The position numbers were made by a program, and so were the translations under genes. 64,000 bases of DNA, taken from positions 1 to 64,000 of the forward strand of contig NZ_BATR01000093.1 in the NCBI RefSeq assembly GCF_000739655.1, in the 5' to 3' direction. The notes under the pieces were generated by a model that searched no databases, was not told where the DNA came from, and saw nothing but the letters and a program-made list of their open reading frames with translations. This document shows positions 1-64,000 of this stretch, piece after piece (the stretch's first letter is position 1; each line of letters starts with the position of its first letter). This DNA comes from Verrucomicrobium sp. BvORR106 (lineage in GTDB: Bacteria; Verrucomicrobiota; Verrucomicrobiia; Verrucomicrobiales; Verrucomicrobiaceae).

Positions 1-1299
1 AAGCTCGATAATGTGGGTGACGATCTCTGCGGGGAGATCCAGGGCAGGGCGGAAGCGGATGGAGCGCTCTCCGCAACGCAAGGCGAGCACTCCCACCTCA
101 AAGAGACCACGATGAAACTCATCACGCTCCTCCCGGGTGGGCAGGTCAAAGGCGATCATGAGTCCGCGGCCACGTACGGCAGTGATCATTGGCTCACGTT
201 CCGCCAGTGCTTCAAGGCTGCCCGTCAGGAGTTTGCCGACCCGTCGGGCATTCTCGAGCAAGTGGCGTTTCTCGATCAACCTCAGGAAGTGCGTGGCCCT
301 CACCATGTCCACGAGGCTGCCGCCCCAGGTGGAGTTGATCCTTCCCGAGAGCCGAAAGACATTGTCTGGCACCTGATCAAGCCGGGGGCCCGCCATCACG
401 CCGCAGGCCTGCGCCTTCTTGCCAAAGGCCAGCAGATCCGGCACCACCCGGAAGTGCTCGGCGCACCACATGCGGCCTGTCGTGCCCCCGCCCGTCTGGA
501 CTTCGTCGAAGATCAAGAGGACCTCATATTCATCACAGATACTGCGGAGGGTGCGTAACCACTCACCGCGGAAGTGGCGGTCTCCGCCCTCTCCTTGAAT
601 GGGCTCGATGATGATGGCGGCGATATCCGTTCCCTGCTGGTCCAGCAGCTTGCGCAGCTGTGAGGAGGTGCGCTCCTCTGTGGCCTCGGCCCGTGCGTTG
701 CGAAGATCGGGCGGCAGGCCGTAGTCCAGCGCGGGGGCTGGGAGCCGCGGCCAGTCGAACTTGGCAAAGTAGTCCGTCTTGACTGGGTCCGTGTTGGTGA
801 GACTCAGGGTGTAGCCGCTGCGTCCGTGGAAGGCTTTTTCAAAGTGAACGATGGCAGTGCCGCGCTCGCCCAGGCCAGCGGCGAGGTTGCGACGGACCTT
901 CCAGTCCATGGCGGCTTTGAGCGCGTTCTCCACGGCCAAGGCACCCCCTTCGATAAAGAAGTAACGCTCCAGAGGAGGAAGTCCCGCCAGGTCATGGAAG
1001 GCGCGGACGAACTTGGCGTACAGCATGGTGTACACATCTGAGTTCGCCGCCTTCACCCGGCTGGCGGTGAGGAGATCATGCTGGAAGGCATCCACATCCA
1101 GATCCGGGTGATTGAACCCCACCGGGAGGGAACCAAAACATCCATACAGATCCAGCAAGGATCTGCCGCTGGCCTGGTCCACCACCCAGCAACCGTGGCT
1201 CTTGTCGAAGTCCAAGACCACGCCGAAGCCGTCCAGAAGGACGTGTTCGCCCAGCTCGCGGAGAGCCTCCGCGGGCTTGTGAAGCCTGCGCGCACTCAT
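1..1299 (-). CDS. lat: L-lysine 6-transaminase-like class III aminotransferase (3' end cut by window edge)
   Basis: PLP-dependent class III aminotransferase. The frame starts at an ATG after a GGGAG-type ribosome site and stays open for 433 codons to the window edge, so only a few C-terminal residues should be missing. Visible motifs are FDEVQTG (about residues 264-270, the cofactor-ring Asp), and LLAFGKKAQACG (about 290-300), where one of the paired lysines 294/295 should hold PLP. The GKKxQ context and the FNHPDLD segment near residue 62 resemble lysine 6-aminotransferases (LAT, lysine to allysine/piperideine carboxylate) more than acetylornithine or GABA transaminases. No lysine-pathway genes are adjacent, so the substrate is inferred from family resemblance only. 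Cytoplasmic; no signal peptide. Confidence 0.8.
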   Translation of the reverse strand, partial: MSARRLHKPAEALRELGEHVLLDGFGVVLDFDKSHGCWVVDQASGRSLLDLYGCFGSLPVGFNHPDLDVDAFQHDLLTASRVKAANSDVYTMLYAKFVRAFHDLAGLPPLERYFFIEGGALAVENALKAAMDWKVRRNLAAGLGERGTAIVHFEKAFHGRSGYTLSLTNTDPVKTDYFAKFDWPRLPAPALDYGLPPDLRNARAEATEERTSSQLRKLLDQQGTDIAAIIIEPIQGEGGDRHFRGEWLRTLRSICDEYEVLLIFDEVQTGGGTTGRMWCAEHFRVVPDLLAFGKKAQACGVMAGPRLDQVPDNVFRLSGRINSTWGGSLVDMVRATHFLRLIEKRHLLENARRVGKLLTGSLEALAEREPMITAVRGRGLMIAFDLPTREERDEFHRGLFEVGVLALRCGERSIRFRPALDLPAEIVTHIIEL

Positions 1300-1361
1300 A
1301 ACTCCCGCATTATAGCGGAATGGCTCTACGGGGGCAAGCCCGGTAAAAAGCGGGGCTAGCG

Positions 1362-2747
1362 CTACTCGCGGCGGATCTTGGCGAGCACGGCAGGATCTGC
1401 GCCGATCCCTTCATGTGCAGCAGGGGAGGTTTCCCACCGGGAGCTCTCCTCACTGGACACGAGCTTCTGGAAGTCGCCAAAGGTGGCGGCGTTGAATGTC
1501 GTCTTGTCCATCTTCAAACTGTTGAGGTCGTAAACATTGGAGCCGCCTGTCCAGGTGGCGGTCGACCAGATCGCGATGTTTGGTTTGCGGGTGCCGGTGA
1601 CGATGCTCGACTGAAGACGGACGGAGGCGCCAGGAGTGGCGGTGACGTTCAACCCCTCAAAGGTGCAACGGTCTGCCTCAAACTTCCCGCGGGATCCAAG
1701 CCGTATTTCCTTGATCCCATCGGCCGTGCGGCGCAGGTGCAGATTCTTCACCCGGAGGCTGGCGGTCTTGCCTTCCGGCAGGCGACCTCCATCGAAGCTG
1801 AGCGCGGAGCTGGCGCTGCTTTCCACCAAGGCATTCTCCAGGGAGTGGTCAAGACCGATGAAAAAGAGATCATGCCCGATGCAGTCTTTGATGAACACAT
1901 TGCGGTAGTGCGTCACGCTCTCGCCCACGTCACAGAGACCGGTGGAATTCCCGATGCTGACAAAGCCGTTGATCTCACATTGCGCATCTTCGTGTGCGCT
2001 GAAGCCATCGTCTCCGCACTCGATGGAGGCGATGTTCTCGAACTTCAGACTGCGTTGGGCACCGTGGACGTTGAAGCCATCGTTCCACACGTGAGTGCTG
2101 GTGACGTTCTTTACCACGAGATGGGCACCACGCCCGGCCATGACGACGCCATTGCTGCGGGCTGGGTACCGGATGTTCGCGCTTCCCAGGTCCTGTCCTT
2201 CAGGCAGTTTGAGGTAGAAGGCATCCTCCGCTGCGATGTAGGTCCATTCCTTGGGCTGGAGTTCTTCGGGTTTCTTGAAGGGGGCGCTGGGCCCTTTCGA
2301 AGTGCGGCCCATGTGGTTCATCTTCCCATCCCACAGGAAGAACCAGCGACCTGCGATGGCGGGGCCCATGTTGGGCAGGATCTTCGTTTTGCGATAGAGA
2401 CCTTGCCCCAGCGATTCCCAGTCCGCAGCGAGCACGGGTTCGCTGCCATCGAGCACTGCGCCGTGGCCATCCACGGTGATGGGTTTGTCGGCTTCTCCCA
2501 TCTTCAAGGAAAGATCCAGGGACTCATGATAGGTGCCTGGGGCGAGGTTCAGTGTGTCACCGGGTTGGGCCAGGCGGACGCCTCGGGCGATGGTTTTCAC
2601 GGGCTGGGTGATGCCATCATGAGTGTCCAGACCGGTTTGAGGATTGACCTGCAACTGCCTGCCGACGGCGGAGGGCTCTGCAAGCAACGGGCTGGCACCG
2701 AGGGCGGGACAGAGCAGGAGGGGGAGAAGGCGGGCAATCCGGGGCAT
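1362..2747 (-). CDS. Secreted right-handed parallel beta-helix protein
   Basis: About 461 residues. The chosen ATG gives a clean signal peptide (MPRIARLLPLLLCPALG, then cleavage near ASPLLAEP); an in-frame ATG 54 bases upstream would put 18 unlikely residues before it. The mature start (VNPQTGLDTHDG, then KTIARGVRLAQPGDTLNLAPGTY) is the usual opening of DUF1565/pectate-lyase-like beta-helix proteins. After it come repeated short beta strands with Asn and Asp turns (VVKNVTSTHVWNDGFNVHG, CGDDGFSAHEDA). Such proteins bind or cleave polysaccharides, but I cannot identify catalytic residues. It is divergent from the agarase-like hydrolase at 2882, and a joint role in polysaccharide use is plausible. 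Function beyond the fold is not established. Confidence 0.75.
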   Translation of the reverse strand: MPRIARLLPLLLCPALGASPLLAEPSAVGRQLQVNPQTGLDTHDGITQPVKTIARGVRLAQPGDTLNLAPGTYHESLDLSLKMGEADKPITVDGHGAVLDGSEPVLAADWESLGQGLYRKTKILPNMGPAIAGRWFFLWDGKMNHMGRTSKGPSAPFKKPEELQPKEWTYIAAEDAFYLKLPEGQDLGSANIRYPARSNGVVMAGRGAHLVVKNVTSTHVWNDGFNVHGAQRSLKFENIASIECGDDGFSAHEDAQCEINGFVSIGNSTGLCDVGESVTHYRNVFIKDCIGHDLFFIGLDHSLENALVESSASSALSFDGGRLPEGKTASLRVKNLHLRRTADGIKEIRLGSRGKFEADRCTFEGLNVTATPGASVRLQSSIVTGTRKPNIAIWSTATWTGGSNVYDLNSLKMDKTTFNAATFGDFQKLVSSEESSRWETSPAAHEGIGADPAVLAKIRRE

Positions 2748-2881
2748 GGCGAATTCCCAACTAAGGACGTGGGCGGGGTAATCTTTCGCGGCAATCACCA
2801 TCGGTGGCGCGCGGCGTCATTTGACTTGCGGGGTACGAAGGGCCGTGGTGAGATGCCCGCGCCGTCAACCGAGCCACTGCC

Positions 2882-5032
2882 ATGCATCGTTCCCTCGCCA
2901 CGTTTCTCATCTGGACCGCCCTCAGCGGTAGCGCCGCTTACAGCGCCAGCTTCAAGTTTGTCAATGAAGGCCTGGAGATTGACGCAGGCAATCTGGGAAG
3001 GCTGACTCTGGAGTATCCTCAGCTGCTGGATGCCGGAAACCAGCCCCTTCACAAGGTGGTGGAAACAACCATCAGTGGCAAGACTGTGAAGCTCCGCTAT
3101 GTAGGCGGTGGCGTGGCCGAGGTGACACTGGGCAATGACGGAAAGCTTTCCTGCAAGGTGACCCAGATCCCGGCCGATGTGAAAAACATCGGCACCTCCC
3201 TGCAACTGCCGATTGCTTACAACCAAGGTGGTTCGTGGAAAATGGGCGGCAAGTCCGGCGAGTTCCCCAAATCCAAGCCTGCCAGTCCGCATCTTTATCA
3301 GGGGCATGCTCCGGAACTGGCGTTGACCAACTATGAGGGCAGAAAACTGACGGTGCAGGTGCCGGACAACAGCTTTCTGCAACTGTCTGACAATCGCGAA
3401 TGGAACTGGTCGATTTTCCATTGGCACAGCTTCACTCCCTATGACGCGAACAAGCCGGAGTTCGTGTATGAGATTGCGGAGACAGGACCGGCGGGGGTGA
3501 CAAAGCCTCTGGTGGATAGCTTTGGCCAGTCCACCCGTGAGGAGTGGTCCGACAAGGTGAAGAGTCTGGAAGAACTGAAGGCGGATGTGGTGGCCGAGAA
3601 GAAGTACTACGACAGCCTGACTCCACCCAAGAGGGATGAATTCGGCGGCCTCCTGGGGAGCAAGGAAAAGCTTGGTCTTAAGGCGACAGGCTTCTTTCAT
3701 GTGGAGAAGAAAGGGGATCGCTCGATTCTGGTGAACCCGGTGGGCAATGCCTTCTTCCATCTGGGGCTGTGTGTCGTGAATCCCAATGACGACTACACCC
3801 TGGTGAAGGGGCGTGAGGCGGCGTATGAATGGCTGCCGAAACCGGAGGGTGAGTACGCCTCGGTATTCCGTCCGGGAAGCAACGGGACGATTCTTTCCTA
3901 CCACCTGATCAACCAAGTGAGGAAGTATGGCGAACCGTACACGGATGAGAGCTACACCGCGCGGATGATCGCCCGCATGAAGCAATGGGGTTTCAACTCC
4001 ATTGGCGCCTTTTCCTCGGGGGGCGACAAAGCCCGGGCCACGGCAAAGTTTCCGACCGTCGCGCATCTGCCCATCAATGTGTGGGAGGGCGTACCGCGGA
4101 TCTCAGGCATTCATGAGACGTTTGACCCGTTCGATGAAAAAACACGCGCTGCGATCGAGACCAACATGGCCCGCGAGCTTCCGGCCAAGGCGCAGGACCC
4201 GTTGATCATCGGGTACTTCATCGTGAATGAGCCCATCTATGAGCAAATTCCCCATGTGGTGCCTTCCCTGAAGGGCAGTGAGCATGCCTGCAAGCGTGAG
4301 CTGGTGAAGTGGCTCCAGAACAAGTACCAGTCCATAGGGGCCTTCAACAAAGCTTGGGAAGCCAACGCTGCCTCGTTTGATGCGCTGCTGGACGTGGGGC
4401 TGACGATGACTGCTGCAGCGGCCAAGGCAGATGCCCAGGCCTTTGCCACGCACTTTCTGGATGAATACCTGAAGCTGGTGAAAACCGCCTTTCGCAAGCA
4501 TGATCCGAATCACCTGCTCATCGGGAGCCGCCTCCAACCGGGCACGATCAGCCACGAGTGGATCTGCCGGGCCATGGGGCCTCATCTGGATGTGATGTCC
4601 TATAACTACTACACCTATGGTGTGGACAAGGACCACCTGCGCAAGGTCCATGAATGGACCGGGGGGCTGCCCATCATGCTGAGCGAGTTCTTCTGGTCCT
4701 CACCCAAGGACAGCGGCCTGGATGGAGGACGTGAGGTGGGGAGCCAGCAGGAGCGAGGTCTGATGTACCGCAATTATGTGGAGCAGAGCGCCGCGCTAGG
4801 GTTCGTGATTGGCGCGGAATGGTTCACGCTGGTGGACCAGTCGGTGACAGGTCGGTGGTTCTCGGGCTTCGATGGGGAGCGTTCCAACTCCGGCGTCATC
4901 TCGGTGACAGATCGTCCCTGGAAGCCGTTGCTGGAGGAGATGATGAAGACGAACTACGACATTTACCGCGTGTGGTTTGGCGAGCGGGAGCCGTTTTCGT
5001 ATTCCATTCCCGGAAAGCGACTGGTGAAGTGA
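2882..5032 (+). CDS. Secreted agarase-like glycoside hydrolase (clan A TIM barrel)
   Basis: 716 residues with an N-terminal signal peptide (MHRSLATFLIWTALSGSAAYS). The first 260 residues look like a beta-sandwich carbohydrate-binding region. The rest looks like a (beta/alpha)8 barrel, starting around PVGNAFFHLGLCVVNPND and RMKQWGFNSIGAFS. Two glutamates fit the clan A retaining mechanism: Glu near 449 in YFIVNEPIYEQIP (acid/base, NEP motif) and Glu near 601 in MLSEFFW (nucleophile). The pattern resembles beta-agarases and GH42/GH50-like enzymes found in Verrucomicrobia and Planctomycetes. The exact GH family and substrate cannot be fixed by eye. Together with the beta-helix protein, sulfatase and SGNH esterase nearby it suggests breakdown of a decorated, possibly sulfated, polysaccharide. 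Confidence 0.75.
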   Translation: MHRSLATFLIWTALSGSAAYSASFKFVNEGLEIDAGNLGRLTLEYPQLLDAGNQPLHKVVETTISGKTVKLRYVGGGVAEVTLGNDGKLSCKVTQIPADVKNIGTSLQLPIAYNQGGSWKMGGKSGEFPKSKPASPHLYQGHAPELALTNYEGRKLTVQVPDNSFLQLSDNREWNWSIFHWHSFTPYDANKPEFVYEIAETGPAGVTKPLVDSFGQSTREEWSDKVKSLEELKADVVAEKKYYDSLTPPKRDEFGGLLGSKEKLGLKATGFFHVEKKGDRSILVNPVGNAFFHLGLCVVNPNDDYTLVKGREAAYEWLPKPEGEYASVFRPGSNGTILSYHLINQVRKYGEPYTDESYTARMIARMKQWGFNSIGAFSSGGDKARATAKFPTVAHLPINVWEGVPRISGIHETFDPFDEKTRAAIETNMARELPAKAQDPLIIGYFIVNEPIYEQIPHVVPSLKGSEHACKRELVKWLQNKYQSIGAFNKAWEANAASFDALLDVGLTMTAAAAKADAQAFATHFLDEYLKLVKTAFRKHDPNHLLIGSRLQPGTISHEWICRAMGPHLDVMSYNYYTYGVDKDHLRKVHEWTGGLPIMLSEFFWSSPKDSGLDGGREVGSQQERGLMYRNYVEQSAALGFVIGAEWFTLVDQSVTGRWFSGFDGERSNSGVISVTDRPWKPLLEEMMKTNYDIYRVWFGEREPFSYSIPGKRLVK

Positions 5033-5050
5033 TCGTCAGGAATTGAATTG

Positions 5051-5120
5051 AAGTTCTTCCTCGAAGAGGATGGGGCCACAAGCCCAATGTTGGCGAGCTT
5101 CCAGCGAGCCTACATTGGGT
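5051..5120 (+). repeat. 70-bp structured dispersed repeat, copy A
   Basis: The segment begins AAGTTCTTCCTCGAAGAGGA and ends CCTACATTGGGT. It matches, in reverse complement, the segment at 47117-47186 over its full 70 bases without gaps, with about 11 differences. It can fold into a small TCCTC-GAA-GAGGA hairpin, a GGGC/GCCC hairpin, and a larger stem CCCAATGT/ACATTGGG. In the other copy that stem is CCCGACGT/ACGTCGGG, so two base pairs changed on both sides together. Confidence 0.8.
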
Positions 5121-5534
5121 GCCGTTCGAGGATGATAGTCAGGTGGGGAAGCCGACAGCATCTGCTTTTCCTCCTACCGTCTCCGCCGCCTGACGTTCCC
5201 GGCAAGATGCCGCGAACAGCATGCAAGATGCGTGCGCTCCCCGAGCTTCCCCTGGATAGAACATTTTCAGAAATCGTCAGGCCGCGTGTCACAACCCATG
5301 TTCGCTTGGTAGGCACTTTCATCTTCGAATCACCTCCGTGAATTTCTGAAATTTGCTATCGACATTCCTACTCGATTTTCTTAAAGTATAAGTGGTGTGA
5401 TTGCCGGAGAGGTAAAAGAAAGGACGGAGCGGAAGCTTTGATCCTGGAAAAAAATCGCGGACGGGAGGAAATCTTCCCAAATGTCGCGACCTCCGGCAAC
5501 CACACCCTTTCTTTTTTGGGGCGGCAAGGAGACG

Positions 5535-5570
5535 AAAAAGTCCGCCACCAGAATGCTTCCAGTGGCGGAC
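5535..5570 (-). terminator. Rho-independent terminator of the SGNH gene
   Basis: On the minus strand a perfect 9-bp stem GTCCGCCAC/GTGGCGGAC with a 13-base loop is followed directly by TTTTT. It lies 44 bases beyond the stop of the double-SGNH gene that ends at 5614, as expected for its intrinsic terminator. Confidence 0.8.
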
Positions 5571-5613
5571 AGGGATGTGATTAAGGGGCGTTGATGATTG
5601 CTCTCCGCAGCTC

Positions 5614-7566
5614 TCAAGGAGCAAAGAACTTCTGCATGAGGCGGCCCAGAATTTGGCTGCCGCGGGCATTGGCGTGGACCACATCACGCTTGAAGGAGTC
5701 CGTGGCATAGCCGCTGGACTTGATGTATTCCCACCAGGGGGCGGTCATATCAAAGAAACCGCACTTCTCCTCTTGGGCGAGCTTCTGTAGATTGGCGCGA
5801 TAGGGGTAAGCTTTCGCGTCTGGTTTTAGAGTGTAGTTCTGCAGCATGGCGCTGTTGTTGGACCCGAAGGTGGGAGGGAGCAGCAGGACTTCCAAGTTGG
5901 GCAGCTTGGCCCGGCTCTGGTGAATGACAGACCGGATGGCTTCAATGTCATCGCGCTGGCTGATGCCGCCGATGACGAGCAGATCCGGATTGTGCTGGAT
6001 GACGTAGCTCTCCACGCGGTTTTCATCTTTGTACCACCAGCAGCCGGTGGAACCGCGGAGGCTGAGCACTTTCTTGATGCTGCTCTTGGGATAGTCCCGT
6101 TGCATGAGCAGTTCGAAGTTGGATGCTGAGGTGTCACCGATGATGCTGTCACCGAGCAACACCATGGTGAAGGAGGGACCGTTGGCGAGCTTTTCCCGGG
6201 TCTTCTCCAGATTCGTCCAGCGGTCTTCCGGGGCGGTCCAGGTGACTGGTTTCATCGTGGCATAGATGTTGTCGATGCGCTTCAGCGGATCGATCCCAGC
6301 GTTGGGATCGTTCACGGTGCCGTCCACCAGGAACCAGCCTAACCGGGTGTAGATGTCCTTGCTGCCTTCCGGCTTGTCGGCGGCGATGCGGATTTTGATT
6401 TCGTGCTCTTTGGAGGGATCAAGGTTTTGCGCCAGCGGGGTGGCGTGGGGACGGGCGTAGGTGAGGCAGTACTTGTCGAAGTTTACCTTCTTCTGCCAGT
6501 CGCCTCCGTTGAGGGAGAACTCGAGGTTTCCAGTGTCCGGGCCGATGATGTCATAGATGCCGACCTGGGATCCTTTGAACTTGAAGGAGATGGTGGAGCC
6601 CGGTTTGTTGCTCACGGCCAGGTGGGGAATCTGGCTGGCGGAACTCAGCTGCCAGCCGAGCCAGCCTTCGTCCAGGGTGGTCCAGTCATAGGAAACTAGC
6701 TTCGCCTTCTCCATGGCCTGGGGCGAGAGTGGAGCGGGCACCTTGCTGTTTACCACGGTGGCGGACGGCGATGTGGTGAAGACCTGACTGAAGAAAGGCT
6801 TCAAGGCTTCGAGATAGAGGGCATAGCCAGCGTCCGTCGGGTGAACGTTGTCCTTGGCGAAGGCCTCCATAGTCATGCGACCGCTGAGGATCTCTTCCGC
6901 GCCCCGTTTGGCCATGACAACACTGGGGATGCCATAGTGGGCAGCCACCTTCTCATGGTACTGCATGGTGGGCGGCAGTTTGCCCGCCTTGAGATCATCC
7001 AGGTGCCCTTTGACCAGGGTGTACACAAACAGGATGTCGGGCTTGGAAGGTGTATTCAAACGCAGCTGCCGGACAATGCCCTCCATGCTGGCGATGACTT
7101 CAGCTTCCGGAGCGCCGCCATCGTTGACCGCGAACTCCACAATGACGAGATGAGGGCGCTGGTAGCCGACATCATTCCAGCAGCGGAAGGCACCCAGCCA
7201 TGAGCCCGTGCCGCCGATGGCGGCATTGTAGGGAGTGAATCGCGTATCGGGATGCTGCTGCTTCAGCCACGTGTGCAGGAGTTCGCGGTAACAAAACTGG
7301 GGCTTGCTCGATCCAGCGCCTGCCGTGATGGAGCCGCCGAAGTAGGAGACGCGCACCTCCTCCTTGTTGGCGACCATGCGGGCAAAATTGGGCAGGCCGT
7401 CGCGCATCGTGAAGGCGGGGATGCTGGCCAGGGCAGCCAGTTCCGCTTGAGTGGCAGGGGCTGATGCAGGCGCGGGCGTGGCGGGTGCCTGAGCCCGGAG
7501 GTCGGCACTGCAGAGGGGAAGCAGAGCCGCGCAGGCAAGAGTGATCGGGAGATACGAATGGGACAT
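5614..7566 (-). CDS. Secreted double SGNH/GDSL-hydrolase protein
   Basis: About 650 residues. The ATG at 7566 starts a signal peptide (MSHSYLPITLACAALLPLCSADLRAQ); a TTG 36 bases upstream lies inside a terminator hairpin and is rejected. The first SGNH domain shows FGGSITAG (nucleophile Ser near 79), IGGTGSW, EFAVND and DNVHPTDAGY, so blocks I, II, III and V are all present. A beta-sandwich-like middle follows (about 290-430). A second SGNH domain starts near 470 with LLGDSIIGD, RGSTGCWW and DVVHANARG; its block III reads GGISQRDD with no clear Asn, so its activity is less certain. Members of the superfamily deacetylate polysaccharides or cleave esters, and the nearby hydrolase and sulfatase fit that. 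The substrate is unknown. Confidence 0.8.
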   Translation of the reverse strand: MSHSYLPITLACAALLPLCSADLRAQAPATPAPASAPATQAELAALASIPAFTMRDGLPNFARMVANKEEVRVSYFGGSITAGAGSSKPQFCYRELLHTWLKQQHPDTRFTPYNAAIGGTGSWLGAFRCWNDVGYQRPHLVIVEFAVNDGGAPEAEVIASMEGIVRQLRLNTPSKPDILFVYTLVKGHLDDLKAGKLPPTMQYHEKVAAHYGIPSVVMAKRGAEEILSGRMTMEAFAKDNVHPTDAGYALYLEALKPFFSQVFTTSPSATVVNSKVPAPLSPQAMEKAKLVSYDWTTLDEGWLGWQLSSASQIPHLAVSNKPGSTISFKFKGSQVGIYDIIGPDTGNLEFSLNGGDWQKKVNFDKYCLTYARPHATPLAQNLDPSKEHEIKIRIAADKPEGSKDIYTRLGWFLVDGTVNDPNAGIDPLKRIDNIYATMKPVTWTAPEDRWTNLEKTREKLANGPSFTMVLLGDSIIGDTSASNFELLMQRDYPKSSIKKVLSLRGSTGCWWYKDENRVESYVIQHNPDLLVIGGISQRDDIEAIRSVIHQSRAKLPNLEVLLLPPTFGSNNSAMLQNYTLKPDAKAYPYRANLQKLAQEEKCGFFDMTAPWWEYIKSSGYATDSFKRDVVHANARGSQILGRLMQKFFAP

Positions 7567-7600
7567 GGGACGGGGGAGGAAGAGGGGGCTGGGCCGGATC

Positions 7601-7637
7601 AAAAAGTGGGGCTTCAGTTTCCTGAAGCCCCACTTTT
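7601..7637 (-). terminator. Rho-independent terminator of the ThuA gene (symmetrical)
   Basis: A perfect 16-bp stem, GTGGGGCTTCAG and its complement flanked by A-run and T-run, with a 4-base TTTC loop. Read on the minus strand, it comes about 30 bases after the stop of the ThuA gene at 7669 and ends in TTTTT, before the SGNH gene begins. The flanking A and T runs pair, so it could work in either direction. Confidence 0.85.
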
Positions 7638-7668
7638 CACTTTTGACGAATAACTTTTCAATCAGCAG

Positions 7669-8487
7669 TTACTTCTGCTGGGACTCGTAGCCGGGGAGCG
7701 GCTTGCCCTTGTCATCGAGTTTGCCGCAGGCCCAGAGGAGTCCGCGGGCGACGAGGTCCAGGAAAACAGGGTCTTCCATGGTGGCGTTGCCGTGGCCGAG
7801 GGTGGTGCCGAAGACCTTGCCCTTGCCGTAGGTATTCACCCAGATGACGGCGTGGTCTTTCTTGGTCTCTTCACCGTAGGCCTGGGCCAGGGGGACGAAG
7901 TTCTCCCAGAGCTTCTCGTTCTTGTAGAGTTCATCCGCCTTGTTGAGCCACTCCTTGGGGAAGCCCTGCATCACAGGATGCTCGGCATTCACCGTCTTCA
8001 CCAGGAGGTCCCGGTTCTTTTCATGGCTCATGCTGGTCTGGCCCAGCGCCTTGCGCCATTCGTCCGTCTTCGCGGCACGGTAGCTGTGGGTGGAGCAGTG
8101 CAGCATGACAGCGGGTACGCCATCGAAGTGAGGCTTGGCGATGCGCTCGACAAAGGCCACGTCATCCACGGCGCCGAAGCACTCGTTGTGCAGGATGAGG
8201 TCATATCCCTTGGCCCAGTCATCTTTTTCATAGATGCTCACCTTGTGGTTGCGGGCATCCTTGGCTTTCGGGTCCGGGCCCTCATGCACGATGGTGAACT
8301 CCACATTGGCGCGGGAGCTCAACCCCTCAGCCAGAATGCGTTTCTGGTTCTCGTAGTCATGGCAGCAACCGCCTGTGACCATGAGGACACGCAGGGGCTT
8401 GGGTTTTTCCTTGGGGGCCTCTGCCGCCCAGATGCCGAGGCCGGTGGCTACGGCCACCAGTGCGGGAAGAAACAGACGTCGTTTCAT
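7669..8487 (-). CDS. ThuA-domain secreted protein (copy 1)
   Basis: 272 residues with an N-terminal signal peptide (MKRRLFLPALVAVATGLGIWAAEA). The ThuA fold, a class I glutamine amidotransferase-like alpha/beta sandwich, fills the rest: VLMVTGGCCHDYENQ near residue 34, LHNECFG near 99, PAVMLHCSTHSYR near 125 and TTLGHGNATMEDP near 228. ThuA was named from a trehalose-utilisation operon, but in Planctomycetes and Verrucomicrobia these secreted versions are numerous and their reaction is not known. It lies 33 bases downstream of a close paralogue (8521-9384) in the same direction, so the two form a tandem pair, closed by the terminator at 7601-7637. Confidence 0.85.
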   Translation of the reverse strand: MKRRLFLPALVAVATGLGIWAAEAPKEKPKPLRVLMVTGGCCHDYENQKRILAEGLSSRANVEFTIVHEGPDPKAKDARNHKVSIYEKDDWAKGYDLILHNECFGAVDDVAFVERIAKPHFDGVPAVMLHCSTHSYRAAKTDEWRKALGQTSMSHEKNRDLLVKTVNAEHPVMQGFPKEWLNKADELYKNEKLWENFVPLAQAYGEETKKDHAVIWVNTYGKGKVFGTTLGHGNATMEDPVFLDLVARGLLWACGKLDDKGKPLPGYESQQK

Positions 8488-8520
8488 AGATATGAAAACT
8501 TGGAACGGATCATTTCAAAC

Positions 8521-9384
8521 TCACTTCTGCGTGGCTTCGTAGCCGGCGACAGGCTTGCCGTCATCACCCAGCTTGCCTGCGGACCAGAGCACGCCACGGG
8601 TCACGAGGTCGAGGTAGCGAGCATCACCTACGGTTTCGTTGTTGTGGCCGATGGTGGTGCTGAAGGTGCGGGTCTTCTTCGGGCCGTATTCGTTGGTCCA
8701 GGCCACGACGGTCTCCACATCTTTGGTGGTGCCGTCTTTGTTCTTCACGGTCTGCTTGCCGGAGGCCAGGGGGTGGGCGGTGAGGATCTTGATGTTGTTG
8801 TAGAGTTCCTCCTTGATGGTGGTCCAGTCGCCCAGGCCCTTGGTGATGGGGTGCTCTTTGTCTGTGAAGGTGATGGCGACCGGCTCCTGGGGCCCGTGGC
8901 CGTTGGACTGGAGGCCGATGAGGTCAAACCACAGGGCATCCGGGGAGCCAGACTGCACCGGGTCACGGAAGTTGCCCACGCGATAGCTGTGCATGGCGCA
9001 GTGGAGGTTCACTGCCGGGACGCCGTCCTTGTGAGCGTTGAGAATGTTGTCCACATAGGGCTGCTGCTTCACATCGGCAGAGCATTCGTCATGAATGACC
9101 ACGTCGTAGTTCTTGGCCCAGTCGGCCTTGTTGTAGATGTCGAAGCTGGCCTTGGTGCTCTTGTCATCGGTGTGGGCAAATTCCACCTCGATGTTGGCGC
9201 GGGAGCTGAGTCCTTCGGCGAGGATCAGGCGTTGCTTGGCGTAGTCGTGGCAGCAGCCGCCGGTGACGAGCAGGACTCGCAGAGCCTTGGGTTTGGCGGG
9301 GTCGGCGGCGCGAAGGAGGGTGGTGACCCCGAGGGAGAGGGCCAGTGCGGCGACGGAGGTGAAGTAGAAGAGGCGGCGTTTCAT
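8521..9384 (-). CDS. ThuA-domain secreted protein (copy 2)
   Basis: 287 residues from the ATG that opens the signal peptide MKRRLFYFTSVAALALSLG; a longer open frame upstream reads into the opposite-strand rhodanese-like gene and is rejected. The protein parallels its neighbour: VLLVTGGCCHDYAKQ, IHDECSADV, AVNLHCAMHSYRVG, TTIGHNNETVGD and the C-terminal GKLGDDGKPVAGYEATQK. The identical MKRRLF start and matching tail point to tandem duplication. The family's reaction is unknown. The divergent gene at 9550 starts 165 bases away, leaving a shared promoter region. Confidence 0.85.
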   Translation of the reverse strand: MKRRLFYFTSVAALALSLGVTTLLRAADPAKPKALRVLLVTGGCCHDYAKQRLILAEGLSSRANIEVEFAHTDDKSTKASFDIYNKADWAKNYDVVIHDECSADVKQQPYVDNILNAHKDGVPAVNLHCAMHSYRVGNFRDPVQSGSPDALWFDLIGLQSNGHGPQEPVAITFTDKEHPITKGLGDWTTIKEELYNNIKILTAHPLASGKQTVKNKDGTTKDVETVVAWTNEYGPKKTRTFSTTIGHNNETVGDARYLDLVTRGVLWSAGKLGDDGKPVAGYEATQK

Positions 9385-9549
9385 GAGTGGGTGAAGCAGA
9401 GCGGAAATGCTGGCGGGAATTGCCCGCGCAGGCAAACTAAACGCGAGGAGGGGGCGAATATTTGCGCCAAGGTTCACCCGCTTTTGCCCGGCCGTGAGAG
9501 GGGCGGGCTGCGAAGTGATACTGCGCCCCGATTCCCAACTCCTCCCGCC

Positions 9550-10467
9550 ATGCCTCAATTGATCCAGACTCCCGCTGAACTCGACGCCTTGCGCGAAACG
9601 CACCCGGAACTCGCCCTGGTGGACGTCCGGCTGGCGGAGGACTACCAGGAGGGACACTTGCCCGGGGCTATCAATCAGTGCGTGTTTGAGGTGGTGTTTC
9701 TGCACGATCTGGCGGGCAAAGCCCTCCGCCGGGACCAGCCGGTCTGCGTGTACGGCGTGGCTCCGGAGAGCAGGGAATCCTCCACGGCAGCCGCCAAGCT
9801 GGAACGTGCCGGGTACGGCCAGGTCTATGATTTTCGTGGTGGGTTGGAGGCCTGGCGGGCCGAGGGGAGACCCGTGGAGGCCCCCTCAGTGTCGCCGGGC
9901 GGGCAGGCCGTCCGGGACGGCCGGTTCCCACTGGATCTGGCGGAGAGCAAGGTCGTGTGGGTGGGGCGCAACCTGATCAATCATCACTGGGGGCATGTGG
10001 CCATCAGCGAGGGGTACGTCAATTTTCTAGAGGGGGCACCAGACTCCGGGGCGGTGACGGTGGACCTGCGCGAGATCACCTGCGCGGATCTGGCCGGCGG
10101 GCCGCTGCATGATGTGCTCATCCACCATCTGGAGAGTGACGACTTCTTTGACGTGGAGAATCACCCGGAGGCGGTGTTTGCCTTTGATCGGGCGGAGGTG
10201 TGCTCTGAGTCCCCAGGCTGCCAGAATCTCAAACTCCACGGCACCCTGACGCTGCGTGGAGAGACGCGCGCGCTCACCATCAGCGCGGCGGCGGGCTTTA
10301 CCCCGGAAGGGAAGGCGGCCTTGCAGGCATCCCTGGCGCTGGACCGCACCGAGTGGGGTGTGCTGTACGGGTCAGGACGTTATTTCCGCAGACTCGCGGG
10401 TCATTTGGTAAACGACGTGATCGAGCTGCAACTGCGGATCCTCACGGCCAGTGCGGTCTTGAAATAG
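9550..10467 (+). CDS. Rhodanese-like/YceI-like fusion protein
   Basis: 305 residues, cytoplasmic by appearance (no signal peptide). Residues 1-115 are a rhodanese domain (LVDVRLAEDYQEGHLPGAINQ, then FRGGLEAWRAEGRPV). Where the active cysteine of the CxxGxR loop is expected, the sequence reads VCVYGVAPESRES; the only Cys lies two residues before Tyr, outside the usual loop position, so sulfurtransferase activity is doubtful. Residues 125-300 resemble a YceI domain: SKVVWVGRNLINHHWGHV, DLLIHHLESDDFFDVENHP-like text, LHGTLTLRGETRALTI and DRTEWGVLYGSG. YceI proteins bind amphiphilic isoprenoids and are usually periplasmic, so a leaderless fusion to rhodanese is unusual. It converges with the sulfatase gene 9 bases away. 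Confidence 0.8.
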   Translation: MPQLIQTPAELDALRETHPELALVDVRLAEDYQEGHLPGAINQCVFEVVFLHDLAGKALRRDQPVCVYGVAPESRESSTAAAKLERAGYGQVYDFRGGLEAWRAEGRPVEAPSVSPGGQAVRDGRFPLDLAESKVVWVGRNLINHHWGHVAISEGYVNFLEGAPDSGAVTVDLREITCADLAGGPLHDVLIHHLESDDFFDVENHPEAVFAFDRAEVCSESPGCQNLKLHGTLTLRGETRALTISAAAGFTPEGKAALQASLALDRTEWGVLYGSGRYFRRLAGHLVNDVIELQLRILTASAVLK

Positions 10468-10476
10468 ATAGAGCCC

Positions 10477-11958
10477 CTATTTCACGAGCACATCCATGGG
10501 GAAGTCGTCATCCGGTTCGATGGCTTCGTTTTCCCACACGGGCTTCCCGTCGTCATAGGTCAGCACCCGGTTGGCACTGCCGGGGGCGGCGTGGGCATTG
10601 GTCTTGGGCAGCCAGCGGGCCAGTTCTTGTTTCACGGCGGAGCGGGCGGGATCAGATGCGAGGTTCTGCCACTCATTCGGGTCAGCTGTTTCATCGTACA
10701 ACTCCTCGCTGCCATCAGCGTAGCGGATGTAGCGCCACTGCTCCGTGCGGATGGTATGGTTGTGCTGGTTGTGCGTGGTGATCGCGGGAAACTCACGGGG
10801 TGCCTGCGCATCCTTGAGTTGCGGGACCAGGCTGTGACCTTCCAGGTCTGACCGGGAAGGCAATCCTGCCAGTTCCAGAAGAGTGGGGAAGGTATCGAGC
10901 AGTTCTGCGGGGCGTGAGCAACTCTGGCCCCGGGTGATGCCGGGACCTGCCCAGATGAAGGGCACCCGGGTGCTGCGTTCCCAGAGGGTGTTCTTTCCTG
11001 TAATCCCTTTTTCCCCCAGGTGCCAGCCGTGGTCGCCCCACACCACAACGATCGTGTTGTCCAGCTTGCCGGTAGTTTGCAGTGCCTCCAGCAGCCGTCC
11101 CACCTGGCTGTCCATGAAGCTGATGGAGGCCAGATAGGCACGCACGAGAGGCCGCCATTCATCCAAGTCCTGCAAGGTCTTCAGCCGAGGTTCTGGAAGC
11201 TTCCAGTGAAGATAGCCTGCGAACCGCGGCAAATCGTCGCGGTCATCGGATTTTACCAGCGGCAGCTTCACATCTGCTGCAGGGTAGAGATCAAACCACG
11301 CCTGTGAAGCAAAGCAGGGCACATGAGGCAGGCGGAATCCTGCGGAGATAAACCATGGTCGGTCGCCCGGCACAGTTTTAAGCTTCTCAATGGCTGCATT
11401 TGCAATCTTCCAGTCGGGCTGGTCTTCATCCCGCTCGGGATAGACGCCCCAGTCCATGGCAGGATGGCGACCGGCGATAGGTAGTTTTGCGATGGGTTGC
11501 GCAGGCTTGGGCATCCCCGCTGCGGGCCCATATTCTGTGAATTCCCCCGTGCGATCTTTAGGTTTGATTGAGCCGTCGTGGTAGATCTTGCCACAGGTGA
11601 AAGTGTAATATCCCGCCTGCATGAACTGCTGCGGCAGCGTGACATGATGCTTGAGGGATTCGACCTGACGGAAGCCTGGTTGCAGACCGTAGACGCCAGT
11701 CGTGCTGGGGCGCAGTCCAGTGAGCAGGCTGGTGCGTGAAGGATTGCACAGCGGGGCCTGGCAATGGGCATTGGTGAAGTTCGTCCCCCGTGCGGCCAGA
11801 CCATCCAGGTGCGGTGTCTTCACCTGCGGATGGCCTCCCAAGCAGCCGAGCCAGTCATTCTGATCGTCAATGGCGATCATGAGCACATTGGGAGGCGGAG
11901 CGCTCTGGACCAGGAGCGGAAAGAGGAGGAGCGAGGAGAGGCTGAGAAGAATGCGCAT
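10477..11958 (-). CDS. Secreted sulfatase, iduronate-2-sulfatase-like
   Basis: 493 residues with signal peptide MRILLSLSSLLLFPLLVQSA. Type I sulfatase features are clear: IAIDDQNDWLG (metal-binding Asp31/Asp32), the formylglycine motif CNPSRTSLLTG (Cys71, C-x-P-S-R), HCQAPLCNP and, near residue 307, WGDHGWHLGEKG with the second metal-binding Asp-His. The DDQNDW start and the C-terminal TADPNEWQNLASDP pattern are typical of the iduronate-2-sulfatase-like subgroup that is abundant in Verrucomicrobia and Planctomycetes. It should remove sulfate esters from polysaccharides once matured by a formylglycine-generating enzyme, which is not in this window. Confidence 0.9.
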   Translation of the reverse strand: MRILLSLSSLLLFPLLVQSAPPPNVLMIAIDDQNDWLGCLGGHPQVKTPHLDGLAARGTNFTNAHCQAPLCNPSRTSLLTGLRPSTTGVYGLQPGFRQVESLKHHVTLPQQFMQAGYYTFTCGKIYHDGSIKPKDRTGEFTEYGPAAGMPKPAQPIAKLPIAGRHPAMDWGVYPERDEDQPDWKIANAAIEKLKTVPGDRPWFISAGFRLPHVPCFASQAWFDLYPAADVKLPLVKSDDRDDLPRFAGYLHWKLPEPRLKTLQDLDEWRPLVRAYLASISFMDSQVGRLLEALQTTGKLDNTIVVVWGDHGWHLGEKGITGKNTLWERSTRVPFIWAGPGITRGQSCSRPAELLDTFPTLLELAGLPSRSDLEGHSLVPQLKDAQAPREFPAITTHNQHNHTIRTEQWRYIRYADGSEELYDETADPNEWQNLASDPARSAVKQELARWLPKTNAHAAPGSANRVLTYDDGKPVWENEAIEPDDDFPMDVLVK

Positions 11959-12083
11959 GGTATCAGCAGGAATACTTGGCTATAAAAATTATACCAGGAG
12001 CGACCAGGGTCGCCTGCGCTATGAAACGTGAGGCGGGTCAAGGACCCTTCAGTAACATTTCCACTGAAAATAATTTCAAATTG

Positions 12084-12112
12084 TTGCTCGACACTCTTGT
12101 CACATGTATGAA
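12084..12112 (+). promoter_or_regulatory. Possible promoter of the ter plus-strand train
   Basis: TTGCTC and TATGAA are separated by 17 bases, a sigma-70-like arrangement with imperfect hexamers. The predicted start of transcription falls only about two bases before the terB ATG, and no Shine-Dalgarno sequence precedes that ATG. If the promoter is real, the message would be leaderless or nearly so. This is pattern reading only. Confidence 0.3.
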
Positions 12113-12120
12113 GTCTCCCC

Positions 12121-12576
12121 ATGAGCTTCTGGGACAATCTCAAAGACAAAGTGGCCGGGATGAACGCATCCCTGCAGACGAACATCAGCAAGTTCAAAAA
12201 TGCCGAGTTTGCGAACGGGACCATGGCCATGTGCGCCATGATCGCGGCGGCAGATGGCACGATCAGTGGTCAGGAGAAGGGCAAGATCGCCACCCTGATC
12301 ACCAACAACGAGATGCTGAAGATTTTCCCGGCGGCCGAATTGAAGCAGAAGTTTGACCACTTCTGCGACAAGATGACTGCCGACTATGACTTTGGCAAAG
12401 TCGAGGCTATCCAGGCGATTGCCAAGCTCAAGAGCAAGCCAGATCAGGCTCGCGCTGTGATTCAGATTGGCATCATCATTGGCGGTTCTGACGGCAATTT
12501 CGACTCCGACGAGAAGAAGGCTGTCAAAGAAGCCTGTTCCGCCGTTGGCATCAGCCCGGCAGATTTCGATCTCTAG
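12121..12576 (+). CDS. terB: TerB-family tellurite resistance protein
   Basis: 151 residues, the usual TerB length. It is an all-helical protein whose two halves each carry an Asp-Gly acidic loop (AADGTISGQEKGKI near 40 and GSDGNFDSDEKKAV near 122), the metal-binding pattern of TerB. The opening MSFWDNLKDKVAGMNASLQ and the ending VGISPADFDL are also typical. Known TerB proteins are cytoplasmic or membrane-associated partners of TerC and TerD in response to metals, phage and other stress. It is the first gene of the plus-strand ter train, divergent from the sulfatase. Confidence 0.9.
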   Translation: MSFWDNLKDKVAGMNASLQTNISKFKNAEFANGTMAMCAMIAAADGTISGQEKGKIATLITNNEMLKIFPAAELKQKFDHFCDKMTADYDFGKVEAIQAIAKLKSKPDQARAVIQIGIIIGGSDGNFDSDEKKAVKEACSAVGISPADFDL

Positions 12577-12600
12577 ATCGGATCAGCAAGTTGCATTTGG

Positions 12601-12619
12601 GGAGGTCCTTGTGACCTCC
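12601..12619 (+). terminator. Short hairpin between terB and the terA-like gene
   Basis: GGAGGTC-CTTGT-GACCTCC forms a 7-bp stem 24 bases after the terB stop and is followed by TTCAGTTTG. The U-rich tail is weak, so it is more likely a partial terminator or an RNA-stability element that lowers expression of the downstream genes. Confidence 0.4.
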
Positions 12620-12659
12620 TTCAGTTTGACCCTCCACGCAACGGACTTTACCAGTTCCG

Positions 12660-13961
12660 ATGACTCCCCTTGCGCGCGGCCAAAAATCCACCCTCTCCAG
12701 CCTCGGTGTTGGAATCTCGGGGGTGAAAGTGCAGGTGACCCTGCGAGTCCCGGCTCCTTCGACCGTTGATTTGAGCTGTTTCGGGCTCGATGCCCAAGGA
12801 CGTCTTTCGGACGAGCGCTACTTCGTTTTCTACAATCAGCCAGCGTCTCCCTGTGGCTCCATTCAAGCCAAGGGGACGGCAGGCGATGTGGATCAAACGT
12901 TTGTGTTAAATCTTGCGGGACTGCCCGCTGGCATCAAAAGGCTCGTCTTCGCCGCCACCATCGATGGCGCTGCCAGTATGAAGGACATTTCTAAGGGGTA
13001 TGTCCAAGTGGGGGATTCCGGCAAGACGGCCGCGGAGTTTCGGCTCCAGCCCGCTGACTACGCCGGGGAAAAAGCCCTGATGTTGATCGAGCTCTATTGG
13101 AAGGATGAATGGCGCCTCGCGGCGACTGGGCAAGGATTCAACGGCGGTCTGGCAGCCCTGCTGAAGCACTTTGGTGGTGAGGTGGCGGAGGAAAAGCCGA
13201 AACCTGCAACCGCCGCCCCCGTGTCAAAGCCAGCACCTCCTCCTTTGCCAGCGAAGGTGTCCCTGTCTAAAATCACGCTGACCAAACCCGGGCAGACCCA
13301 TCGCGTCTCTTTGGAAAAGGGCGCAGGAGCCCCTGCCAAGCTGATCGTCAAGGCGAGTTGGACAGACAACGGCGATGACTCCGACAGCAATGACGACCTC
13401 GACCTGCGGGTGGGGATGCTGCTGCCTGATGGGCGCATGAAGTTCATTCAGGCGCCCGATTTTGCGGGCAGCTTCGATTCCATGCCCTTCGCCCGCCATC
13501 TGGGTGACGTGACAGTGGCGTCACTCAATGCCCCCGCCACCGAGACGGTGGAGGTGAATCCGGCGATCGCCCAGCGCATGGGTGGCAGGGTGGGCATGGT
13601 ATTCAGCGTCTATTCCGCAGTGTCCAACGGCGCAGTCTCCGTGGCGTCTCTCCGCCCCATCATGAAGATGGAGTACGGGAACCAGGTGGTGGAGTGTGCC
13701 TTTGACTTCATGAAAATTGCGGCGTCGAAGGATGACACGGTTTACAGCTATGTGATCGGGCTGGCGGTGATCGATGCCGAGGGTATTACCCTTGAACCCT
13801 CTGGCCTGACTTCACATCCCGGCAGCGAGAATACCCCCTGGCTTCAGTGGACGGCGGAGGGGGGCTTAAAGGCCACCATGGACGGTCCGGCCGTGTTCAA
13901 AGGCAGCCTTGCTTCCAAGGCGGCGTCTTTCAACAAAAACAATCCGCGGCGGTACATCTGA
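12660..13961 (+). CDS. terA: TerA-like protein with N-terminal TerD-type domain
   Basis: 433 residues. The first 175 form a TerD-like beta sandwich ([27 protein letters not shown], and [32 protein letters not shown]). A Pro/Ala-rich linker (about 178-205) follows, then a TerA-type region: [15 protein letters not shown], an acidic [22 protein letters not shown] loop that could hold Ca2+, FARHLGD and the ending [22 protein letters not shown]. In the N-terminal half the Ca2+ site is eroded (DLSCFGLD instead of DLDAS, and no GDGDDE loop). TerA proteins accompany TerD and TerB in ter operons; their biochemical role is not settled. It lies between terB and terD. Confidence 0.8.
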
Positions 13962-14037
13962 TTTTGAACCGATCGCCGTGTTAGCTGTCCTACAGTTTCC
14001 CTCAAAAAGAAGACCAAACCATACATACCTAAACACC

Positions 14038-14613
14038 ATGGCAATCTCACTTAGCAAAGGCGGCAACGTATCCCTCTCCAAGACGGCTCCTGGTCTGACG
14101 AACATCCTGATCGGCCTTGGCTGGGATGCCCGCTCCACGGACGGGGCTGGTTTCGACCTTGACGCGAGCGCTTTCCTCCTGACTTCGGAAGGCAAGGTGC
14201 GCAGCGATGCAGATTTCATCTTCTTCAACCAGAAGGAATCGGCAGACGGTTCGGTCAAACACCTGGGCGACAACACCACGGGTGCTGGTGATGGCGATGA
14301 CGAAGTGGTCAAAGTCAACCTCGCTGGTGTTCCGGCAGATGTGGACAAGGTTTCCGTCTCCGTGACCATCCATGATGCCGAAGCCCGCAAGCAGAACTTC
14401 GGCATGGTGAGCCAGGCCTTCGTGCGCGTCGTCAATGAAGCGGACGGCGCGGAGATCGTGCGCTACGATCTGAGCGAAGACTTCAGCGTTGAGACTGCTC
14501 TGGTCTTCGGTGAAGTCTATCGTCACAGCGGTGAGTGGAAATTCCGCGCAGTGGGCCAGGGCTTCCAGGGTGGCCTCGGGGCCATGGCCAAGAACTACGG
14601 CGTCAACATCTAG
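14038..14613 (+). CDS. terD: TerD-family calcium-binding stress protein
   Basis: 191 residues, standard TerD length; the ATG at 14038 gives the conserved start [15 protein letters not shown]. The Ca2+-binding residues are intact: [10 protein letters not shown] near 40 and [14 protein letters not shown] near 82, followed by [14 protein letters not shown]. TerD proteins are small two-calcium beta sandwiches that assemble at the inner membrane face with TerC and TerB. No Shine-Dalgarno site is evident. It is followed by a strong hairpin (14634-14670) and then by a second terD-family gene. Confidence 0.92.
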
Positions 14614-14633
14614 GGCCGTATATCGTTTCCTGC

Positions 14634-14670
14634 CGGGGCCACTTCTCCATCAGGTGGAGCGGCCCCGTTT
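14634..14670 (+). terminator. Terminator-like hairpin inside the ter train
   Basis: The stem CGGGGCC/GGCCCCG, with an inner CTCC/GGAG pairing, is followed by TTTC. It lies 20 bases after the terD stop and 25 bases before the next terD-family ATG. With only a short T-run it may act as a leaky terminator, making the terB-terA-terD part more strongly expressed than the biosynthetic genes. Confidence 0.5.
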
Positions 14671-14694
14671 CACCACCTCCAACCATTTTTTCAT

Positions 14695-15276
14695 ATGGCC
14701 ATCAGCCTTCAAAAAGGACAGAAAATCTCGCTTGAAAAAGAAGCGGGTGGCAGCCTCACCAAGATCATCATGGGTCTGGGTTGGGATGCGAAGAAAAAGA
14801 AGACCTTCTTCGGCCTGGGCAGCAAGGATCAGGAAATCGACCTTGATGCCAGCTGCGCGCTTTTCGACGAGCAGAACCAGCCGGTGGACATCGTGTTCTT
14901 TGGCCAGCTGGCCAGCCGCGATGGTTCGATCCGTCACACCGGTGACAACCGCACCGGCGCTGGGGACGGCGATGACGAGCAGATCGTGGTGGACCTTTCC
15001 AAGGTCTCTCCCTCGGTGAAATCCCTGGTGTTCGTGGTGAACAGCTTCACCGGCCAGAGCTTTGCCGAGATCGAGAACGCGTTCTGCCGTGTGATCAATG
15101 GTGGGAACAACCAGGAACTCGCGAAGTATGACCTGAGCTGCACCGGCTCGCACACCGCCATGGTCATGGCCAAGGTTTACCGCCACAACGGCGAGTGGAA
15201 GATGCACGCCATTGGTGACAACACCTCCGGCCGAACCTTCCAGGATCTGCTGCCAGCCATGAAGGCCAGCCTCTAA
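14695..15276 (+). CDS. terZ: TerD/TerZ-family protein
   Basis: 193 residues starting MAISLQKGQKISLEKEAGG. It has the TerD Ca2+ sites (IDLDASCALFDEQ near 42 and [14 protein letters not shown] near 84) plus a basic insert GWDAKKKKTFFGLGSKDQ near residue 26, which fits the TerZ subgroup. VNSFTGQSFAEIENAFCRVI and VYRHNGEWKMHAIGDNTSGRTFQDLLP complete the fold. A close relative is encoded on the opposite strand at 27082-27699, so each ter train carries one TerZ-like and one TerD/TerE-like copy. Confidence 0.88.
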   Translation: MAISLQKGQKISLEKEAGGSLTKIIMGLGWDAKKKKTFFGLGSKDQEIDLDASCALFDEQNQPVDIVFFGQLASRDGSIRHTGDNRTGAGDGDDEQIVVDLSKVSPSVKSLVFVVNSFTGQSFAEIENAFCRVINGGNNQELAKYDLSCTGSHTAMVMAKVYRHNGEWKMHAIGDNTSGRTFQDLLPAMKASL

Positions 15277-15337
15277 CAGGCTTCATCAGTATCATGCTGC
15301 CAGTATTCTGTTCCACGCCATTCCTCTCTGCGCCCTG

Positions 15338-16420
15338 ATGACCAAACCTTGTGTCTGGTTCAGCAGGGCCAGTTCCAGCCTGCACCCCTTGCTGCTGTTG
15401 CTCAAGCAACCCACAGCGGGGGGCGGGCTCCATCTCCTCGTCAGCCACCCCCAGTGGGACGCGCCCGCCATGTGCGGTGCGGATGAGGTTTTCCTCGAAC
15501 CTGATGGGCTTCAGGGTGATGACTACGTGGACTGGTGCCTGGAAGTCTGCCGTACGCGCAGCATTCAGGTGCTCGTTCCAGGACGGGCACGGCCGAACGT
15601 ATCGGCAAGACGGGCGGAGTTTGAGGCGCTGGGCACCCAGGTGCTGGTGGCGGCAGATGACGCGACGCTGCGTCTCCTGGAGGACAAGCCCCAGTTCCTT
15701 GCCGGGATTCCGGAGGACGTGGCCCTAGTTTCTCGCTTCATCAAGGTCAACACGGTGGCAGAATTCACTGCCGCAGTGGAGTCCTTCCGCGAGGAGGGCG
15801 GGACCGCCTGCTTCAAACCGGGCAAGTCGATTTTCGGCTTGGGATTCTATGTGCTCAACGACCGCATCACCCCGGTCAGCCGACTGCTGGACGGGCACGC
15901 CAACGTGATCTCGCTGGCGGAGGCCTGTGACATCCTTGGCCGGGAAGAGAGCTTTCGCGACGTCATGGTGATGGAGTACCTGGACGGAGTGGAATACAGC
16001 GTGGACTGTGTCGGTCGTACTGGCGAACTCGTGGCCTCCGTGGTGCGAATGAAGCCGAAAACGTCCGTTTCACAGGACACTTCACAGACTGTAGGACACA
16101 ACGAGCAGATTGAGGCCCTGGCCCGCCGTCTGGTGGCCCGGTTCTCCCTGGATGGTCTCTTCAACATGCAGTTCCGCACGACCAGCAAAGGTGGGCCGCC
16201 CCGGTTGTTGGAAATCAACGGGCGCATGTCCGGAGGGCTGGCGCTCGCCTGCCTCGCGGGCGTTAATCTCCTCGAACTCGCCATCGCACTCAAGCTGGGG
16301 CAGGACGATGTCGTGGCCGCGTTGCTGGCCAGGCCCGTTCAAACGGTGCGGGCCCAGCAGGGGTTCTGCGCCTTCCTGGCGGACCGGCAGGCATTCAACC
16401 TTCAGGAAGCGCCCTTGTGA
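15338..16420 (+). CDS. ATP-grasp enzyme of the ter biosynthetic module
   Basis: 360 residues. The N-terminal 110 form a pre-ATP-grasp domain (MTKPCVWFSRASSS, then VLVPGRARPNVSARRAEFEALG). The ATP-grasp fold follows: CFKPGKSIFGLGFYVL, VMVMEYLDGVEYSVDCVGRTGELV and the metal-binding end LLEINGRMSGGLALACLAGVN. Such enzymes join a carboxylate to an amine or thiol through an acyl phosphate. In published comparative work on ter systems, an ATP-grasp gene sits with two PRTases, a HAD phosphatase and a CitE-like lyase, predicted to make a nucleoside-like metabolite. All five are here. Its stop overlaps the next ATG (ATGA), suggesting translational coupling. Confidence 0.88.
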   Translation: MTKPCVWFSRASSSLHPLLLLLKQPTAGGGLHLLVSHPQWDAPAMCGADEVFLEPDGLQGDDYVDWCLEVCRTRSIQVLVPGRARPNVSARRAEFEALGTQVLVAADDATLRLLEDKPQFLAGIPEDVALVSRFIKVNTVAEFTAAVESFREEGGTACFKPGKSIFGLGFYVLNDRITPVSRLLDGHANVISLAEACDILGREESFRDVMVMEYLDGVEYSVDCVGRTGELVASVVRMKPKTSVSQDTSQTVGHNEQIEALARRLVARFSLDGLFNMQFRTTSKGGPPRLLEINGRMSGGLALACLAGVNLLELAIALKLGQDDVVAALLARPVQTVRAQQGFCAFLADRQAFNLQEAPL

Positions 16421-17577
16421 TGGCTGCAGAAACGCTTCCGCCTCACGTGGTCCGGACGGATCCGGGGCAATATGAGGCCACTCTTCCTGGCGGTGTCTTG
16501 CGCATGTCCATGCGGCAGGAGGAACTCCCTCTGCCGGAGATTTGTGACTTCGCCCTGAGGCACAATGCCCGTCGTCGATTCCTGTTTGTCAGCAGGGTGT
16601 TGGGGCGGCACATGCCCACCCGTCCTGGGGCCATGCAAGATGTTGCCAGACGCCTGGCAGACAAAATTTCCATCGATCCTGTGGATGGGCCTGTCTTGTT
16701 CGTGGGCATGGCTGAGACTGCCACCACCCTCGCGCAGGCTGTGTATGCCGCCTGGTGCGAGAGGGGCGGGAAGGGCCTCTACATTGAGAGCACGCGACGC
16801 CCCACGGGTGGGCCCATTGCATTTGAGTTCGTGGAAAGTCACTCTCATGCCATGGCGCATCTGGTGCACCTGCCGTCACCTGCGGAGGACCCGGAAGGCC
16901 TTTTCACCACCGCTCGCCGAGTGGTGGTAGTGGATGATGAGGCCACCACGGGACGGACCGCACTGGGATTAGTCGCAAGCTATGCTGCCTGGCGGGGCAT
17001 CGCGGCGGACTCCCTCCGGCGGGAGCTTGCCGTGCTGGCGCGATGGATGACGGATGCCCAGTCCACAGAGTCCGAGTTTGCGGCTTTTCACTCCTTGGTG
17101 GAAGGGCGATTTGAATTCATTGAGACAGGGACCTTTGCGGAAGCTCCTCCAGCCGTCCCCCACCCGGATCGGGCGGGCCTGGCGCGGCGAGGGACCCGCC
17201 ACGGCTTGTCTCACCCCCAGCATCTGCCGTGGCAGTTGGAGGTGACCCCGGGGCATCGCATCCTCGTGATCGGGACGGGCGAGTATGGCTATCAGCCTTT
17301 GCTGCTGGCGGCTGATCTGGAGGCCAAAGGAGCCATTGCCTGGGTGCAGGCCACCACCCGTTCTCCGGTGCTGCCTGGCGGTGCCATTGGTCATGTCAGG
17401 TCGTTTCCTGCTCTTTCGGGAGAGCGGCACACGGAGTTCCTCTACAATGTGCCGGAAGATCACGGTTATGACCGGGTTCTGCTGTGCTGTGAAGACGTTC
17501 TCCCGCCTCTTACGCACCCGATTCATCACATTTCCCGGCTGGAAGTCCTGCCACTTCCCGGCACATTGAGCTCATGA
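16417..17577 (+). CDS. Phosphoribosyltransferase with C-terminal TRSP domain
   Basis: 386 residues. The PRTase domain (about 20-225) has the PRPP-binding loop RRVVVVDDEATTGRTALG near residue 168, with the acidic pair and TTG of type I PRTases, and an upstream VLFVGMAETATTLAQAVY. The C-terminal part (about 275-386) starts GHRILVIGTGEYGYQPLLLA and contains the signature ATTRSPV that names the TRSP domain. The pairing of this PRTase (PRTase_2 type) with TRSP is characteristic of ter-linked biosynthetic clusters. The base or acceptor it transfers ribose phosphate to is unknown. It overlaps both neighbours by ATGA. Confidence 0.88.
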   Translation: MMAAETLPPHVVRTDPGQYEATLPGGVLRMSMRQEELPLPEICDFALRHNARRRFLFVSRVLGRHMPTRPGAMQDVARRLADKISIDPVDGPVLFVGMAETATTLAQAVYAAWCERGGKGLYIESTRRPTGGPIAFEFVESHSHAMAHLVHLPSPAEDPEGLFTTARRVVVVDDEATTGRTALGLVASYAAWRGIAADSLRRELAVLARWMTDAQSTESEFAAFHSLVEGRFEFIETGTFAEAPPAVPHPDRAGLARRGTRHGLSHPQHLPWQLEVTPGHRILVIGTGEYGYQPLLLAADLEAKGAIAWVQATTRSPVLPGGAIGHVRSFPALSGERHTEFLYNVPEDHGYDRVLLCCEDVLPPLTHPIHHISRLEVLPLPGTLSS

Positions 17578-18308
17578 GTCACCGTGACTGGATTGCGACA
17601 GACCTGGATGGCACCTTGTTCGCCCGCGCGTTCGCGGGGCCTGAGGCTGTGCCAGCCACGTGGAGGCAGACGGATGAAGGCCCGGTCGCATCGTCATGGA
17701 TGCCCCGCGCCACCTACGTGCTGATGCGGGCGCTGGCGAATCACTTCGATATCGTGGCTGTCACGGCCCGTGATCTGGATTCCTTCTCCCGAGTTGCCAT
17801 TGAAGGGATCCATTTCCGCGGAGCCATCTTGGCGAACGGAGCCATCATGGTAGGGCGGGATGGGGAACTCGACCCGGTCTGGAATGACCACATGTCAGGT
17901 GTGCTCTCCACTGCTGGAGAGGAGCTGGAAGCCGTGAGGCTGCAGATCGCAGACCTCTCACAAGGAGCAGCCCGCCCGCGTCTTGTCGCGAGCGGCACGC
18001 CTCTGCCTGCCTATCTGGTGGCCAAGGCTGATGAAGAGTGGTGGCAGACGGATGCCGGTGTTAATCTGCTCTCCACCCTGCAGGTCCGTCAGTGTCGCGC
18101 TGCCCTGCTGAAGAATGAGCTGCAAGTCCTGCCACCTGGGGTATCAAAACTGCTGGGACTTACAGCTTACCAGGACCGTTTCGCCGGTGGCATCCCGCCA
18201 CTCATGGGACTGGGAGACATGCCTGCAGATCTTGAGTTTATGAAAGCCTGTTCGTTTCTCGGCATTCCTGCGGGAAGCAAGCTGGAGCAATGCATTACGA
18301 TTCCTTGA
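17574..18308 (+). CDS. HAD-superfamily phosphatase
   Basis: 244 residues. Motif I is ATDLDGTLF near residues 8-15 (Asp nucleophile and general acid/base), AVTARDLDSF gives motif II (Thr), and GLGDMPADLEFM near 212 gives the acidic motif IV of the Cof/sucrose-phosphate-phosphatase type. Within the ter biosynthetic module it would remove a phosphate, perhaps from the nucleotide made by the two PRTases; that is an inference from context. The start overlaps the preceding stop (ATGA). Confidence 0.85.
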   Translation: MSHRDWIATDLDGTLFARAFAGPEAVPATWRQTDEGPVASSWMPRATYVLMRALANHFDIVAVTARDLDSFSRVAIEGIHFRGAILANGAIMVGRDGELDPVWNDHMSGVLSTAGEELEAVRLQIADLSQGAARPRLVASGTPLPAYLVAKADEEWWQTDAGVNLLSTLQVRQCRAALLKNELQVLPPGVSKLLGLTAYQDRFAGGIPPLMGLGDMPADLEFMKACSFLGIPAGSKLEQCITIP

Positions 18309-19420
18309 TGATAACGACCCTCGATCAACCTTCCCAAGCCAGTTTCTCCGGCAGCTACCAGCCGGAGGAGGTGACTTTTTTGCTCCGGAGGATTGAGGTG
18401 TCTGCCACCCCACTGGAGGAGCGGGAGCGCCTTATTCAGAGCGGACAGCGGCACTACAGTGAAATGATCGGTCCAGAAGACGCTCCCACACGGCAGAGGA
18501 TGCGCTTGTTCCGGGAGAGCCTGATCACCAACGGCACCCAACTGGCGCAGGATATCTGCGGCCTGGCGGCGGCCCTCGCGGAGAGTGCGTATGAGGGTGA
18601 GGTGGTCATTGCTTCCATTGCCCGGGCGGGCACACCCATCGGTACGCTACTCTGGCACCGCCTGCGCCAGACCCGGCCCGACCTGCGTGTCTCACACTAT
18701 TCGATCTCCATCATTCGTGACCGCGGCGTGGACTATGCGGCGCTGCGCACGATTCTGCAGAGTCACCCGGCCCAGAGCCTGCGCTTTGTTGATGGCTGGA
18801 CGGGGAAGGGGACCATTGCCACGGAGCTGCGGCAGTCCCTGGCAGGGAAGCCGGAGTTTGAGGAAATAGATGATGGCCTCTGGACTCCGCTCGATGTCTG
18901 TGGCGCGGCCTGCTATGCTCCCAATGCGCGGGATTATCTGATCCCTTCCACCCTGCTGGGGGGCACCGTTTCCGGGCTGGTCTCCCGTTCGGTCCTGCCT
19001 CGAGGAGAGGAGGGCGGCAGCGAGTGGCATGGCTGTGTGGAACTGCGCCATCTGCGGCGCTACGATCTGAGCCAGTGGTTTGTCCGCACGATGCTCGAGA
19101 AGATGGCCGCCCTGGATTCCGGCGACGCATCCCCCCCCAATGCCTCAGGCGGCCAGCCCCGCTATGTGGCTGCCCACGCTTTTCTCTCCGCCTTGCTGGA
19201 TGAACATGGTATGACCGATCGCAACCGCATCAAGCTCGGTATTGGCGAGACGGTGCGGGTGCTCTTGCGACGTCTTCCTCGCTTGGTTTTGCTTTCTCCA
19301 GACGCTCGTGAGACGGACGCCGTGCTCATCCGGCAGCTTGCCCAGCACCGGGGTGTGTCCCTGGAGGTGCGCCAGATGCCATTTGCCGCGGTCGCTTTAA
19401 TCGCGAATGTTGCTCAATAA
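18290..19420 (+). CDS. Phosphoribosyltransferase with PELOTA-like RNA-binding domain
   Basis: 376 residues from the ATG at 18290; an ATG at 18308 that overlaps the HAD stop (TGATG) is an alternative start and would remove six residues. The PRTase_1-type core shows VVIASIARAGTPIGTLLWHRL near 104 and, near 168, VDGWTGKGTIATEL, an unusual PRPP loop with GWTGKGT. The last 75 residues (RNRIKLGIGETVRVLLRRLPR, SPDARETDAVLIRQLAQHRGV) match the L7Ae/PELOTA-type fold reported fused to this PRTase in ter clusters. That points to action on, or regulation by, RNA; the substrate is unknown. Confidence 0.87.
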   Translation: MHYDSLMITTLDQPSQASFSGSYQPEEVTFLLRRIEVSATPLEERERLIQSGQRHYSEMIGPEDAPTRQRMRLFRESLITNGTQLAQDICGLAAALAESAYEGEVVIASIARAGTPIGTLLWHRLRQTRPDLRVSHYSISIIRDRGVDYAALRTILQSHPAQSLRFVDGWTGKGTIATELRQSLAGKPEFEEIDDGLWTPLDVCGAACYAPNARDYLIPSTLLGGTVSGLVSRSVLPRGEEGGSEWHGCVELRHLRRYDLSQWFVRTMLEKMAALDSGDASPPNASGGQPRYVAAHAFLSALLDEHGMTDRNRIKLGIGETVRVLLRRLPRLVLLSPDARETDAVLIRQLAQHRGVSLEVRQMPFAAVALIANVAQ

Positions 19421-19438
19421 CTGCTACTTTAGCCACAC

Positions 19439-20404
19439 ATGACTGCCCCCCTCAGCCTGGCTCCTTTGCTCTATGTACCTGCTTCCCGGCCTGGTCTCCA
19501 GGATATCTTGGGAGGGAGAAAAAACCTCGGCATCTGCTCCCTGGCCGTCTGCCTGGAGGATGCTGTCCGCCCGGACGATCGCTGCCGTGCTGCCACGGAC
19601 TTGTGCGAGGTGCTTCATCGCATCGAGTCCACTCCTCCGCGGGCTTTGCTGGTGCGCCCTGCCGATTCAGACATGCTTTCCCGGCTGCTGAACACTGCGC
19701 ATCTGGACCACATCACGGCCTTCGTGCTGCCCAAGGCCACGGCGGCCAGCATCTATCATTGGATCCAGATCCTGGATGGCCGATTTCCGCTCGTGCCTAT
19801 TCTGGAATCCCGGGAGACGCTTGATGCCGGTGGCCGGCGAGAGCTGGCCGCGGTCTGCGCGGAGCATCGCGAAAGCATCCTGCGCGTGCGCATTGGTGCG
19901 AATGACCTCTTTGCTCAACTGGGCGGACTTCGACGCCCGCGAGGCTTCACGGTTTATGAAACACCTCTGGGCCGGATCATTGATGAATTGATCGAGGTCT
20001 TCTGCGCGCACAATCTGCCTTTGTGCGGACCGGTGTTTGACCGCCTGGATGATTTGGAGACGCTGCGCCGTGAAGTGGAGCAGGACATTCATCGTGGCAT
20101 CTTCTGCAAGACGGCTCTCAATCCCACCCAGGTGGCTGCCATCTGGGCCGCATACCGTCCCTCCGAGGAAGAGCTGGACGAAGCCCGGCTCATCCTGCAT
20201 CCCGATTCGCCGGCGGTCTTCGGTCTTAACGGCTCCATGCACGAAACGGCCTGCCATGCCGAGTGGGCGAGACGTCTGGTCGTGCGGGATGTCCTGCACC
20301 GCGAAGCGGAGGAGCTGTTGGGCTCCCCCGTGATCCAGGCCTTACCCTCGAGCGGGAGTGATGAGGCTTGCTATCCAGTCCACAAAGCCAGCGCGGTTGC
20401 GTGA
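19439..20404 (+). CDS. CitE-like carbon-carbon bond lyase (TIM barrel)
   Basis: 321 residues. HpcH/HpaI/CitE superfamily: LYVPASRPG at the start, then VCLEDAVRPDD (Glu40-Asp41, metal/CoA region of CitE proteins), FVLPKATAAS, VPILESRETL (barrel Glu), IRVGAND-like RVRIGANDLFAQLGG and GIFCKTALNPTQV. CitE proteins cleave or form C-C bonds, often on CoA thioesters; the ter-associated branch is predicted to work on the metabolite built by the upstream PRTase and ATP-grasp enzymes. It is the last gene of the plus train, and its final 63 bases overlap the end of the AIM24 gene on the other strand. Confidence 0.87.
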   Translation: MTAPLSLAPLLYVPASRPGLQDILGGRKNLGICSLAVCLEDAVRPDDRCRAATDLCEVLHRIESTPPRALLVRPADSDMLSRLLNTAHLDHITAFVLPKATAASIYHWIQILDGRFPLVPILESRETLDAGGRRELAAVCAEHRESILRVRIGANDLFAQLGGLRRPRGFTVYETPLGRIIDELIEVFCAHNLPLCGPVFDRLDDLETLRREVEQDIHRGIFCKTALNPTQVAAIWAAYRPSEEELDEARLILHPDSPAVFGLNGSMHETACHAEWARRLVVRDVLHREAEELLGSPVIQALPSSGSDEACYPVHKASAVA

Positions 20405-21046
20405 GGCGATGATCACCTGACCGGTGCCGCTGAAGCGGTTCACGAGCCCTTCTCCACTGGTCATGGAGTTCATAATGTTGCTGAAGAAACCGCGTCCGGT
20501 TGTGGACGCGGTGATGTTGTACTGAAGGGTGGAATCCCATGCCACCACGTGGCTGTTGTCCACGATGGTTCCGGTGGTGGGATTGACGTCGATGGCAAAG
20601 AGCGCGCCAAAGCCTGAGATGGCCAGCTTGCCGCGGCCGGCGCTTTCCATGATGAACCAGCCCCCGGTGCCGCCGAACAGACCTTGAGAGATGCCCTGGG
20701 TGGTCGTCTTGATTTCCACGGTGCTTTCCGCTGCGAGGAAGGCACCATCGTTGAGCCGGTACTGTTTGGCACCGCAGTCGAGGATCATCACATCCCCAGG
20801 CATGTTGGGCGACAGCAGCACATCGCCGTCGCCGTTGGTGGCGACCACACTCTGCTGGAAGAAGGACTCGCCAGAGGCCAGTCGCCGTGCCAGGGCGCGC
20901 ATGATGCCGCCCCGGACTTCTCCCTTTAACTCCAGGGTGCCGTCCATGGTGACCATTGCGCCGCGTTCGGCATAGATGGATTCACCACGGGTCATGGAGA
21001 CATGCAGGAAGGGATCAACGTTACCGACGACTTGGAAAGTGGGCAT
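20342..21046 (-). CDS. AIM24-family (TIGR00266-like) protein
   Basis: 234 residues. The beta-rich AIM24/TIGR00266 fold is recognised from FLHVSMTRGESIYAERGAMVTMDG, GGIMRALARRLASGESFFQQ, LSPNMPGDVMILDCG, GLFGGTGGWFIMESAGRGKLAISGFGALF and the hydrophobic tail. Bacterial members are often found beside ter and other stress genes, but their activity is unknown. It ends the minus-strand ter train and converges with the CitE-like gene, sharing 63 bases at the 3' ends. Confidence 0.85.
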   Translation of the reverse strand: MPTFQVVGNVDPFLHVSMTRGESIYAERGAMVTMDGTLELKGEVRGGIMRALARRLASGESFFQQSVVATNGDGDVLLSPNMPGDVMILDCGAKQYRLNDGAFLAAESTVEIKTTTQGISQGLFGGTGGWFIMESAGRGKLAISGFGALFAIDVNPTTGTIVDNSHVVAWDSTLQYNITASTTGRGFFSNIMNSMTSGEGLVNRFSGTGQVIIASRNRAGFVDWIASLITPARG

Positions 21047-21096
21047 GGGATGGAGAAAGAAGAGTGACCTGTTGGATGCCGTCTGAGGCCCGGCGT

Positions 21097-22134
21097 TCAG
21101 CCTTCGCTGGCTTTGATCTTGAATTCACCACCGCCACCGGGGCGAAGGATGGCCCCGCAGCCGGGGCAGACGCTGGAGCCGTCTTTCTGCCGGGAAGATC
21201 CGCAGAAGACCGTGCCGCAATTCCCGCAGGAGCCGGCGGAAGAGTTGCCACAGTGGGCGCAAGGGGGGCAGCCGTCCACCTCTTGGGAATTGACCGCGGG
21301 AAGCCCTGTGCCACCCCGGGTGCTGAAGTCGCAAGTCTCCGCATCCATGATGTGGGATGCTGCGGGAACATAGACCCGGTAGTCAGGCTCCCAGCGGTAG
21401 CGCATGAGATAGGGCTGCTTGTTTTCACCGCAGAGGGCTGTAAGGAAGAGCTGGCGGGCGCGGCCATACTCCCCGCTGTAGGAGGGAATGTCGTCGTCCT
21501 CGATCTTCTCGACAGAGTCGGGCAGCTTGGCCAGCATGAGTTCGCGCTCGTCGCCATCGGCGACTCCACGGCTGGCGGTGGAAACGGTTTCACTGATCCA
21601 GACGAACAGTTTCGCCCAGCCCTGCTCGTCGGTCTGTTGCAGGTTCAGCACCACGTCCGTCATCTCCCGCAGTCCTGCGAAGTCGATGTCATCCCCGCAG
21701 CCCACCGCGTAGAGGTTCGCGATCTTAACCGTGCTGTTCATCTCCCGCAGGGCGGTGCGCCAGTCGTCGGTGGGCTGGCCGTCCGTGATGAGGATGACGA
21801 TGGGCCGGAAGTCCCCCTTGGTCAGGGTGCCGGGCTGCGAGCGCTTCACTTCCTGCAGGATGCGCTCCGAGAGAAGCAGGATGGCGCTGCCCAGGGAGGT
21901 GCCGGGTCTCACCAGCAGGCGGGGTGGTTGCACCTCATCCAGGCTCTGCAAGGGTGACTTCAGCTCAGCCCGACTGTCGAAGGTGATGAACGAAATCCAG
22001 GCGGTCTCAAGGGCATGCGGATTCTGGCGCAGCGCCTTGAGCATGCTGCTGATGCCGGTGCGCATGCCGCGGAGTCCGTTGCCTATCATGGACTCGGAGC
22101 AATCCAACAAAACGTAAACGGGAAGGCGGCGCAT
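21097..22134 (-). CDS. terY: vWA protein with C-terminal zinc ribbons (TerY type)
   Basis: 345 residues. A von Willebrand A domain (1-200) has a complete metal-ion-dependent adhesion site: LLDCSESM near 10-15, GTSLGSA and ITDGQPTDDW. The C-terminal part contains many cysteines arranged as CPPCAHCGN, CGNCGTVFCG and CPGCGA, matching the TerY C-terminal metal-binding domain. In ter systems TerY acts with a kinase and a PP2C phosphatase, and both follow in this gene train. Two shorter vWA paralogues without zinc ribbons lie upstream at 25750 and 26425. Cytoplasmic; likely a regulatory adaptor rather than an enzyme. Confidence 0.88.
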   Translation of the reverse strand: MRRLPVYVLLDCSESMIGNGLRGMRTGISSMLKALRQNPHALETAWISFITFDSRAELKSPLQSLDEVQPPRLLVRPGTSLGSAILLLSERILQEVKRSQPGTLTKGDFRPIVILITDGQPTDDWRTALREMNSTVKIANLYAVGCGDDIDFAGLREMTDVVLNLQQTDEQGWAKLFVWISETVSTASRGVADGDERELMLAKLPDSVEKIEDDDIPSYSGEYGRARQLFLTALCGENKQPYLMRYRWEPDYRVYVPAASHIMDAETCDFSTRGGTGLPAVNSQEVDGCPPCAHCGNSSAGSCGNCGTVFCGSSRQKDGSSVCPGCGAILRPGGGGEFKIKASEG

Positions 22135-22205
22135 GGGACAGAAAGGGGAGGTGGACTTTTGAAACCGGAGGATGGGGATCGATGAAATACAGTGCCGGAG
22201 GCCGG

Positions 22206-23702
22206 CTACACGTTGGCCATCTGGATGTGGACCAGGCGCCCCCCCTCTTCAGGGCTGAGGAGCAGCTTCTGGTCGTTCTTCAGCTCCACCCGGCTGCCGG
22301 GCAGGATGGCTTCGCCCGTGCCGACATCTTTGAGCCCGGGTAGGGTCTGGTTCACCAGCAGCCATTTGCCCCCGTGGAAGACAAAGTAGCCCACGGGCTT
22401 GCGCTGGGCCTCCGTCAGCCTGGCGCTGGGGAACACCAGTCGGGAGACATGCCAGGGATACAGGTATTGGTTGGAATAGACCATGAGCCGGTGGTTGTCC
22501 GGCAGGAACTTCCCGCCTCCGCGGGAGGAGTACAGGTTGAGCACCGGCAGCGGGCCGACAAAGGCGGTGCCGCAGAAGGGGCAGCGAGGCTTGGTGCTGT
22601 TGTCAAAGACGAACCATTTCTGGTCGCAGTTCGGGTTGGCGCAGGGTTGGGCGAGATCCACCGTCTTGACCAGCGCCGTCTCCATGTCCTGCACCGTGGG
22701 ACGCTGGTCCGGAGAGTGCAGGCCGGTAATGAAGGCCTTGTCGAAGACCTCTTTCAGATACGGTCCGCAGACGGTGTAGGGAATCTTCGCGGTGTCGGCA
22801 AAGGGGAGGAAGCCCGGCTTGACGGACGTGGGGTCACTCCGGTTCGAGGAATCAGTGGGATGCTCGATGAAGAGCGCCTTTTCCCCCATGCCGAGCTCCT
22901 CGTCCTTCTGAGGATCGGCATCGTGGATCTTCCGTCCCCGCAGCGGGTGCCGGTAGAGGAGGTACATGTAAACGAGCACAGCCAGGGCATGGCGGTCCGT
23001 CTCGATGCGGGGCAGGTGCTTTTTGGGATCTCCTACCGGCAACTTGAGGGTGGCCATCACCTCAGGGGCGATGAAGTCCGGGGTGCCCACCACATCAGGC
23101 GGATAGCGGCCGGGTACCACCAGAGTGTCGATGTCGATGATGCAGGCGTTCCCGCCCGCAGGATCCACCAGGACGTTCTTGTAAGAGAGGTCGGAGTGGG
23201 CCAGGCCCGCCATGTGCAGACGCCCCACGGAGCGCGCGATCTTGATGCAGGTGGTGAAGTAGCTGAGCCAGTTTCCTCGTTCCCTGGGGTCGAGGTGCTT
23301 CTGCTGGTGATTGGCGGAGGCGAACCATTTCCCCTCCTTCTCCTTTCCCTTGATGCTCAGGAAGTCGTCATTCTTCGACCCATACTGGAAGAAGAAGTGC
23401 GACTTGTAAGTGGGCATGACGATGCCGATGTGACCCTGATCCTCGATGATGTGGGTCGGCCAGCAGAAGAGGGGTTCCCAGTAGGCGCCGCCCTCTTGCT
23501 GGAAGATTCGTTCCCGGTACACGCCGACGATGTTCCGCAGGCGTTCCATGGAGTTGTAGTCGGGCTTCTTGCGGTACCAGCCCACGACCTGCTTCTTGTC
23601 CTTGGAGAAGTACACGTCCTTCATCCCGCCCGAGCCTGCCTGATTGGCGCTGTCGAACTCGAATTCCGTGCCGTCCGTGGCTTTCAGTTTGACGATGCTC
23701 AT
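22206..23702 (-). CDS. Serine/threonine-type protein kinase with zinc ribbon (TerY-P kinase)
   Basis: 498 residues. The kinase domain has a glycine-rich loop AGSGGMKDVYFS (22-33), a catalytic loop HSDLSYKNVL (His169, Asp171, Asn176), a metal motif DIDTL in place of DFG, and activation-segment GTPDFIAPEV, so the catalytic residues are all there. After the C-lobe comes a zinc ribbon, CANPNCDQ and CPFCGT near residues 345-375, and then about 120 residues of beta-rich sequence (FHGGKWLLVNQTLPGLKDV, IPG-like VELKNDQKLLLS) that resemble an FHA-like or small beta domain. Its start overlaps the PP2C stop by four bases. It fits the kinase of the TerY-phosphorylation triad. Confidence 0.86.
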   Translation of the reverse strand: MSIVKLKATDGTEFEFDSANQAGSGGMKDVYFSKDKKQVVGWYRKKPDYNSMERLRNIVGVYRERIFQQEGGAYWEPLFCWPTHIIEDQGHIGIVMPTYKSHFFFQYGSKNDDFLSIKGKEKEGKWFASANHQQKHLDPRERGNWLSYFTTCIKIARSVGRLHMAGLAHSDLSYKNVLVDPAGGNACIIDIDTLVVPGRYPPDVVGTPDFIAPEVMATLKLPVGDPKKHLPRIETDRHALAVLVYMYLLYRHPLRGRKIHDADPQKDEELGMGEKALFIEHPTDSSNRSDPTSVKPGFLPFADTAKIPYTVCGPYLKEVFDKAFITGLHSPDQRPTVQDMETALVKTVDLAQPCANPNCDQKWFVFDNSTKPRCPFCGTAFVGPLPVLNLYSSRGGGKFLPDNHRLMVYSNQYLYPWHVSRLVFPSARLTEAQRKPVGYFVFHGGKWLLVNQTLPGLKDVGTGEAILPGSRVELKNDQKLLLSPEEGGRLVHIQMANV

Positions 23703-25729
23703 GGTTTCGAAGGGAGATGAGTTTCACAGAGGATCGCGATGGTGCGATCATCGTGGTGACCGGGGGAAAAGAAGTTCATCCACTCGAGCAGGCTTTCTGC
23801 GGCCTGATCCCGGGTGGTGGCATCCCTCACCAGAGGCTGCAGTTCGGTCCAGAGTTCCTGCCATTCAGCGGGATCTGCGAGAGCGGACTCGCTGTTAAAC
23901 TTGGGATCGGAGATGCCGTCTGTAACCAGGACCAGGGCATCAAACTGTGGGACCAGGGCAAACTTGATCCGGTTCATGATGCCTTCTCCAGTGGCCAGGA
24001 CTTCCTTCATGGTGAGGAAGATGGTCTGCCCGGCAAACTCGCCTCCATCCGGTTGGGTGAGCAGGCAGGTGGCCCCGTCAGGCACGCCGACCACTGCAGC
24101 TCCGCCATCACCCACTGAAAAGGCGGCGATGAGCCAGCCGCCCGTGGCCATGGGGCGGGCAAGCGTGATGATCAGCGTGGTGTGGAAATCCCGCAGCGTG
24201 GCCTGAGATTCATTGGCTTGGTCTTCAATGGCCTTGCGGGCTGCGTAAGCTGCCCGGCCAAACTGGTTGTACAGCTCACCCTTGACCATCTGGCGCTTGT
24301 CAGCGGAATCAGCGTCTGCTGCCCAGGCTTCCGTCAAGGGGGTCAGAGTATCCTGGCCATTCTCTCCGAGGAGGCTGGAGAAATGCTCTTTGACCTTGGC
24401 GCAGGCAATTTTTGCCCCTTGCCGGGAATACTTGGCACTGCCTGCTCCATCGGCCACCGTCAGGACATACCACCCGGATTGAGGAAACCACGCCAGGGAA
24501 AAGTCATCGTCACGACAGCTGCCCACGTGGGCGTGGGAACGCCCTCGCAGGCTGGCCGCCGCCACCAGATGAGGCGAATCTCCCAGACTGCCGGTATCGG
24601 TGTCCGGTTTCCAGAAGAGAGAGGTGGTGTCTGACGCCAGATTCTTCCAGAGAGATCGGGGATCTGCGTTGATGGTGATTTGAAGCGTTCTCAACAGCTT
24701 GTCGGGACGGTCAGGGTCCGCACCTTGAATCAAGCAGGCAGCAGGAATCTCATACTCACCCGCCTGGAGAGGGCTGCCAGTGATGCTGATGCCATTGGTG
24801 GTCAGACCCTCTGGCAGGGCAGAGACTGGCTCAAAGGATGCAAAGGTGAGGGCTCCTGTCGCCAGATGAGACAGGACGTTCCCGGAGTACTCCCGACCTA
24901 CCGTGGCGTTGGGGAGCCGGACGGGGTAGGAGGGCAGAGGGGGAGGGCTGGGAAAATCACGTGAAGTCACGGCAGGAGGAACAGGGGGTGGTTCTGCGTC
25001 GGACGGAAGGCCGGGCGGGGTTTCGTCCGCCAACTCTGCGGCGAGCGGCGGTGCGGGAGGCTCCAGGTCAGGTGTGGCCTCTTCCGGCAGGGTGATTTCA
25101 GCAGGGGCGGGAGCGAGTGCTTGCGCAGCCGGCGTCGTGGGGATTTCCGGCAGGGAGGATTCCGGGACCGGAGGAGGAGTCTGCGTGGGGGCGGGCGGGG
25201 AGAGCGCGTGGATCAGTGCGTCCAGTTCCGGGGTGGGTTCGAGCCCATCAACCGTCAACAGGTGCTCGACAAGGGACACGAATCCCTGTGGCCAGGCGCT
25301 GTCTTCCCCCAGCCGGCTGAGGATGCTGACGTTCAGCCTCGTGGGAGGCGGGGGCACTTCATGCCCCAGCATCAAGAGATGCAGGACATTGGCCAGGGCC
25401 TGCTTGTCGCGCTGTTGCTGTTCTTCCATCGTCACCCCCTGGCCATTGGGGTAGCCGTAGTAAGTCTCGGCGGCGGTCAATGCGTCATCCCAGCCGATGC
25501 GGTGGCGGAAGAGGGCCACGTCGAAGTCGCCATTGGGCGCACAGATCAGCCTCTGGGCGCACACGGCCCCATGAGACTTGCCCTCAGCGTGAATCTCCGC
25601 GAGGCAACGAAGGAGAGGCAGGACGATGCGGGCCGGGTCGGCCTGGATCAAGTCCCGGTTTCCCAGCAAAAACTTGTGCAGCGGCTGCCGCTGCTCATTC
25701 CTTGTGCCGAGGGAATTGATGGCTGCCAT
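23699..25729 (-). CDS. PP2C-type phosphatase fused to a kinase-like remnant and an Ig-like domain
   Basis: 676 residues with several parts. Residues 1-185 resemble the C-lobe of a protein kinase (LLRCLAEIHAEGKSHGAVCAQRLI, with HGA where HRD is expected, and DFDVALFRHRIG in place of DFG), with no N-lobe: a pseudokinase fragment. A Pro/Glu-rich stretch (about 185-280) follows. Around 285-360 is an Ig/cadherin-like segment (LPNATVGREYSGNVLS, LPEGLTTNGISITGSPLQAGEYEIP). The last 290 residues are a PP2C phosphatase: ADGAGSAKYSRQGA, FSVGDGGAAVVG and LVTDGISDPKF, so the metal-binding aspartates are retained. It overlaps the kinase gene by four bases and should reverse that kinase's phosphorylation. 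Confidence 0.85.
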   Translation of the reverse strand: MAAINSLGTRNEQRQPLHKFLLGNRDLIQADPARIVLPLLRCLAEIHAEGKSHGAVCAQRLICAPNGDFDVALFRHRIGWDDALTAAETYYGYPNGQGVTMEEQQQRDKQALANVLHLLMLGHEVPPPPTRLNVSILSRLGEDSAWPQGFVSLVEHLLTVDGLEPTPELDALIHALSPPAPTQTPPPVPESSLPEIPTTPAAQALAPAPAEITLPEEATPDLEPPAPPLAAELADETPPGLPSDAEPPPVPPAVTSRDFPSPPPLPSYPVRLPNATVGREYSGNVLSHLATGALTFASFEPVSALPEGLTTNGISITGSPLQAGEYEIPAACLIQGADPDRPDKLLRTLQITINADPRSLWKNLASDTTSLFWKPDTDTGSLGDSPHLVAAASLRGRSHAHVGSCRDDDFSLAWFPQSGWYVLTVADGAGSAKYSRQGAKIACAKVKEHFSSLLGENGQDTLTPLTEAWAADADSADKRQMVKGELYNQFGRAAYAARKAIEDQANESQATLRDFHTTLIITLARPMATGGWLIAAFSVGDGGAAVVGVPDGATCLLTQPDGGEFAGQTIFLTMKEVLATGEGIMNRIKFALVPQFDALVLVTDGISDPKFNSESALADPAEWQELWTELQPLVRDATTRDQAAESLLEWMNFFSPGHHDDRTIAILCETHLPSKP

Positions 25730-25749
25730 GCAGAGAGGTGACAGGAGGG

Positions 25750-26385
25750 TTAGAACACCAGGTTCACCTCAGGCGGCGGAGGGGGGAGATGGATCTCCGT
25801 GCTGGCGCCCATGCTCACATTGCCTGCTGCCACACTGGAGGACACCCAGCGGAAAAAGCTGAGGAAACTACCGCTGTCCATCGTGTCCAGCGTCACCACA
25901 TGGTCTGCCAGGGGCAGCAGTTCGTCCTTCTTGGCCTTGGGGCCGGCCGCACAGGCAATGATGCTGGCGAACCCGCGCTTCTTCACCTGGGGGACGGTCT
26001 CCTTGTAGAGCATGATGTCGGACGGGGAACCGTCGGTCATGACAAAGAGGATCGGTTTCCAGTCCCCTTTGTTCTCGCCCTGAGACTTGAGCACCTCTGT
26101 GTCCACTCTCTGGCAAAGGACCTCCAGGGCGGCGCCCAGATTGGTCGGACCCGAATCAGGGCAGACGATCGGGGGGAGCTGGAGGGTCTCCAGGCTGCTG
26201 AGGGGCAGGACCACCTTCACATCCCGGTCAAAGGTGATGATGGAAAGGTGCAGGGACTCGAGTGCATGCGGATCCTGGCGCAAGCCGCTGAGCATGGCCT
26301 GAAGTCCAACTTTCACAGACTCCAGGGGTTCTCCTTTCATCGAACCAGAGGTGTCGATGAGGAGGTAGACGGGCAGGCGTCGCAT
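25750..26385 (-). CDS. vWA-domain protein, TerY-like (short paralogue 1)
   Basis: 211 residues, all one von Willebrand A domain. The metal site is intact: LIDTSGSMKGEP, GPTNLGAALE and FVMTDGSPSDIM. It lacks the zinc-ribbon tail of the 21097 paralogue and ends in a Pro-rich, mostly hydrophobic tail (HLPPPPPEVNLVF). The adjacent vWA gene has the same ending (QLPPPPPEIKVVV), so the two are recent relatives. The shared tail could be a docking peptide. Part of the terC-to-AIM24 train. Confidence 0.88.
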   Translation of the reverse strand: MRRLPVYLLIDTSGSMKGEPLESVKVGLQAMLSGLRQDPHALESLHLSIITFDRDVKVVLPLSSLETLQLPPIVCPDSGPTNLGAALEVLCQRVDTEVLKSQGENKGDWKPILFVMTDGSPSDIMLYKETVPQVKKRGFASIIACAAGPKAKKDELLPLADHVVTLDTMDSGSFLSFFRWVSSSVAAGNVSMGASTEIHLPPPPPEVNLVF

Positions 26386-26424
26386 GAGGGAAATAAGAAG
26401 GGGTTTCGGGGAGCAGTTGAATGA

Positions 26425-27063
26425 CTAGACCACGACCTTGATTTCAGGCGGTGGGGGAGGCAGTTGGTCCAGGCCTTCGACTTCCTTGCCAGCGGTCTCG
26501 ACAGCCTTGCTGTTGCTGCTGACGGAGGCGGACACCCATTTGAAGAACTTGGCCATGGCCGAATGGTCCGAGGTGTCCAGGCGCACCACTGCATCACCAG
26601 CGATCTGCTGAAGCACGGTGGCATCGCCCTTGTTCACAGCACATCCGACGACGACCCCCCACTTCTCCTGCTGGAAGCGGCCAAGGCCCTTCTTCCAGTC
26701 GTCCGTGGGGGCGCCATCGGTCATGATGAACACCATGGGCTTCCAGTCACCCTTGGTGGTGGCGGTGGTTTTGGCGAGTTGTTTGGAGGCGACATCCGCG
26801 ACGAGTGACAAGGCGTCACCAAGCGAGGTGGCACCCTGGGCAGTCAGGGCGGGCACCTGGAAGGCGGTCAGCTCTGTAAGCGGCACCTTCTCCGTGGCAT
26901 TCGAGTCAAAGGTGATCACGCTGAGGAAGGCGGTCTCCAGCGCATAGGGATCCTGGCGAAGCGCGGAGACCAGCATTTGCACACCGTTTTTGACCTGTTC
27001 AATCGGTTCCCCAAACATGGAGCCTGAGGTGTCGAGAAGCAGGAAAACAGGAAGTCGTCTCAT
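26425..27063 (-). CDS. vWA-domain protein, TerY-like (short paralogue 2)
   Basis: 212 residues. The von Willebrand A fold has LLDTSGSMFGEP, GATSLGDALS and FIMTDGAPTDDW. It is a close paralogue of the next gene downstream, including the LPPPPPEI ending, and lies 18 bases after the stop of the terD-family gene at 27082. vWA proteins of this type are thought to assemble multiprotein complexes with TerD proteins and the kinase/phosphatase pair. Cytoplasmic; no signal peptide. Confidence 0.88.
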   Translation of the reverse strand: MRRLPVFLLLDTSGSMFGEPIEQVKNGVQMLVSALRQDPYALETAFLSVITFDSNATEKVPLTELTAFQVPALTAQGATSLGDALSLVADVASKQLAKTTATTKGDWKPMVFIMTDGAPTDDWKKGLGRFQQEKWGVVVGCAVNKGDATVLQQIAGDAVVRLDTSDHSAMAKFFKWVSASVSSNSKAVETAGKEVEGLDQLPPPPPEIKVVV

Positions 27064-27081
27064 GATGGATGAAAAGAAAGG

Positions 27082-27699
27082 TTAGATGTGGGTTTTCAAG
27101 ATATCCACGAAGTTATCGGTGGCCTGGCCTTCACCCAGGGCACTGAACTTCCAGCCACTGCCCTGACGGGCCACTTCACCGAAGACCATGATGCACTTGC
27201 CATTGTAGTTGGGATCCGCGCCCAGGCTGTACCGGGCGATCTCTTTCCCCTTGGCATCAATGGCTCGCATGTAGGCGCTCTCCACTTCGCCGAAGTGCTG
27301 GTTGTTTCTGCGTCCCTGATAGATCTGCACCAGGAAGACGATGCGGTGGTATTGCGCTGGGAGGGCGTTGAGCTTCACCACGATCTGCTCATCGTCATTG
27401 TCACCGCTGCCTCCCACACGGTTGTCGCCCGAGTGGTAAATGGCCCCGCTGGGGTGGCGGAGGTTCTGGAAAAAGATGACATCACTCCCGATGAGCTTCT
27501 CACCGAGATTACGCACCTTGCCCTGTTCGTTCAGCACAAACGCGATGGCGTCCAGGTCATGTTCCTGGCTGCCACCGGTCAGCTTGGCGAAGAAGCCCTT
27601 CTTGCGGATCTTCCATCCCAGCCCGATGGTGATCTGGCTGAGATCGTTGGTGTCCTTTTCCAGACTGATGGTCTGGCCTTTTTGGAGGTTGATGGCCAT
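27082..27699 (-). CDS. TerD/TerZ-family protein (minus train)
   Basis: 205 residues starting MAINLQKGQTISLEKDTNDLS. The insert WKIRKKGFFAKLTGGSQEHDLDAIAFVL gives the first Ca2+ site, and GGSGDNDDEQIVVKL the second; VQIYQGRRNNQHFGEVESAYMRAI and FGEVARQGSGWKFSALGEG finish the fold. The basic insert before the first site makes it the counterpart of the plus-strand copy at 14695. Likely calcium-dependent scaffold of the ter complex. It lies 34 bases after the next terD-family gene. Confidence 0.88.
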   Translation of the reverse strand: MAINLQKGQTISLEKDTNDLSQITIGLGWKIRKKGFFAKLTGGSQEHDLDAIAFVLNEQGKVRNLGEKLIGSDVIFFQNLRHPSGAIYHSGDNRVGGSGDNDDEQIVVKLNALPAQYHRIVFLVQIYQGRRNNQHFGEVESAYMRAIDAKGKEIARYSLGADPNYNGKCIMVFGEVARQGSGWKFSALGEGQATDNFVDILKTHI

Positions 27700-27733
27700 G
27701 CAGGGGGTGGATGAGAGGGCTGAAGAACAATGG

Positions 27734-28285
27734 CTACGCGTACTTGGTCACATAGGCCTGGAGGCCACCTGTGGTGGCCAGCCCCATGGCTTCAAACCTC
27801 CAGGCGCCGTTGCGTTTGTAGAGTCGGCCGAATTCCACTGCGGTCTCGATGGAGAAGTCTTCGTCGAGCTCGTATTTGCAGATCTCGTCACCCGAGGCGG
27901 CGTCGTAGATGCGGATGAAGGAGTTGCGCACCTGCCCGAAGTTCTGACGACGGGTCTCGTAGTCGTGAATCGTCACGGTGAAGACGATCTGCTCCACGCG
28001 AGGATCAATTTTGCCCAGATCGAGGGTGAGCGTTTCATCGTCCCCGTCCGAGTTGCCGCCCGTGCGGTCGTCGCCTGAGGACGTCACCGCGCCGTCTGGC
28101 GACTGCATGTTGTTGTAGAAGACGAAGAACTCGTCTGCAGGAATCTTGTTGTTCGCACCGAGCAGGAACGCAGACGCATCAAGGTCAAAATCCTGGCCCG
28201 TCTTGGCCGGATCCCAGCCGAGGCCGACGCCAATTTTCTGCAGTCCGATGTCTACCCGTTGTCCTTTGCTTAGATTGATGGCCAT
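27734..28285 (-). CDS. TerD/TerE-family calcium-binding protein
   Basis: 183 residues starting MAINLSKGQRVDIG. Calcium-binding segments: [15 protein letters not shown] and GGNSDGDDETLTLDLGKI; VTIHDYETRRQNFGQVRNSFIRI is the conserved central strand pair. It is the closest of the four TerD proteins to TerE and to general stress proteins such as GSP16/17 of Bacillus. Second gene of the minus train, after terC, with a 13-bp hairpin between them. Confidence 0.9.
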   Translation of the reverse strand: MAINLSKGQRVDIGLQKIGVGLGWDPAKTGQDFDLDASAFLLGANNKIPADEFFVFYNNMQSPDGAVTSSGDDRTGGNSDGDDETLTLDLGKIDPRVEQIVFTVTIHDYETRRQNFGQVRNSFIRIYDAASGDEICKYELDEDFSIETAVEFGRLYKRNGAWRFEAMGLATTGGLQAYVTKYA

Positions 28286-28325
28286 CGCGGTCTTTTCTGG
28301 AAAAGATGTTTTGGTTGTGAGGAAC

Positions 28326-28355
28326 CAAGTGCCAGCGCGCAGGCGCTGGCACTTG
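28326..28355 (-). other. 13-bp stem hairpin between terC and the terD-family gene
   Basis: CAAGTGCCAGCGC and its exact complement are separated by GCAG. On the minus strand the hairpin is followed by GGTTCC, with no T-run, so it is unlikely to be a full intrinsic terminator. It sits 34 bases after the terC stop and 41 bases before the next ATG, and may set the expression ratio between membrane protein and downstream cytoplasmic genes or be a short dispersed repeat. Confidence 0.6.
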
Positions 28356-28389
28356 ATCGCAGATTCGGAAGCTGGTCGGTATGGAACCG

Positions 28390-29364
28390 TTATTTCTCAG
28401 CGGCGTCGCCATTTTCACCTTCCTCGGGCGCCTTGACTGCGAGTGACCAGATCACCCCGGTAAGAAGCACGACTGCGACGATGGAAAGACTGACGACATT
28501 CGGCAGGTGGAAGCCGAAGGCGCTTCCGATAAGCTTGCCAGACACAAAGATGAGCAGGACCATCACGGCCTTGTCCAGAGCCCAGAAGAGCCCTTGTGCC
28601 GCTACCAAGAGGAAGTACAGACTGCGCAGACCAGCGGCCGCCCAGAGACTGGAGGTGATCATCAGGTAGGGGTCGCGAACCACGGCCACGATTACGGGCA
28701 TGGAATCGAAGGCGAAGATCACGTCGCAGACCTCGATGCAGATCAGGCAGAGAAACAGGGGAGTGACGCCATGGTGGAAGAACTTGCCGCTCTCAATCGA
28801 AGGGTTGGTGGAGGCAAATTTGCGGACCGCCAGCACCGACCAGTGACTGGTGTAGTCCACCTCTTCGTCATCTTCACCGCTCTTCCACATCTTCCACACG
28901 GTCCAGAGAACCACGAGGGCGAAGAGGATGAGGATGTAAGGGCTGACGTTGACGATCAGGGCACCAAAGCCGAGGAAGAAGAAGCGGAAGATGATGGCTC
29001 CCAAAATGCCCCAATAGAGGATGCGGTGCTGGAAGTGCTGCCGGTTTTCCTGTGTCAGGCCGAAGGACTTGAAGATCAGGTAGAAGGCAAAGAGGTTGTC
29101 CAGTGCGAGGGCCTTCTCAAGGACGTAGCCGGTCGCGTACAGACTGCCAGCCTCAGCGCCTCGGGAGTGCCAGATGTAGTATCCGAAAGCAGCGGAACAA
29201 AGGACCCAGATGATGGACCAAATCAGGGCATTGCCCATGGTGATCTTGTGTCCGCTCTTGTGAGTCAGAAGGTCCACCAGAACCGCCAGGACAAACGGTA
29301 TGATGAAGACCAGGACGTCAGTGAGACTGATGGACGAGAATACGGATAAGGAGTTTTCCAACAT
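28390..29364 (-). CDS. terC: TerC-family integral membrane protein
   Basis: 324 residues from the ATG at 29364; an earlier in-frame start would add 23 non-hydrophobic residues. About eight or nine membrane segments are visible. The TerC signatures are LEKALALDNLFAFYLIFKSFG and ICIEVCDVIFAFDSMPVIVAV, each with acidic residues inside the membrane, thought to move metal ions (Mn2+ in characterised relatives). The C-terminus is acidic and cytoplasmic (APEEGENGDAAEK). It starts the minus-strand ter train and is the only membrane-spanning component in the cluster, so it is the likely anchor for the TerD, TerB and vWA proteins. Confidence 0.92.
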   Translation of the reverse strand: MLENSLSVFSSISLTDVLVFIIPFVLAVLVDLLTHKSGHKITMGNALIWSIIWVLCSAAFGYYIWHSRGAEAGSLYATGYVLEKALALDNLFAFYLIFKSFGLTQENRQHFQHRILYWGILGAIIFRFFFLGFGALIVNVSPYILILFALVVLWTVWKMWKSGEDDEEVDYTSHWSVLAVRKFASTNPSIESGKFFHHGVTPLFLCLICIEVCDVIFAFDSMPVIVAVVRDPYLMITSSLWAAAGLRSLYFLLVAAQGLFWALDKAVMVLLIFVSGKLIGSAFGFHLPNVVSLSIVAVVLLTGVIWSLAVKAPEEGENGDAAEK

Positions 29365-29842
29365 GGTAACAGAGGGGGCAGTTGTTCCAGCGTTTCGCCG
29401 ATTCCCTAGACATGCGTCTGGGAAGGCGCGCAAGAAGAAAGTCTGGCACCCAAGGCGGGCCAGTGGATTGCTTAGCGGGGTAGTTGGAGGTCTGGAATCA
29501 GAACCGCCCTCAGTCTGGGCGTGTTGTGAGAGGTGATTGTGTTTGTAATTACTATGTAGATTCTTTTGTGGTGAGCTTCATCCACTAGAGAGCCTTGGGG
29601 AAATGGAGTGTCTCAATTAGGGGATCAAACGGGATTGATAAAATGATCTACTATTGAGACTGATAGGTTTCCTTATTGATGATTCAAAATCAACTTCTTA
29701 GCATCATTTTATAGAAATTGGACCCGCTCGTTGGGCCCGCAGTTCCGTTTCCGTCGAGACGAGTCATGGAGTTCACACCTGCCTACGGAGTACGCGCTGA
29801 ACGTCGTGATGTAGGTACAGGGTATATGCTTAATATTTCGCC
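29365..29842. other. Divergent intergenic region between terC and the pseudopilin cassette
   Basis: A 478-bp gap that should hold the promoters of both divergent trains. It is A+T-richer than the flanks from about 29530 to 29720. ATAAAATGAT at 29638-29647 is matched in reverse complement by ATCATTTTAT at 29703-29712, and TTGATGATTCAAAATCAA (29676-29693) is nearly palindromic; either might be a regulator site. I see no gene, and no promoter I would defend. Confidence 0.5.
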
Positions 29843-32800
29843 ATGAAATTTAAACCCACATTGGCCTCTCTCCGGCGGCGTGCTGGAATAGCGCTCGTCC
29901 TCGTTCTAGGCTCCGTCGCGCTGGTATCCATGCTCGTGGTGGCCTTCCTCACCCTGGCGCGGACTGAGCAACGGGCCGCTGCGGCGTTCTCGGATACAGC
30001 GGATGCGCGGAACCTCTCGGAGATGCCGCTCAATTTGGCGATCGCCCAGATCCGGCGGGCTACTGAGCAGAATGGCGTGACCCAGACCTGGGCCTCACAG
30101 CCGGGCATGATTCGAGTGTACGGCACGGAGAAGGATGCCACCACGAGCAACGCCCGCTCCAAGATGGTGGCCATGTACAAGCTGTACAGTGACGACCGCA
30201 TGGTGGTGATGAAGGAAGGGGTAACCTCGACCACAGGAGGGCTGACTACTACCGAGGTGACCACCGCCCTGAACACTGACGAAGCTGATCTGGCGAACTG
30301 GCAAAAGGTGCCGGGGATGTATGTGGACTTGAACGAACCGGCTCCCGTCGTGCTGGCGGACAGCCAGAAGGTGGGCATCCAGTTTCCCATTGCGGATCCT
30401 CGGGCCATCTTTCCCCGCTCGGGTGGGGTGGGGGTGGAGGGGTTCAACTTCCGTGGCAACACGAAGGCGACGGTGCCGTTGGCTGGTGCCGCCGTGCCGG
30501 GTACGGTGATGCCGGCGGATGAGTCGAACTTGGATGCGCGCCTGCCCATGCCGGTGCGCTGGCATTATCAACTCTCCGATGGTCGGCTGGTCGCACCCAC
30601 AGGTGGTACCGCCGAGGCGGGACTGGAGTTTCCTGAAACGGACCGCCCTACTGCAGCAAACCCCATTGTAGGCAGGTTGGCATTTTGGACGGATGACGAC
30701 TCCACCAAGATTAACATCAACACCGCCACTGAAGGCACCGCTTGGGACATGCCTCGCGCTTACACGGACTCCGACGCGAAGTATGCGAGAAAGCAGCCCG
30801 CGCAGAACGAGTTCTCCCGCTACCCCGGGCATCCGGCGCAGACCTCGCTGAGCCCCGTGTTCCAGGCCTTCGGCGAGCCCTGGAAGATGGACTTTGGCAT
30901 GACCGACGCAGAGGTGTCTGCCAGAGTGCAGCGTTATCACGCCATCAGCCCCCGCATCCCCTGGGGTGGGAGCATGGGCGGGACGGTGGCACCCACGGCG
31001 GCGATCCCGCTTGTCGACAGCACCGGGGCTCCTGTTAAAGATGATCGCCTGTATGCCACGCTTGATGAGTTGGTGTATGACCGCAACCGGGCCGCGCAGA
31101 ACCCCGCCCTGACCTGGCGGGACATGGAGATCGGCCGCTTCTTCCTCACGGCGCACAGCCGGGCCCCGGAGCTGAACCTTTTTAACAAGCCGCGGATCCT
31201 GCTGTGGCCCACTTCAGTGAATGCCGCGCATCGAAATGCGATGGACAAGTTGCTGCTCTTCCTGGGGACGGGCGGTGGACGCACCTGGTACATCCAGCGC
31301 GCGGCGAACTATACCAACAAAGACAATCCCGGCTCCAGCCAGGACCCGAAAGGGGATCTCAAGATTGGGGAGGATTCCTTCGGCAACAAGCCGCTGGTCA
31401 CCGCGCCGGGCCGCAATTCAGACATGTATGAAAGCTACCTCAAGGCGCTTACTGGAAACAACTCGCCCACCTCCGAGGGGGGCGCGGTGAAGGCGTATGA
31501 GGTGCCGGGCTTTGGAGGCAACTTCAAAACCAAGTACACCCCGGTGCGGCGCGATCAGATCCTGACGGAGATGTTCGACTTCTTGCGCTGGTCGGTGAAT
31601 AGCTACAACACGGGCATGGAACCGAAGTACATGTACCTGCCGCAACGCGGTGGCGGGAACCTGGGGGAATCCACCGCAGTGCCGCTGATCCCGGGCATCA
31701 AGAATGACGTCCCCTCGACAGTCACCAAGTCCACCAAGGGGTTCGGCCGCTTCCCTACGATCACTGAGGTGGCGATTGTTTTTGTTGCGGCTGAGAACAC
31801 GGGCGAGACCCTGCCGGATGGTTTCCTGAAGACCAAGAAGATGCAGGCCTTCATCGTGCTGGAGCCGTTCTCCCCCACGGTGGGCATGCCGAGCTGGTCC
31901 GCAAATGTTCGTTACAAGATCACGGGGCTGGACAACTTCAAGGCGGATGGGACGAGCATGGGATTCCCTTCATCAGGTGTGAACCGCGCAAGCACCCCCA
32001 ATGGATGGGTGGACGGGGGGCACAACACGGCCTTCACCGGGCTGGGTGCCCAGTTCGTCAATGCAGATCTGGGAGGCAGCGGGGACGTGGATGCGGCCGG
32101 CAGCAACAAAATCCTGGATCGAACCGACGAGAAAAAGGGGTTCCCGTTTTACAGCGAACTCGTGGATGTGGATGGCAAGGGCCAGTTTGTCTTTAGTGGT
32201 GGCGATATCGTAGTGGAGGTGCAGACGGGCTTTGGGGCGCAGGCCAGTGCCCGCATCGTACAGAGGCTGACGCTGAAGTTTCCGCCTGCCACTCTGCAGG
32301 TGCCGAAGATGAAGCCTGCTGATGCGACCACCAAGGGGTTGACCGACATCACGAAGCGCTTCTACAAGAAGGTGGATGGAGGGCTCTTCAACTGCCTCAT
32401 CGTGGAGGGCGATGTGACCCGCAGTGTGGAGATCAACGCGGCGGCCACAAGCCCCACCAAGGGCGATCTGCGACTGCTGGCTGCCACGGAGCAAGTGCCT
32501 GCCACCTGGTTCACCACCCATCCAAAATATGAGGATACCACGGTGCGGGCGCTGCACTTCCTGCGACAAGGGGCACAGACCCACGCGGGTCAGATCGGCT
32601 ACTTTGGTTCAGACGACACCGTCGGGAAGGGGAATGGGACCAACCGCCCTTCTACACAAAACACGGCCGGAGTGCTGGTGAAGGGGATGACTTACTTCCG
32701 CGATTGCCCCCCGGCCGTAACGCGTGGACTGGCGGGAGCATTCAACTCCGACAATCGCCCTGGCGACTGGGACAATGGAACGGGCCGCATCGAAGATGGT

Positions 32801-33937
32801 CCTTACATCAACAAGGCGGACGAGGGCAATGCGGCCACGAACAACCAGGCCAACGACACCGACTTGGGTTACTTCTCGCGCGGATCCTTCAACGTGGAGA
32901 GCGGACCCACGTACAGTCCGAATCGCCAGATCGCCTCAGCAGTGGCGTTCGGGTCCCTGCCTTCAGGGATATTTGGCTCGAACCCATCGGAGCTCATCGC
33001 GGCGGAGGCCCCGCGCCCATGGCAGACGCTCTTGTTCTGCCCCAACCCGGCCTCCCGTTCGACTGTGGCATTGAACGAGCCCGTGGCGGCGGATCATGAG
33101 GGTTTCAAGGGGCCGCGGGATCACCTCTGGCTGGACCTGTGGTGGATGCCGGTGGTGGAGCCATACGCCATCAGTGAAGCCTTCTCCACGGCGGGCAAGA
33201 TCAACATGAACTATGAGATGCAGCCCTTCCGCCACATCCGGCGGACTAGCGGCCTGCATGCAGCGTTCAAGTCAACAGTGCTCACGGCGATCACCCCACT
33301 GTCCGCAGGCGGCACCACCTCGGCGGGGCTGAGCAACGGCAGTGGCAACAACTACAAGGAGGGCACCCGCCACAAGTATGAACTCCGTTATGCGGTGAAT
33401 ACGGATGCCACGCTGGAGGGTTTTGAAAACCGCTTCTCCAAAGGGGATGTGTTCCGATCCGCATCCGAGATCTGTGAGATCTTTCTGGTGCCGCGCAGGT
33501 TTCCCGGGGCCAGCTACAATACGGATGCCAAGGTGCCGCCGACCAAGTATGCAGACATGGTGGAGTGGTGGAACGGGGCCGGCGGGCTGGAATCCCCCAG
33601 CAGCGGCACGCCGAACGGCTTTGAGCTGACTGGGGACAACTCCCGCGAGGCTCCCTACGGCCAGCTCTATCCGCGGCTCACCACGAAGTCGAACACCTTC
33701 ACCGTGCACTACCGAGTGCAGATGCTGAAGAAGTCCCGTTCCACGGACGCGACCCGCTGGGTGGAGGGGACGGATGCCGTGCTCTCCAACCACCGCGGTT
33801 CCGCCACGCTGGAGCGCTACATGGATCCCAATGACCAGGAACTGAAGGCGGTGATGGTGGGCGGGAGCGACTTCTTCCGCAGCTGGGACCAGCACTACCG
33901 GTTCCGCGTGGTCGAGCGCAAGCGGTTTGCTCCTTGA
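29843..33937 (+). CDS. Verru_Chthon cassette protein A-like giant pseudopilin-associated protein
   Basis: 1364 residues. A single N-terminal membrane segment (GIALVLVLGSVALVSMLVVAFLTLA after a basic MKFKPTLASLRRRA) is followed by a large extracytoplasmic region rich in Gly, Thr and Asn. The segment TEQRAAAAFSDTADARNLSEMPLNLAIAQIRRAT is typical of PilX/PulK-like minor pilin components. Size, N-terminus and the three prepilin genes that follow match what I recall as the Verru_Chthon cassette A-B-C-D of Verrucomicrobium and Chthoniobacter, related to type II secretion/type IV pilus pseudopilins. The exact function of the cassette is unknown. No secretion ATPase or prepilin peptidase is in the window. 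Confidence 0.8.
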   Translation: MKFKPTLASLRRRAGIALVLVLGSVALVSMLVVAFLTLARTEQRAAAAFSDTADARNLSEMPLNLAIAQIRRATEQNGVTQTWASQPGMIRVYGTEKDATTSNARSKMVAMYKLYSDDRMVVMKEGVTSTTGGLTTTEVTTALNTDEADLANWQKVPGMYVDLNEPAPVVLADSQKVGIQFPIADPRAIFPRSGGVGVEGFNFRGNTKATVPLAGAAVPGTVMPADESNLDARLPMPVRWHYQLSDGRLVAPTGGTAEAGLEFPETDRPTAANPIVGRLAFWTDDDSTKININTATEGTAWDMPRAYTDSDAKYARKQPAQNEFSRYPGHPAQTSLSPVFQAFGEPWKMDFGMTDAEVSARVQRYHAISPRIPWGGSMGGTVAPTAAIPLVDSTGAPVKDDRLYATLDELVYDRNRAAQNPALTWRDMEIGRFFLTAHSRAPELNLFNKPRILLWPTSVNAAHRNAMDKLLLFLGTGGGRTWYIQRAANYTNKDNPGSSQDPKGDLKIGEDSFGNKPLVTAPGRNSDMYESYLKALTGNNSPTSEGGAVKAYEVPGFGGNFKTKYTPVRRDQILTEMFDFLRWSVNSYNTGMEPKYMYLPQRGGGNLGESTAVPLIPGIKNDVPSTVTKSTKGFGRFPTITEVAIVFVAAENTGETLPDGFLKTKKMQAFIVLEPFSPTVGMPSWSANVRYKITGLDNFKADGTSMGFPSSGVNRASTPNGWVDGGHNTAFTGLGAQFVNADLGGSGDVDAAGSNKILDRTDEKKGFPFYSELVDVDGKGQFVFSGGDIVVEVQTGFGAQASARIVQRLTLKFPPATLQVPKMKPADATTKGLTDITKRFYKKVDGGLFNCLIVEGDVTRSVEINAAATSPTKGDLRLLAATEQVPATWFTTHPKYEDTTVRALHFLRQGAQTHAGQIGYFGSDDTVGKGNGTNRPSTQNTAGVLVKGMTYFRDCPPAVTRGLAGAFNSDNRPGDWDNGTGRIEDGPYINKADEGNAATNNQANDTDLGYFSRGSFNVESGPTYSPNRQIASAVAFGSLPSGIFGSNPSELIAAEAPRPWQTLLFCPNPASRSTVALNEPVAADHEGFKGPRDHLWLDLWWMPVVEPYAISEAFSTAGKINMNYEMQPFRHIRRTSGLHAAFKSTVLTAITPLSAGGTTSAGLSNGSGNNYKEGTRHKYELRYAVNTDATLEGFENRFSKGDVFRSASEICEIFLVPRRFPGASYNTDAKVPPTKYADMVEWWNGAGGLESPSSGTPNGFELTGDNSREAPYGQLYPRLTTKSNTFTVHYRVQMLKKSRSTDATRWVEGTDAVLSNHRGSATLERYMDPNDQELKAVMVGGSDFFRSWDQHYRFRVVERKRFAP

Positions 33938-33978
33938 ACCGGATCTCTTCCCCAAAAAAACTCCAAAAAACGCTCCTC

Positions 33979-34509
33979 ATGAAAACAACCCTTCCCTACT
34001 TCGGACGTGTCCGCCAGCTGGCGGGCTTCACGCTGGCGGAGGTGGCGATCTCCGTGGGCATCGCCACCATCTGCCTCCTCACGTTGCTGGGGCTGGTGCC
34101 CTTTGGACTGGACACGCTGCGCAGTTCCGCGAACCGCCAGGCGGAGGCCCGCATGATCCAGACGATCGTGTCCGACTACCAGACGGCCACCTGGATCAAG
34201 CAGGATGGGGGAGGGGTGAGGTCCAACATCCTCGCGGACAAGGTCTTTTACTTTGATCAGACAGGGACGCCAGTGGTGAGCGTCACGGATGCTGCGCGCA
34301 TGTATGCGGTGCAGGCCACGGTGGACAAGACGGAACCGAAGCTCACTGGTGACGCGCTGACCAATCCCTATCTGCGCCGGCTCAATCTGCGGTTCACGGG
34401 AGACCGCGACCCGGACAAGGCCTTTGTGGAGGGCTCTGGACGCTACACGGAACGCCCCACCTGGGTGGTGAATGTGGAGCAGACCGGACCCCTGACGAAG
34501 ACAAAGTGA
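33979..34509 (+). CDS. Prepilin-type protein (Verru_Chthon cassette B-like)
   Basis: 176 residues from the ATG at 33979 (MKTTLPYFGRVRQLAGFTLAEV); an upstream in-frame ATG gives 15 extra residues and is less likely. The type IV prepilin signature is G-FTLAEVAISVGIATICLL with Glu at position +5 after the expected cleavage at G. The mature part begins VPFGLDTLRSSANRQAEARMIQTIV and is rich in beta strands. It follows the giant protein A gene by 41 bases and precedes a second prepilin; all four genes should be one operon. Exported through a pseudopilin pathway. Confidence 0.8.
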   Translation: MKTTLPYFGRVRQLAGFTLAEVAISVGIATICLLTLLGLVPFGLDTLRSSANRQAEARMIQTIVSDYQTATWIKQDGGGVRSNILADKVFYFDQTGTPVVSVTDAARMYAVQATVDKTEPKLTGDALTNPYLRRLNLRFTGDRDPDKAFVEGSGRYTERPTWVVNVEQTGPLTKTK

Positions 34510-34540
34510 AAGCACTGCGAAGTCGAAAACCCTGGACGCA

Positions 34541-35674
34541 ATGGACATGAGAAGATTCCTGAAACCCTTGCGAGATGGGCGCGGCTTTACGCTGGTGGAG
34601 CTGCTGCTTTCTATGAGTGTGCTGGCCATCATCATGGTGCTGATGGCGGATGTCGTGGTGCGGACGCAGAACACCATGAGCCAGGCGACGGCGCATGTGG
34701 GGGAGTTTCAGGAAGCACGTGCTGCACTGGATGCGGTGAGCAGCTCCCTCTCCCAGGCGGTGATGGATGCAAGCTGGAGCTACAAGCGGAATGCCGCCGG
34801 TGCCGCCACGGGGTATGAGCGGGTGTCGGACCATCACTTCATCCTGGGGGCTGCCAGTGATCTGGTGGGCACCGGGGCGGAGGCAGGGCAGGCGATGTTC
34901 TTCCAGGCGCCGCTGGGTTTTGCGGGTTCATTTACGGATGCCCCGGGTTCGGGGGCACCCGCTGTGGCAGGCACGGAGCGGTTGCACACTCTGGTGAATG
35001 CCTGGGGCTTCTACGTGAAGTATGACACGGACCTCACCTACCGTCCGGGCTTCTTGAAGGACGAGACGGCCACGAAGCTCTATCCGGAGCGCAAGCGCTT
35101 CCGCCTCATGCAGTACTCCCAGCCGGCGGAGAAGAGTATTCTCTACAGCAAGACGTTTGCCCTGAATCGCAAAACGGCCAAGGCGCAGGCGCTGCAATGG
35201 TACCAGGCGGATCTGGTGGCCAACTCCCGTCCGGTGGCGGAGAACATCCTGGCCATGGTGCTGGTGCCTTACTCTGCGAATGTGACAGTGACCAACAGCG
35301 GCGAGGGCTACTCGGACGTGAAGGTGGAGCCAGATCCTCTGTACGCGTATGACACTCGCGATTTCCAGTGGAATGGGAGCAACGCGATCAGCAGCTCCCG
35401 GCGGCATCAGCTGCCGCCCAAGGTGTTGGTCACGCTCTTCGCCTCGGAGGAGAAGTCGTATGACAAGTATGTGGCCAACTCTGGCGATGACGATGATGCC
35501 GCTGCCCAGAAGGTGCGAGATGTCTTCAAAGGACGGTTTGCCAAATACTCTGACTACGAGAAAGACATGACGGAGGTGGAGAAGGCGTTGGGTGGTCTGG
35601 GGTTGCACTTCAAGGCCCTGAACGCCACCGTCACGCTGCGTAGCGGCAAATGGATCACGGAGGTCACCCCATGA
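34541..35674 (+). CDS. Prepilin-type protein (Verru_Chthon cassette C-like)
   Basis: 377 residues. Short basic leader and cleavage motif MDMRRFLKPLRDGRG-FTLVELLLSMSVLAIIMVLM, with Glu at +5. At this length it resembles a PulJ/GspJ-like minor pseudopilin more than a major pilin. The ending ALGGLGLHFKALNATVTLRSGKWI is typical of minor pseudopilin C-termini. The stop overlaps the next ATG by ATGA, so the C and D genes are translationally coupled. Confidence 0.8.
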   Translation: MDMRRFLKPLRDGRGFTLVELLLSMSVLAIIMVLMADVVVRTQNTMSQATAHVGEFQEARAALDAVSSSLSQAVMDASWSYKRNAAGAATGYERVSDHHFILGAASDLVGTGAEAGQAMFFQAPLGFAGSFTDAPGSGAPAVAGTERLHTLVNAWGFYVKYDTDLTYRPGFLKDETATKLYPERKRFRLMQYSQPAEKSILYSKTFALNRKTAKAQALQWYQADLVANSRPVAENILAMVLVPYSANVTVTNSGEGYSDVKVEPDPLYAYDTRDFQWNGSNAISSSRRHQLPPKVLVTLFASEEKSYDKYVANSGDDDDAAAQKVRDVFKGRFAKYSDYEKDMTEVEKALGGLGLHFKALNATVTLRSGKWITEVTP

Positions 35675-36321
35675 GTGCGAAAGCATTGTTGCATCGAACC
35701 TGTGAGCGTCGCAAGGCGCTGAGACACGCGAAGGCATTCACCCTGGTGGAGCTGCTGGTGGTGATTGCCGTGATGGCGCTGCTTATGGCGATGGCGGGAC
35801 TGACCGTGCCCGCATCCATGGCGACCCAGCAACTGGGTGGCATGGCCAGGCAGCTGGCGGCGGATCTGGATCACGCCGTGCTGCTGGCGCAAAAGGAGAG
35901 CGTGCCGGTGGAGGTGAGGTTCTACCGGTATCCGGAGAAGGAGGGGCTCGGTGGGGAAGAGTACCGTGGCTACCAGATCGCCAAGATCACGGGATGGGCT
36001 TCTGATGGGAAACCCAAGCTGCAATTCACCACTGAGGCGCAGAAACTGACGGGCGGCGTGATCATGATGCGGGATCCCCAGTACAGCACGCTGTTGAGCA
36101 AGACGCCGGTGAAGAGCGGGCCGGATGATGCGGATCTCGGCATGTCGTACGAGTACGTCTCCTACCTGATCCGGCCGGATGGTCGCACCAACCTGCCTCG
36201 CGATGCCAAGACGGTGTTCACCCTGGTGCGGGAGATGCCGGAAGGTTCGCCGAAGGATCTGCCGGCGGACTACCGGTCCATCGTTCTGGATCCGGTCACC
36301 GGGGCGGTGGTGCTCTATTGA
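35671..36321 (+). CDS. Prepilin-type protein (Verru_Chthon cassette D-like)
   Basis: 216 residues from the ATG at 35671, chosen because it overlaps the previous stop (ATGA). The leader MSAKALLHRTCERRKALRHAKA precedes FTLVELLVVIAVMALLMAMAG, a standard prepilin/GspH signature with Glu +5. The body includes LGGMARQLAADLDHAVLLAQKESVPVEVRFY, the GspH-like pattern. It ends the cassette and converges with the SHD1/beta-lactamase gene 13 bases away. Confidence 0.8.
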   Translation: MSAKALLHRTCERRKALRHAKAFTLVELLVVIAVMALLMAMAGLTVPASMATQQLGGMARQLAADLDHAVLLAQKESVPVEVRFYRYPEKEGLGGEEYRGYQIAKITGWASDGKPKLQFTTEAQKLTGGVIMMRDPQYSTLLSKTPVKSGPDDADLGMSYEYVSYLIRPDGRTNLPRDAKTVFTLVREMPEGSPKDLPADYRSIVLDPVTGAVVLY

Positions 36322-36334
36322 GAAGATGCGTGGG

Positions 36335-37693
36335 TTACTTGAGGCTGGTGCGGGCCAGGGCGGCGTTGATGGCGCTGCGTAGTTCCTCGTTCCATTCGCT
36401 CTGCACCTTGTCCCGGCGATTGGCAATGGCGGCGTAGCAGACACCGTCTAAGCGCTGTGCACAGATGGCGGTCACGCCGGGGAGACTGCCGTCGAAGGTG
36501 TAGGCGAGCCGGCGCTGGTCACGCACTTCACCGCTGATCCAATAGTGCTCCAGAAACCGGCAGTAGTCAGCCGCAGTGCAGGCGAGAGCCCCCGCGCCGT
36601 CACGTGCCTCCACGTGGAAGTCCAGCGGCACCTGTTTTTGCGGATATTCAGGATGGTAGCAGTACCAGACCTCGCCCGGTTGCCGGTCCCTGGCGTCTGA
36701 GGCGCTGAGGCTGAAGGAGTGGGCTTTCGACTTGCCGGCTACGGTGGTCTGAAGATAGTCCACCAGCGTCTGCTGGCTCAGTTTCTCAATGACGCGGGCG
36801 AGCAGGATGTAGCCGTAGTTGCTGTAGGCGGAGCGCTCACCGGGCTCGAAATCCAGTGGCAAGGTCAGGCCGTAGCGGACCACGTGCATGGGCTCTGTTT
36901 CCTCGGTCTTGATGCGAAACATCGCCTCGATCATGTCTCCGCGACTCGTGAGATCCCCGGATTTGTCGCGATCCCAGCCGCCTTTGTGCTCCAGCAGTTG
37001 TTGGATCGTTATTTTCTTCCACCGCTCGTCGCAGCCCTTGGCCTCTTTCAGTTTATCCAGCTCCAGTACGGTGAAGACGTGATCCTCCATTTTCAGTTTG
37101 CCGTCGGTCACCAGCGTGTGAATGGCGGCACTGACCACCGGCTTCGTCAGGGAGGCGATCCTCATTTTAGTCCCGATCGGCAACGGTATCTTGAGTTTGG
37201 CGTCGGACCACCCATAAGCGAAATTGTGCAGGACTTTGCCCTCTTTGGTGATCGCAAAGGTGAGGGCTCCGATGCCCTTTTCCGCCATGAACTTCTTGAT
37301 GGCTTCGTCCACCGGAGCGAGGTCCTGGTTCACCGTCCCCGTGCTAGGGATCGCGTCAGCCCCGGACATGTTGATCGCTTCGAATCGATCCGCTTTGGCC
37401 CTGGCTTCTTTTTCAGCGGGAGGAGCGCCGATCGGCTGCGGCAGAGAGGATTTGTTCTGTCGCACGAACGCCTGATCCTCGGCAGTCAGGCGATCCAGGG
37501 GCAGGGTGAAACGCTGGCCGGTGCGTACGGCGATGGTGACCGACTTGTCGTCCGACGAGACCATCTCGGCTTCGATCTTTCGCCCCGAGGCGGCTTCCGT
37601 CCAAGTACGGGCTTCGGCCAAAGAGGTCAAAGCGGCGGCCACGGCGTAAACCGCGAGAGTGATCAAGGCCTGGCCGGGGGAGTTCCGCTGCAT
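36335..37693 (-). CDS. Secreted serine beta-lactamase-like protein with SHD1-like N-terminal domain
   Basis: About 452 residues with signal MQRNSPGQALITLAVYAVAAALTSLAEA. Residues 30-85 (RTWTEAASGRKIEAEMVS, then LPLDRLTAEDQAFVRQ) match the SHD1-like domain found repeatedly in Planctomycetes and Verrucomicrobia secreted proteins. The rest is a class C beta-lactamase/DD-peptidase fold: SLTK near residue 180 (Ser nucleophile and Lys), YSNYGY (Y-x-N) and a C-terminal block around AGALACTAADYCRFLEHYW. Members of this family are often esterases or peptidases of unknown substrate. Nothing suggests antibiotic resistance in particular. Confidence 0.82.
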   Translation of the reverse strand: MQRNSPGQALITLAVYAVAAALTSLAEARTWTEAASGRKIEAEMVSSDDKSVTIAVRTGQRFTLPLDRLTAEDQAFVRQNKSSLPQPIGAPPAEKEARAKADRFEAINMSGADAIPSTGTVNQDLAPVDEAIKKFMAEKGIGALTFAITKEGKVLHNFAYGWSDAKLKIPLPIGTKMRIASLTKPVVSAAIHTLVTDGKLKMEDHVFTVLELDKLKEAKGCDERWKKITIQQLLEHKGGWDRDKSGDLTSRGDMIEAMFRIKTEETEPMHVVRYGLTLPLDFEPGERSAYSNYGYILLARVIEKLSQQTLVDYLQTTVAGKSKAHSFSLSASDARDRQPGEVWYCYHPEYPQKQVPLDFHVEARDGAGALACTAADYCRFLEHYWISGEVRDQRRLAYTFDGSLPGVTAICAQRLDGVCYAAIANRRDKVQSEWNEELRSAINAALARTSLK

Positions 37694-37779
37694 GGGGCGG
37701 ATTCTCATCCAGCAAGGAGCCGCAGGCAAGTGGGCGAGACGAGTGGAACTGTGCCGCGAATGCTCCCCGGGGCTGGCTG

Positions 37780-38040
37780 CTACTTCGGTGGCGTGCGCCC
37801 ATCGCCGAAGTACTTCTCACTACGGTATCTCAGCCAGACGCGGAGCTCCTGTGGGATCTTGTCCTTCTCCGCATCCGTCAAGGTCTCGTAGAGAGCCAGG
37901 GCTTTGGTTCGCTCGCCCCGGCAGGCGGCATTGCGATGCGCATCCCACAGGCTGCGAGCGGCACGAATGCGACGGGAGACCTCCTTGATCAGGTCGGTTC
38001 CCGTCAGCGGTTTGTCAGAGGGTTTCTTTTTGGCAGGCAA
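37780..38040 (-). CDS. Small basic hypothetical protein
   Basis: 86 residues, rich in Arg, Lys and Ala (MPAKKKPSDKPLTGTDLIKE, then RRIRAARSLWDAHRNAACRGE). No domain is recognised. The frame sits only 18 bases after the stop of the dienelactone hydrolase gene, on the same strand, and the Pro-Pro-Lys ending and even composition look like a true protein. Possibly a two-helix nucleic-acid or protein-binding factor. Could still be a spurious frame. Confidence 0.5.
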   Translation of the reverse strand: MPAKKKPSDKPLTGTDLIKEVSRRIRAARSLWDAHRNAACRGERTKALALYETLTDAEKDKIPQELRVWLRYRSEKYFGDGRTPPK

Positions 38041-38058
38041 GGGGTGAGGGAGAGAGGG

Positions 38059-38955
38059 TTAAGCTCCCTTCAACGTCTTGTTGAAGAACTCCAGGGTACG
38101 CTCCCAAGCGAGTTTCGCCGCAGCTTCGTCGTAGCGGGGCGTGGTGTCGTTGTGGAAGCCGTGGTTGGCCTTCGGGTAGATGTGGGCGGTGTAGGTCACG
38201 CCGGCTTTCTTCAGCGCTTCTTCGTAGGCGGGCCAGCCTTCGTTCACCCGAGTGTCTAGCTCTGCATAGTGCAGCAGAAGGGGGGCTTTGATCTTGGGCA
38301 CATCTTCTGCGGCGGGCTGGCGGCCGTAGAAGGGCACCGCGGCCTTGATCACGTCCGGGATGCGGTAGGCGAGGGTATTGGAAATCAGTCCGCCAAAGCA
38401 GAAGCCGACCACGCCGATTTTGCCGTCGGTGGCAGGATTCTTTTGCAGCCACTCGGCGGCGGCGATGAAGTCCTCCACCATCTCTTTGCCATCGCGTTTG
38501 GCCTGCAGTTCCTTGCCTTTTTCATCATCACCCGGGTAGCCTCCTACAGGGAAGAGGGCATCAGGGGCGAAGGCGACGAAACCGGCGGTGCCGAGGCGGC
38601 GCGCGACGTCTTCGATGTAGGGATTGAGGCCGCGGTTCTCATGCACCACGATGATGCCCGGCAGTTTGCCGGTGGCGTTGGCGGGCTTCACCAGGAGGCC
38701 GCGCATTTTTCCTGCTCCCTTGGGGGAAGGGTATTCTTCGTAACTGGTGGTGATGCGGGCGTCGTCCTTGGCCACCTGGGCGGCGAAGACGTACTTGGGA
38801 CTGAGGACTTCCAGCAGGGCGGCGGCCGTCATGCCACCCACGGCGAACTTGGATGCCCGGTCCAGAAAGACGCGCCGGTCAATGCGGCTGTGGGCAAAAT
38901 CATCGTACAGATCCAGCAGTTCCTGGTCGAATTCAGAAGCGATTTTTCGTTCCAT
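38059..38955 (-). CDS. Dienelactone hydrolase-family protein
   Basis: About 298 residues. Alpha/beta hydrolase of the DLH branch with a Cys nucleophile: [12 protein letters not shown] near 187, Asp in [14 protein letters not shown] and His in [12 protein letters not shown]. The N-terminal stretch [32 protein letters not shown] resembles a twin-arginine or membrane signal with an extra leader of about 30 residues before it, the usual form for this subgroup ("carboxymethylenebutenolidase", likely periplasmic). The natural substrate is unknown. A GTG six bases upstream of the chosen ATG is another possible start. Confidence 0.88.
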
Positions 38956-39072
38956 AGCCACTCAGCCTAGCGACTGGGGTGGAGTTTGGGAAGTCTCGTC
39001 CGATTGCGACGGTGACTGGGACGCGAAAGAATTTTGTCACGTGGGGCCTCCGGGGAAACAAACAGCAGTAAG

Positions 39073-40239
39073 ATGAAGACGTTCCAGGTGTTGGTGCTGA
39101 CGTGCCTGTGGGCCGTCGGCGGGGCTGGGGCTGCGGCCGCGCAGCGGGGGCAGATCCACGATTCCGACGGACATTCCAATCTGCGTGCCGGGCAGTCGGC
39201 TGACGCTGCGGTGATCGCCAAGGTGCCTGCGGGGGAGGTGTTCGACTTCGAGCCTGGTGAGGGCTCGGAATGGTGGCGGGTGACTCTGGCATCGGGCAAA
39301 GGGGGCTGGATGCACTATAGCCGCATCATGATGCATGCGGAGATGGCGGACCTTAAAGACGGGGACCCGGGTGATGAACTCGCCCTCTATGGCCAAGGGC
39401 GTGGCATCAACTACTACCGCCTGGCCCGTGGGGCGGCCAAAGGCGAGCCCACGGCCGTGAAGGCGTACTTTGCTATCACCGACACGGATGGTGGAACGGC
39501 GGAGACGCACTGTGGTTATTTCATGGATGTGATCCATCTCCTCGGAGATGAGAGGTGGAGTGCCTTCCTGGCGGGTCAGTCGCTGGACTATCGCCTCGCG
39601 GTGCGGAGTGAGTACATGAAAGCCATGGAGATGGGCGTGTTCGAGCCCATGGGGTATCTCGCCCGACACTTTCCGAAGACGGCGGCGTTGATGTTTCGCA
39701 AGGAGATCGTGGACTGGGTGTCTCCAGACGGGAAGTGCGCCGTCCGCAAGGTTTTCAGCACCGCGGAGCCGCGTGAGAACTCGAAGGTGGAGCGGGCGGA
39801 GTTGGTGGCCAAAGATAACGGCAGTGTGCTGGCGGAACTCACTCCTGATGACCAGGGCATGGGCATTGACCGTGAAGGACGGGTGTTGTGGAGTCCAGAC
39901 TCGCGCCGGGTTGCGTTGTATAGTGTCGCGGGAATGTCGGCGGAGACCGTGATCTACCAGGCTGCAGGAACCGCCAAGTTTTCCCGCGTGGAGGTGTCTG
40001 AACCGGAACTGCCGGGGCGCGCTGGCGATGCCGAGCTCAAAGGGGCAAAGCAGATCTACACCCACGTGGAGCCATTGAGGTGGGAGTCACCCCAAAGGCT
40101 GATCTTGCGTCGGCACGAGTATTGGGAGGGCAAGCATGCGGATGGATCGATCCATTCAATCGGGCGGACCTATCTCATGACCGTGGTCGTGGCCGGCGGT
40201 GCCGGGCGGGTGGAGAACGTGGAGGTGGAACGGCGGTAG
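39073..40239 (+). CDS. Secreted SH3-domain protein of unknown function
   Basis: About 388 residues. The ATG at 39073 begins a signal peptide (MKTFQVLVLTCLWAVGGAGAAAAQ); earlier in-frame codons add a non-hydrophobic leader. Residues 25-90 form a bacterial SH3 domain (SNLRAGQSADAAVIAKVPAG, WWRVTLASGKGGWMHYSRI). The remainder, about 300 residues, has no domain I recognise; a beta-propeller-like text (SPDSRRVALYSVAG) appears near residue 280. It is divergent from the dienelactone hydrolase. Probably periplasmic and cell-wall associated. Confidence 0.75.
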   Translation: MKTFQVLVLTCLWAVGGAGAAAAQRGQIHDSDGHSNLRAGQSADAAVIAKVPAGEVFDFEPGEGSEWWRVTLASGKGGWMHYSRIMMHAEMADLKDGDPGDELALYGQGRGINYYRLARGAAKGEPTAVKAYFAITDTDGGTAETHCGYFMDVIHLLGDERWSAFLAGQSLDYRLAVRSEYMKAMEMGVFEPMGYLARHFPKTAALMFRKEIVDWVSPDGKCAVRKVFSTAEPRENSKVERAELVAKDNGSVLAELTPDDQGMGIDREGRVLWSPDSRRVALYSVAGMSAETVIYQAAGTAKFSRVEVSEPELPGRAGDAELKGAKQIYTHVEPLRWESPQRLILRRHEYWEGKHADGSIHSIGRTYLMTVVVAGGAGRVENVEVERR

Positions 40240-40576
40240 TCAGTGGGCAGAGGAGAGCGCGGTGGGTTTGTGCTTGCACAACCGCCGATGGGGATCGGAG
40301 CGATCAACTTTCGAATGCTGAGTACCGTAAGTGGCCCCATTGCATTTACTGACTTGAGAAAGGACTTCCTCCGTTCACCTACGGTGGTTGTGCAAGCACA
40401 AACCGCCGCTCCTTGCATGAGGATCGGCATTTGGTGATTCTGTGAAGACAGATCGACTCAGGTAATCCCGGCGGGACGCCAGCGTCACCTGTCGTGTTAG
40501 CAAGCTCTGGGGATGCTTAGGTTGAGATGGGCGTCCAACACCTTGCCCACTGAGAACTGCCTACTGCCCACTGAAC
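40240..40576. other. Intergenic region with an inverted repeat element
   Basis: A 337-bp gap between convergent genes. Its left half is a hairpin-forming element (40265-40404). The right end, just before the ruvC stop, holds two copies of GCCCACTGA and a CTGCCCACTGAAC that pairs with GTCAGTGGGCAG at 40239-40250, just after the upstream stop. I see no gene. Confidence 0.55.
40265..40404. repeat. 140-bp element with 23-bp inverted repeat arms
   Basis: Left arm GGTTTGTGCTTGCACAACCG (start of 40265-40287) and right arm 40382-40404 are reverse complements with one mismatch in 23; similarity continues weaker for about 20 bases inward (GATGGGGATCGGAG against GTAGGTGAACGGAG). The centre is unique A+T-moderate sequence. 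This is the outline of a miniature inverted-repeat element or of two opposite copies of a short dispersed repeat. Confidence 0.7.
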
Positions 40577-41101
40577 TCAAGCCCGCTCCCTCTCCCGTCC
40601 CACGCTCAAGGCCCCCGCCGTCGCTTGAATATGCGCCAGGCCCACGGCCAAGGCATCGGCGGCATCGGACGGGGGTGTTTCACGGAGGCGGAGCATGGAG
40701 CGCATCATGAAGGCGACCTGTTCCTTGGCGGCGGCGCCTTTGCCCACGGCGGCCTGTTTCACTTCGCGAGGAGCGTAGTCGTAGATGGGCAGACCGTGTT
40801 CGGCGGCAGCGATCAAGACCGCACCACGGACGCTGCCGAGGGTGATGGCGGTCTTGTAGCTCTGCACGAAGATGGTGGACTCGATCGCGCAGGACGTGGG
40901 GCCAAACTTCTTGATGACCTCGCTCAACTGTTCCCGAATCGCGACAAGGCAGCCGGAGGTGAGGAGCTTGGCGTGATTCTGGATCACGCCATAGGCCAAA
41001 GCCGTGGTGGTGCGCCCTTCATGCTGGAGCACGGCCCAGCCGGTATTGCGAAGCGCAGGGTCGACCGCGAGAATGCGGACGGGGGCGGCTGGGGTGGACA
41101 T
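40577..41101 (-). CDS. ruvC: Holliday junction resolvase RuvC
   Basis: 174 residues, normal RuvC length. Catalytic acidic residues: Asp14 in ILAVDPALRNTGW, Glu74 in CAIESTIF, and Asp146/Asp149 in SDAADALAVGLAH. The tail GKGAAAKEQVAFMMRSMLRL is also conserved. RuvC cleaves Holliday junctions at symmetric sites during recombination and repair with RuvAB, which are not nearby. The upstream region carries an AATTAACGG repeat, so its promoter is not obvious. Confidence 0.92.
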   Translation of the reverse strand: MSTPAAPVRILAVDPALRNTGWAVLQHEGRTTTALAYGVIQNHAKLLTSGCLVAIREQLSEVIKKFGPTSCAIESTIFVQSYKTAITLGSVRGAVLIAAAEHGLPIYDYAPREVKQAAVGKGAAAKEQVAFMMRSMLRLRETPPSDAADALAVGLAHIQATAGALSVGRERERA

Positions 41102-41130
41102 GTGGAATGGAACTCGAAGAGGAGAACTTG

Positions 41131-41168
41131 GACAGAATTAACGGAATTAACGGAATTAACAGAATTCC
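41131..41168. repeat. Tandem 9-bp repeat GAATTAACG-type
   Basis: Three and a half units of GAATTAACG/A follow GGACA and end in GAATTCC. The same motif family appears at 61553-61580 and, as ACAGGATTAACAAGATT, at 58593-58610 and 61490-61525. It sits in the 166-bp gap between the doxX and ruvC genes. Confidence 0.8.
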
Positions 41169-41267
41169 ACTGATCTGAGAGGAGCTTATTCAGGTATGCA
41201 GCGGGCCGATGTGGGTTGGTCCACATCGGCTGTCCAAGTTCTAGGAAAAGACAGAGACCGTTGCCAC

Positions 41268-41732
41268 TCAGAGGTAGATCGCCTTGCGCTGTTTCTTCCC
41301 GCGGGAGAAGAGCGCGTCCACGGAGAGCCAGCCGGGTCCCTTGATGATGAGCGTGATGGCGATGAGGAGGAAGAGGATGCAGGACTCGGCACCGAAGCTC
41401 TGCCCCACGCGATTGCACACCCAGAGTGCCCCCAAGGTGACGGGGATGAAGGCGACCGAGGCAAAGCGGGTGAAGAAGCCGAGGATCCAGCACACGGCGG
41501 TGAAGATGGCGATGCCAGCTGCGAAGGCGGCGAGAACTTTTGGCAGGGGGAGGCCGGACTGCTCCACCACGCCGATGACTTCCCAGGGCTCCTGGTGCCA
41601 GACGGCGCGCCACGCCAGGAAGGCGTGCTGCCAGGCGTGCATGTAGAGGAGGGTGAGCCCTGCGCCGATGCGCAGAGGGATGACGTCGATCAATGGCTGC
41701 TCAGGGCTGCCGGGGGCGGTTTCGTAGGGCAT
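41268..41732 (-). CDS. DoxX-family membrane protein
   Basis: 154 residues with four predicted membrane segments (VIPLRIGAGLTLLYMHAWQHA, LAAFAAGIAIFTAVCWILGF, FASVAFIPVTLGALWVCN and ILFLLIAITLIIKGPG), ending SVDALFSRGKK. The GPGWLSVDALF ending is the typical DoxX finish. The family includes subunits of quinone or thiosulfate oxidation systems and SodA-linked stress proteins; the role here is unknown. Same strand as its lipoprotein neighbour and 37 bases from it, so possibly co-transcribed. Confidence 0.82.
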   Translation of the reverse strand: MPYETAPGSPEQPLIDVIPLRIGAGLTLLYMHAWQHAFLAWRAVWHQEPWEVIGVVEQSGLPLPKVLAAFAAGIAIFTAVCWILGFFTRFASVAFIPVTLGALWVCNRVGQSFGAESCILFLLIAITLIIKGPGWLSVDALFSRGKKQRKAIYL

Positions 41733-41769
41733 GCCGAAAGGGGTGGTGGAGGTTGCGCAGAGATACGGA

Positions 41770-42450
41770 TCAGAGCGAGTCTGAGAACGTCACAATATCG
41801 CCTGGCTCCAGCGGGATCTCACTGTTCAAGTAGTTCACGTGAAAGGCGCGCTGGCCGTTGCGTGTGACATACACGGCCGTGGCCGTGGGATCGCCGGTGC
41901 GGCCGCCAGCGTGGCGGAGCACTGAGGCAGGGGTGGCTCCATCAAAGAACTGGATGATGCCGGGCTGCTTGACGGCGCCGCGGAGGCTGAGGAGAGGTGT
42001 GTCTTCCACCCGTATGATCTGGACGTTGATCAGAGACTGACCGCGATGACGGCGGAAGGCGCTCTCCAGCGGCAGCACCGCCTCATGCAGGCGCAGGCCG
42101 CCTAGCTTGACCGTGCCGTATTTGCCCAGATCCACGAGCCCCTTGTCATCCACCATCACCTTGCCCGCAAACATCTTGCTGGGGGAGATCTGGCCGGCAT
42201 AGGCCGCAATCTCAAGGGTGTGTCCTGCGCTCAGCGGTTGATTGAGCTGGAAGGGCAGCGAGGGATCGTCAGAAGGAGCCGTGCTGTCGGTGCCCACGAA
42301 GGGCACTTTGACCTTCATGTCGGGCAGCTTGGGCATGGAGACCTTGGGAAGCTTTTCCAAGGTGCCACAAGCGGAGAGGGCGAGTGCCAGCGGCAGGCTG
42401 AGCAACGAGAGCGGAGAGAGGGGGCGAAGCTTCATGCGGTCCGTCATCAT
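41770..42450 (-). CDS. Polysaccharide export (Wza/SLBB)-like lipoprotein
   Basis: About 226 residues. The chosen start MMTDRMKLRPLSPLSLLSLP runs into a lipobox LALSACG, so it should be a lipoprotein. The body holds a PES-like N-part (LSAGHTLEIAAYAGQ, DLGKYGTVKLGGLRLHEA) and a SLBB-like part (DTPLLSLRGAVKQPGIIQFFDG, LRHAGGRTGDPTA, PLEPGDIVTF). Wza-type proteins form outer membrane channels for capsule or exopolysaccharide, but this one is short and has no other export genes around it. An in-frame ATG upstream (at 42510) is less likely because it lacks a signal pattern. Confidence 0.75.
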   Translation of the reverse strand: MMTDRMKLRPLSPLSLLSLPLALALSACGTLEKLPKVSMPKLPDMKVKVPFVGTDSTAPSDDPSLPFQLNQPLSAGHTLEIAAYAGQISPSKMFAGKVMVDDKGLVDLGKYGTVKLGGLRLHEAVLPLESAFRRHRGQSLINVQIIRVEDTPLLSLRGAVKQPGIIQFFDGATPASVLRHAGGRTGDPTATAVYVTRNGQRAFHVNYLNSEIPLEPGDIVTFSDSL

Positions 42451-42534
42451 GGACAGACTTCCCCAGGTGACAAGCAGAACTGTGCACCCCGTTTCCGCTC
42501 GGGGAATCACAGACCAGACGGATCAAATGGAGGA

Positions 42535-42756
42535 TCAGGCGCGGGCGAGCTTTTCCATGCCGAGCTGCATCAACTGGGCAGCGAGCTCCGGCGTGTAGCG
42601 CAGGATGTCGTGGGCAAGGATCTCGAGGTCGAACATGCTCGGCTCGCTCTGGAGACGAGGCTCGAAGGTGAGGTCGGCAGCAGCCAGCATGCCTGACTCA
42701 ACTTCCGGCGTAAACTGAAGCACCGGAGGAAAGGGGGAGCAGAGTTCCTTGTTCAT
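42535..42756 (-). CDS. Small hypothetical protein A (acidic, 73 aa)
   Basis: 73 residues beginning MNKELCSPFPPVLQFTPEVE. It has the look of a structured protein (TFEPRLQSEPSMFDLEILAHD, then YTPELAAQLMQLGMEKLARA), but no family is known to me. It lies 25 bases after the stop of the ribbon-helix-helix-like gene at 42782, so the two likely form one transcript, arranged like a small regulator plus a partner. It is acidic, unlike a typical toxin; toxin-antitoxin status is not supported. Confidence 0.55.
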   Translation of the reverse strand: MNKELCSPFPPVLQFTPEVESGMLAAADLTFEPRLQSEPSMFDLEILAHDILRYTPELAAQLMQLGMEKLARA

Positions 42757-42781
42757 GAGTGTGGTGGTGATAGGGGGGAAA

Positions 42782-43018
42782 TTAGACCGTCGCGATCTGC
42801 ACCTTGCCTTCACCCGTGGAGACCCACTCTTTCGGTTTCAGGAGCCCTTTGAGGACCAGCTCCTGAATGGAGTTGTTCAGCAGGTGTTTTGCAACGTCCT
42901 GCGGACTTCCCCCACCGAAAATACCCTGCACGGAAAGCACTTCGAGATAGTGCTTGAGCTGGGGCGTGACCGAGATGGTCATGCTTACCGTTTCAACCGT
43001 GTTTGCGGGCCGCGCCAT
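42782..43018 (-). CDS. Small ribbon-helix-helix-like putative regulator
   Basis: 78 residues. The start MARPANTVETVSMTISVTPQLKHYLEVLS has the short basic strand and two-helix order of CopG/Arc-type DNA-binding proteins (VSMTISVTP as strand, QLKHYLEVL as first helix, DVAKHLLNNSIQELV as second). The DNA just upstream carries an inverted repeat and a perfect 14-bp palindrome, as would fit autoregulation. The assignment to the fold is by eye. Also possible: a small structural protein. Confidence 0.6.
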   Translation of the reverse strand: MARPANTVETVSMTISVTPQLKHYLEVLSVQGIFGGGSPQDVAKHLLNNSIQELVLKGLLKPKEWVSTGEGKVQIATV

Positions 43019-43029
43019 GAGTTAAGGCC

Positions 43030-43080
43030 GGTAAAAACCGGATATTAACCGTGTTTTTACCAGACCTGCGGAATTCCGCA
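43030..43080. promoter_or_regulatory. Operator-like inverted repeats upstream of the RHH-like gene
   Basis: GGTAAAAAC at 43030-43038 and GTTTTTACC at 43053-43061 form 9-bp arms 14 bases apart, and TGCGGAATTCCGCA (43067-43080) is a perfect palindrome. Both lie within 65 bases upstream of the ATG of the RHH-like gene at 43018 (minus strand). A related motif, TTTAAACGG, occurs near 43128. The arrangement fits an autoregulated promoter. Confidence 0.5.
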
Positions 43081-43140
43081 AGTATTAATGGCGTTTAAAT
43101 GGGGATAATACCGGTCCTTTGGGAGGTTTAAACGGGGTTC

Positions 43141-44037
43141 TTAACTGGGGGCTGTTTTTGAAAGTCGTTCAGGCTGAAAGATGGATCGCAGATGGCGAAG
43201 GTCAAACTGCATGTCCTGAACCACGCCATGGGGGATTTTAATCCCTTCGATATGCATCCAGCCGCGGTAGTTAATTTCGTCCAGGGCCTCTTTCACCCGG
43301 CCGAAATTCATGCTGCCTTTGCCATATAAATCGTCGTAGTCCTTCGCATGGACCTCGCAGATCCGCTCCTGGCCGAGGCGGAGGATGGCGGCGTGGACGT
43401 CCTCGCTCTCCTTCTGCATGTTCCCCACATCATAGTAGACCTTGATGGCGGGGGATTTCACGGCGTCGAGGATGCGTTCCAGATCGGCGACCTTGAGCCA
43501 GGACTCGATCCCGTACGTGATGCCAGCGGCCTCGGCCTTGGGGGCTAGGGTCTTGAGCCGTGCGACGGTGGCGGCAATGCCGACCTCATCCTGGCGGAGA
43601 TCCCCTTTTCCGAAAAAGGCGAGCAGCACCACCGGGGTCTTGAGCTTCACGGCCACGGGCACGCTATCCAGCACCCACTTCTCGGCGCTGGCTTCGCTCT
43701 TGTAGGCAATGGAGTTGAGCACGCCGAGGGCGAGAGAGGGGATGGCAATTCCAGTGGCTTGCGATTTGGCCAGAAATTCCTCCTGGAGCTTGGGATCGTG
43801 CAGCGGGAGAGAGCCATCTGCCGCAGGCGTATGGCCGAAGTCCACCTGCACGCCATCGAGACCGATCTCCTTGGCGACGTCGAGCGAGGCGGGATTGGCC
43901 GTTTGGCGCAGGGTCCAGTCGCACGCACCAATGCCGGTGAGCTGGCATTTGCCGCCTGAAGCGGCGACACCGTGGGCATTCCAAGCGCCCAAGACGGGCA
44001 GCGTGGCAAGGCTCTGGACAAAGTGACGGCGTCTCAT
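43141..44037 (-). CDS. Sugar phosphate isomerase/epimerase-type TIM barrel protein
   Basis: 298 residues with a short secretion or Tat-like leader MRRRHFVQSLATLPVLGAWN. The xylose-isomerase-like barrel is seen in ACDWTLRQTANPASLDVAKEIGLDGVQVDFGH, PKAEAAGITYGIESWLKVADLERILD (barrel Glu), KVYYDVGNMQKES (Asp) and EVHAKDYDDLYGKG (His and Asp). HMHIEG-like WMHIEGIKIPHG ends the barrel. These exported barrels, frequent in Verrucomicrobia, likely act on sugars with a metal. It is next to a Gfo/Idh/MocA oxidoreductase with the same direction, a common pairing. Confidence 0.85.
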   Translation of the reverse strand: MRRRHFVQSLATLPVLGAWNAHGVAASGGKCQLTGIGACDWTLRQTANPASLDVAKEIGLDGVQVDFGHTPAADGSLPLHDPKLQEEFLAKSQATGIAIPSLALGVLNSIAYKSEASAEKWVLDSVPVAVKLKTPVVLLAFFGKGDLRQDEVGIAATVARLKTLAPKAEAAGITYGIESWLKVADLERILDAVKSPAIKVYYDVGNMQKESEDVHAAILRLGQERICEVHAKDYDDLYGKGSMNFGRVKEALDEINYRGWMHIEGIKIPHGVVQDMQFDLRHLRSIFQPERLSKTAPS

Positions 44038-44079
44038 CCTTGAGATGGTCTCTAGTTACACCACAACGGGGCGCGGTCG

Positions 44080-45288
44080 TCAATCCTTTAACAAACCTTT
44101 AAGATCTGGGGTGAGGACCTCCTTGTCCGCCAGCAGCTCCTGCCAGGTGACCGCGTGACCCTTGTACGCGGCGCTGCGCACCAGGAGGGAGGTGAGGTTG
44201 CTGGTGAGGCTGGGTTCCAGCGTGGAGTTGGTGAAGTCGCCTTCCGTGATGGCCTTGTGGAAGGTGGTCATGTTCTCGCTGATGCCGGTGCGGTAGAGTT
44301 CCCGATTCTCGCCACCCCGGTAGAAGGTGTCCGCCCCGCCGCGGATGATGACGTTGCCGCCATACTCGCTGAGGAGGGCTCCTTTGCTGCCGTAGAGGTC
44401 GAATCTGATCCCCTCTGGGGCGCCTTGCGCATCGAACTGCCGGGAACTGAAGGTAACGCCGACCTGATTGGGGTACTCCAGCAGGCCGCTGAAAGTATCG
44501 TTGGCATCGCCCACATCCACCCGGACCCGGCGGGCGCAGGTGGCGGTGGCCTTGAGCGGACCGGTATTGCCGAAGGCCCAGGACATCATGTCCAGGGTGT
44601 GGATGTTCTGCTCCACGACGATGTCGCCACTCAGGGCCTTGTTGAAGACCCAGTTATTAAGGCGATCTTCCGGTGTCGTCCCGGTGCCTTTGGGCTTGAG
44701 GCGGCCCGCATGGTAGCGGGCCTCGCCGAAGGCAAGATCGCCGAGCGCTCCGGCCTGCACCCGTTTCATCGCCTCCATGAAGAAGGAGTCGGTGCGGGAC
44801 TGAAAGTCGATGAGGAAGACTCGCTTCTTGGCGCGGGCCTGCTCGCCGCTGGTGCGCACGCTCTGGATGCCGGGCACATCCACCGCCACCGGTTTGGCAA
44901 GATACACATGCAACCCGGCATCCACGGCGGCCTTGGCCTGGGCAGGGTGGAAATAGGGCGGGCTGATGATGGCGATGGCATCCAACCCGCCCTTGGCGAT
45001 CATTTTCTCTGCGCACTCGAGGCCGGAGAAGGCGCGTTCGGCACCGAGTTGATAGGTGCTGCCCAGCTTCTGAGCCTTGTCCGCGAAGTAGTCTGCGGCA
45101 CCGCCGATCTCAAAGTAGCCGTTCTCGACAAACATCTTGGCGATCAGTCCGCCGCGTCCGCCACAGCCCACCATGCCGACTTTGATGCGGCTGTTCGCCT
45201 GCGAGCCAAAGGCGGTGCGTGCGCTGATAGTGGCCGCCAGGGCGGTGGTGGAGGTTTTGAGGAAAGAGCGGCGGGTGGGCGAGTTCAT
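44080..45288 (-). CDS. Gfo/Idh/MocA-family oxidoreductase with Tat signal
   Basis: 402 residues. Twin-arginine leader MNSPTRRSFLKTSTTALAAT then a Rossmann domain (KVGMVGCGGRGGLIAKMF, ISPPYFHPAQAKAAVDAGLHVYLAKPVAV) and the central beta-alpha substrate domain (GDIVVEQNIHTLDMMSWAFGN). The Lys of the EKP-type signature is present as AKPVAVD. Such enzymes use NAD(P) to oxidise sugars or inositol-like substrates. Exported versions with a tightly bound cofactor are common in this phylum. The isomerase-like gene follows 42 bases downstream, so the two likely share a pathway. Confidence 0.88.
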   Translation of the reverse strand: MNSPTRRSFLKTSTTALAATISARTAFGSQANSRIKVGMVGCGGRGGLIAKMFVENGYFEIGGAADYFADKAQKLGSTYQLGAERAFSGLECAEKMIAKGGLDAIAIISPPYFHPAQAKAAVDAGLHVYLAKPVAVDVPGIQSVRTSGEQARAKKRVFLIDFQSRTDSFFMEAMKRVQAGALGDLAFGEARYHAGRLKPKGTGTTPEDRLNNWVFNKALSGDIVVEQNIHTLDMMSWAFGNTGPLKATATCARRVRVDVGDANDTFSGLLEYPNQVGVTFSSRQFDAQGAPEGIRFDLYGSKGALLSEYGGNVIIRGGADTFYRGGENRELYRTGISENMTTFHKAITEGDFTNSTLEPSLTSNLTSLLVRSAAYKGHAVTWQELLADKEVLTPDLKGLLKD

Positions 45289-45495
45289 GGGGGAAAGGGA
45301 AACGTCGGCGATTGATGTCGGACGACTACGAACGTGCGGAGGCGGTTCTTGTCATGGGGCGTGGTAGGGCAACCCCATGCGGGATCGGCTGAGCATATAG
45401 TGCATGCTCATGGAGGATTCAGTTTTTCCATGAGAGGCAATTGGTCGCTGGACGGGTCGTTGTCGCAGGGCATAGTTTATGAGCCTATCCACATC

Positions 45496-45732
45496 ATGAA
45501 AGCGACAGGGAAATGTCCGAAATGCGCCAGTGAGTCGATCATCAAAGATGCTCAGGTCCATGCTCGCGGGTCTGGAAGCTGGAGACAGCCTCTAAAAGTC
45601 GAAACCATGGGGAATCCGGACGCGCTGATTTTTAAAGAGGATGTAGAAACTACGGTGTCCGCATGGATTTGTGCCGACTGTGGGTTCACGGAATTCTACA
45701 CGCATCAGGCATGGCGGTTGCCTCGGTCGTAG
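45496..45732 (+). CDS. Small zinc-ribbon hypothetical protein
   Basis: 78 residues from the ATG in ATCATGAAAGCG; upstream in-frame codons are non-typical. Two Cys pairs, GKCPKCASES at 4-13 and WICADCGFTEFY near 55-65, form a zinc-ribbon. The protein reads like the small nucleotidyl- or protein-binding ribbon proteins common in bacteria; function not known. Confidence 0.65.
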   Translation: MKATGKCPKCASESIIKDAQVHARGSGSWRQPLKVETMGNPDALIFKEDVETTVSAWICADCGFTEFYTHQAWRLPRS

Positions 45733-45783
45733 GAGAGGAGAGGGGATGCGTGCTGGTTTTCATTGCATCGCGTCACGCGCTGA

Positions 45784-46095
45784 ATGAGCATGATTGGAAA
45801 AATCTCCCTACCCATGCCTCTCTCATTGACCAAAGAACAACGGGCGAAAGTCGTCGATTCCCTCCAGCGATTTGCCGATGGCCACCTGGACCAGGAAATG
45901 AGTGATCTGCAGGCAGGGGCTTTTCTTGATTACATTCTCAAGGAGATCGCACCTTTTGCCTACAATCAAGGGGTGGAGGATGCGCAGAAGAGCTTGCTCC
46001 GGTTCTCCGAAGATCTCTCGGGTTCCTGCTTTGAGGAGCCCATGACCTATTGGGATGAGCGGGGAGCGACGCGGGTGGTGAGACGCAAGCCGTGA
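45784..46095 (+). CDS. DUF2164-family protein
   Basis: 103 residues; starts at 45784, 45790 and 45814 are possible. PLSLTKEQRAKVVDSLQRF, LDQEMSDLQAGAFLDYILKEIAPFAYNQGVEDAQ match the DUF2164 pattern (short helical protein ending with an Asn-Gln-Gly-Val-x-Asp-Ala motif). The function of the family is unknown. It follows the zinc-ribbon gene by 51 bases on the same strand. Confidence 0.75.
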   Translation: MSMIGKISLPMPLSLTKEQRAKVVDSLQRFADGHLDQEMSDLQAGAFLDYILKEIAPFAYNQGVEDAQKSLLRFSEDLSGSCFEEPMTYWDERGATRVVRRKP

Positions 46096-46554
46096 GAGGG
46101 GGATGGAAGATAGGGGCGGGCGATGCGATTCCTTCGCTCAACTGTGTCGTGAGGGTGCGTCGTACCCGGCTACAAAGCGGTGTCAAGCCGCCGGCACTCC
46201 AAGACGCTGGCGCGAATGCGTAGGTGCATTGGGGGAGTGGTAGTGCCTAGAACCTTGTGGGCTAGGTGCTGGCAGATGGGAGTGCTGGGCGGGTTGGTTG
46301 ACAATTGCCCTTGAGCGACATTGCTGGATGGCACGCCCTTGTTTCACGACAGTGTCTTGGAGTGCCGGTGGCTCGACACCGCTTTCTCACCGTCATCGTG
46401 CATCTCCAAGCTGGACGTATGAGCGAAGCCCATTTCAACCGCTCGCGCTTCCCCCAGCCTTCATCAATCCTTCACGTGCAATTCATACTTTGTGCATTGC
46501 TGGCAAAACACTGCCGACGCATGTTCCTTTCGAAGTAAACCAACGGACCTGCCT
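46096..46554. other. Intergenic region without a supported gene
   Basis: 459 bases of moderate GC. Frames of 60-90 codons exist but overlap one another and show no domain or ribosome site. The stretch around 46170-46220 (GGTGTCAAGCCGCC) looks like degenerate coding sequence or an old repeat. Nothing else noticed. Confidence 0.5.
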
Positions 46555-47100
46555 ATGACTCCAGCCACTGCCACCCGCCGTTTTCGCATCGTTCTTGGCC
46601 TTTTCATCGCGGGGCTGATCGTGAGCGGCGTCACCGCTTTTCCACTGCTCGCGGAAATGAAGCTGCTGGCCAACTCGCTGGGGGTGGGGGATGCAGCTTC
46701 CCCGATGGGGCACGACGGCCTCACGTTTTGGATCCTCACGGTGAAGTGCGGACTTGAAGACATGTATGGCCAGTATCCCTGGATCGCCTATGGCACGGAC
46801 TGGCTGGCGTTTGGGCACATTGTGATCGCCCTGTTCTTCGTCGGTCCCTTGATCAAGCCGAGGGAATCGCGGTTCGCAATCTGGACGGGCATCGCGGCGT
46901 GTTTTCTGGTGATCCCACTGGCTCTGATCTGCGGACCGGTGCGCGGTATTCCTTTGTATTGGCGGCTGATTGATTGCTCCTTCGGGGTGTTTGGTGCGGT
47001 GCCGTTGTTCTACTGTTTGAGTTTGTTGAAGCGCATCGATTCCACGCGTGAGGTCCAAGGGGCGATTAGATCGCAGACCGCCGTAACTCCTTCGGAGTAG
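46555..47100 (+). CDS. Four-helix membrane protein of unknown function
   Basis: 181 residues from the ATG at 46555 (MTPATATRRFRIVLGLFIAGL). Four or five membrane segments: IVLGLFIAGLIVSGVTAFPLL, WLAFGHIVIALFFVGPL, IWTGIAACFLVIPLALICGPV and SFGVFGAVPLFYCLSLL. No family is recognised; an earlier in-frame ATG would add 21 residues of unlikely sequence. The 3' end is followed by a structured repeat (47117-47186). Confidence 0.65.
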   Translation: MTPATATRRFRIVLGLFIAGLIVSGVTAFPLLAEMKLLANSLGVGDAASPMGHDGLTFWILTVKCGLEDMYGQYPWIAYGTDWLAFGHIVIALFFVGPLIKPRESRFAIWTGIAACFLVIPLALICGPVRGIPLYWRLIDCSFGVFGAVPLFYCLSLLKRIDSTREVQGAIRSQTAVTPSE

Positions 47101-47116
47101 AGTTCGTCATGCATCA

Positions 47117-47186
47117 ACCCGACGTAGACTCGCTCAAGGCTCGCCAACGTCGGGCTTGTAGCCCTATCCTCTTCGAGGAAGAGCTT
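47117..47186 (-). repeat. 70-bp structured dispersed repeat, copy B
   Basis: The reverse complement of this segment aligns without gaps to 5051-5120. Its main stem is CCCGACGT/ACGTCGGG, whereas copy A has CCCAATGT/ACATTGGG, so two positions changed on both strands of the stem. It lies 17 bases after the stop of the membrane protein gene. A shorter match, TCGGGCTTGCAGCCC, is seen near 49889-49903. Confidence 0.8.
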
Positions 47187-47266
47187 CTCAGTTCTCAGCC
47201 TCCATAGGCTATGCAGGCCCGCCGTGCCGTATGTCAGACCAATGTTAAATAGTCAGGGCGCGGCTT

Positions 47267-47578
47267 TCACTGACGGCTCACTGCCGCTCTGGCCGCATTC
47301 AATCGCCGAACCCTCCTGACCGCCAGAATCGCCAAAGAAACCAGGCAAAGGGCGATCAGGCTGCCTCGAACGAAGCTGGCGGTGGGCAGGGTGATGCCAA
47401 TGCCGGTGGCGAGAGCCACATACCCCGCCACACAGGCGGGGCACTTGGGAATGAGGGCCAGAGTGGCCGTAGGCAACAGCCAGCCGGCGATCTCGCCACC
47501 GCGTCCCCACTTGGAGGCAGAGCGCAGGGGCCCTTGAGCCGGGGCTTTTCCCCGGCTGCAACAGGGTGAGGCTTTCAC
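47267..47578 (-). CDS. Small CxxC membrane protein
   Basis: 103 residues. Two membrane segments (IAGWLLPTATLALIPKCPACVAGYVALATG and GSLIALCLVSLAILAVR), with CPAC in the first. The start overlaps the DUF899 stop by four bases, suggesting translation coupled to the upstream gene. Thiol-containing small membrane proteins of this type occur beside redox genes; the partner here is a thioredoxin-like DUF899 protein, so a redox role is plausible. Confidence 0.65.
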   Translation of the reverse strand: MKASPCCSRGKAPAQGPLRSASKWGRGGEIAGWLLPTATLALIPKCPACVAGYVALATGIGITLPTASFVRGSLIALCLVSLAILAVRRVRRLNAARAAVSRQ

Positions 47579-48426
47579 GCCTGGGATGGGGTTGCGCAGC
47601 CACAGCCAGTGGCGCGGGTGGAGCCGGTGGCGATCTCCGGCCAGTAGGGCTTGTCGGAGTCGGCAAACTCCTGCTGGCTTGCCTCATAGCGGTCATGGTA
47701 GCGAACCCAGTCCATCGCAAAGGGCAGGTCGTCTTCGTCGCGGCCCTTCGGAACCAGATCGAGGATGCGGTAGGTGCCGAGGAGCTGGTCAAGACCCCGA
47801 CCGTAGGTGGAGTATGTGTGGAAGATGTCGCCGTTCGCGTCTTTGTAGAAGACGCTGAGACCCGGGGCCTCCTGGCTGGGGAACTCCTGCTCCGTGTAGT
47901 TGTAGTGCACCTTTCCTGCGGCCTCCTCAGCGGTGAAGGAGACGTGGAAGTCCTGGTTGAAGTCAGTGTTGTGGGCTGAAACCCAGTTGAAGTGCCAGCC
48001 CATGCGTTTCTTGAAGGCGTCGAGCTTGGCAAACGGAGCGTGAGACACGGTCACCAGGGTGACATCGCGTGCCGCCAGGTGGGGCAGGGCCGCATCGTTG
48101 TGATCTGAGACGTACGAGCAGCTCGGGCATCCCTCCTGCCAGTCGGGGCCGAACATGAAGTGGTAGATGACGAGCTGGCTGTGGCCGGCAAAGAGGTCCG
48201 CCAGGGAGACCTGACCCTCGGGTCCGTCGAAGACGTAGTTCTTCGTCACCTTCACCCACGGGAGTTTGCGGCGTCGCTCGCCCAGTTCGTCGAGGAGCCG
48301 GGTCGATTCTTTTTCCTTCTTCAGCAGCTCTTTGCGGGCGGCGATCCATTCGTCTTGTGAGACGATGCGGTGCTGCGGTTGCTGGCTGCTGGATGCGGGT
48401 CTGTCCAATGTGGCGTTGGTGCTCAT
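47575..48426 (-). CDS. DUF899 thioredoxin-like protein
   Basis: 283 residues. The DUF899 family pattern is clear: EWIAARKELLKKEKESTRLLDELGERRRKLPW at the start, FMFGPDWQEGCPSCSYVSDH (CPSC, the thioredoxin-like active site), NWVSAHNTDFNQDFHVSFT and WVRYHDRY near the end. The ending ATGCGCATPSQA has extra Cys residues. Known members are poorly characterised oxidoreductases. Divergent-side partner of the SRPBCC-ArsR cassette further upstream, with which it shares direction. Confidence 0.85.
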   Translation of the reverse strand: MSTNATLDRPASSSQQPQHRIVSQDEWIAARKELLKKEKESTRLLDELGERRRKLPWVKVTKNYVFDGPEGQVSLADLFAGHSQLVIYHFMFGPDWQEGCPSCSYVSDHNDAALPHLAARDVTLVTVSHAPFAKLDAFKKRMGWHFNWVSAHNTDFNQDFHVSFTAEEAAGKVHYNYTEQEFPSQEAPGLSVFYKDANGDIFHTYSTYGRGLDQLLGTYRILDLVPKGRDEDDLPFAMDWVRYHDRYEASQQEFADSDKPYWPEIATGSTRATGCGCATPSQA

Positions 48427-48604
48427 GGTGCTTCTGTTTGTTTGTTTGCTTTGCTTGGCTTGTTTGTGGGCATGACGGTCCCTTTCCAGAGGGGCCTGCC
48501 CGTTTCTGGTGATGATGCGTGTCTCACAGGCACGACGAACGAGCGGTCAGCGCCCGGACAAGCGTGCCTGAAAAATCTTCAGAGAAGTGTGGCAGCAGGG
48601 GCTG

Positions 48605-49093
48605 CTACTGTTTCTCCAGATAGTCTGCGAGGGTATCGATGATGCGACCCCAACCACGTGCGTGGTTGTCGCGGCTCTCCGTGGTGGCGAAGCGGGTGTG
48701 CGTGAAGAACATTTCCGTCTGCGCGCCACGTGGGATGAACTCCACGGTGATCTCGGTGGTGTTGCCTTCCAGCTCGCCAAACTCGTCCCCACTGCCGTCT
48801 TTCTCCCAGTCCCAAGTGTAGACGAGTTTTCCCGGCGGCGTCACTTCCTGGAACACGCCGGCGGCGGTGAAGTACTCGCCATCTTCATCCTGCATCTGGA
48901 TGCGGAAGCGGCCGCCCACGCGGAGATCCAACTTGGCCGACCGGGTGGTCATCCCGGGCTCGGGCTTCATCCAGAACTGGATGTGCTCCGGTGAGGTCCA
49001 GACCTTAAACGCGAGCTCCTGCGGGGCATTCAAGACCCGGCGAAGGATCAAGGTTGCATTGTCCGGCTTCTGCAATTCATTGGTCTGCATCAT
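48605..49093 (-). CDS. SRPBCC (AHSA1-like) domain protein
   Basis: About 162 residues; either of two adjacent ATGs could be used. START-like fold: LRRVLNAPQELAFKVWTSPEHIQFWMKPEPG, KLDLRVGGRFRIQMQDEDG and a C-terminal ARGWGRIIDTLADYLEKQ helix. Its start overlaps the ArsR gene by 17 bases and has a GGAG ribosome site, so the pair is coupled. ArsR-SRPBCC pairs are common and generally respond to unknown small molecules. Confidence 0.88.
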   Translation of the reverse strand: MMQTNELQKPDNATLILRRVLNAPQELAFKVWTSPEHIQFWMKPEPGMTTRSAKLDLRVGGRFRIQMQDEDGEYFTAAGVFQEVTPPGKLVYTWDWEKDGSGDEFGELEGNTTEITVEFIPRGAQTEMFFTHTRFATTESRDNHARGWGRIIDTLADYLEKQ

Positions 49094-49439
49094 CTTGTTG
49101 GGTCTCCTTCTTTTGTAGTTTTTCCAGGTAAGTGGCGAAGCTGTCCAGGTTGGCATCCCAGAACTTCCGGTATTGATCCAGCCAGGCTTGAGCGTCTTGC
49201 ATGGGCTTGGGTTCCAGTGTGAGGGAGTGCACCCGCCCGTTGCGTTGCCGCTTCACGAGCCCGGCTTTTTCCAGGACGCCGAGGTGCTTGGAGACTGCCG
49301 CCAGCGACATGGCGTGAGGACGCGCCAGATCGGTGACACAGGTCTCTCCAGCAGAAAGCTGGGCCAGCATCTGCCGACGGGTCGGGTCCGCAAGGGCACC
49401 GAAGGTCCGGTCAAGCAGTTCTGAGCTATATTCAACCAT
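49077..49439 (-). CDS. ArsR-family transcriptional regulator
   Basis: About 120 residues from the ATG at 49439. Winged-helix motif: LADPTRRQMLAQLSAGETCVTDLA, MSLAAVSKHLGVLEKAGLVKRQRNGR. No metal-binding CxC is visible in the recognition region, so it probably senses an organic or redox signal rather than a metal. The ATG itself sits inside a perfect AACCATATGGTT palindrome, a candidate operator, with a second one 40 bases upstream. Confidence 0.9.
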   Translation of the reverse strand: MVEYSSELLDRTFGALADPTRRQMLAQLSAGETCVTDLARPHAMSLAAVSKHLGVLEKAGLVKRQRNGRVHSLTLEPKPMQDAQAWLDQYRKFWDANLDSFATYLEKLQKKETQQDDADQ

Positions 49440-49500
49440 ATGGTTATATATTGCTTGGTTGGGCGGAAACGGCAAGGATAATATTCAACTATTTGGTTGA
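49434..49500. promoter_or_regulatory. Two operator-like palindromes at the ArsR promoter
   Basis: AACCATATGGTT (49434-49445) covers the ArsR start codon, and TCAACTATTTGGTTGA (49485-49500) is a near-palindrome of the same consensus (TCAAC-N6-GGTTGA). They are centred 53 bases apart. The spacing and consensus fit autorepression by the ArsR protein encoded next to them. Confidence 0.6.
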
Positions 49501-49569
49501 GGATTTGATTGCAGGGACTTTGGAGTATTCGAGCATTGACGTTTTTGGCGGCTTCGGGGAGCTTTTCCG

Positions 49570-49887
49570 ATGCGCAGGATGCTTTGGATACTGGCATTGA
49601 TTGTGGTGGTGGGAGCGGGGCTGGGCGTCTCTGCCTACAGGCAATCCCGCGCCTTTCTGCTCACCGCGTCGGATGACCGGTATCAGCTCTGGATGGCTGC
49701 GATCAAGGGGTTCAGCGGAACACCGCGCTACGTGGGGAGTATCGGAGACCAATCTTTCTTCCGGGTGGGGGACCTGTTCGTCGCCTGCTACAAGGCGCCC
49801 ACGGCGAGAGTGAAGCTGCCGTACACGTTCCCGGTGGGCGGCGGTGAGCCTTATCAAGTCACTGCGGCGATGGTGCCTCCTGATTGA
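49570..49887 (+). CDS. Small membrane-anchored hypothetical protein
   Basis: 105 residues. N-terminal anchor MRRMLWILALIVVVGAGLGVSA, then a periplasmic part with GFSGTPRYVGSIGDQSFFRVGDLFVACYKAPTARVKLPYTFPVGGGEPYQV. No family. It lies downstream of and divergent from the ArsR regulator, so it might be a member of that regulon. Confidence 0.55.
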   Translation: MRRMLWILALIVVVGAGLGVSAYRQSRAFLLTASDDRYQLWMAAIKGFSGTPRYVGSIGDQSFFRVGDLFVACYKAPTARVKLPYTFPVGGGEPYQVTAAMVPPD

Positions 49888-50093
49888 GGTCGGGCTTGCA
49901 GCCCCAAGCAGGTTGTTGTTTCTGTAAACCTGGGGCGTCTCCCAAAGCTGGTATGAAGCAGGTCCCTTGGCCCTCAGTATCCAGTTGTCTGTTTTGCATT
50001 TCAATTCTGGTGTCGAAGGCGTCGCGGCAATCTGACCTGATCTTGACGGATGTCGCGACGGCGTGAATGTGGTGCGCGCTCCTTTTTACGGCT

Positions 50094-50498
50094 ATGACTT
50101 CAACCGTTCGACAATCCCTAGGCCTGGTCTCGCTGGTGGTGCGCGACTATGATGAGGCCTTGGACTTCTTCGTCGGCAAGCTTGGCTTTGAGCTCATCGA
50201 AGACAAGCCGGTACCAGAGCAGAACAAGCGCTGGGTGGTGATCGCGCCTCCAGGGTCCAAAGGATGCGGCTTGCTGCTGGCCCGCGCTTCGGCCCCGGAG
50301 CAGGAATTGCACATAGGCAATCAAACGGGAGGGCGGGTGTTTCTGTTCCTCTACACGGATGACTTCTGGCGTGACTACGAGCGGTTCCAAACACAGGGCA
50401 TCGAGTTTGTAAGGCCGCCCAAAGAAGAGGTGTACGGCACCGTGGCGGTGTTCAAGGATCTGTATGGCAATCTGTGGGATCTGCTGGAACCGAAATAG
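50094..50498 (+). CDS. Glyoxalase/bleomycin-resistance-fold protein
   Basis: 134 residues from the ATG at 50094 (MTSTVRQSLGLVSLVVRDYDEALDFF). Vicinal-oxygen-chelate fold: FFVGKLGFELIEDKPV, RWVVIAPPGSKGCGLLLARA, GRVFLFLYTDDFWRDYERF, and FKDLYGNLWDLLEP, with the last Glu in the usual metal-ligand position and no His at the first one. The substrate is unknown; typical of uncharacterised lactoylglutathione-lyase-like proteins. Confidence 0.85.
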   Translation: MTSTVRQSLGLVSLVVRDYDEALDFFVGKLGFELIEDKPVPEQNKRWVVIAPPGSKGCGLLLARASAPEQELHIGNQTGGRVFLFLYTDDFWRDYERFQTQGIEFVRPPKEEVYGTVAVFKDLYGNLWDLLEPK

Positions 50499-50531
50499 AA
50501 ATCTGCGCTGTAGCACGTTGAATCTTTCTCC

Positions 50532-50873
50532 ATGAAATCCGACTCCCTCACCTGGGCTCCGTTTCAATCTGCTGCTGTGCGTGAGATTTGCGCACACATG
50601 ACGGAAGCTGAAAAGGCCGGGGCTGCGGCCCGGGCTGCCTTGTATGGCCTGTGGGTAGCTGTGAGCCTTTCGATTCCGTTGCCTTGGGTCTTCATGGCAA
50701 AAAGCCATTGGGTCATGGCCATTTGTGTATTGCTGATCGTCACCCACCTGGCGTGCATTCCAGTCTGGCATAAGATGCAGCGGCGCTATCTCTGTGCAAC
50801 GGCGTGGGCGCGAGCCCAGGGCCTCTTGCCGGACCGGCTGAATTTGTACTCCTTCCGATCTAAACCATGCTAA
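50532..50873 (+). CDS. Two-helix membrane hypothetical protein
   Basis: 113 residues. Membrane segments GLWVAVSLSIPLPWVFMA and WVMAICVLLIVTHLACIPVW, followed by a basic helical end. The stop overlaps the ATG of the next gene, so the two are co-expressed. No family recognised. Confidence 0.6.
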   Translation: MKSDSLTWAPFQSAAVREICAHMTEAEKAGAAARAALYGLWVAVSLSIPLPWVFMAKSHWVMAICVLLIVTHLACIPVWHKMQRRYLCATAWARAQGLLPDRLNLYSFRSKPC

Positions 50874-51400
50874 AACCTATGATCATCAGGCAGAGGGTGC
50901 GGCGCGTTTCGCTGTTGGTAGTTCCCCGGGGCACGAGCCTATTGGGACTGATGCTGATGTTGCTTTTCCAAGGGGCTGCTTTGTTTGCCGAACCTCTCGC
51001 GCCAGGGTTCTATCCGGTGATATCTGAAGACGGGACCTCGGGCGCAGGCATGCGGGTCTTTGAGGCCGAGAGGAAGGCTGACCGGGTGCTGAATGTTGAC
51101 TTTGCCAGGGATTTTGATCTCGGGCTGGGCAAGGTGGAAAATGGCATCCGATTCCCAGTGAGGTACAAGTTCGATGAAATTAAGGACTTCCTCAGCGCGG
51201 AACGGCACAAGGAATTCGTGGTGGTGAGGTTCGACAAGTCGATCATGTGGAATGAGAAAGTAGTTGTCCAGGACCGCTTGAGCGAGGTGGTCAGCCAGAT
51301 GAAGGGGGTGGGATACAAGAGGGTGGTGGTGCTTGGTGCCCATGCATCCGGCGTACATGTCCTCATTGACACTGATTCCGAGCCGCGGGGAAAAAGGTGA
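50867..51400 (+). CDS. Secreted hypothetical protein
   Basis: 177 residues with a signal peptide or anchor (SLLGLMLMLLFQGAALFAEPLA). The mature part ends in KRVVVLGAHASGVHVLIDTDSEPRGKR. The text EFVVVRFDKSIMWNEKVVVQDRLSEVVSQMKGVGYKRVVV resembles the soluble region of ExbD/TolR-type proteins, but the membrane topology differs and I do not assign it. Coupled to the preceding gene by a 7-base overlap. Confidence 0.6.
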   Translation: MLKPMIIRQRVRRVSLLVVPRGTSLLGLMLMLLFQGAALFAEPLAPGFYPVISEDGTSGAGMRVFEAERKADRVLNVDFARDFDLGLGKVENGIRFPVRYKFDEIKDFLSAERHKEFVVVRFDKSIMWNEKVVVQDRLSEVVSQMKGVGYKRVVVLGAHASGVHVLIDTDSEPRGKR

Positions 51401-51492
51401 TCCACCCGATCCTGGACTCTTTCCCGGAGGGGTGAATTGAAATGGGCCGCAGCCTTCGGGCAAGGGATGCGTGCGGCCCAACTGCCATCACC

Positions 51493-52290
51493 TCAGCGGC
51501 CTGGTGCCGTGCGGCTCAGCCAGTCGGCAAAGGAGGTGGTGCCCAGGTGAGGATTGGCACCCGGAGTCAGGCTCTGATCATTCACGGGCGTGCCGAAGTA
51601 ACCGGCGGCATCGTCGGCAATGACGGTGCGGGCGTCCTGATGCGCCTGCAGGTAGGCTTGAACAATTTCGGTGATCGGTTTGGCTTCTGGTCCGGCAAGG
51701 TCAAAGGTGCCGTTGAGCGGCTCCGCCACGGCCGCCTCTGCCACGGCCTGGGCGACATCGCCGGAGAAGATGGGCTGCATCAGTGCCGTGGAAAGGCGCA
51801 CGGTCTCGCCTGATGTGGCGGCCTGGGCGATGCTGCCGACGAACTCAAAGAACTGGGTGGCGCGGACGATGGTGTAAGGAATCGGAGAGGCCTTGATCAT
51901 GGTTTCCTGAACCATCTTCGCGCGGAAGTAACCGCTGGCGAGCAGCCGCTCGGTGCCGACCACGGAAAGGGCCACATGATGCTTCACCCCGGCGGCCACT
52001 TCTGCGGCGGCGAGATTGCGGTTGGAGCTCTCGAAGAACTCCATGACCGCTTTGTCCTCAAAGGAGGGTGAGTTTGACACGTCCACCACGACCTGGGTGC
52101 CGACCAGGGCTTCCTGGAGCCCTTCACCCGTCACGGCGTTGATGCCGAGGGAAGGGGAGGCGGGGATGACTTCGTGGCCCAGGAGACGGAGGTTGCTCAC
52201 CACCTTGGTGCCGATCAAGCCGGTGCCGCCGAGGACGACGATTCTGAGTTTCCCACTGGTGCCGTTGCTGCTGGATGTTTGGTTTTTCAT
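51493..52290 (-). CDS. NmrA/NAD(P)-binding SDR-like protein
   Basis: About 265 residues from the ATG at 52290. Rossmann start LRIVVLGGTGLIGTKVVSNLRLLGHEV (GxxGxxG), then VVVDVSNSPSFEDKAVMEF, HHVALSVVGTERL, YTIVRATQFFEFVGSI. This is the atypical SDR/NmrA type that binds NAD(P)H and often acts on quinones or as a redox sensor. It is divergent from the LysR-type regulator that starts 72 bases away, the classic arrangement for a regulated target. Confidence 0.87.
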   Translation of the reverse strand: MKNQTSSSNGTSGKLRIVVLGGTGLIGTKVVSNLRLLGHEVIPASPSLGINAVTGEGLQEALVGTQVVVDVSNSPSFEDKAVMEFFESSNRNLAAAEVAAGVKHHVALSVVGTERLLASGYFRAKMVQETMIKASPIPYTIVRATQFFEFVGSIAQAATSGETVRLSTALMQPIFSGDVAQAVAEAAVAEPLNGTFDLAGPEAKPITEIVQAYLQAHQDARTVIADDAAGYFGTPVNDQSLTPGANPHLGTTSFADWLSRTAPGR

Positions 52291-52362
52291 ACGGCACCAG
52301 CATGCCACGACGACGGAAAATCGGTAGCCACGGCGTGTCTCTATCAGCTATACACTTTTTGC

Positions 52363-53286
52363 ATGACCGCCTTCGAAGACCTCTCGCTGCTTCGCGCCTT
52401 CATCAGCATTGTGGAATGCGGGAGCATCTCTGCCGGGGCGCGACGACTTCGCATCACCCAGCCCTCCTTGAGCCGGCAGCTCAAGACCCTGGAAGAGCGC
52501 TGCGGCATGGCTCTGCTGAGGCGGGACACGCATCAGATGAGCCTGACGGAGGCGGGACATCGCGTGTTGGCTGATGCTCATGCCTTGCTGGCGCAGGTGG
52601 AGGCGGCTGATAAGCGATTGCGGGAAAGTCACACGACGCTGTCCGGACACTTGAGGCTCTTTGCGACGATCGATTTCGGCCAGTTTGGGGCGACCCGGAT
52701 GATCAGTCAGTTTCTCCTGGCTCATCCCAAGGTGAGTGTCTCCCTGGCGCTGACGAACCGTCCTCTGCACATGATCCAGGAGGGCGCGGATGTGGGCGTC
52801 TTGCCCGGCAAGGTGACGGATGAAAGCGTCATCGCACGTCGAGTGGGGGCCTTCTCCTTGATCCTGGCTGCAGCACCCGCGCTGGTGAAACGGCAGCCGC
52901 CGGCCAAGAAGCCGGACGATCTGACGCCCTGGCCCTGGATTGCGCTGGCGGGAGCCCAGTTCTGGAACGCACGGGAGCTGGCCCTGCAAGGCCGATCGGG
53001 CAAGACACACACCTTGCCCATCAATCCGGTCTTCACCTCAGAAGGGGTGACAAGCTGTCGGGAGGCGGCTCTTTCTGGAGTGGGCGTGACGGTGCTGCCA
53101 CGATGGATGATCGAGAGCGATCTCAGGGAGGGGAACCTCGTGCAAGTGCTTCCCGACTGGAAGCCTGAAGAGCTCTCTGTCCACGTGATCTATGCCGGGC
53201 ATCGCCTGCTGCCCGTTCGGGTGAGCGCGTTCATTGATTTTGCGGTGAAGTATTTCTCCAAAGGGGGTGAAGGAGCCATTGGGTGA
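52363..53286 (+). CDS. LysR-family transcriptional regulator
   Basis: 307 residues from the ATG at 52363; a longer open frame upstream overlaps the divergent gene and is rejected. N-terminal winged helix: LSLLRAFISIVECGSISAGARRLRITQPSLSRQLKTLEERCG. The effector domain follows with the usual LRESHTTLSGHLRLFATIDFG, LPINPVFTSEGVTSCREAALSGVGVTVLPRWM. It most likely controls the divergent NmrA-like gene in response to a small molecule that I cannot name. Confidence 0.9.
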   Translation: MTAFEDLSLLRAFISIVECGSISAGARRLRITQPSLSRQLKTLEERCGMALLRRDTHQMSLTEAGHRVLADAHALLAQVEAADKRLRESHTTLSGHLRLFATIDFGQFGATRMISQFLLAHPKVSVSLALTNRPLHMIQEGADVGVLPGKVTDESVIARRVGAFSLILAAAPALVKRQPPAKKPDDLTPWPWIALAGAQFWNARELALQGRSGKTHTLPINPVFTSEGVTSCREAALSGVGVTVLPRWMIESDLREGNLVQVLPDWKPEELSVHVIYAGHRLLPVRVSAFIDFAVKYFSKGGEGAIG

Positions 53287-53437
53287 GGAGTTCGAGGAAG
53301 CAAGATGTACAGGTTGATTGAGGTCCGCCCTTGCCGTCTGTGCAGACGGATGATTTCAATTGTTGGCAATGGGTAATTTGCTGTGGTGGCAATGCAGGCT
53401 TGCCAGACCCGTTTGACCTCGCTTCAATGGCGCACCT

Positions 53438-53872
53438 ATGAGTTCCGAAGTCGAATACATCACCGTAGCAACTCGTGTCGAAGCGCCTGTGGCGAAAGTC
53501 TGGGAGTGCTGGACCAACCCCGATCATATCGTGCAGTGGAATGCCGCATCGGACGACTGGTGCTGCCCCCGGGCCTCGAACGATGTTCGCGTGGGCGGGG
53601 AGTTGAACAGCCGCATGGAAGCCCGCGACGGCAGCATGGGGTTTGATTTCTCCGCTACCTATACCGAGGTGGAGCCCAATGCCCTCCTGGCCTTCCGTAT
53701 GGGAGAGGGGGAAGAAGCGCGCGGCGTGCGGGTGGAGTTCAAGGAGGACGGCGACGGCACGGTGGTGACCGAGACCTTCAAACCCGAGAACACTTTCCCG
53801 ATCGAGATGCAGCGCGCTGGATGGCAGAGCATCCTGGACCGCTTCAAGGCGCACGCCGAGAGCAGCAAGTAA
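53438..53872 (+). CDS. SRPBCC (AHSA1-like) domain protein
   Basis: 144 residues. VATRVEAPVAKVWECWTNPDHIVQWNAASDDWCCPRA and GWQSILDRFKAHAE mark the activator-of-Hsp90-like START fold with a long hydrophobic cavity. No regulator gene is directly adjacent. Reads on the same strand as the next two genes, 36 bases upstream of the first. Confidence 0.87.
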   Translation: MSSEVEYITVATRVEAPVAKVWECWTNPDHIVQWNAASDDWCCPRASNDVRVGGELNSRMEARDGSMGFDFSATYTEVEPNALLAFRMGEGEEARGVRVEFKEDGDGTVVTETFKPENTFPIEMQRAGWQSILDRFKAHAESSK

Positions 53873-53908
53873 GTTCGTCGCTTCTGCTGTGCTCAGGACA
53901 AAAAGCTG

Positions 53909-54301
53909 ATGGAGCCGGAGAGCCAGGCCATGAAACCATGTGACGTCGGCTCCATCACCACGTCGCTGCTGGGTGCATGGTGCTATCCCGATGGTGGGGA
54001 TGATGCCAGGCTCTCTTACATGTGGTTCGGAGATCACGGGCAGGCTTTCGAGGCGATTTACAATGCCCACCGTCCTGCGCTGCCCCTCTTCGCCTTTCTA
54101 CTTTTTGAAGTAGAGTCCCCAACTGAATTTCGCATCCGCACAAGAATAGGCTCTGAAGGCTTGGTGATCAGCTTTCGGTGGGAAGGGGATGAGTTGTGGT
54201 TTGCCAATCGTGGCAAGACGTTCCACTGTCGCCGGGTGGCAGATGACGAGGTGCCGGAGTGGTTTCCTCAGTTAGCCGAAAAGTGGAAGATGCGTGAATG
54301 A
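53909..54301 (+). CDS. Hypothetical protein, 130 aa
   Basis: 130 residues. The sequence MKPCDVGSITTSLLGAWCYPDGGDDARLSYMWFGDHGQAFEAIYNAHRP reads as a compact beta-rich domain; an ATG at 53930 is an alternative start. No domain is known to me. The 3' end reaches the GTG/ATG region of the DUF4279 gene, so the two are likely cotranscribed. Confidence 0.6.
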   Translation: MEPESQAMKPCDVGSITTSLLGAWCYPDGGDDARLSYMWFGDHGQAFEAIYNAHRPALPLFAFLLFEVESPTEFRIRTRIGSEGLVISFRWEGDELWFANRGKTFHCRRVADDEVPEWFPQLAEKWKMRE

Positions 54302-54308
54302 GGTTCCA

Positions 54309-54719
54309 ATGTCTGATCCGACGGCCTACGCCTATTTTGGATTTAAAGGGGACTTCGATCCGTTGGAAGCCTCACGAGCTATTCCAATTCAGCCTGATGA
54401 GTGCATCGCGAAGCACTCTCAAAATCCGGAGCACGAAGTGCCCCGGATTTCCATTTTGCGCTATGCTGAAGTCTCCACTTACGACCCTCTGATTGACGCC
54501 TACATGCTTGCCGAGAAAGTGGTGGAGAAGTTGGAGCCGCACCAGGAAGCGCTTCGAGGAATGATCGACGCCCACGGTGGCGACGCCGTGCTTGAGGTGG
54601 TACTGTACCTTCCTGAGGCAGAGGACGTTTCTCTTCCCATTGTGGGGTTTTCCCAGCGGGTGATTCGCTTTCTGGCTGCAACCGGAGCCTCTATCGATGT
54701 CGATTGCTATCGAGGGTGA
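54309..54719 (+). CDS. DUF4279-family protein
   Basis: 136 residues from the ATG after GAGG. AYAYFGFKGDFDPLEASRAIPIQPDEC is the characteristic first strand-helix of DUF4279, and LEVVLYLPEAEDVSLPIVGFSQRVIRFLAATGASIDVDCY the last. DUF4279 members are small cytosolic proteins of unknown role, sometimes linked to immunity or toxin contexts in polymorphic systems; nothing of that kind is nearby. Confidence 0.78.
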   Translation: MSDPTAYAYFGFKGDFDPLEASRAIPIQPDECIAKHSQNPEHEVPRISILRYAEVSTYDPLIDAYMLAEKVVEKLEPHQEALRGMIDAHGGDAVLEVVLYLPEAEDVSLPIVGFSQRVIRFLAATGASIDVDCYRG

Positions 54720-55000
54720 GGTGCGTGCGTCAGTGCGTCATCTTTCTCGTGTTGACTCATGAACCTTGTTCGTGCGGGCGTAATGGGAAATTGATGCTGA
54801 AGGCATCATAGATGGTAGCCAGGGGTCGAGGGAGCAGAGCGACCGAACACCCCTGGTAGTCCCGCCCCCGCCATGCATCCTGAAGGGATGCCAGAAGTTG
54901 GGAGGTTCAATGGCAGTATCCCCTCCCGTACTTGGAAGGGTATTTTGTGATTCCCAATCCCGATCCTTTGGTGTGAGATTGGAAAAACCCATTTTGCATC

Positions 55001-55681
55001 ATGCCTTCCACCTTGAGCAAACTCAAAGCCCTTCAGAAAAAGTCCGCTGAGAAGGGCCATTGGCAAGTGGCGGCGGCCATTTCCATGTTGATGGCGGATG
55101 AGACCTCGTTGGATGCTCGCATCAACCTCGTCGGGGCGATGCACGAGGTGGGGCTGCTCTCCAATAGCCTGGAGCCGTGGTGGAAGGAATGGCGTACTGA
55201 CGACCAGACCTCCGCAGAATGGGCCGGACGTTGTCTGGACCGTCTCAAGTCCGTGGACACAGACTACTGGGCGCTGACGGGGTTACTGGGCCTCCCGCTG
55301 GAAGCGGCAACTGGCGCCCTGGCTGCGAGGAACTATCATCTGCTCGGGATCCGGTTTGCCACCACATACAAGGACGGCCGGTGGTTGATTGCGACGTTCT
55401 GCTTACAGCGTCCCTCACCCATGTCCAAGGTGGCTGCCCCCATCGTCGAGGTCGGCTGGAGTGAGGGCGTGGTGACGGAGGCCTCGCGGTGGCGTGCAGT
55501 GATTCTCTCTGAGCAGCGCGAAGTGGCTGGAAACCTGTTTGGAGAGGGCAGTGGCACCTACTATCTGCGGGCCAAGTTGCCTTATGGCTGCTGGCGCATT
55601 GCCGAGGATGTCTTTGAGCTGCGTGAAGACTGGATGGTGCCGAAGTCGGAAACGCCACTAGCGGACTATCCGGTTTTTTGA
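55001..55681 (+). CDS. Hypothetical protein, 226 aa
   Basis: 226 residues, no signal peptide. First half helical (LKALQKKSAEKGHWQVAAAISMLMADETSLDARINLVGAMHEVG), second half beta-rich (YHLLGIRFATTYKDGRWLIATFCLQRP and YLRAKLPYGCWRIAEDVFELREDW). It converges with the ApbE gene, with only four bases between the stops. No family recognised; even codon use supports a real gene. Confidence 0.65.
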   Translation: MPSTLSKLKALQKKSAEKGHWQVAAAISMLMADETSLDARINLVGAMHEVGLLSNSLEPWWKEWRTDDQTSAEWAGRCLDRLKSVDTDYWALTGLLGLPLEAATGALAARNYHLLGIRFATTYKDGRWLIATFCLQRPSPMSKVAAPIVEVGWSEGVVTEASRWRAVILSEQREVAGNLFGEGSGTYYLRAKLPYGCWRIAEDVFELREDWMVPKSETPLADYPVF

Positions 55682-55685
55682 ACGA

Positions 55686-56651
55686 TCACTTTTCCTCAAG
55701 ATAAAACGCATGCAGCCCAAGGCGCTTGGCCAGGGTTGTTCCCTCCTTGGGGCCTAGTGCAAGCAGGGCGGTGGACCAGGAGTCGGCCTGAAAACAGGTG
55801 TCTGCGACCACGGAGACGGATACGGCGCGATGCGTGACCGGGCGACCGGTGCGGCCATCCAGTACATGCGCATAGCGGTGCCCGCCTGTTTCATAGTACT
55901 GGCGGTAGGTGCCGGAGGTGGACAGGGCTTGATTCACCAGCGGCATGCGGAGCATGGCCTCGCCTTTCACCGCGTCAGGTTGCTGTATGCCCACTTGCCA
56001 CGGGGTGCCATCGGCCTTGTTCCCCCGGGCGACCAACTCGCCACCGACATCAAGAAGGAAGTCACGATATCCTGCAGCCTCCAGCTTGCGCACGATGTCG
56101 TCTGCGGCGTAGCCTTCAACCAGGGCGGAGACGTTGATCTGAAGATCAGGGTGCGTTTTCCGGAGCTGGGGAGGATTGAGTTTTACCTCCAACCGTTGCC
56201 AGCCACACTGGCTCTGGGCCTGGATGATGGCGGCTTCATCCGGCGGCGTGTCACGACGGCCTTTGGCTCCAAAGCCCCAGAGATCAATGAGCGGGCTCAG
56301 AGTGATGTCGAAGGCTCCACCGGTCTCCTGACTGAGTTTCTGGGCCTGCGTCACCACTTCGGCGAGTTCCTTTGGCACGGTCTGCCAGTCAGTGTTGCTT
56401 GACTGGTTGAACCTGGAGACTGGGGAGTCGGGCTTCCAGTTGGTGAAAAGGGATTCCAGTTCATCGAGTCTGCCTTGAATGAAATCGGCAGGCTGGCTGT
56501 CGAGCGTCTGGCCAGCGGGCAAGACCAGTTGGATGCTCCAGGTGGTGCCCATGGTGCGACCTTCTGCATGGACTACCTGCGGGCCGCGGTCGCGACAGGC
56601 AGTCAGTGACAACACAAAGGCCAGGAGGATGAGGCAAGGCTTGGTGGTCAT
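55686..56651 (-). CDS. apbE: ApbE-family FAD:protein FMN transferase (lipoprotein)
   Basis: 321 residues with lipobox FVLSLTACRDR. ApbE signature: GRTMGTTWSIQL, FTNWKPDSPVSRFN, GGAFDITLSPLIDLWGFG, NVSALVEGYAADDIVRKLEAAGYRDFLLDVGGELVARG (the conserved DVGGE) and YAHVLDGRTGRP. The enzyme attaches FMN to a Thr of the SGAT motif in partner proteins. The next gene in the same direction (56772-58487) contains two such motifs, so it is very probably the target. The gap of 120 bases between them holds a perfect inverted repeat. Confidence 0.92.
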   Translation of the reverse strand: MTTKPCLILLAFVLSLTACRDRGPQVVHAEGRTMGTTWSIQLVLPAGQTLDSQPADFIQGRLDELESLFTNWKPDSPVSRFNQSSNTDWQTVPKELAEVVTQAQKLSQETGGAFDITLSPLIDLWGFGAKGRRDTPPDEAAIIQAQSQCGWQRLEVKLNPPQLRKTHPDLQINVSALVEGYAADDIVRKLEAAGYRDFLLDVGGELVARGNKADGTPWQVGIQQPDAVKGEAMLRMPLVNQALSTSGTYRQYYETGGHRYAHVLDGRTGRPVTHRAVSVSVVADTCFQADSWSTALLALGPKEGTTLAKRLGLHAFYLEEK

Positions 56652-56669
56652 GGGCAGATGGATTTATTC

Positions 56670-56768
56670 TCACACAAAGGCACGAAGGCACAAAGGTTTG
56701 AAATGCCTCACTGCTCCAGTCGGCAACGCTACGGAGTCATTTCTTTGTGCCTTCGTGCCTTTGTGTGA
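56670..56768. repeat. Perfect 26-bp inverted repeat
   Basis: Arms at 56670-56695 and 56743-56768 are exact reverse complements (TCACACAAAGGCACGAAGGC and onward); the loop is 47 bases. Each arm is itself made of CACAAAGG/CACGAAGG repeats. It lies between the stop of the NosR-like gene and the apbE start, reading in one direction, so it may act as a hairpin in the message. Confidence 0.85.
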
Positions 56769-56771
56769 GGA

Positions 56772-58487
56772 TTACTGAAGGAACGGCAGGATGTGCGCTC
56801 GTTGCCAGAGGAGCACTGCAGCGAGGGCTACGAGAACCAAGGCAGCAATGTCGCGCTTGCCGAAGCCATCGCCATGACCGGCGTAGCGGAGGAACTTGAA
56901 CAGGGCTCCGGTGGGGCACCCGTACTTGCAATAGGCCATGGGAATGAAGAGGGAGGCGACGAGGCCAACAATGGCGACGGTGAGGGTGCCCCAGCCGGCC
57001 ACGCGGATGAGCCAGGCATCGAAGGGCTCCAGGGCGTTTAAGTTCACATTCAGCCCCAGCATGGAGATGATGACCACGGCCACCAGAAGCGTCCAGGGGA
57101 TGCGCTCCAGCCAGCGGCCTACATTGGGCGGGATGTGAAAGCGCACCTTGGTGCCGAGTCGATTGGCCAGCACCATCTGGAGCGTGCCATGAGGGCAGTA
57201 GTGGTGGCAGTAAAACTGACGACGGAAGAAGACGGGGATGGAGAGCGCCAGCGCGGCCAGCAGCACCAGCATGGGGGCCGTCTGCCAGGGTGCGCCGTGA
57301 CGAGCCCAGCCCACGAGCAGTCCCTGCGAAAGCATGGCCCCGCTGAAGGCACCTGCATAGCCGATGAGCACGGCATGATGCAACCAGCGCAGCCATTTCT
57401 TCCCACGCCAGGGGGAGAAGGTGAGGATCGCGGAAAGCACCAACACCGCCAGCAGACCCCAGTCGGCCGCCTTCATGGAGATGCTGGAGAACGCATCGGT
57501 GGCCTGAGGGCGGGGGGCGCTCAGCACGGCGGCGCGTTTCTTCAAACCCTCCGCTACGGACCAGCTGGTCTCGGTGGCTCCAGATACCCCTTCGATGTGG
57601 GACTGGGCGAAGTCGATCTTGCCCAGTTCGTCCAGCGTCTTGCCATTGAAGAGATTCAGGAAATAGCTGTCGTCCGTGACATAGCCCACATAGTCCTTGG
57701 TATCGAAGCTCTTCCGCAGTCGGATGCCGGTGACCTTCTCCCCGGCGGCATCCAGCATGACGAGGGTGTCAGTGGGGCCCTTGTAGCCGATGATCGTATC
57801 CGCAGAAGGGGAGGTGCGCGTGACGTGGGCGATGCGGGTGCCTTTCTCATCCAGCACTTCCAGGATGCCAGCGCGCTCCGCCAAGGGGCGGAGGGATGCT
57901 GCACCCTCAATGAGCGGCTTCACCTCCTCCAAAGTAATTTCCTGGGGGAATCTCAGGGACTTGCCCTCCTGACCCAGACGGCGGCGCACGCCATCGGCTA
58001 TCGCAGTGCTGGTGAGGGTGGCCCCGCTCACGGCATCCACCTTGAGCTGCGCGTCGTGATCGCCCAGCTTCAGCCCTTTGAAGGCCTCGAAGAACGGCCG
58101 GTGACGGATGATCTCTGCCAGGTGGTCCGGGGTGTCATCGCTGTGCAGGATGCGGAGGCCGATGACCTTCTTCTGCGCATCACAGACGATGAGGCTGTTG
58201 GTAGGGCCGGCGTAGCCCAGAATCTTGTCTGAGAGCGGGGCGGTCTGGGTGACCATGCCGAGCACGCTGCCGGATTCACTGAGCACCTGCTGCACGCCCG
58301 TCTCCGGATCCCGCGGGCCCATGGAGACCGCGCCCGGGAAGAAGTCCTTCACCTTGGAGACCGGCACGGTGGCCTCCCGCTGCGCCTTCATCCACTGGTG
58401 CTGGTTGTGCAGCAGCCAGACGATGATGGCCAGCACCCCCACGCGGTAGAGCCGGATCAGCAGCGGAGTGAGGCGGGAGGAGGACAT
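56772..58487 (-). CDS. NosR-like FMN-binding and iron-sulfur membrane protein
   Basis: 571 residues. A leading membrane helix (LYRVGVLAIIVWLLHNQHQW) is followed by two tandem FMN-binding domains, each ending in an SGAT motif: VDAVSGATLTSTAI near 147 and IEGVSGATETSWSV near 300, the sites for FMN attached by ApbE. Then come about six membrane segments and two CxxxCP motifs, CHHYCPHGT and CKYGCPTGAL, that resemble the Fer4_5 iron-sulfur sites of NosR/NirI. The family moves electrons across the membrane. No nitrous oxide reductase gene is in the window, so the electron acceptor is unknown. Its likely FMN donor, apbE, is the next gene. Confidence 0.87.
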   Translation of the reverse strand: MSSSRLTPLLIRLYRVGVLAIIVWLLHNQHQWMKAQREATVPVSKVKDFFPGAVSMGPRDPETGVQQVLSESGSVLGMVTQTAPLSDKILGYAGPTNSLIVCDAQKKVIGLRILHSDDTPDHLAEIIRHRPFFEAFKGLKLGDHDAQLKVDAVSGATLTSTAIADGVRRRLGQEGKSLRFPQEITLEEVKPLIEGAASLRPLAERAGILEVLDEKGTRIAHVTRTSPSADTIIGYKGPTDTLVMLDAAGEKVTGIRLRKSFDTKDYVGYVTDDSYFLNLFNGKTLDELGKIDFAQSHIEGVSGATETSWSVAEGLKKRAAVLSAPRPQATDAFSSISMKAADWGLLAVLVLSAILTFSPWRGKKWLRWLHHAVLIGYAGAFSGAMLSQGLLVGWARHGAPWQTAPMLVLLAALALSIPVFFRRQFYCHHYCPHGTLQMVLANRLGTKVRFHIPPNVGRWLERIPWTLLVAVVIISMLGLNVNLNALEPFDAWLIRVAGWGTLTVAIVGLVASLFIPMAYCKYGCPTGALFKFLRYAGHGDGFGKRDIAALVLVALAAVLLWQRAHILPFLQ

Positions 58488-58552
58488 GGCTCTGGTCTTG
58501 GTGGAAGACTAAAAACGCATGCCAGGGAGTGAATTGGACTGACAAATACGGA

Positions 58553-58725
58553 TTTAACCACCGAGACACAGAGTGCTCAGAGACTGATCTTAGACAGGAT
58601 TAACAAGATTTTTAGAAGATTCACAGGAGAGGGCAAGGGAGGCTGATGGAGCCTCCCTTGAAGTTTGAAGGTTGAACCTTGAAGTTTTGATCCCCCTCTG
58701 TGTTCTCTGCGCCTCTGTGGTTTAA
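58553..58725. repeat. Intergenic repeat cluster: imperfect inverted repeat and hairpin
   Basis: A 30-base segment at 58553-58582 (TTTAACCACCGAGACACAGA...) pairs with the reverse complement of 58696-58725 at 23 of 30 positions. Inside, CAAGGGAGGCT-GATGG-AGCCTCCCTTG (58634-58660) is a perfect 11-bp hairpin. An ACAGGATTAACAAGATT copy lies at 58594-58610. No T-run follows the hairpin in either direction. All lies in the 244-bp gap between the NosR-like and glyS genes. Confidence 0.7.
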
Positions 58726-58731
58726 CCAGAA

Positions 58732-60495
58732 CTAGCTCAGGCGCTGAAGCAGCCAGCCGAGGAGATCGCTGATTTTCACGCGCTCCTGGGCGTTGCTGTC
58801 GCGCTCGCGCACGGTGACGGTGTCTTTGAACTCGTCGCCTTTCTCGCCGAGGGTCTCGAAGTCGATCGTGACGCCGAAGGGGGTGCCGGCTTCGTCCTGG
58901 CGGGCGTAGCGGCGGCCGATGGCGGCAGTCTCGTCATAGAAGCAGTTCATGTGCTTCTTGAGCAGGTCGTACACTTCACGGGCCTTGCCCACGAGTTCCG
59001 GCTTATTCTTCAGCAGCGGGAACACGCCTACCTTGATGGGGGCGATGCGCGGATGGAGACGCATGATGGTGCGCACTTCCGTCTTGCCGTTGACGTCGGC
59101 TTTCTCTTCTTCTGTGAAGGCCTGGGCCAGCACGGCGAGAGCAAGGCGGTCGAGACCAGCAGACGGCTCGATGACGTGTGGGACGTAGAAGCCCTTGAAG
59201 AGGCGGTCGAACCAGGCGCGGACTTCGGCCTCCGTGAGAGGGGTGCCCTTGGTCTTGGCGGCCTCGAAGGCGATGCGCTTCTGGATGAGGGCTTCCTTCT
59301 GCTCGTCGGTAAGCTTGGCGGCGGCCACCTTGAGTTCGTCGTCGAAGAACTCCTGGGGCTTGCCGCTGTGCTTCTGGTGCTGGCTGAGATCGAAGTCGCC
59401 ACGGGCGGCGATGCCTTCCAGCTCCTCGGTGCCGAAGGGGAACTTGAAGAGGATGTCCACACACGCACGGGCGTAGTGGGCGAGGTCGTCCGGACCCTGC
59501 CAGTAGTAGTCCAGCACATCCGTGCCCAGGCCGATGGAGTTGTAGTACTCCACGCGCTGGCTCACCCAGTAGCGGTGCCACATGTCCCAGCCCCAGTTGG
59601 GCTGCGGTGCGGAGAGGTCGGCACCTTCTGACCACGTGACCACGGAGCCAGCCAGGATTTCCACGGCCTCGTCCGGCTTGATGAAGAACTCGAGCTCCAT
59701 TTGCTCGAACTCGCGGGAGCGGAAGGTGAAGTTCTTCGGCGTCACCTCGTTGCGGAAGGCCTTGCCGATCTGGCAGATGCCGAAGGGCACCTTCACGCGG
59801 GAGGAGTCCACCACGTTGCGGAACTGGGCAAAGATCGCCTGAGCGGTCTCCGGGCGCAGGTATGCCACGTCCTTCTCCGTGGCGGTCGGGCCCACGTAGG
59901 TCTTGAACATGAGGTTGAACGGGCGTGGCTCCGTGAGCTGGGCACCGTTCTCGGGATTGTAGGCACGGGTGTTTTCCACCTTCTCGCCCTGCTCGCCGCC
60001 GGTCGGCTCAGGCGTCTTCACACCGCGGGATTCGTAGAAGAGCTTCGCCACTTTCAGGGCGGATTCACGGGGCTTGCCGAAGGGGGTGAGCACTGCGAAG
60101 GGTACGTCACTCTTGGTGCCTTCCTCACCGGTTGCGCCGGTGAAGTGGTACACCATGCCGCTCTGGAGATCCACGTGGTCGGCACGGAAGCGCTTCTTCG
60201 TGAGCAGGCAGTCCGCCATGGGGTCCGTGAAGGTGTCCACGTGACCACTGGCCTTCCAGATTTGCGGGTGCATGATGATGGTCGCGTCCAGGCCCACCAC
60301 GTCTTCACGCTCGCGGGTCATGGCGCGCCACCAGGTGTCGCGCAGGTTGCGCTTGAGCTCGGCTCCGAGCGGACCGTAGTCCCAGAAGCCGCCGATACCA
60401 CCGTAGATCTCGCTCGACTGGTAGATGAAGCCTCTGCGCTTGCAGAGACTGACGAGCTTTTCCATGGAGGACGTGTCTTTCTTGTCGGTGGACAT
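58732..60495 (-). CDS. glyS: Glycyl-tRNA synthetase (single-chain, eukaryote/archaea-like type)
   Basis: 587 residues. Single-polypeptide class IIa GlyRS: MEKLVSLCKRRGFIYQSSEIYGGIGGFWDYGPLGAELKRNLRDTWWRAM at the start, motif-2 region YLRPETAQAIFAQF, FGICQIGKAFRNEVTPKNFTFRSREFEQMELEFF, motif-3 SAGLDRLALAVLAQAF, and a C-terminal anticodon-binding domain (IAPIKVGVFPLLKNKPELVGKAREVYDLL, YARQDEAGTPFGVTIDFETLGEKGDEFKDTVTVRERDS). It charges tRNA-Gly with glycine and ATP. No alpha/beta two-subunit genes are in the window. Confidence 0.95.
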   Translation of the reverse strand: MSTDKKDTSSMEKLVSLCKRRGFIYQSSEIYGGIGGFWDYGPLGAELKRNLRDTWWRAMTREREDVVGLDATIIMHPQIWKASGHVDTFTDPMADCLLTKKRFRADHVDLQSGMVYHFTGATGEEGTKSDVPFAVLTPFGKPRESALKVAKLFYESRGVKTPEPTGGEQGEKVENTRAYNPENGAQLTEPRPFNLMFKTYVGPTATEKDVAYLRPETAQAIFAQFRNVVDSSRVKVPFGICQIGKAFRNEVTPKNFTFRSREFEQMELEFFIKPDEAVEILAGSVVTWSEGADLSAPQPNWGWDMWHRYWVSQRVEYYNSIGLGTDVLDYYWQGPDDLAHYARACVDILFKFPFGTEELEGIAARGDFDLSQHQKHSGKPQEFFDDELKVAAAKLTDEQKEALIQKRIAFEAAKTKGTPLTEAEVRAWFDRLFKGFYVPHVIEPSAGLDRLALAVLAQAFTEEEKADVNGKTEVRTIMRLHPRIAPIKVGVFPLLKNKPELVGKAREVYDLLKKHMNCFYDETAAIGRRYARQDEAGTPFGVTIDFETLGEKGDEFKDTVTVRERDSNAQERVKISDLLGWLLQRLS

Positions 60496-60597
60496 GCTGG
60501 GGTCTGGGTTGAAAGGGACCGCGAAGAAGCCACCTTTCGGGGGAAAAGCAAACGGGCTTTTGTTTGCTTGCAGCGCCCGCCAAATCCGTACAGTTCA

Positions 60598-61473
60598 ATG
60601 ACAATGAGCATCGTAAATCTCGGACTGATCCAAACCCACGCCACGGATGACAAGGCGGACAACCTGCGCCGCACCCTGCAACTGATCCGGGACGCGGCCG
60701 CGAAGGGCGCGAACATCGTGTGCCTGCAGGAGCTGTTTTTGACCCCCTATTTCTGCAAGCGCGAGGACACGGATCTCTTTGATCTGGCGGAAGATGTGCC
60801 GGGCGACACCACCGCGCAGTGCCAGGCCCTGGCCAAGGAGCTGGGGGTGGTGATCATCGCCTCCCTTTTCGAAAAACGCGCCCCCGGCCTGTACCACAAC
60901 ACGGCGGCGATCATCGACGCGGACGGCACCTACCTGGGCAAGTACCGGAAGATGCACATCCCCGAAGATCCGGGCTTCAACGAGAAATTCTACTTCACCC
61001 CTGGTGACCTCGGCTACCGGGTCTGGGACACGAAATTCGGACGCATCGGCGTGCTCGTGTGCTGGGACCAGTGGTACCCGGAGGCAGCCCGACTCACGGC
61101 CATGGCCGGAGCGCAGATCCTCTTCTACCCCACCGCGATCGGCTGGCTGAAGTCCGAAAAAGACTCGCTGGGCACCTCCCAGCATTGCGCCTGGGAGACG
61201 GTCCAGCGTGGCCACGCCGTGGCCAATGGCTGCTACCTCGCCGCAGTGAACCGCGTGGGGACCGAGGAAGAGACGGAATTCTGGGGCCAGTCCTTCGTGG
61301 CCAGCCCGTACGGCGAGTTCGTCGGCAAGGCGTCCTCAGACAAGGAGGAAGTGCTCATCGTGCCCTGCGACCTGAAGGCTGTGGAGGACTTCCGCCGCAT
61401 CTGGCCGTTCTTCCGCGATCGGCGCATTGATAGCTACGAGGACGTGACCAAGCGGTGGCGCGATCGCGATTGA
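60598..61473 (+). CDS. aguB: N-carbamoylputrescine amidase
   Basis: 291 residues from the ATG at 60598 (MTMSIVNLGLIQTHATDDKADNL); a frame open far upstream overlaps glyS and is discarded. Nitrilase-superfamily catalytic triad: Glu in CLQELFLTPYFC, Lys in YRKMHIPEDPGFNEKFYF and Cys in VLVCWDQWYPEAARL, all in the pattern of plant and bacterial N-carbamoylputrescine amidases. It hydrolyses N-carbamoylputrescine to putrescine, ammonia and CO2. The next gene on the same strand, agmatine deiminase, makes its substrate. Confidence 0.93.
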   Translation: MTMSIVNLGLIQTHATDDKADNLRRTLQLIRDAAAKGANIVCLQELFLTPYFCKREDTDLFDLAEDVPGDTTAQCQALAKELGVVIIASLFEKRAPGLYHNTAAIIDADGTYLGKYRKMHIPEDPGFNEKFYFTPGDLGYRVWDTKFGRIGVLVCWDQWYPEAARLTAMAGAQILFYPTAIGWLKSEKDSLGTSQHCAWETVQRGHAVANGCYLAAVNRVGTEEETEFWGQSFVASPYGEFVGKASSDKEEVLIVPCDLKAVEDFRRIWPFFRDRRIDSYEDVTKRWRDRD

Positions 61474-61805
61474 GGCTGCTTTCTAGAGACAGGATTAACA
61501 AGATTTCGGGCAGATTAACAAGATGGGTCCGGAGTCTTGGGGGAAGGGTTTGGACAGAATTAACAGAATTTACGGAATTGGGGTTTCCTGATTCGGGCCA
61601 CGTTGGGAGGGGGAGTATTTGGAACCATGCTTCCTCCAGCCTGCGAAGCGGGCGTCTTAACGGCCCGCTTGCGGGCCCCTCAACCAACGAAGTGTCTCAA
61701 CCAGCGCAGCGTCTCAACTACCTTCCCCAGCGGGGATGGTATGTGGCGAGGTTGCCAACAGAAAGGGATTGAGTCGAGCCTGATTCTCGCTTTGGAAGGG
61801 GGACG
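61474..61805. other. Intergenic region with AATTAACA-type repeats
   Basis: A 332-bp gap in which ACAGGATTAACAAGATT (61489-61505), GCAGATTAACAAGATGG (61510-61526) and GACAGAATTAACAGAATT (61553-61570) repeat a common motif. Further right, GCGAAGCGGGCGTCTTAACG and a GGCCCGC/GCGGGCC hairpin occur near 61645-61680. I see no gene; the promoter for the next gene must lie here. Confidence 0.6.
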
Positions 61806-62867
61806 ATGTCTGCCAGCAACGCTACCCTTGATTCAAGCGAGAACTACTACATGCCTGCCGAGTGGGCACCGCAGGAGGCGGTGTGGCTTTCCTGGCCGGC
61901 GAATCGTGACAGTGCGCCGGAGACGCATGAGGTGCTGCAGGCGAAGTTCGGGGAGATTGCTGCGGCAATCACGAAGTTCGAGCCGGTGCGGATCAATGCG
62001 GCGGGAGACTGGCACAAGCGCATCTGGGCCGCGATTGAGGCGCAGAAGGGCGACATGTCCAAGGTGGAGCTCTATGAGCACCCGACCAATGACGTGTGGT
62101 GCCGGGACCACGGACCCATCTTTGTGAAGCACAAGGAGACGGGCAAGCTGGCGCTGACGGACTGGCAGTTCAACGCCTGGGGCGGCAAGTTCCCGCCGTG
62201 GAATCTGGACAACGAGGTGCCGGAGCGGGTGGCCAAGGCGCTGGACCTGCCGCGTTTCTCCTCGCCCATGATCCTGGAAGGCGGCTCCATTGAGGTGAAC
62301 GGTGAAGGCGTGCTCCTCACCACGGAGGCGGTCTTGCTGAACAAGAATCGCAACCATGAGTGGTCGCGCAAGGAGATCGAGGCAGAGATCAAGCGTCACC
62401 TCGGCATCAGCAGCATCTTCTGGCTGCGTGAAGGCATCGAAGGGGATGACACCGATGGGCACATCGATGACATCACCCGCTTCGTGCGTGAGGATGTGGT
62501 GCTGACCATGGTGGAGAAACGCCAGAGCGATGCCAACTACCGGATTCTGGAAGAGAACCGCGAGAAGCTGGCGGATCTGCGCACGACCAAGGGCGGAAAG
62601 GTCGAGGTATTAACGCTGGAGATGCCCGAGCCTCTGGTGCCCAAGGTGGGCTGGCGGCTGGATCGCCTGCCCGGCAGCTATGCGAACTTCCTGATTGTGA
62701 ACGGCGGCGTGCTCGTGCCGGTGTTTGATCAAGGCAAGCGCGATGATCACGCCCTGGGCTTCATCCGCGAGTGCTTCCCCGGTCGCGAGGTGATTGGCAT
62801 CGAGTCCTCGGACATCGTGTTCGAAGGTGGGGCACTGCATTGCATTTCCCAACAGCAGCCGCGATAG
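61806..62867 (+). CDS. aguA: Agmatine deiminase
   Basis: 353 residues. Guanidino-group-modifying fold: MPAEWAPQEAVWLSWPANRDS, DVWCRDHGPIFV, LEGGSIEVNGEGVLLTTEAVLLNKNRN, DTDGHIDDITRFVRED (catalytic Asp-His region), and a C-terminal GGALHCISQQQPR with the nucleophilic Cys. It converts agmatine to N-carbamoylputrescine and ammonia. Together with the amidase gene 332 bases upstream it completes the route from arginine-derived agmatine to putrescine. Arginine decarboxylase is not in the window. Confidence 0.95.
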   Translation: MSASNATLDSSENYYMPAEWAPQEAVWLSWPANRDSAPETHEVLQAKFGEIAAAITKFEPVRINAAGDWHKRIWAAIEAQKGDMSKVELYEHPTNDVWCRDHGPIFVKHKETGKLALTDWQFNAWGGKFPPWNLDNEVPERVAKALDLPRFSSPMILEGGSIEVNGEGVLLTTEAVLLNKNRNHEWSRKEIEAEIKRHLGISSIFWLREGIEGDDTDGHIDDITRFVREDVVLTMVEKRQSDANYRILEENREKLADLRTTKGGKVEVLTLEMPEPLVPKVGWRLDRLPGSYANFLIVNGGVLVPVFDQGKRDDHALGFIRECFPGREVIGIESSDIVFEGGALHCISQQQPR

Positions 62868-62999
62868 ATGGCCGCGCTAGCGGTCGTTTGGGCTGGGAAG
62901 CTTGCTCCTTGGTCCGGTTGCTGCGTGCTGGCAAATACTCCCGGGCAGCATGCTGGGCCTTCGTCCTGAGATTTTTTCTTGGGACGTGTATATAATCAG

Positions 63000-64000
63000 A
63001 TGGGTGCTTTCCAATTGACCGTGTTTAACAAGATCTTCTTTGGCTTCGTTGCAGGAGCATTCGTGGTGACGGGCTTCTATGCGGGAATGCGGGTCCAGCG
63101 AAAGGCGGACGCCGCAGAGCGCCGGCTTTTTGAGGACGCGAAGCGGGATGATGAAAAGCAGACCAGCAAGTGGGTGAAGATGGCGCTGCGCCAATTGGGC
63201 CTGCAGAGGGAAAAATCCCAGCCGCCTCCTAGTGCACTGATGATCCAGGCGGTGGCCCAGCGGGCCGAAAGTCTGAGCAAGTATCCCTGTCAGGTGGCCA
63301 AAATCTCGGGGCTGCCAGACTTTACGACCCAGGTGTACCCGGACTGGCTTACAAAGGTGGAGTTCATTGGAACGCCTGAGGATCCTTCGGAGCGTTATCA
63401 GGTGGTGTTCGAGGCCTGTAATGGGAAGAAGAGGACGGAGGCCTCATGGATGCTGCCTGGCATGAGATTCCGGCTTCAGCTGGAGCCTTTTGATGAGCAA
63501 CCGGAATCCTTGAGGCGCAGGCCGATGGTGGATGATCTGAAAGACGTCACGCTGCCCCTGTACTGGGCGAAATCGTATGAACACGATGATGCGTTGCTGA
63601 AGCTTCTGGCGACTCCGCGGGAGAACGTCTTCGCGGGTCAATTCGTCGAGTCGGTCGTCCGCTCACCTATTGAGGTGGAGATTGGCGGGCAGATGAAGTC
63701 CTTCTTTTTTTATGGGAATACGTGGGGTGTCTATCGCCCTGCACCGGACGCCCGGATCATGAGATTGGACCGCGGTTCACCCCGGCGCTCTGTCCGCGAC
63801 GTCTCCCGTTTTTTGGCGGAGAAAGGGATCACGGTGATTTTTGCCCCGGTGCCTCAGGCGGCGAGTTTGTTTGAAGACGTTGCCGCCGGAGTGGATCGAG
63901 GGCTGGAGAATCCGGCTCCGGCTCCCAATGGGGCGACGCTGGGATTGCTGAAGACCCTGCGTGAAGACGGAGTGGAAACCGTGGACCTCACCGCAGTGCT
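63000..64000 (+). CDS. AlgJ/AlgX-like SGNH-fold membrane protein (3' end beyond window)
   Basis: At least 333 residues, cut by the window end. An N-terminal anchor (KIFFGFVAGAFVVTGFYAGM) follows MGAFQLTVFN. A 60-residue basic, charged helical stretch leads to an acidic middle. The part near the window end, SVRDVSRFLAEKGITVIFAPVPQAASLFEDV with LLKTLREDGVETVDLTAV, matches the AlgX/AlgJ-type SGNH domain that O-acetylates exopolysaccharides. The catalytic Ser/Asp/His motifs should lie partly downstream. Neighbouring alginate-type genes cannot be seen from this window. It is the last gene here. Confidence 0.65.
   Translation, partial: MGAFQLTVFNKIFFGFVAGAFVVTGFYAGMRVQRKADAAERRLFEDAKRDDEKQTSKWVKMALRQLGLQREKSQPPPSALMIQAVAQRAESLSKYPCQVAKISGLPDFTTQVYPDWLTKVEFIGTPEDPSERYQVVFEACNGKKRTEASWMLPGMRFRLQLEPFDEQPESLRRRPMVDDLKDVTLPLYWAKSYEHDDALLKLLATPRENVFAGQFVESVVRSPIEVEIGGQMKSFFFYGNTWGVYRPAPDARIMRLDRGSPRRSVRDVSRFLAEKGITVIFAPVPQAASLFEDVAAGVDRGLENPAPAPNGATLGLLKTLREDGVETVDLTAV

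Follow-up and report, generated by a model that had tools for sequence, protein, structure and literature searches.

Ter systems are described in PMC7824862 as combining signal synthesis, sensing by TerD and TerB proteins and a response through TerC, and the idea of a Ter membrane complex is already in print (PMC8115787 and PMC9933665). The ter locus of Klebsiella consists of two operons on opposite strands, according to PMC8115787. An analogue that joins kinase, PP2C phosphatase, FHA and vWA parts is the PpkA/PppA system, which a null mutant ties to oxidative-stress resistance (PMC3224232). Ter genes sit on very many plasmids, mostly enterobacterial; relatives of the Ter protein StiP occur on 2,567 of 72,556 plasmid records. 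Here we analyze a Ter locus from Verrucomicrobium sp. BvORR106, contained in a window of 64,000 nucleotides (the whole stretch of DNA analyzed; contig NZ_BATR01000093.1).

Eighteen Ter Genes Form Two Convergent Trains

As originally predicted, 18 Ter genes lie in two opposed trains at 12121..29364. Nine genes on the plus strand converge on nine on the minus strand, and all 18 reading frames are open and intact at the coordinates given below. Intergenic spacing within each train ranges from −19 to 104 bp, and the trains meet tail to tail, where the lyase and AIM24 genes overlap by 63 bp (20342..20404). The array is not a product of chance, since the identical order recurs in other genomes. Sixteen of the 18 proteins reach the Pfam gathering score: TerB, five TerD-domain proteins (the TerA-like protein included), ATPgrasp_Ter, PRTase_2 with TRSP, StiP with PELOTA_1, C-C_Bond_Lyase, AIM24, three VWA proteins (one with TerY_C), PP2C_2 and TerC. 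The HAD protein (Hydrolase_3, 18.7 vs. 20.9 bits) and the kinase (Pkinase, 31.2 vs. 31.7 bits) fall just under it.

Both TerB (12121..12576, plus strand; PF05099, E = 8.6e-23; PDB 2jxu TerB, E = 3.6e-30) and the membrane protein TerC (28390..29364, minus strand; PF03741, E = 6.6e-36) are present, which places the locus among the Ter systems. Nor is it an overstatement that nearly every known Ter component is there. Two components of the enterobacterial locus, TerW and DUF4236, were sought in G021 and G049, loci of the same genus, and neither turned up; the window locus itself was mapped with its own proteins.

Each Train Carries Its Own Types of TerD

The TerD-family genes are split two and two near the train starts, as had been claimed (genes 3 and 4 of the plus train, genes 2 and 3 of the minus train), and the TerA-like protein of the plus train (12660..13961; PF02342 at its N terminus, E = 5e-35) adds a fifth TerD domain. 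By profile and tree, TerD1 (14038..14613, plus strand; PF02342, E = 8.1e-86; PDB 2kxt, E = 9.3e-86) is of the TerD/TerE type, and TerD2 (14695..15276, plus strand; E = 4.2e-57) falls in an 18-row TerZ group (support 99/96). On the minus strand, TerD4 (27082..27699; E = 9.2e-55) groups with Enterobacter TerX (100/97) and TerD3 (27734..28285; E = 1.4e-68) belongs to a 12-row group of Verrucomicrobial signaling-train proteins (100/99). The TerA rows of this tree, which seem to mix the domains of two-domain proteins, were left uninterpreted. Local duplication as the source of the two pairs was rejected, because TerD4 and TerD2 group with TerX and TerZ, respectively, of other phyla; each train is therefore an old module with a TerD type of its own. 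TerD types track modules across phyla in the tree, which offers a naming rule that helps in interpreting other Ter loci.

The DLD and acidic DxDDE-type motifs are kept intact in the four window TerDs. Seven acidic residues (D39, D41, D77, D84, D86, D87 and E88, with numbering that starts at residue 2 of TerD1) are invariant in an alignment of these four with three Enterobacter TerDs, the TerA-like protein lying outside it; we take them to bind Ca2+. The window thus encodes TerD-domain proteins with the acidic motif, among five PF02342 proteins in all, as a Ter system does.

Enzymes of the Plus Train

Downstream of the TerD genes are an ATP-grasp enzyme (15338..16420; PF15632, E = 6.7e-37), a phosphoribosyltransferase with a TRSP domain (16417..17577; PF15609, E = 1.4e-47; PF12500, E = 1.6e-16), a HAD-type phosphatase (17574..18308; PF08282, E = 0.0016), a StiP-PELOTA protein (18290..19420; PF11202, E = 1e-79; PF15608, E = 7.6e-18) and a C-C bond lyase of HpcH/HpaI-like type (19439..20404; PF15617, E = 1.4e-59). 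They make up the five-gene Ter-linked biosynthetic module, arranged as in many other loci, the HAD gene being below cut-off and conserved in position.

StiP is named a cysteine protease by Pfam; among the literature matches listed, none was useful on StiP as a protease. Its structure model is confident (pLDDT 93) and suggests a phosphoribosyltransferase-like fold joined to an L7Ae-like domain. The fold matches listed comprise PyrR- and HGPRT-type phosphoribosyltransferases (Z 8.3 to 9.3, rmsd 3.1 to 5.2, 115 to 170 residues aligned), L7Ae-like proteins (Z up to 8.8) and a capsule multienzyme that takes the top two rows (Z 10.8 and 10.3), above the phosphoribosyltransferases; Z values of 7 to 8 are common for models that have no clear match. 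Foldseek alone gave no match with E < 0.001, its best HGPRT row being at 1.0e-2. The motif FVDGWTGKG, present in all seven rows of one alignment, presumably resembles a PRPP loop. A type I phosphoribosyltransferase fold with a PRPP-loop-like motif is thus indicated by the model, read with the higher-scoring capsule multienzyme and the Foldseek result in mind. H247 and C249 do not vary across the 30 rows of one alignment, and G052 has Phe at 249 in the seven-row alignment.

Kinase, Phosphatase and Membrane Proteins of the Minus Train

Besides TerC and its two TerDs, the minus train encodes vWA1 (26425..27063; PF00092, E = 1.5e-12), vWA2 (25750..26385; PF00092, E = 9.9e-12), a PP2C phosphatase (23699..25729; PF13672, E = 1.9e-39), a protein kinase with a four-Cys motif (22206..23702; PF00069, E = 1.9e-7), a vWA protein with the TerY_C metal-binding domain (21097..22134; PF00092, E = 2.8e-10; PF15616, E = 2.3e-7) and an AIM24/TIGR00266 protein (20342..21046; PF01987, E = 1.9e-59; TIGR00266, E = 2.6e-43). 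The kinase and PP2C genes overlap by 4 bp. The kinase is intact, with catalytic residues D171, N176 and D190 invariant in 10 of 10 sequences, and is 59 to 63% identical to the Enterobacter kinase and to Verrucomicrobial kinases outside the convergent group. Its C terminus may be an FHA-like domain: in a Foldseek search with a poor model (mean pLDDT 51, blocks of 58 to 91 across residues 381 through 498), 22 of the top 33 matches are labeled as FHA domains (best E = 2.6e-4), and the remaining 11 (CEP170, Pml1, spliceosome, APLF/XRCC4 and OdhI) presumably contain one. The N-terminal part of the PP2C protein may be a degenerate kinase-like remnant, as a PDB profile search suggests (PpkA 5hnv, E = 2.3e-5); direct profile comparison with the kinase domain did not recover the likeness (probability 2.3%, P = 0.021). 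PADLOC models, run on 10 of the 18 proteins, identified no defense system and matched the kinase alone (best E = 6.3e-5, PD-T4-6).

The Convergent Layout Is Rare

We sampled 189 genomes of the order, including that of the window (G000). The biosynthetic lyase occurs in 11, the Ter kinase in 10 and both in 8; the convergent layout is found in 6 of those 8 (6 of the 11 lyase carriers). These are G000, G021 and G049 of the same genus, G066 of the same family, and G028 and G003 of another family, whose minus trains are devoid of TerD3, TerD4 and vWA1. The kinases of the six loci group together across the two families; the StiP tree does not unite them. The trains overlap by 63 bp in G021 and G049 and by 60 bp in G066, and are separated by 39 bp in G028 and by about 1.8 kb in G003. 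When the StiP loci of a public genome collection were ranked by score, a single one of the top 80 was convergent, and its contig belongs to one of the six. Gene order thus upholds the expectation that the layout is unusual. No printed convergent Ter locus was recognized from title or opening of the abstract among the literature matches listed, a check outside which the founding paper (10.1039/c2mb25239b) falls.

Proposed Function and Alternatives

The locus is probably a Ter stress- or conflict-response system of known kind, rearranged into convergent operons in one Verrucomicrobial lineage, in which a phosphorylation-gated TerD/TerC membrane response is coupled to a nucleotide-like metabolite pathway. 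The minus train would form the signaling and membrane arm (TerC, two TerDs of which one is TerX-type, the vWA proteins, the kinase with its probable FHA-like domain, the opposing PP2C and AIM24), and the plus train the sensing and metabolite arm (TerB, the TerA-like protein, TerD/E-type and TerZ-type TerDs and the five enzymes). The ATP-grasp enzyme, two phosphoribosyltransferase-fold proteins, HAD phosphatase and C-C lyase would be expected to make a nucleotide-like compound. We infer that phage attack or another stress (metal, oxidant, envelope) would shift the kinase/PP2C balance, that phosphorylation would drive Ca2+-loaded TerD and vWA proteins to assemble at the inner membrane on TerC and AIM24, and that TerD and TerB proteins would read a small-molecule signal or effector supplied by the enzyme module.

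The original prediction had all modules acting in one membrane-linked complex. Its membrane aspect agrees with the published idea; inseparability is weakened, because 2 of the 10 kinase genomes (G070, 98% complete; G170, 87%) have the Ter kinase and signaling train without the lyase, and G141 (86% complete) has the phosphoribosyltransferase, HAD, StiP and lyase with no TerD match. The same three genomes speak for two independent Ter modules, one for metal or stress signaling and one for the metabolite, joined by transfer and adjacent without working as one system; so do the single train of G052, with no TerB, TerA-like or AIM24 match in the available stretch (it starts 331 bp from the contig end), and the want of a strong shared promoter. 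We nevertheless regard such independence as unlikely: 8 of the 11 lyase carriers have the otherwise scarce kinase, although these counts are not independent because the genomes are related; a fragment of the kinase lies at the end of a contig in G071; and kinase and enzymes adjoin in both Gammaproteobacteria and Verrucomicrobia.

That the locus simply confers resistance to tellurite or metal, with enzymes and kinase as accessories, is very improbable. In its favor, terZ-F in trans suffices for tellurite resistance in a laboratory strain of E. coli (PMC8115787), and in Klebsiella terC is reported to add to zinc resistance as well (PMC12054061); however, PMC8115787 itself considers it highly unlikely that resistance to tellurite is the physiological role, and the window TerC lies in the signaling train apart from TerB, unlike in the resistance operon.

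Regulation and the Train Junction

Compared without gaps, the upstream regions of TerB and TerC match best at a possible, weak promoter-like pair of equal spacing, TTGCnCGAC-N12-TGTmT (12084..12109, plus strand; 29408..29433, minus strand, the latter in a genus-conserved block). Column shuffles gave a match as good in 4 of 300 cases when three genomes of the genus were used and in 9 of 300 with four genomes; on the TerB side of G066 the first half is kept and the second is not. The pattern was derived from the very sites tested. In its exact form it occurs once in the genome, equal to the reversed control, and with up to two mismatches the two window sites compare with 1.2 expected, a count equaled by 34 of 100 shuffles; a second pattern of different spacing gave four chance-like sites and missed that of TerC. 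The element was set aside as proof of shared regulation, and co-regulation of the trains is weakly hinted at.

That read-through at the overlap makes mutually antisense transcripts, by which the two arms would exclude or counterbalance one another, is the least credible alternative. It fits the overlaps of 60 to 63 bp in four loci (63 bp in G000 as in G021 and G049) and a simple scan of the junction, one blind to Rho-dependent ends, in which no terminator-like site was found. Against it, the trains are separated in G028 and G003, and convergent genes that overlap slightly are not uncommon.

With little confidence, one may see in the six convergent loci a distinct Ter subtype whose two arms, one of kinase-FHA, PP2C, vWA, TerX and TerC and the other of TerZ, TerA, TerB and the metabolite enzymes, would be kept as separately controlled operons. 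A shared promoter element, joined in some members by antisense overlap, would balance the arms, with metabolite and phosphorylation switch as two inputs to one membrane assembly.

Comparison with Known Systems

The T6SS PpkA/PppA/Fha pathway, in which a kinase, a PP2C, an FHA-type reader and a vWA part act at the inner membrane (PMC3224232), works in a way that the window locus may resemble. The locus has the kinase and PP2C pair of threonine phosphorylation; its possible FHA-like domain is fused to the kinase, its vWA parts are separate genes, and no T6SS secretion genes are among the 18. On the Deinococcus plasmid NZ_CP092192, too, genes for phosphoribosyltransferase, HAD, StiP (split into two open frames in the annotation) and lyase converge on a kinase-like/PP2C/vWA train; unlike the window locus, this one shows no TerD, TerB, TerC or AIM24 match within 32.5 kb, and its kinase-like protein is of different build. 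Loci of Pseudomonas, Janthinobacterium, Chromatiaceae and the Verrucomicrobial G052 and L053 share enzymes and TerD proteins with the window and are mostly single-train. Across the 80 mapped StiP loci, AIM24 accompanies 34, and 64 stretches have no opposite-strand Ter gene, unlike the window.

Closest is the 18.3-kb locus of Enterobacter plasmid NZ_CP091488, with counterparts by class for 17 of the 18 window genes, all but AIM24. In both loci the two trains lie on opposite strands, a TerX-type TerD sits with vWA genes ahead of TerY-C, PP2C and kinase, and the enzymes run in the order ATP-grasp, phosphoribosyltransferase-TRSP, HAD, StiP, lyase. The enterobacterial trains are divergent, whereas those of the window are convergent and split the genes differently: instead of one terZABCDE(F) resistance operon holding both TerC and TerB, TerC heads the signaling train and TerB the enzyme train. 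Given this locus and the two operons of Klebsiella (PMC8115787), the gathering of all modules in one place is not new. The Verrucomicrobial locus, non-enterobacterial and on a contig of more than 100 kb, has clean module boundaries and arms that could each be deleted, which would make crosstalk between enzyme module and membrane complex directly testable. Its parts list is already known; what looks new is the partition of the genes and their orientation, common to a few related Verrucomicrobia.

Two Convergent Trains of Ter Genes

The original prediction placed 18 Ter genes at 12121-29364, and these genes are indeed all intact and lie in two convergent trains of nine. By Pfam, the forward-strand train (the enzyme arm) reads, 5' to 3', TerB, TerA-like, TerD1, TerD2, ATP-grasp, PRTase-TRSP, HAD, StiP-PELOTA (herein StiP; 18290-19420) and C-C bond lyase (PF15617); the reverse-strand train (the signaling and membrane arm) reads TerC, TerD3, TerD4, vWA1, vWA2, PP2C, kinase, vWA-TerY_C and AIM24. 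Sixteen of the 18 proteins reach the Pfam gathering score, the HAD protein and the kinase falling narrowly below it. Intergenic distances inside the trains (−19 to 104 bp) are consistent with both being operon-like. At the junction, the lyase and AIM24 genes overlap tail to tail by 63 bp, and no terminator-like site was seen there in a scan. A promoter-like element is common to both train heads; its match was equalled in 4 of 300 shuffles when three genomes were compared and in 9 of 300 when there were four, and 34 of 100 shuffled versions of the window give as many matches. As a sign of co-regulation the element is suggestive only. Left of the cluster, two adjoining similar proteins (7669-9705, reverse strand; ThuA-like by eye) are an apparent tandem duplication.

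The proposed two-and-two split of the TerD family holds for TerD1 and TerD2 versus TerD3 and TerD4, but the TerA-like protein also carries a TerD domain and is thus an additional, fifth member. A tree built from 80 TerD domains groups TerD4 with Enterobacter TerX and a Sulfuriferula TerD situated among vWA genes (7 rows, 100/97), TerD2 with TerZ from Enterobacter and Pseudomonas (18 rows, 99/96), TerD1 with TerDs from two AIM24-bearing loci (94/83, under the starred level) and TerD3 with Verrucomicrobial TerDs of signaling trains (12 rows, 100/99). This grouping by type rules out duplication inside the cluster as the source of the two pairs and argues that the split is old and module specific. 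The acidic motif is retained in all four window TerDs, and TerD1 matches the solved TerD 2kxt (E = 9.3e-86).

The genome encodes a sixth TerD apart from its other Ter matches (L143, 9411-10847, forward strand; G000:C53:11411-12847), next to a gene that by eye resembles DNA polymerase III alpha. This protein of 478 residues joins TerD (E = 1.3e-52) to a restriction-nuclease domain, HSDR_N_2 (29.7 bits against a cut-off of 25). Two same-genus genomes, G021 and G049, contain TerD in open frames (477 and 500 residues) that may be orthologous to it.

Distribution and Descent of the Layout

Among 189 genomes drawn from the order (the window's own genome, G000, is included in this total and in those of 68 and 387 below), the lyase family PF15617 occurs in 11, TerD in 12 and TerY_C in 10. 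The kinase query matched 55 genomes at E 0.001 and exceeded 600 bits in 10 alone; the next best match scored 119.8 bits, and we take matches at or below this value to be other kinases. Lyase and strong kinase occur together in eight genomes (G000, G021, G049, G052, G066, G131, G003 and G028). Six of these have the convergent layout: G000, its congeners G021 and G049, G066 of the same family, and G028 and G003 of another family. In G052 the modules are united in a single train, and in G131 they are split over two contigs, each broken at its end. Gene order in the forward train is identical in all six convergent genomes; that of the reverse train is identical in G000, G021, G049 and G066, while G028 and G003 lack TerD3, TerD4 and vWA1. 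G003 also has an additional TerA/TerF-like gene and ∼1.8 kb separating its trains. The lyase is found without a strong kinase in G071 (where a kinase fragment lies at the end of a contig), G141 and G181 (77% complete), and a strong kinase without the lyase in G170 (87% complete) and G070 (98%). StiP occurs in 6 of 68 genomes of the family; across the phylum it matched 13 of 387 at E 0.001, only three of them above the cut-off (G000, G021 and a partial match of 29.6 bits in G377). As far as sampled, the convergent arrangement is confined to one Verrucomicrobial lineage.

For a wider comparison, a seven-row StiP alignment served as query, and the best 80 of at least 584 relatives were fetched with up to 10 kb per side; this set samples the closest StiP relatives rather than all bacteria, and records near the window's genome were possibly left out. 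At least 8 kb downstream of StiP is present in 55 of the 80. The fetched stretch holds no opposite-strand Ter gene in 64 of these best loci; at least one lies downstream of StiP in 10 and upstream in 6. The window's layout recurs only in L052, a contig of G028. The gene order is unusual in both samples (six of the eight lyase-plus-kinase genomes among 189; one of the best 80 StiP loci). In a Pseudomonas locus (L080, 11059-18596) the enzyme genes face a terZABCDE-type train; it too is convergent, but in a different way, and the convergence of Ter modules seems to have more than one origin. A Deinococcus plasmid (NZ_CP092192) carries the enzymes opposite kinase-like, PP2C and vWA genes. AIM24 is present in 34 of these loci, and PMC5822837 already reports it in company with TerD.

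In a kinase tree rooted at midpoint only, the convergent six separate as a group (100/100), and G052, G131 and G170, all of the window's own family, form another with the StiP locus L053 (100/100). This separation from same-family kinases argues that the layout tracks gene descent more than taxonomy, and suggests a single origin followed by movement between families. The StiP tree does not resolve at that depth and speaks neither for nor against this history.

StiP, Kinase and PP2C

The structure model of StiP (pLDDT 93, pTM 0.92) looks like a phosphoribosyltransferase-like fold joined to an L7Ae-like domain. When Foldseek matches were re-examined, PyrR and hypoxanthine-guanine phosphoribosyltransferases aligned to the first domain (Z 8.3-9.3), and L7Ae/L30e/YlxQ proteins to the second (Z up to 8.8), the top rows being two from a capsule multienzyme (Z 10.8 and 10.3); the tool cautions that Z values of 7 to 8 are common, and Foldseek E-values are weak (best HGPRT row, 1.0e-2). 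Both Pfam and plasmid annotation label StiP a cysteine protease. All 30 rows of one alignment share an invariant His and Cys pair, but Phe replaces this Cys in G052, which casts doubt on the protease name without disproving it.

D171, N176 and D190 of the kinase are retained in all 10 sequences. Its identity to the kinases of G070 and Enterobacter is 59-60%, versus 37% between the two StiP proteins of the window and Enterobacter. A four-Cys motif (C354, C359, C374, C377) precedes a C-terminal domain whose closest solved folds, from a weak model, are FHA (named in 22 of the first 33 Foldseek rows; best E = 2.6e-4). The N-terminal 200 residues of PP2C (25130-25729) look like a degenerate kinase lobe (C-lobe) in this lineage, with a PDB profile match to PpkA (E = 2.3e-5); direct profile comparison with the kinase gave no support for a kinase-like remnant. 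The five other convergent genomes have this region at 36-86% identity to the window's; it is faintly recognizable in G052, G131 and G170 (20-26%), and Enterobacter has no evident counterpart.

Proposed Working and Comparison with Known Systems

The published Ter model (PMC7824862) has the enzymes producing a nucleoside- or nucleotide-like signal that TerB and TerD might sense, with a possible response by TerC at the membrane. From this model and the parts of the locus, the most likely scheme is that kinase and PP2C would set a phosphorylation state, which FHA-like and vWA domains would convert into assembly on TerC and AIM24, with the enzyme module providing a small molecule. The nearest working analogy is PpkA/PppA/Fha of type VI secretion (PMC3224232), a likeness in outline; the locus is not a member of that pathway, since its 18 genes include no secretion genes.

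The closest counterpart in content lies on an Enterobacter plasmid (NZ_CP091488, 8186-26468), with terE, D, C, B, A and Z on one strand and ATP-grasp, PRTase, HAD, StiP, lyase, DUF4236, TerW, vWA, TerX, vWA, TerY-C, PP2C and kinase on the other; an additional partial TerA-like match lies at 7045. It has counterparts for 17 of the 18 window genes, AIM24 being the exception, by class rather than orthology (TerD3 falls in its own Verrucomicrobial group). PMC8115787 likewise describes the Klebsiella ter locus as a pair of highly conserved operons, one on each strand. Because of these two loci, neither the gene set nor its split into two trains is new. What is new is the orientation, convergent here and divergent in Enterobacter, and the placing of TerC among the signaling genes and of TerB among the enzymes: the cluster is a known Ter system, newly arranged.
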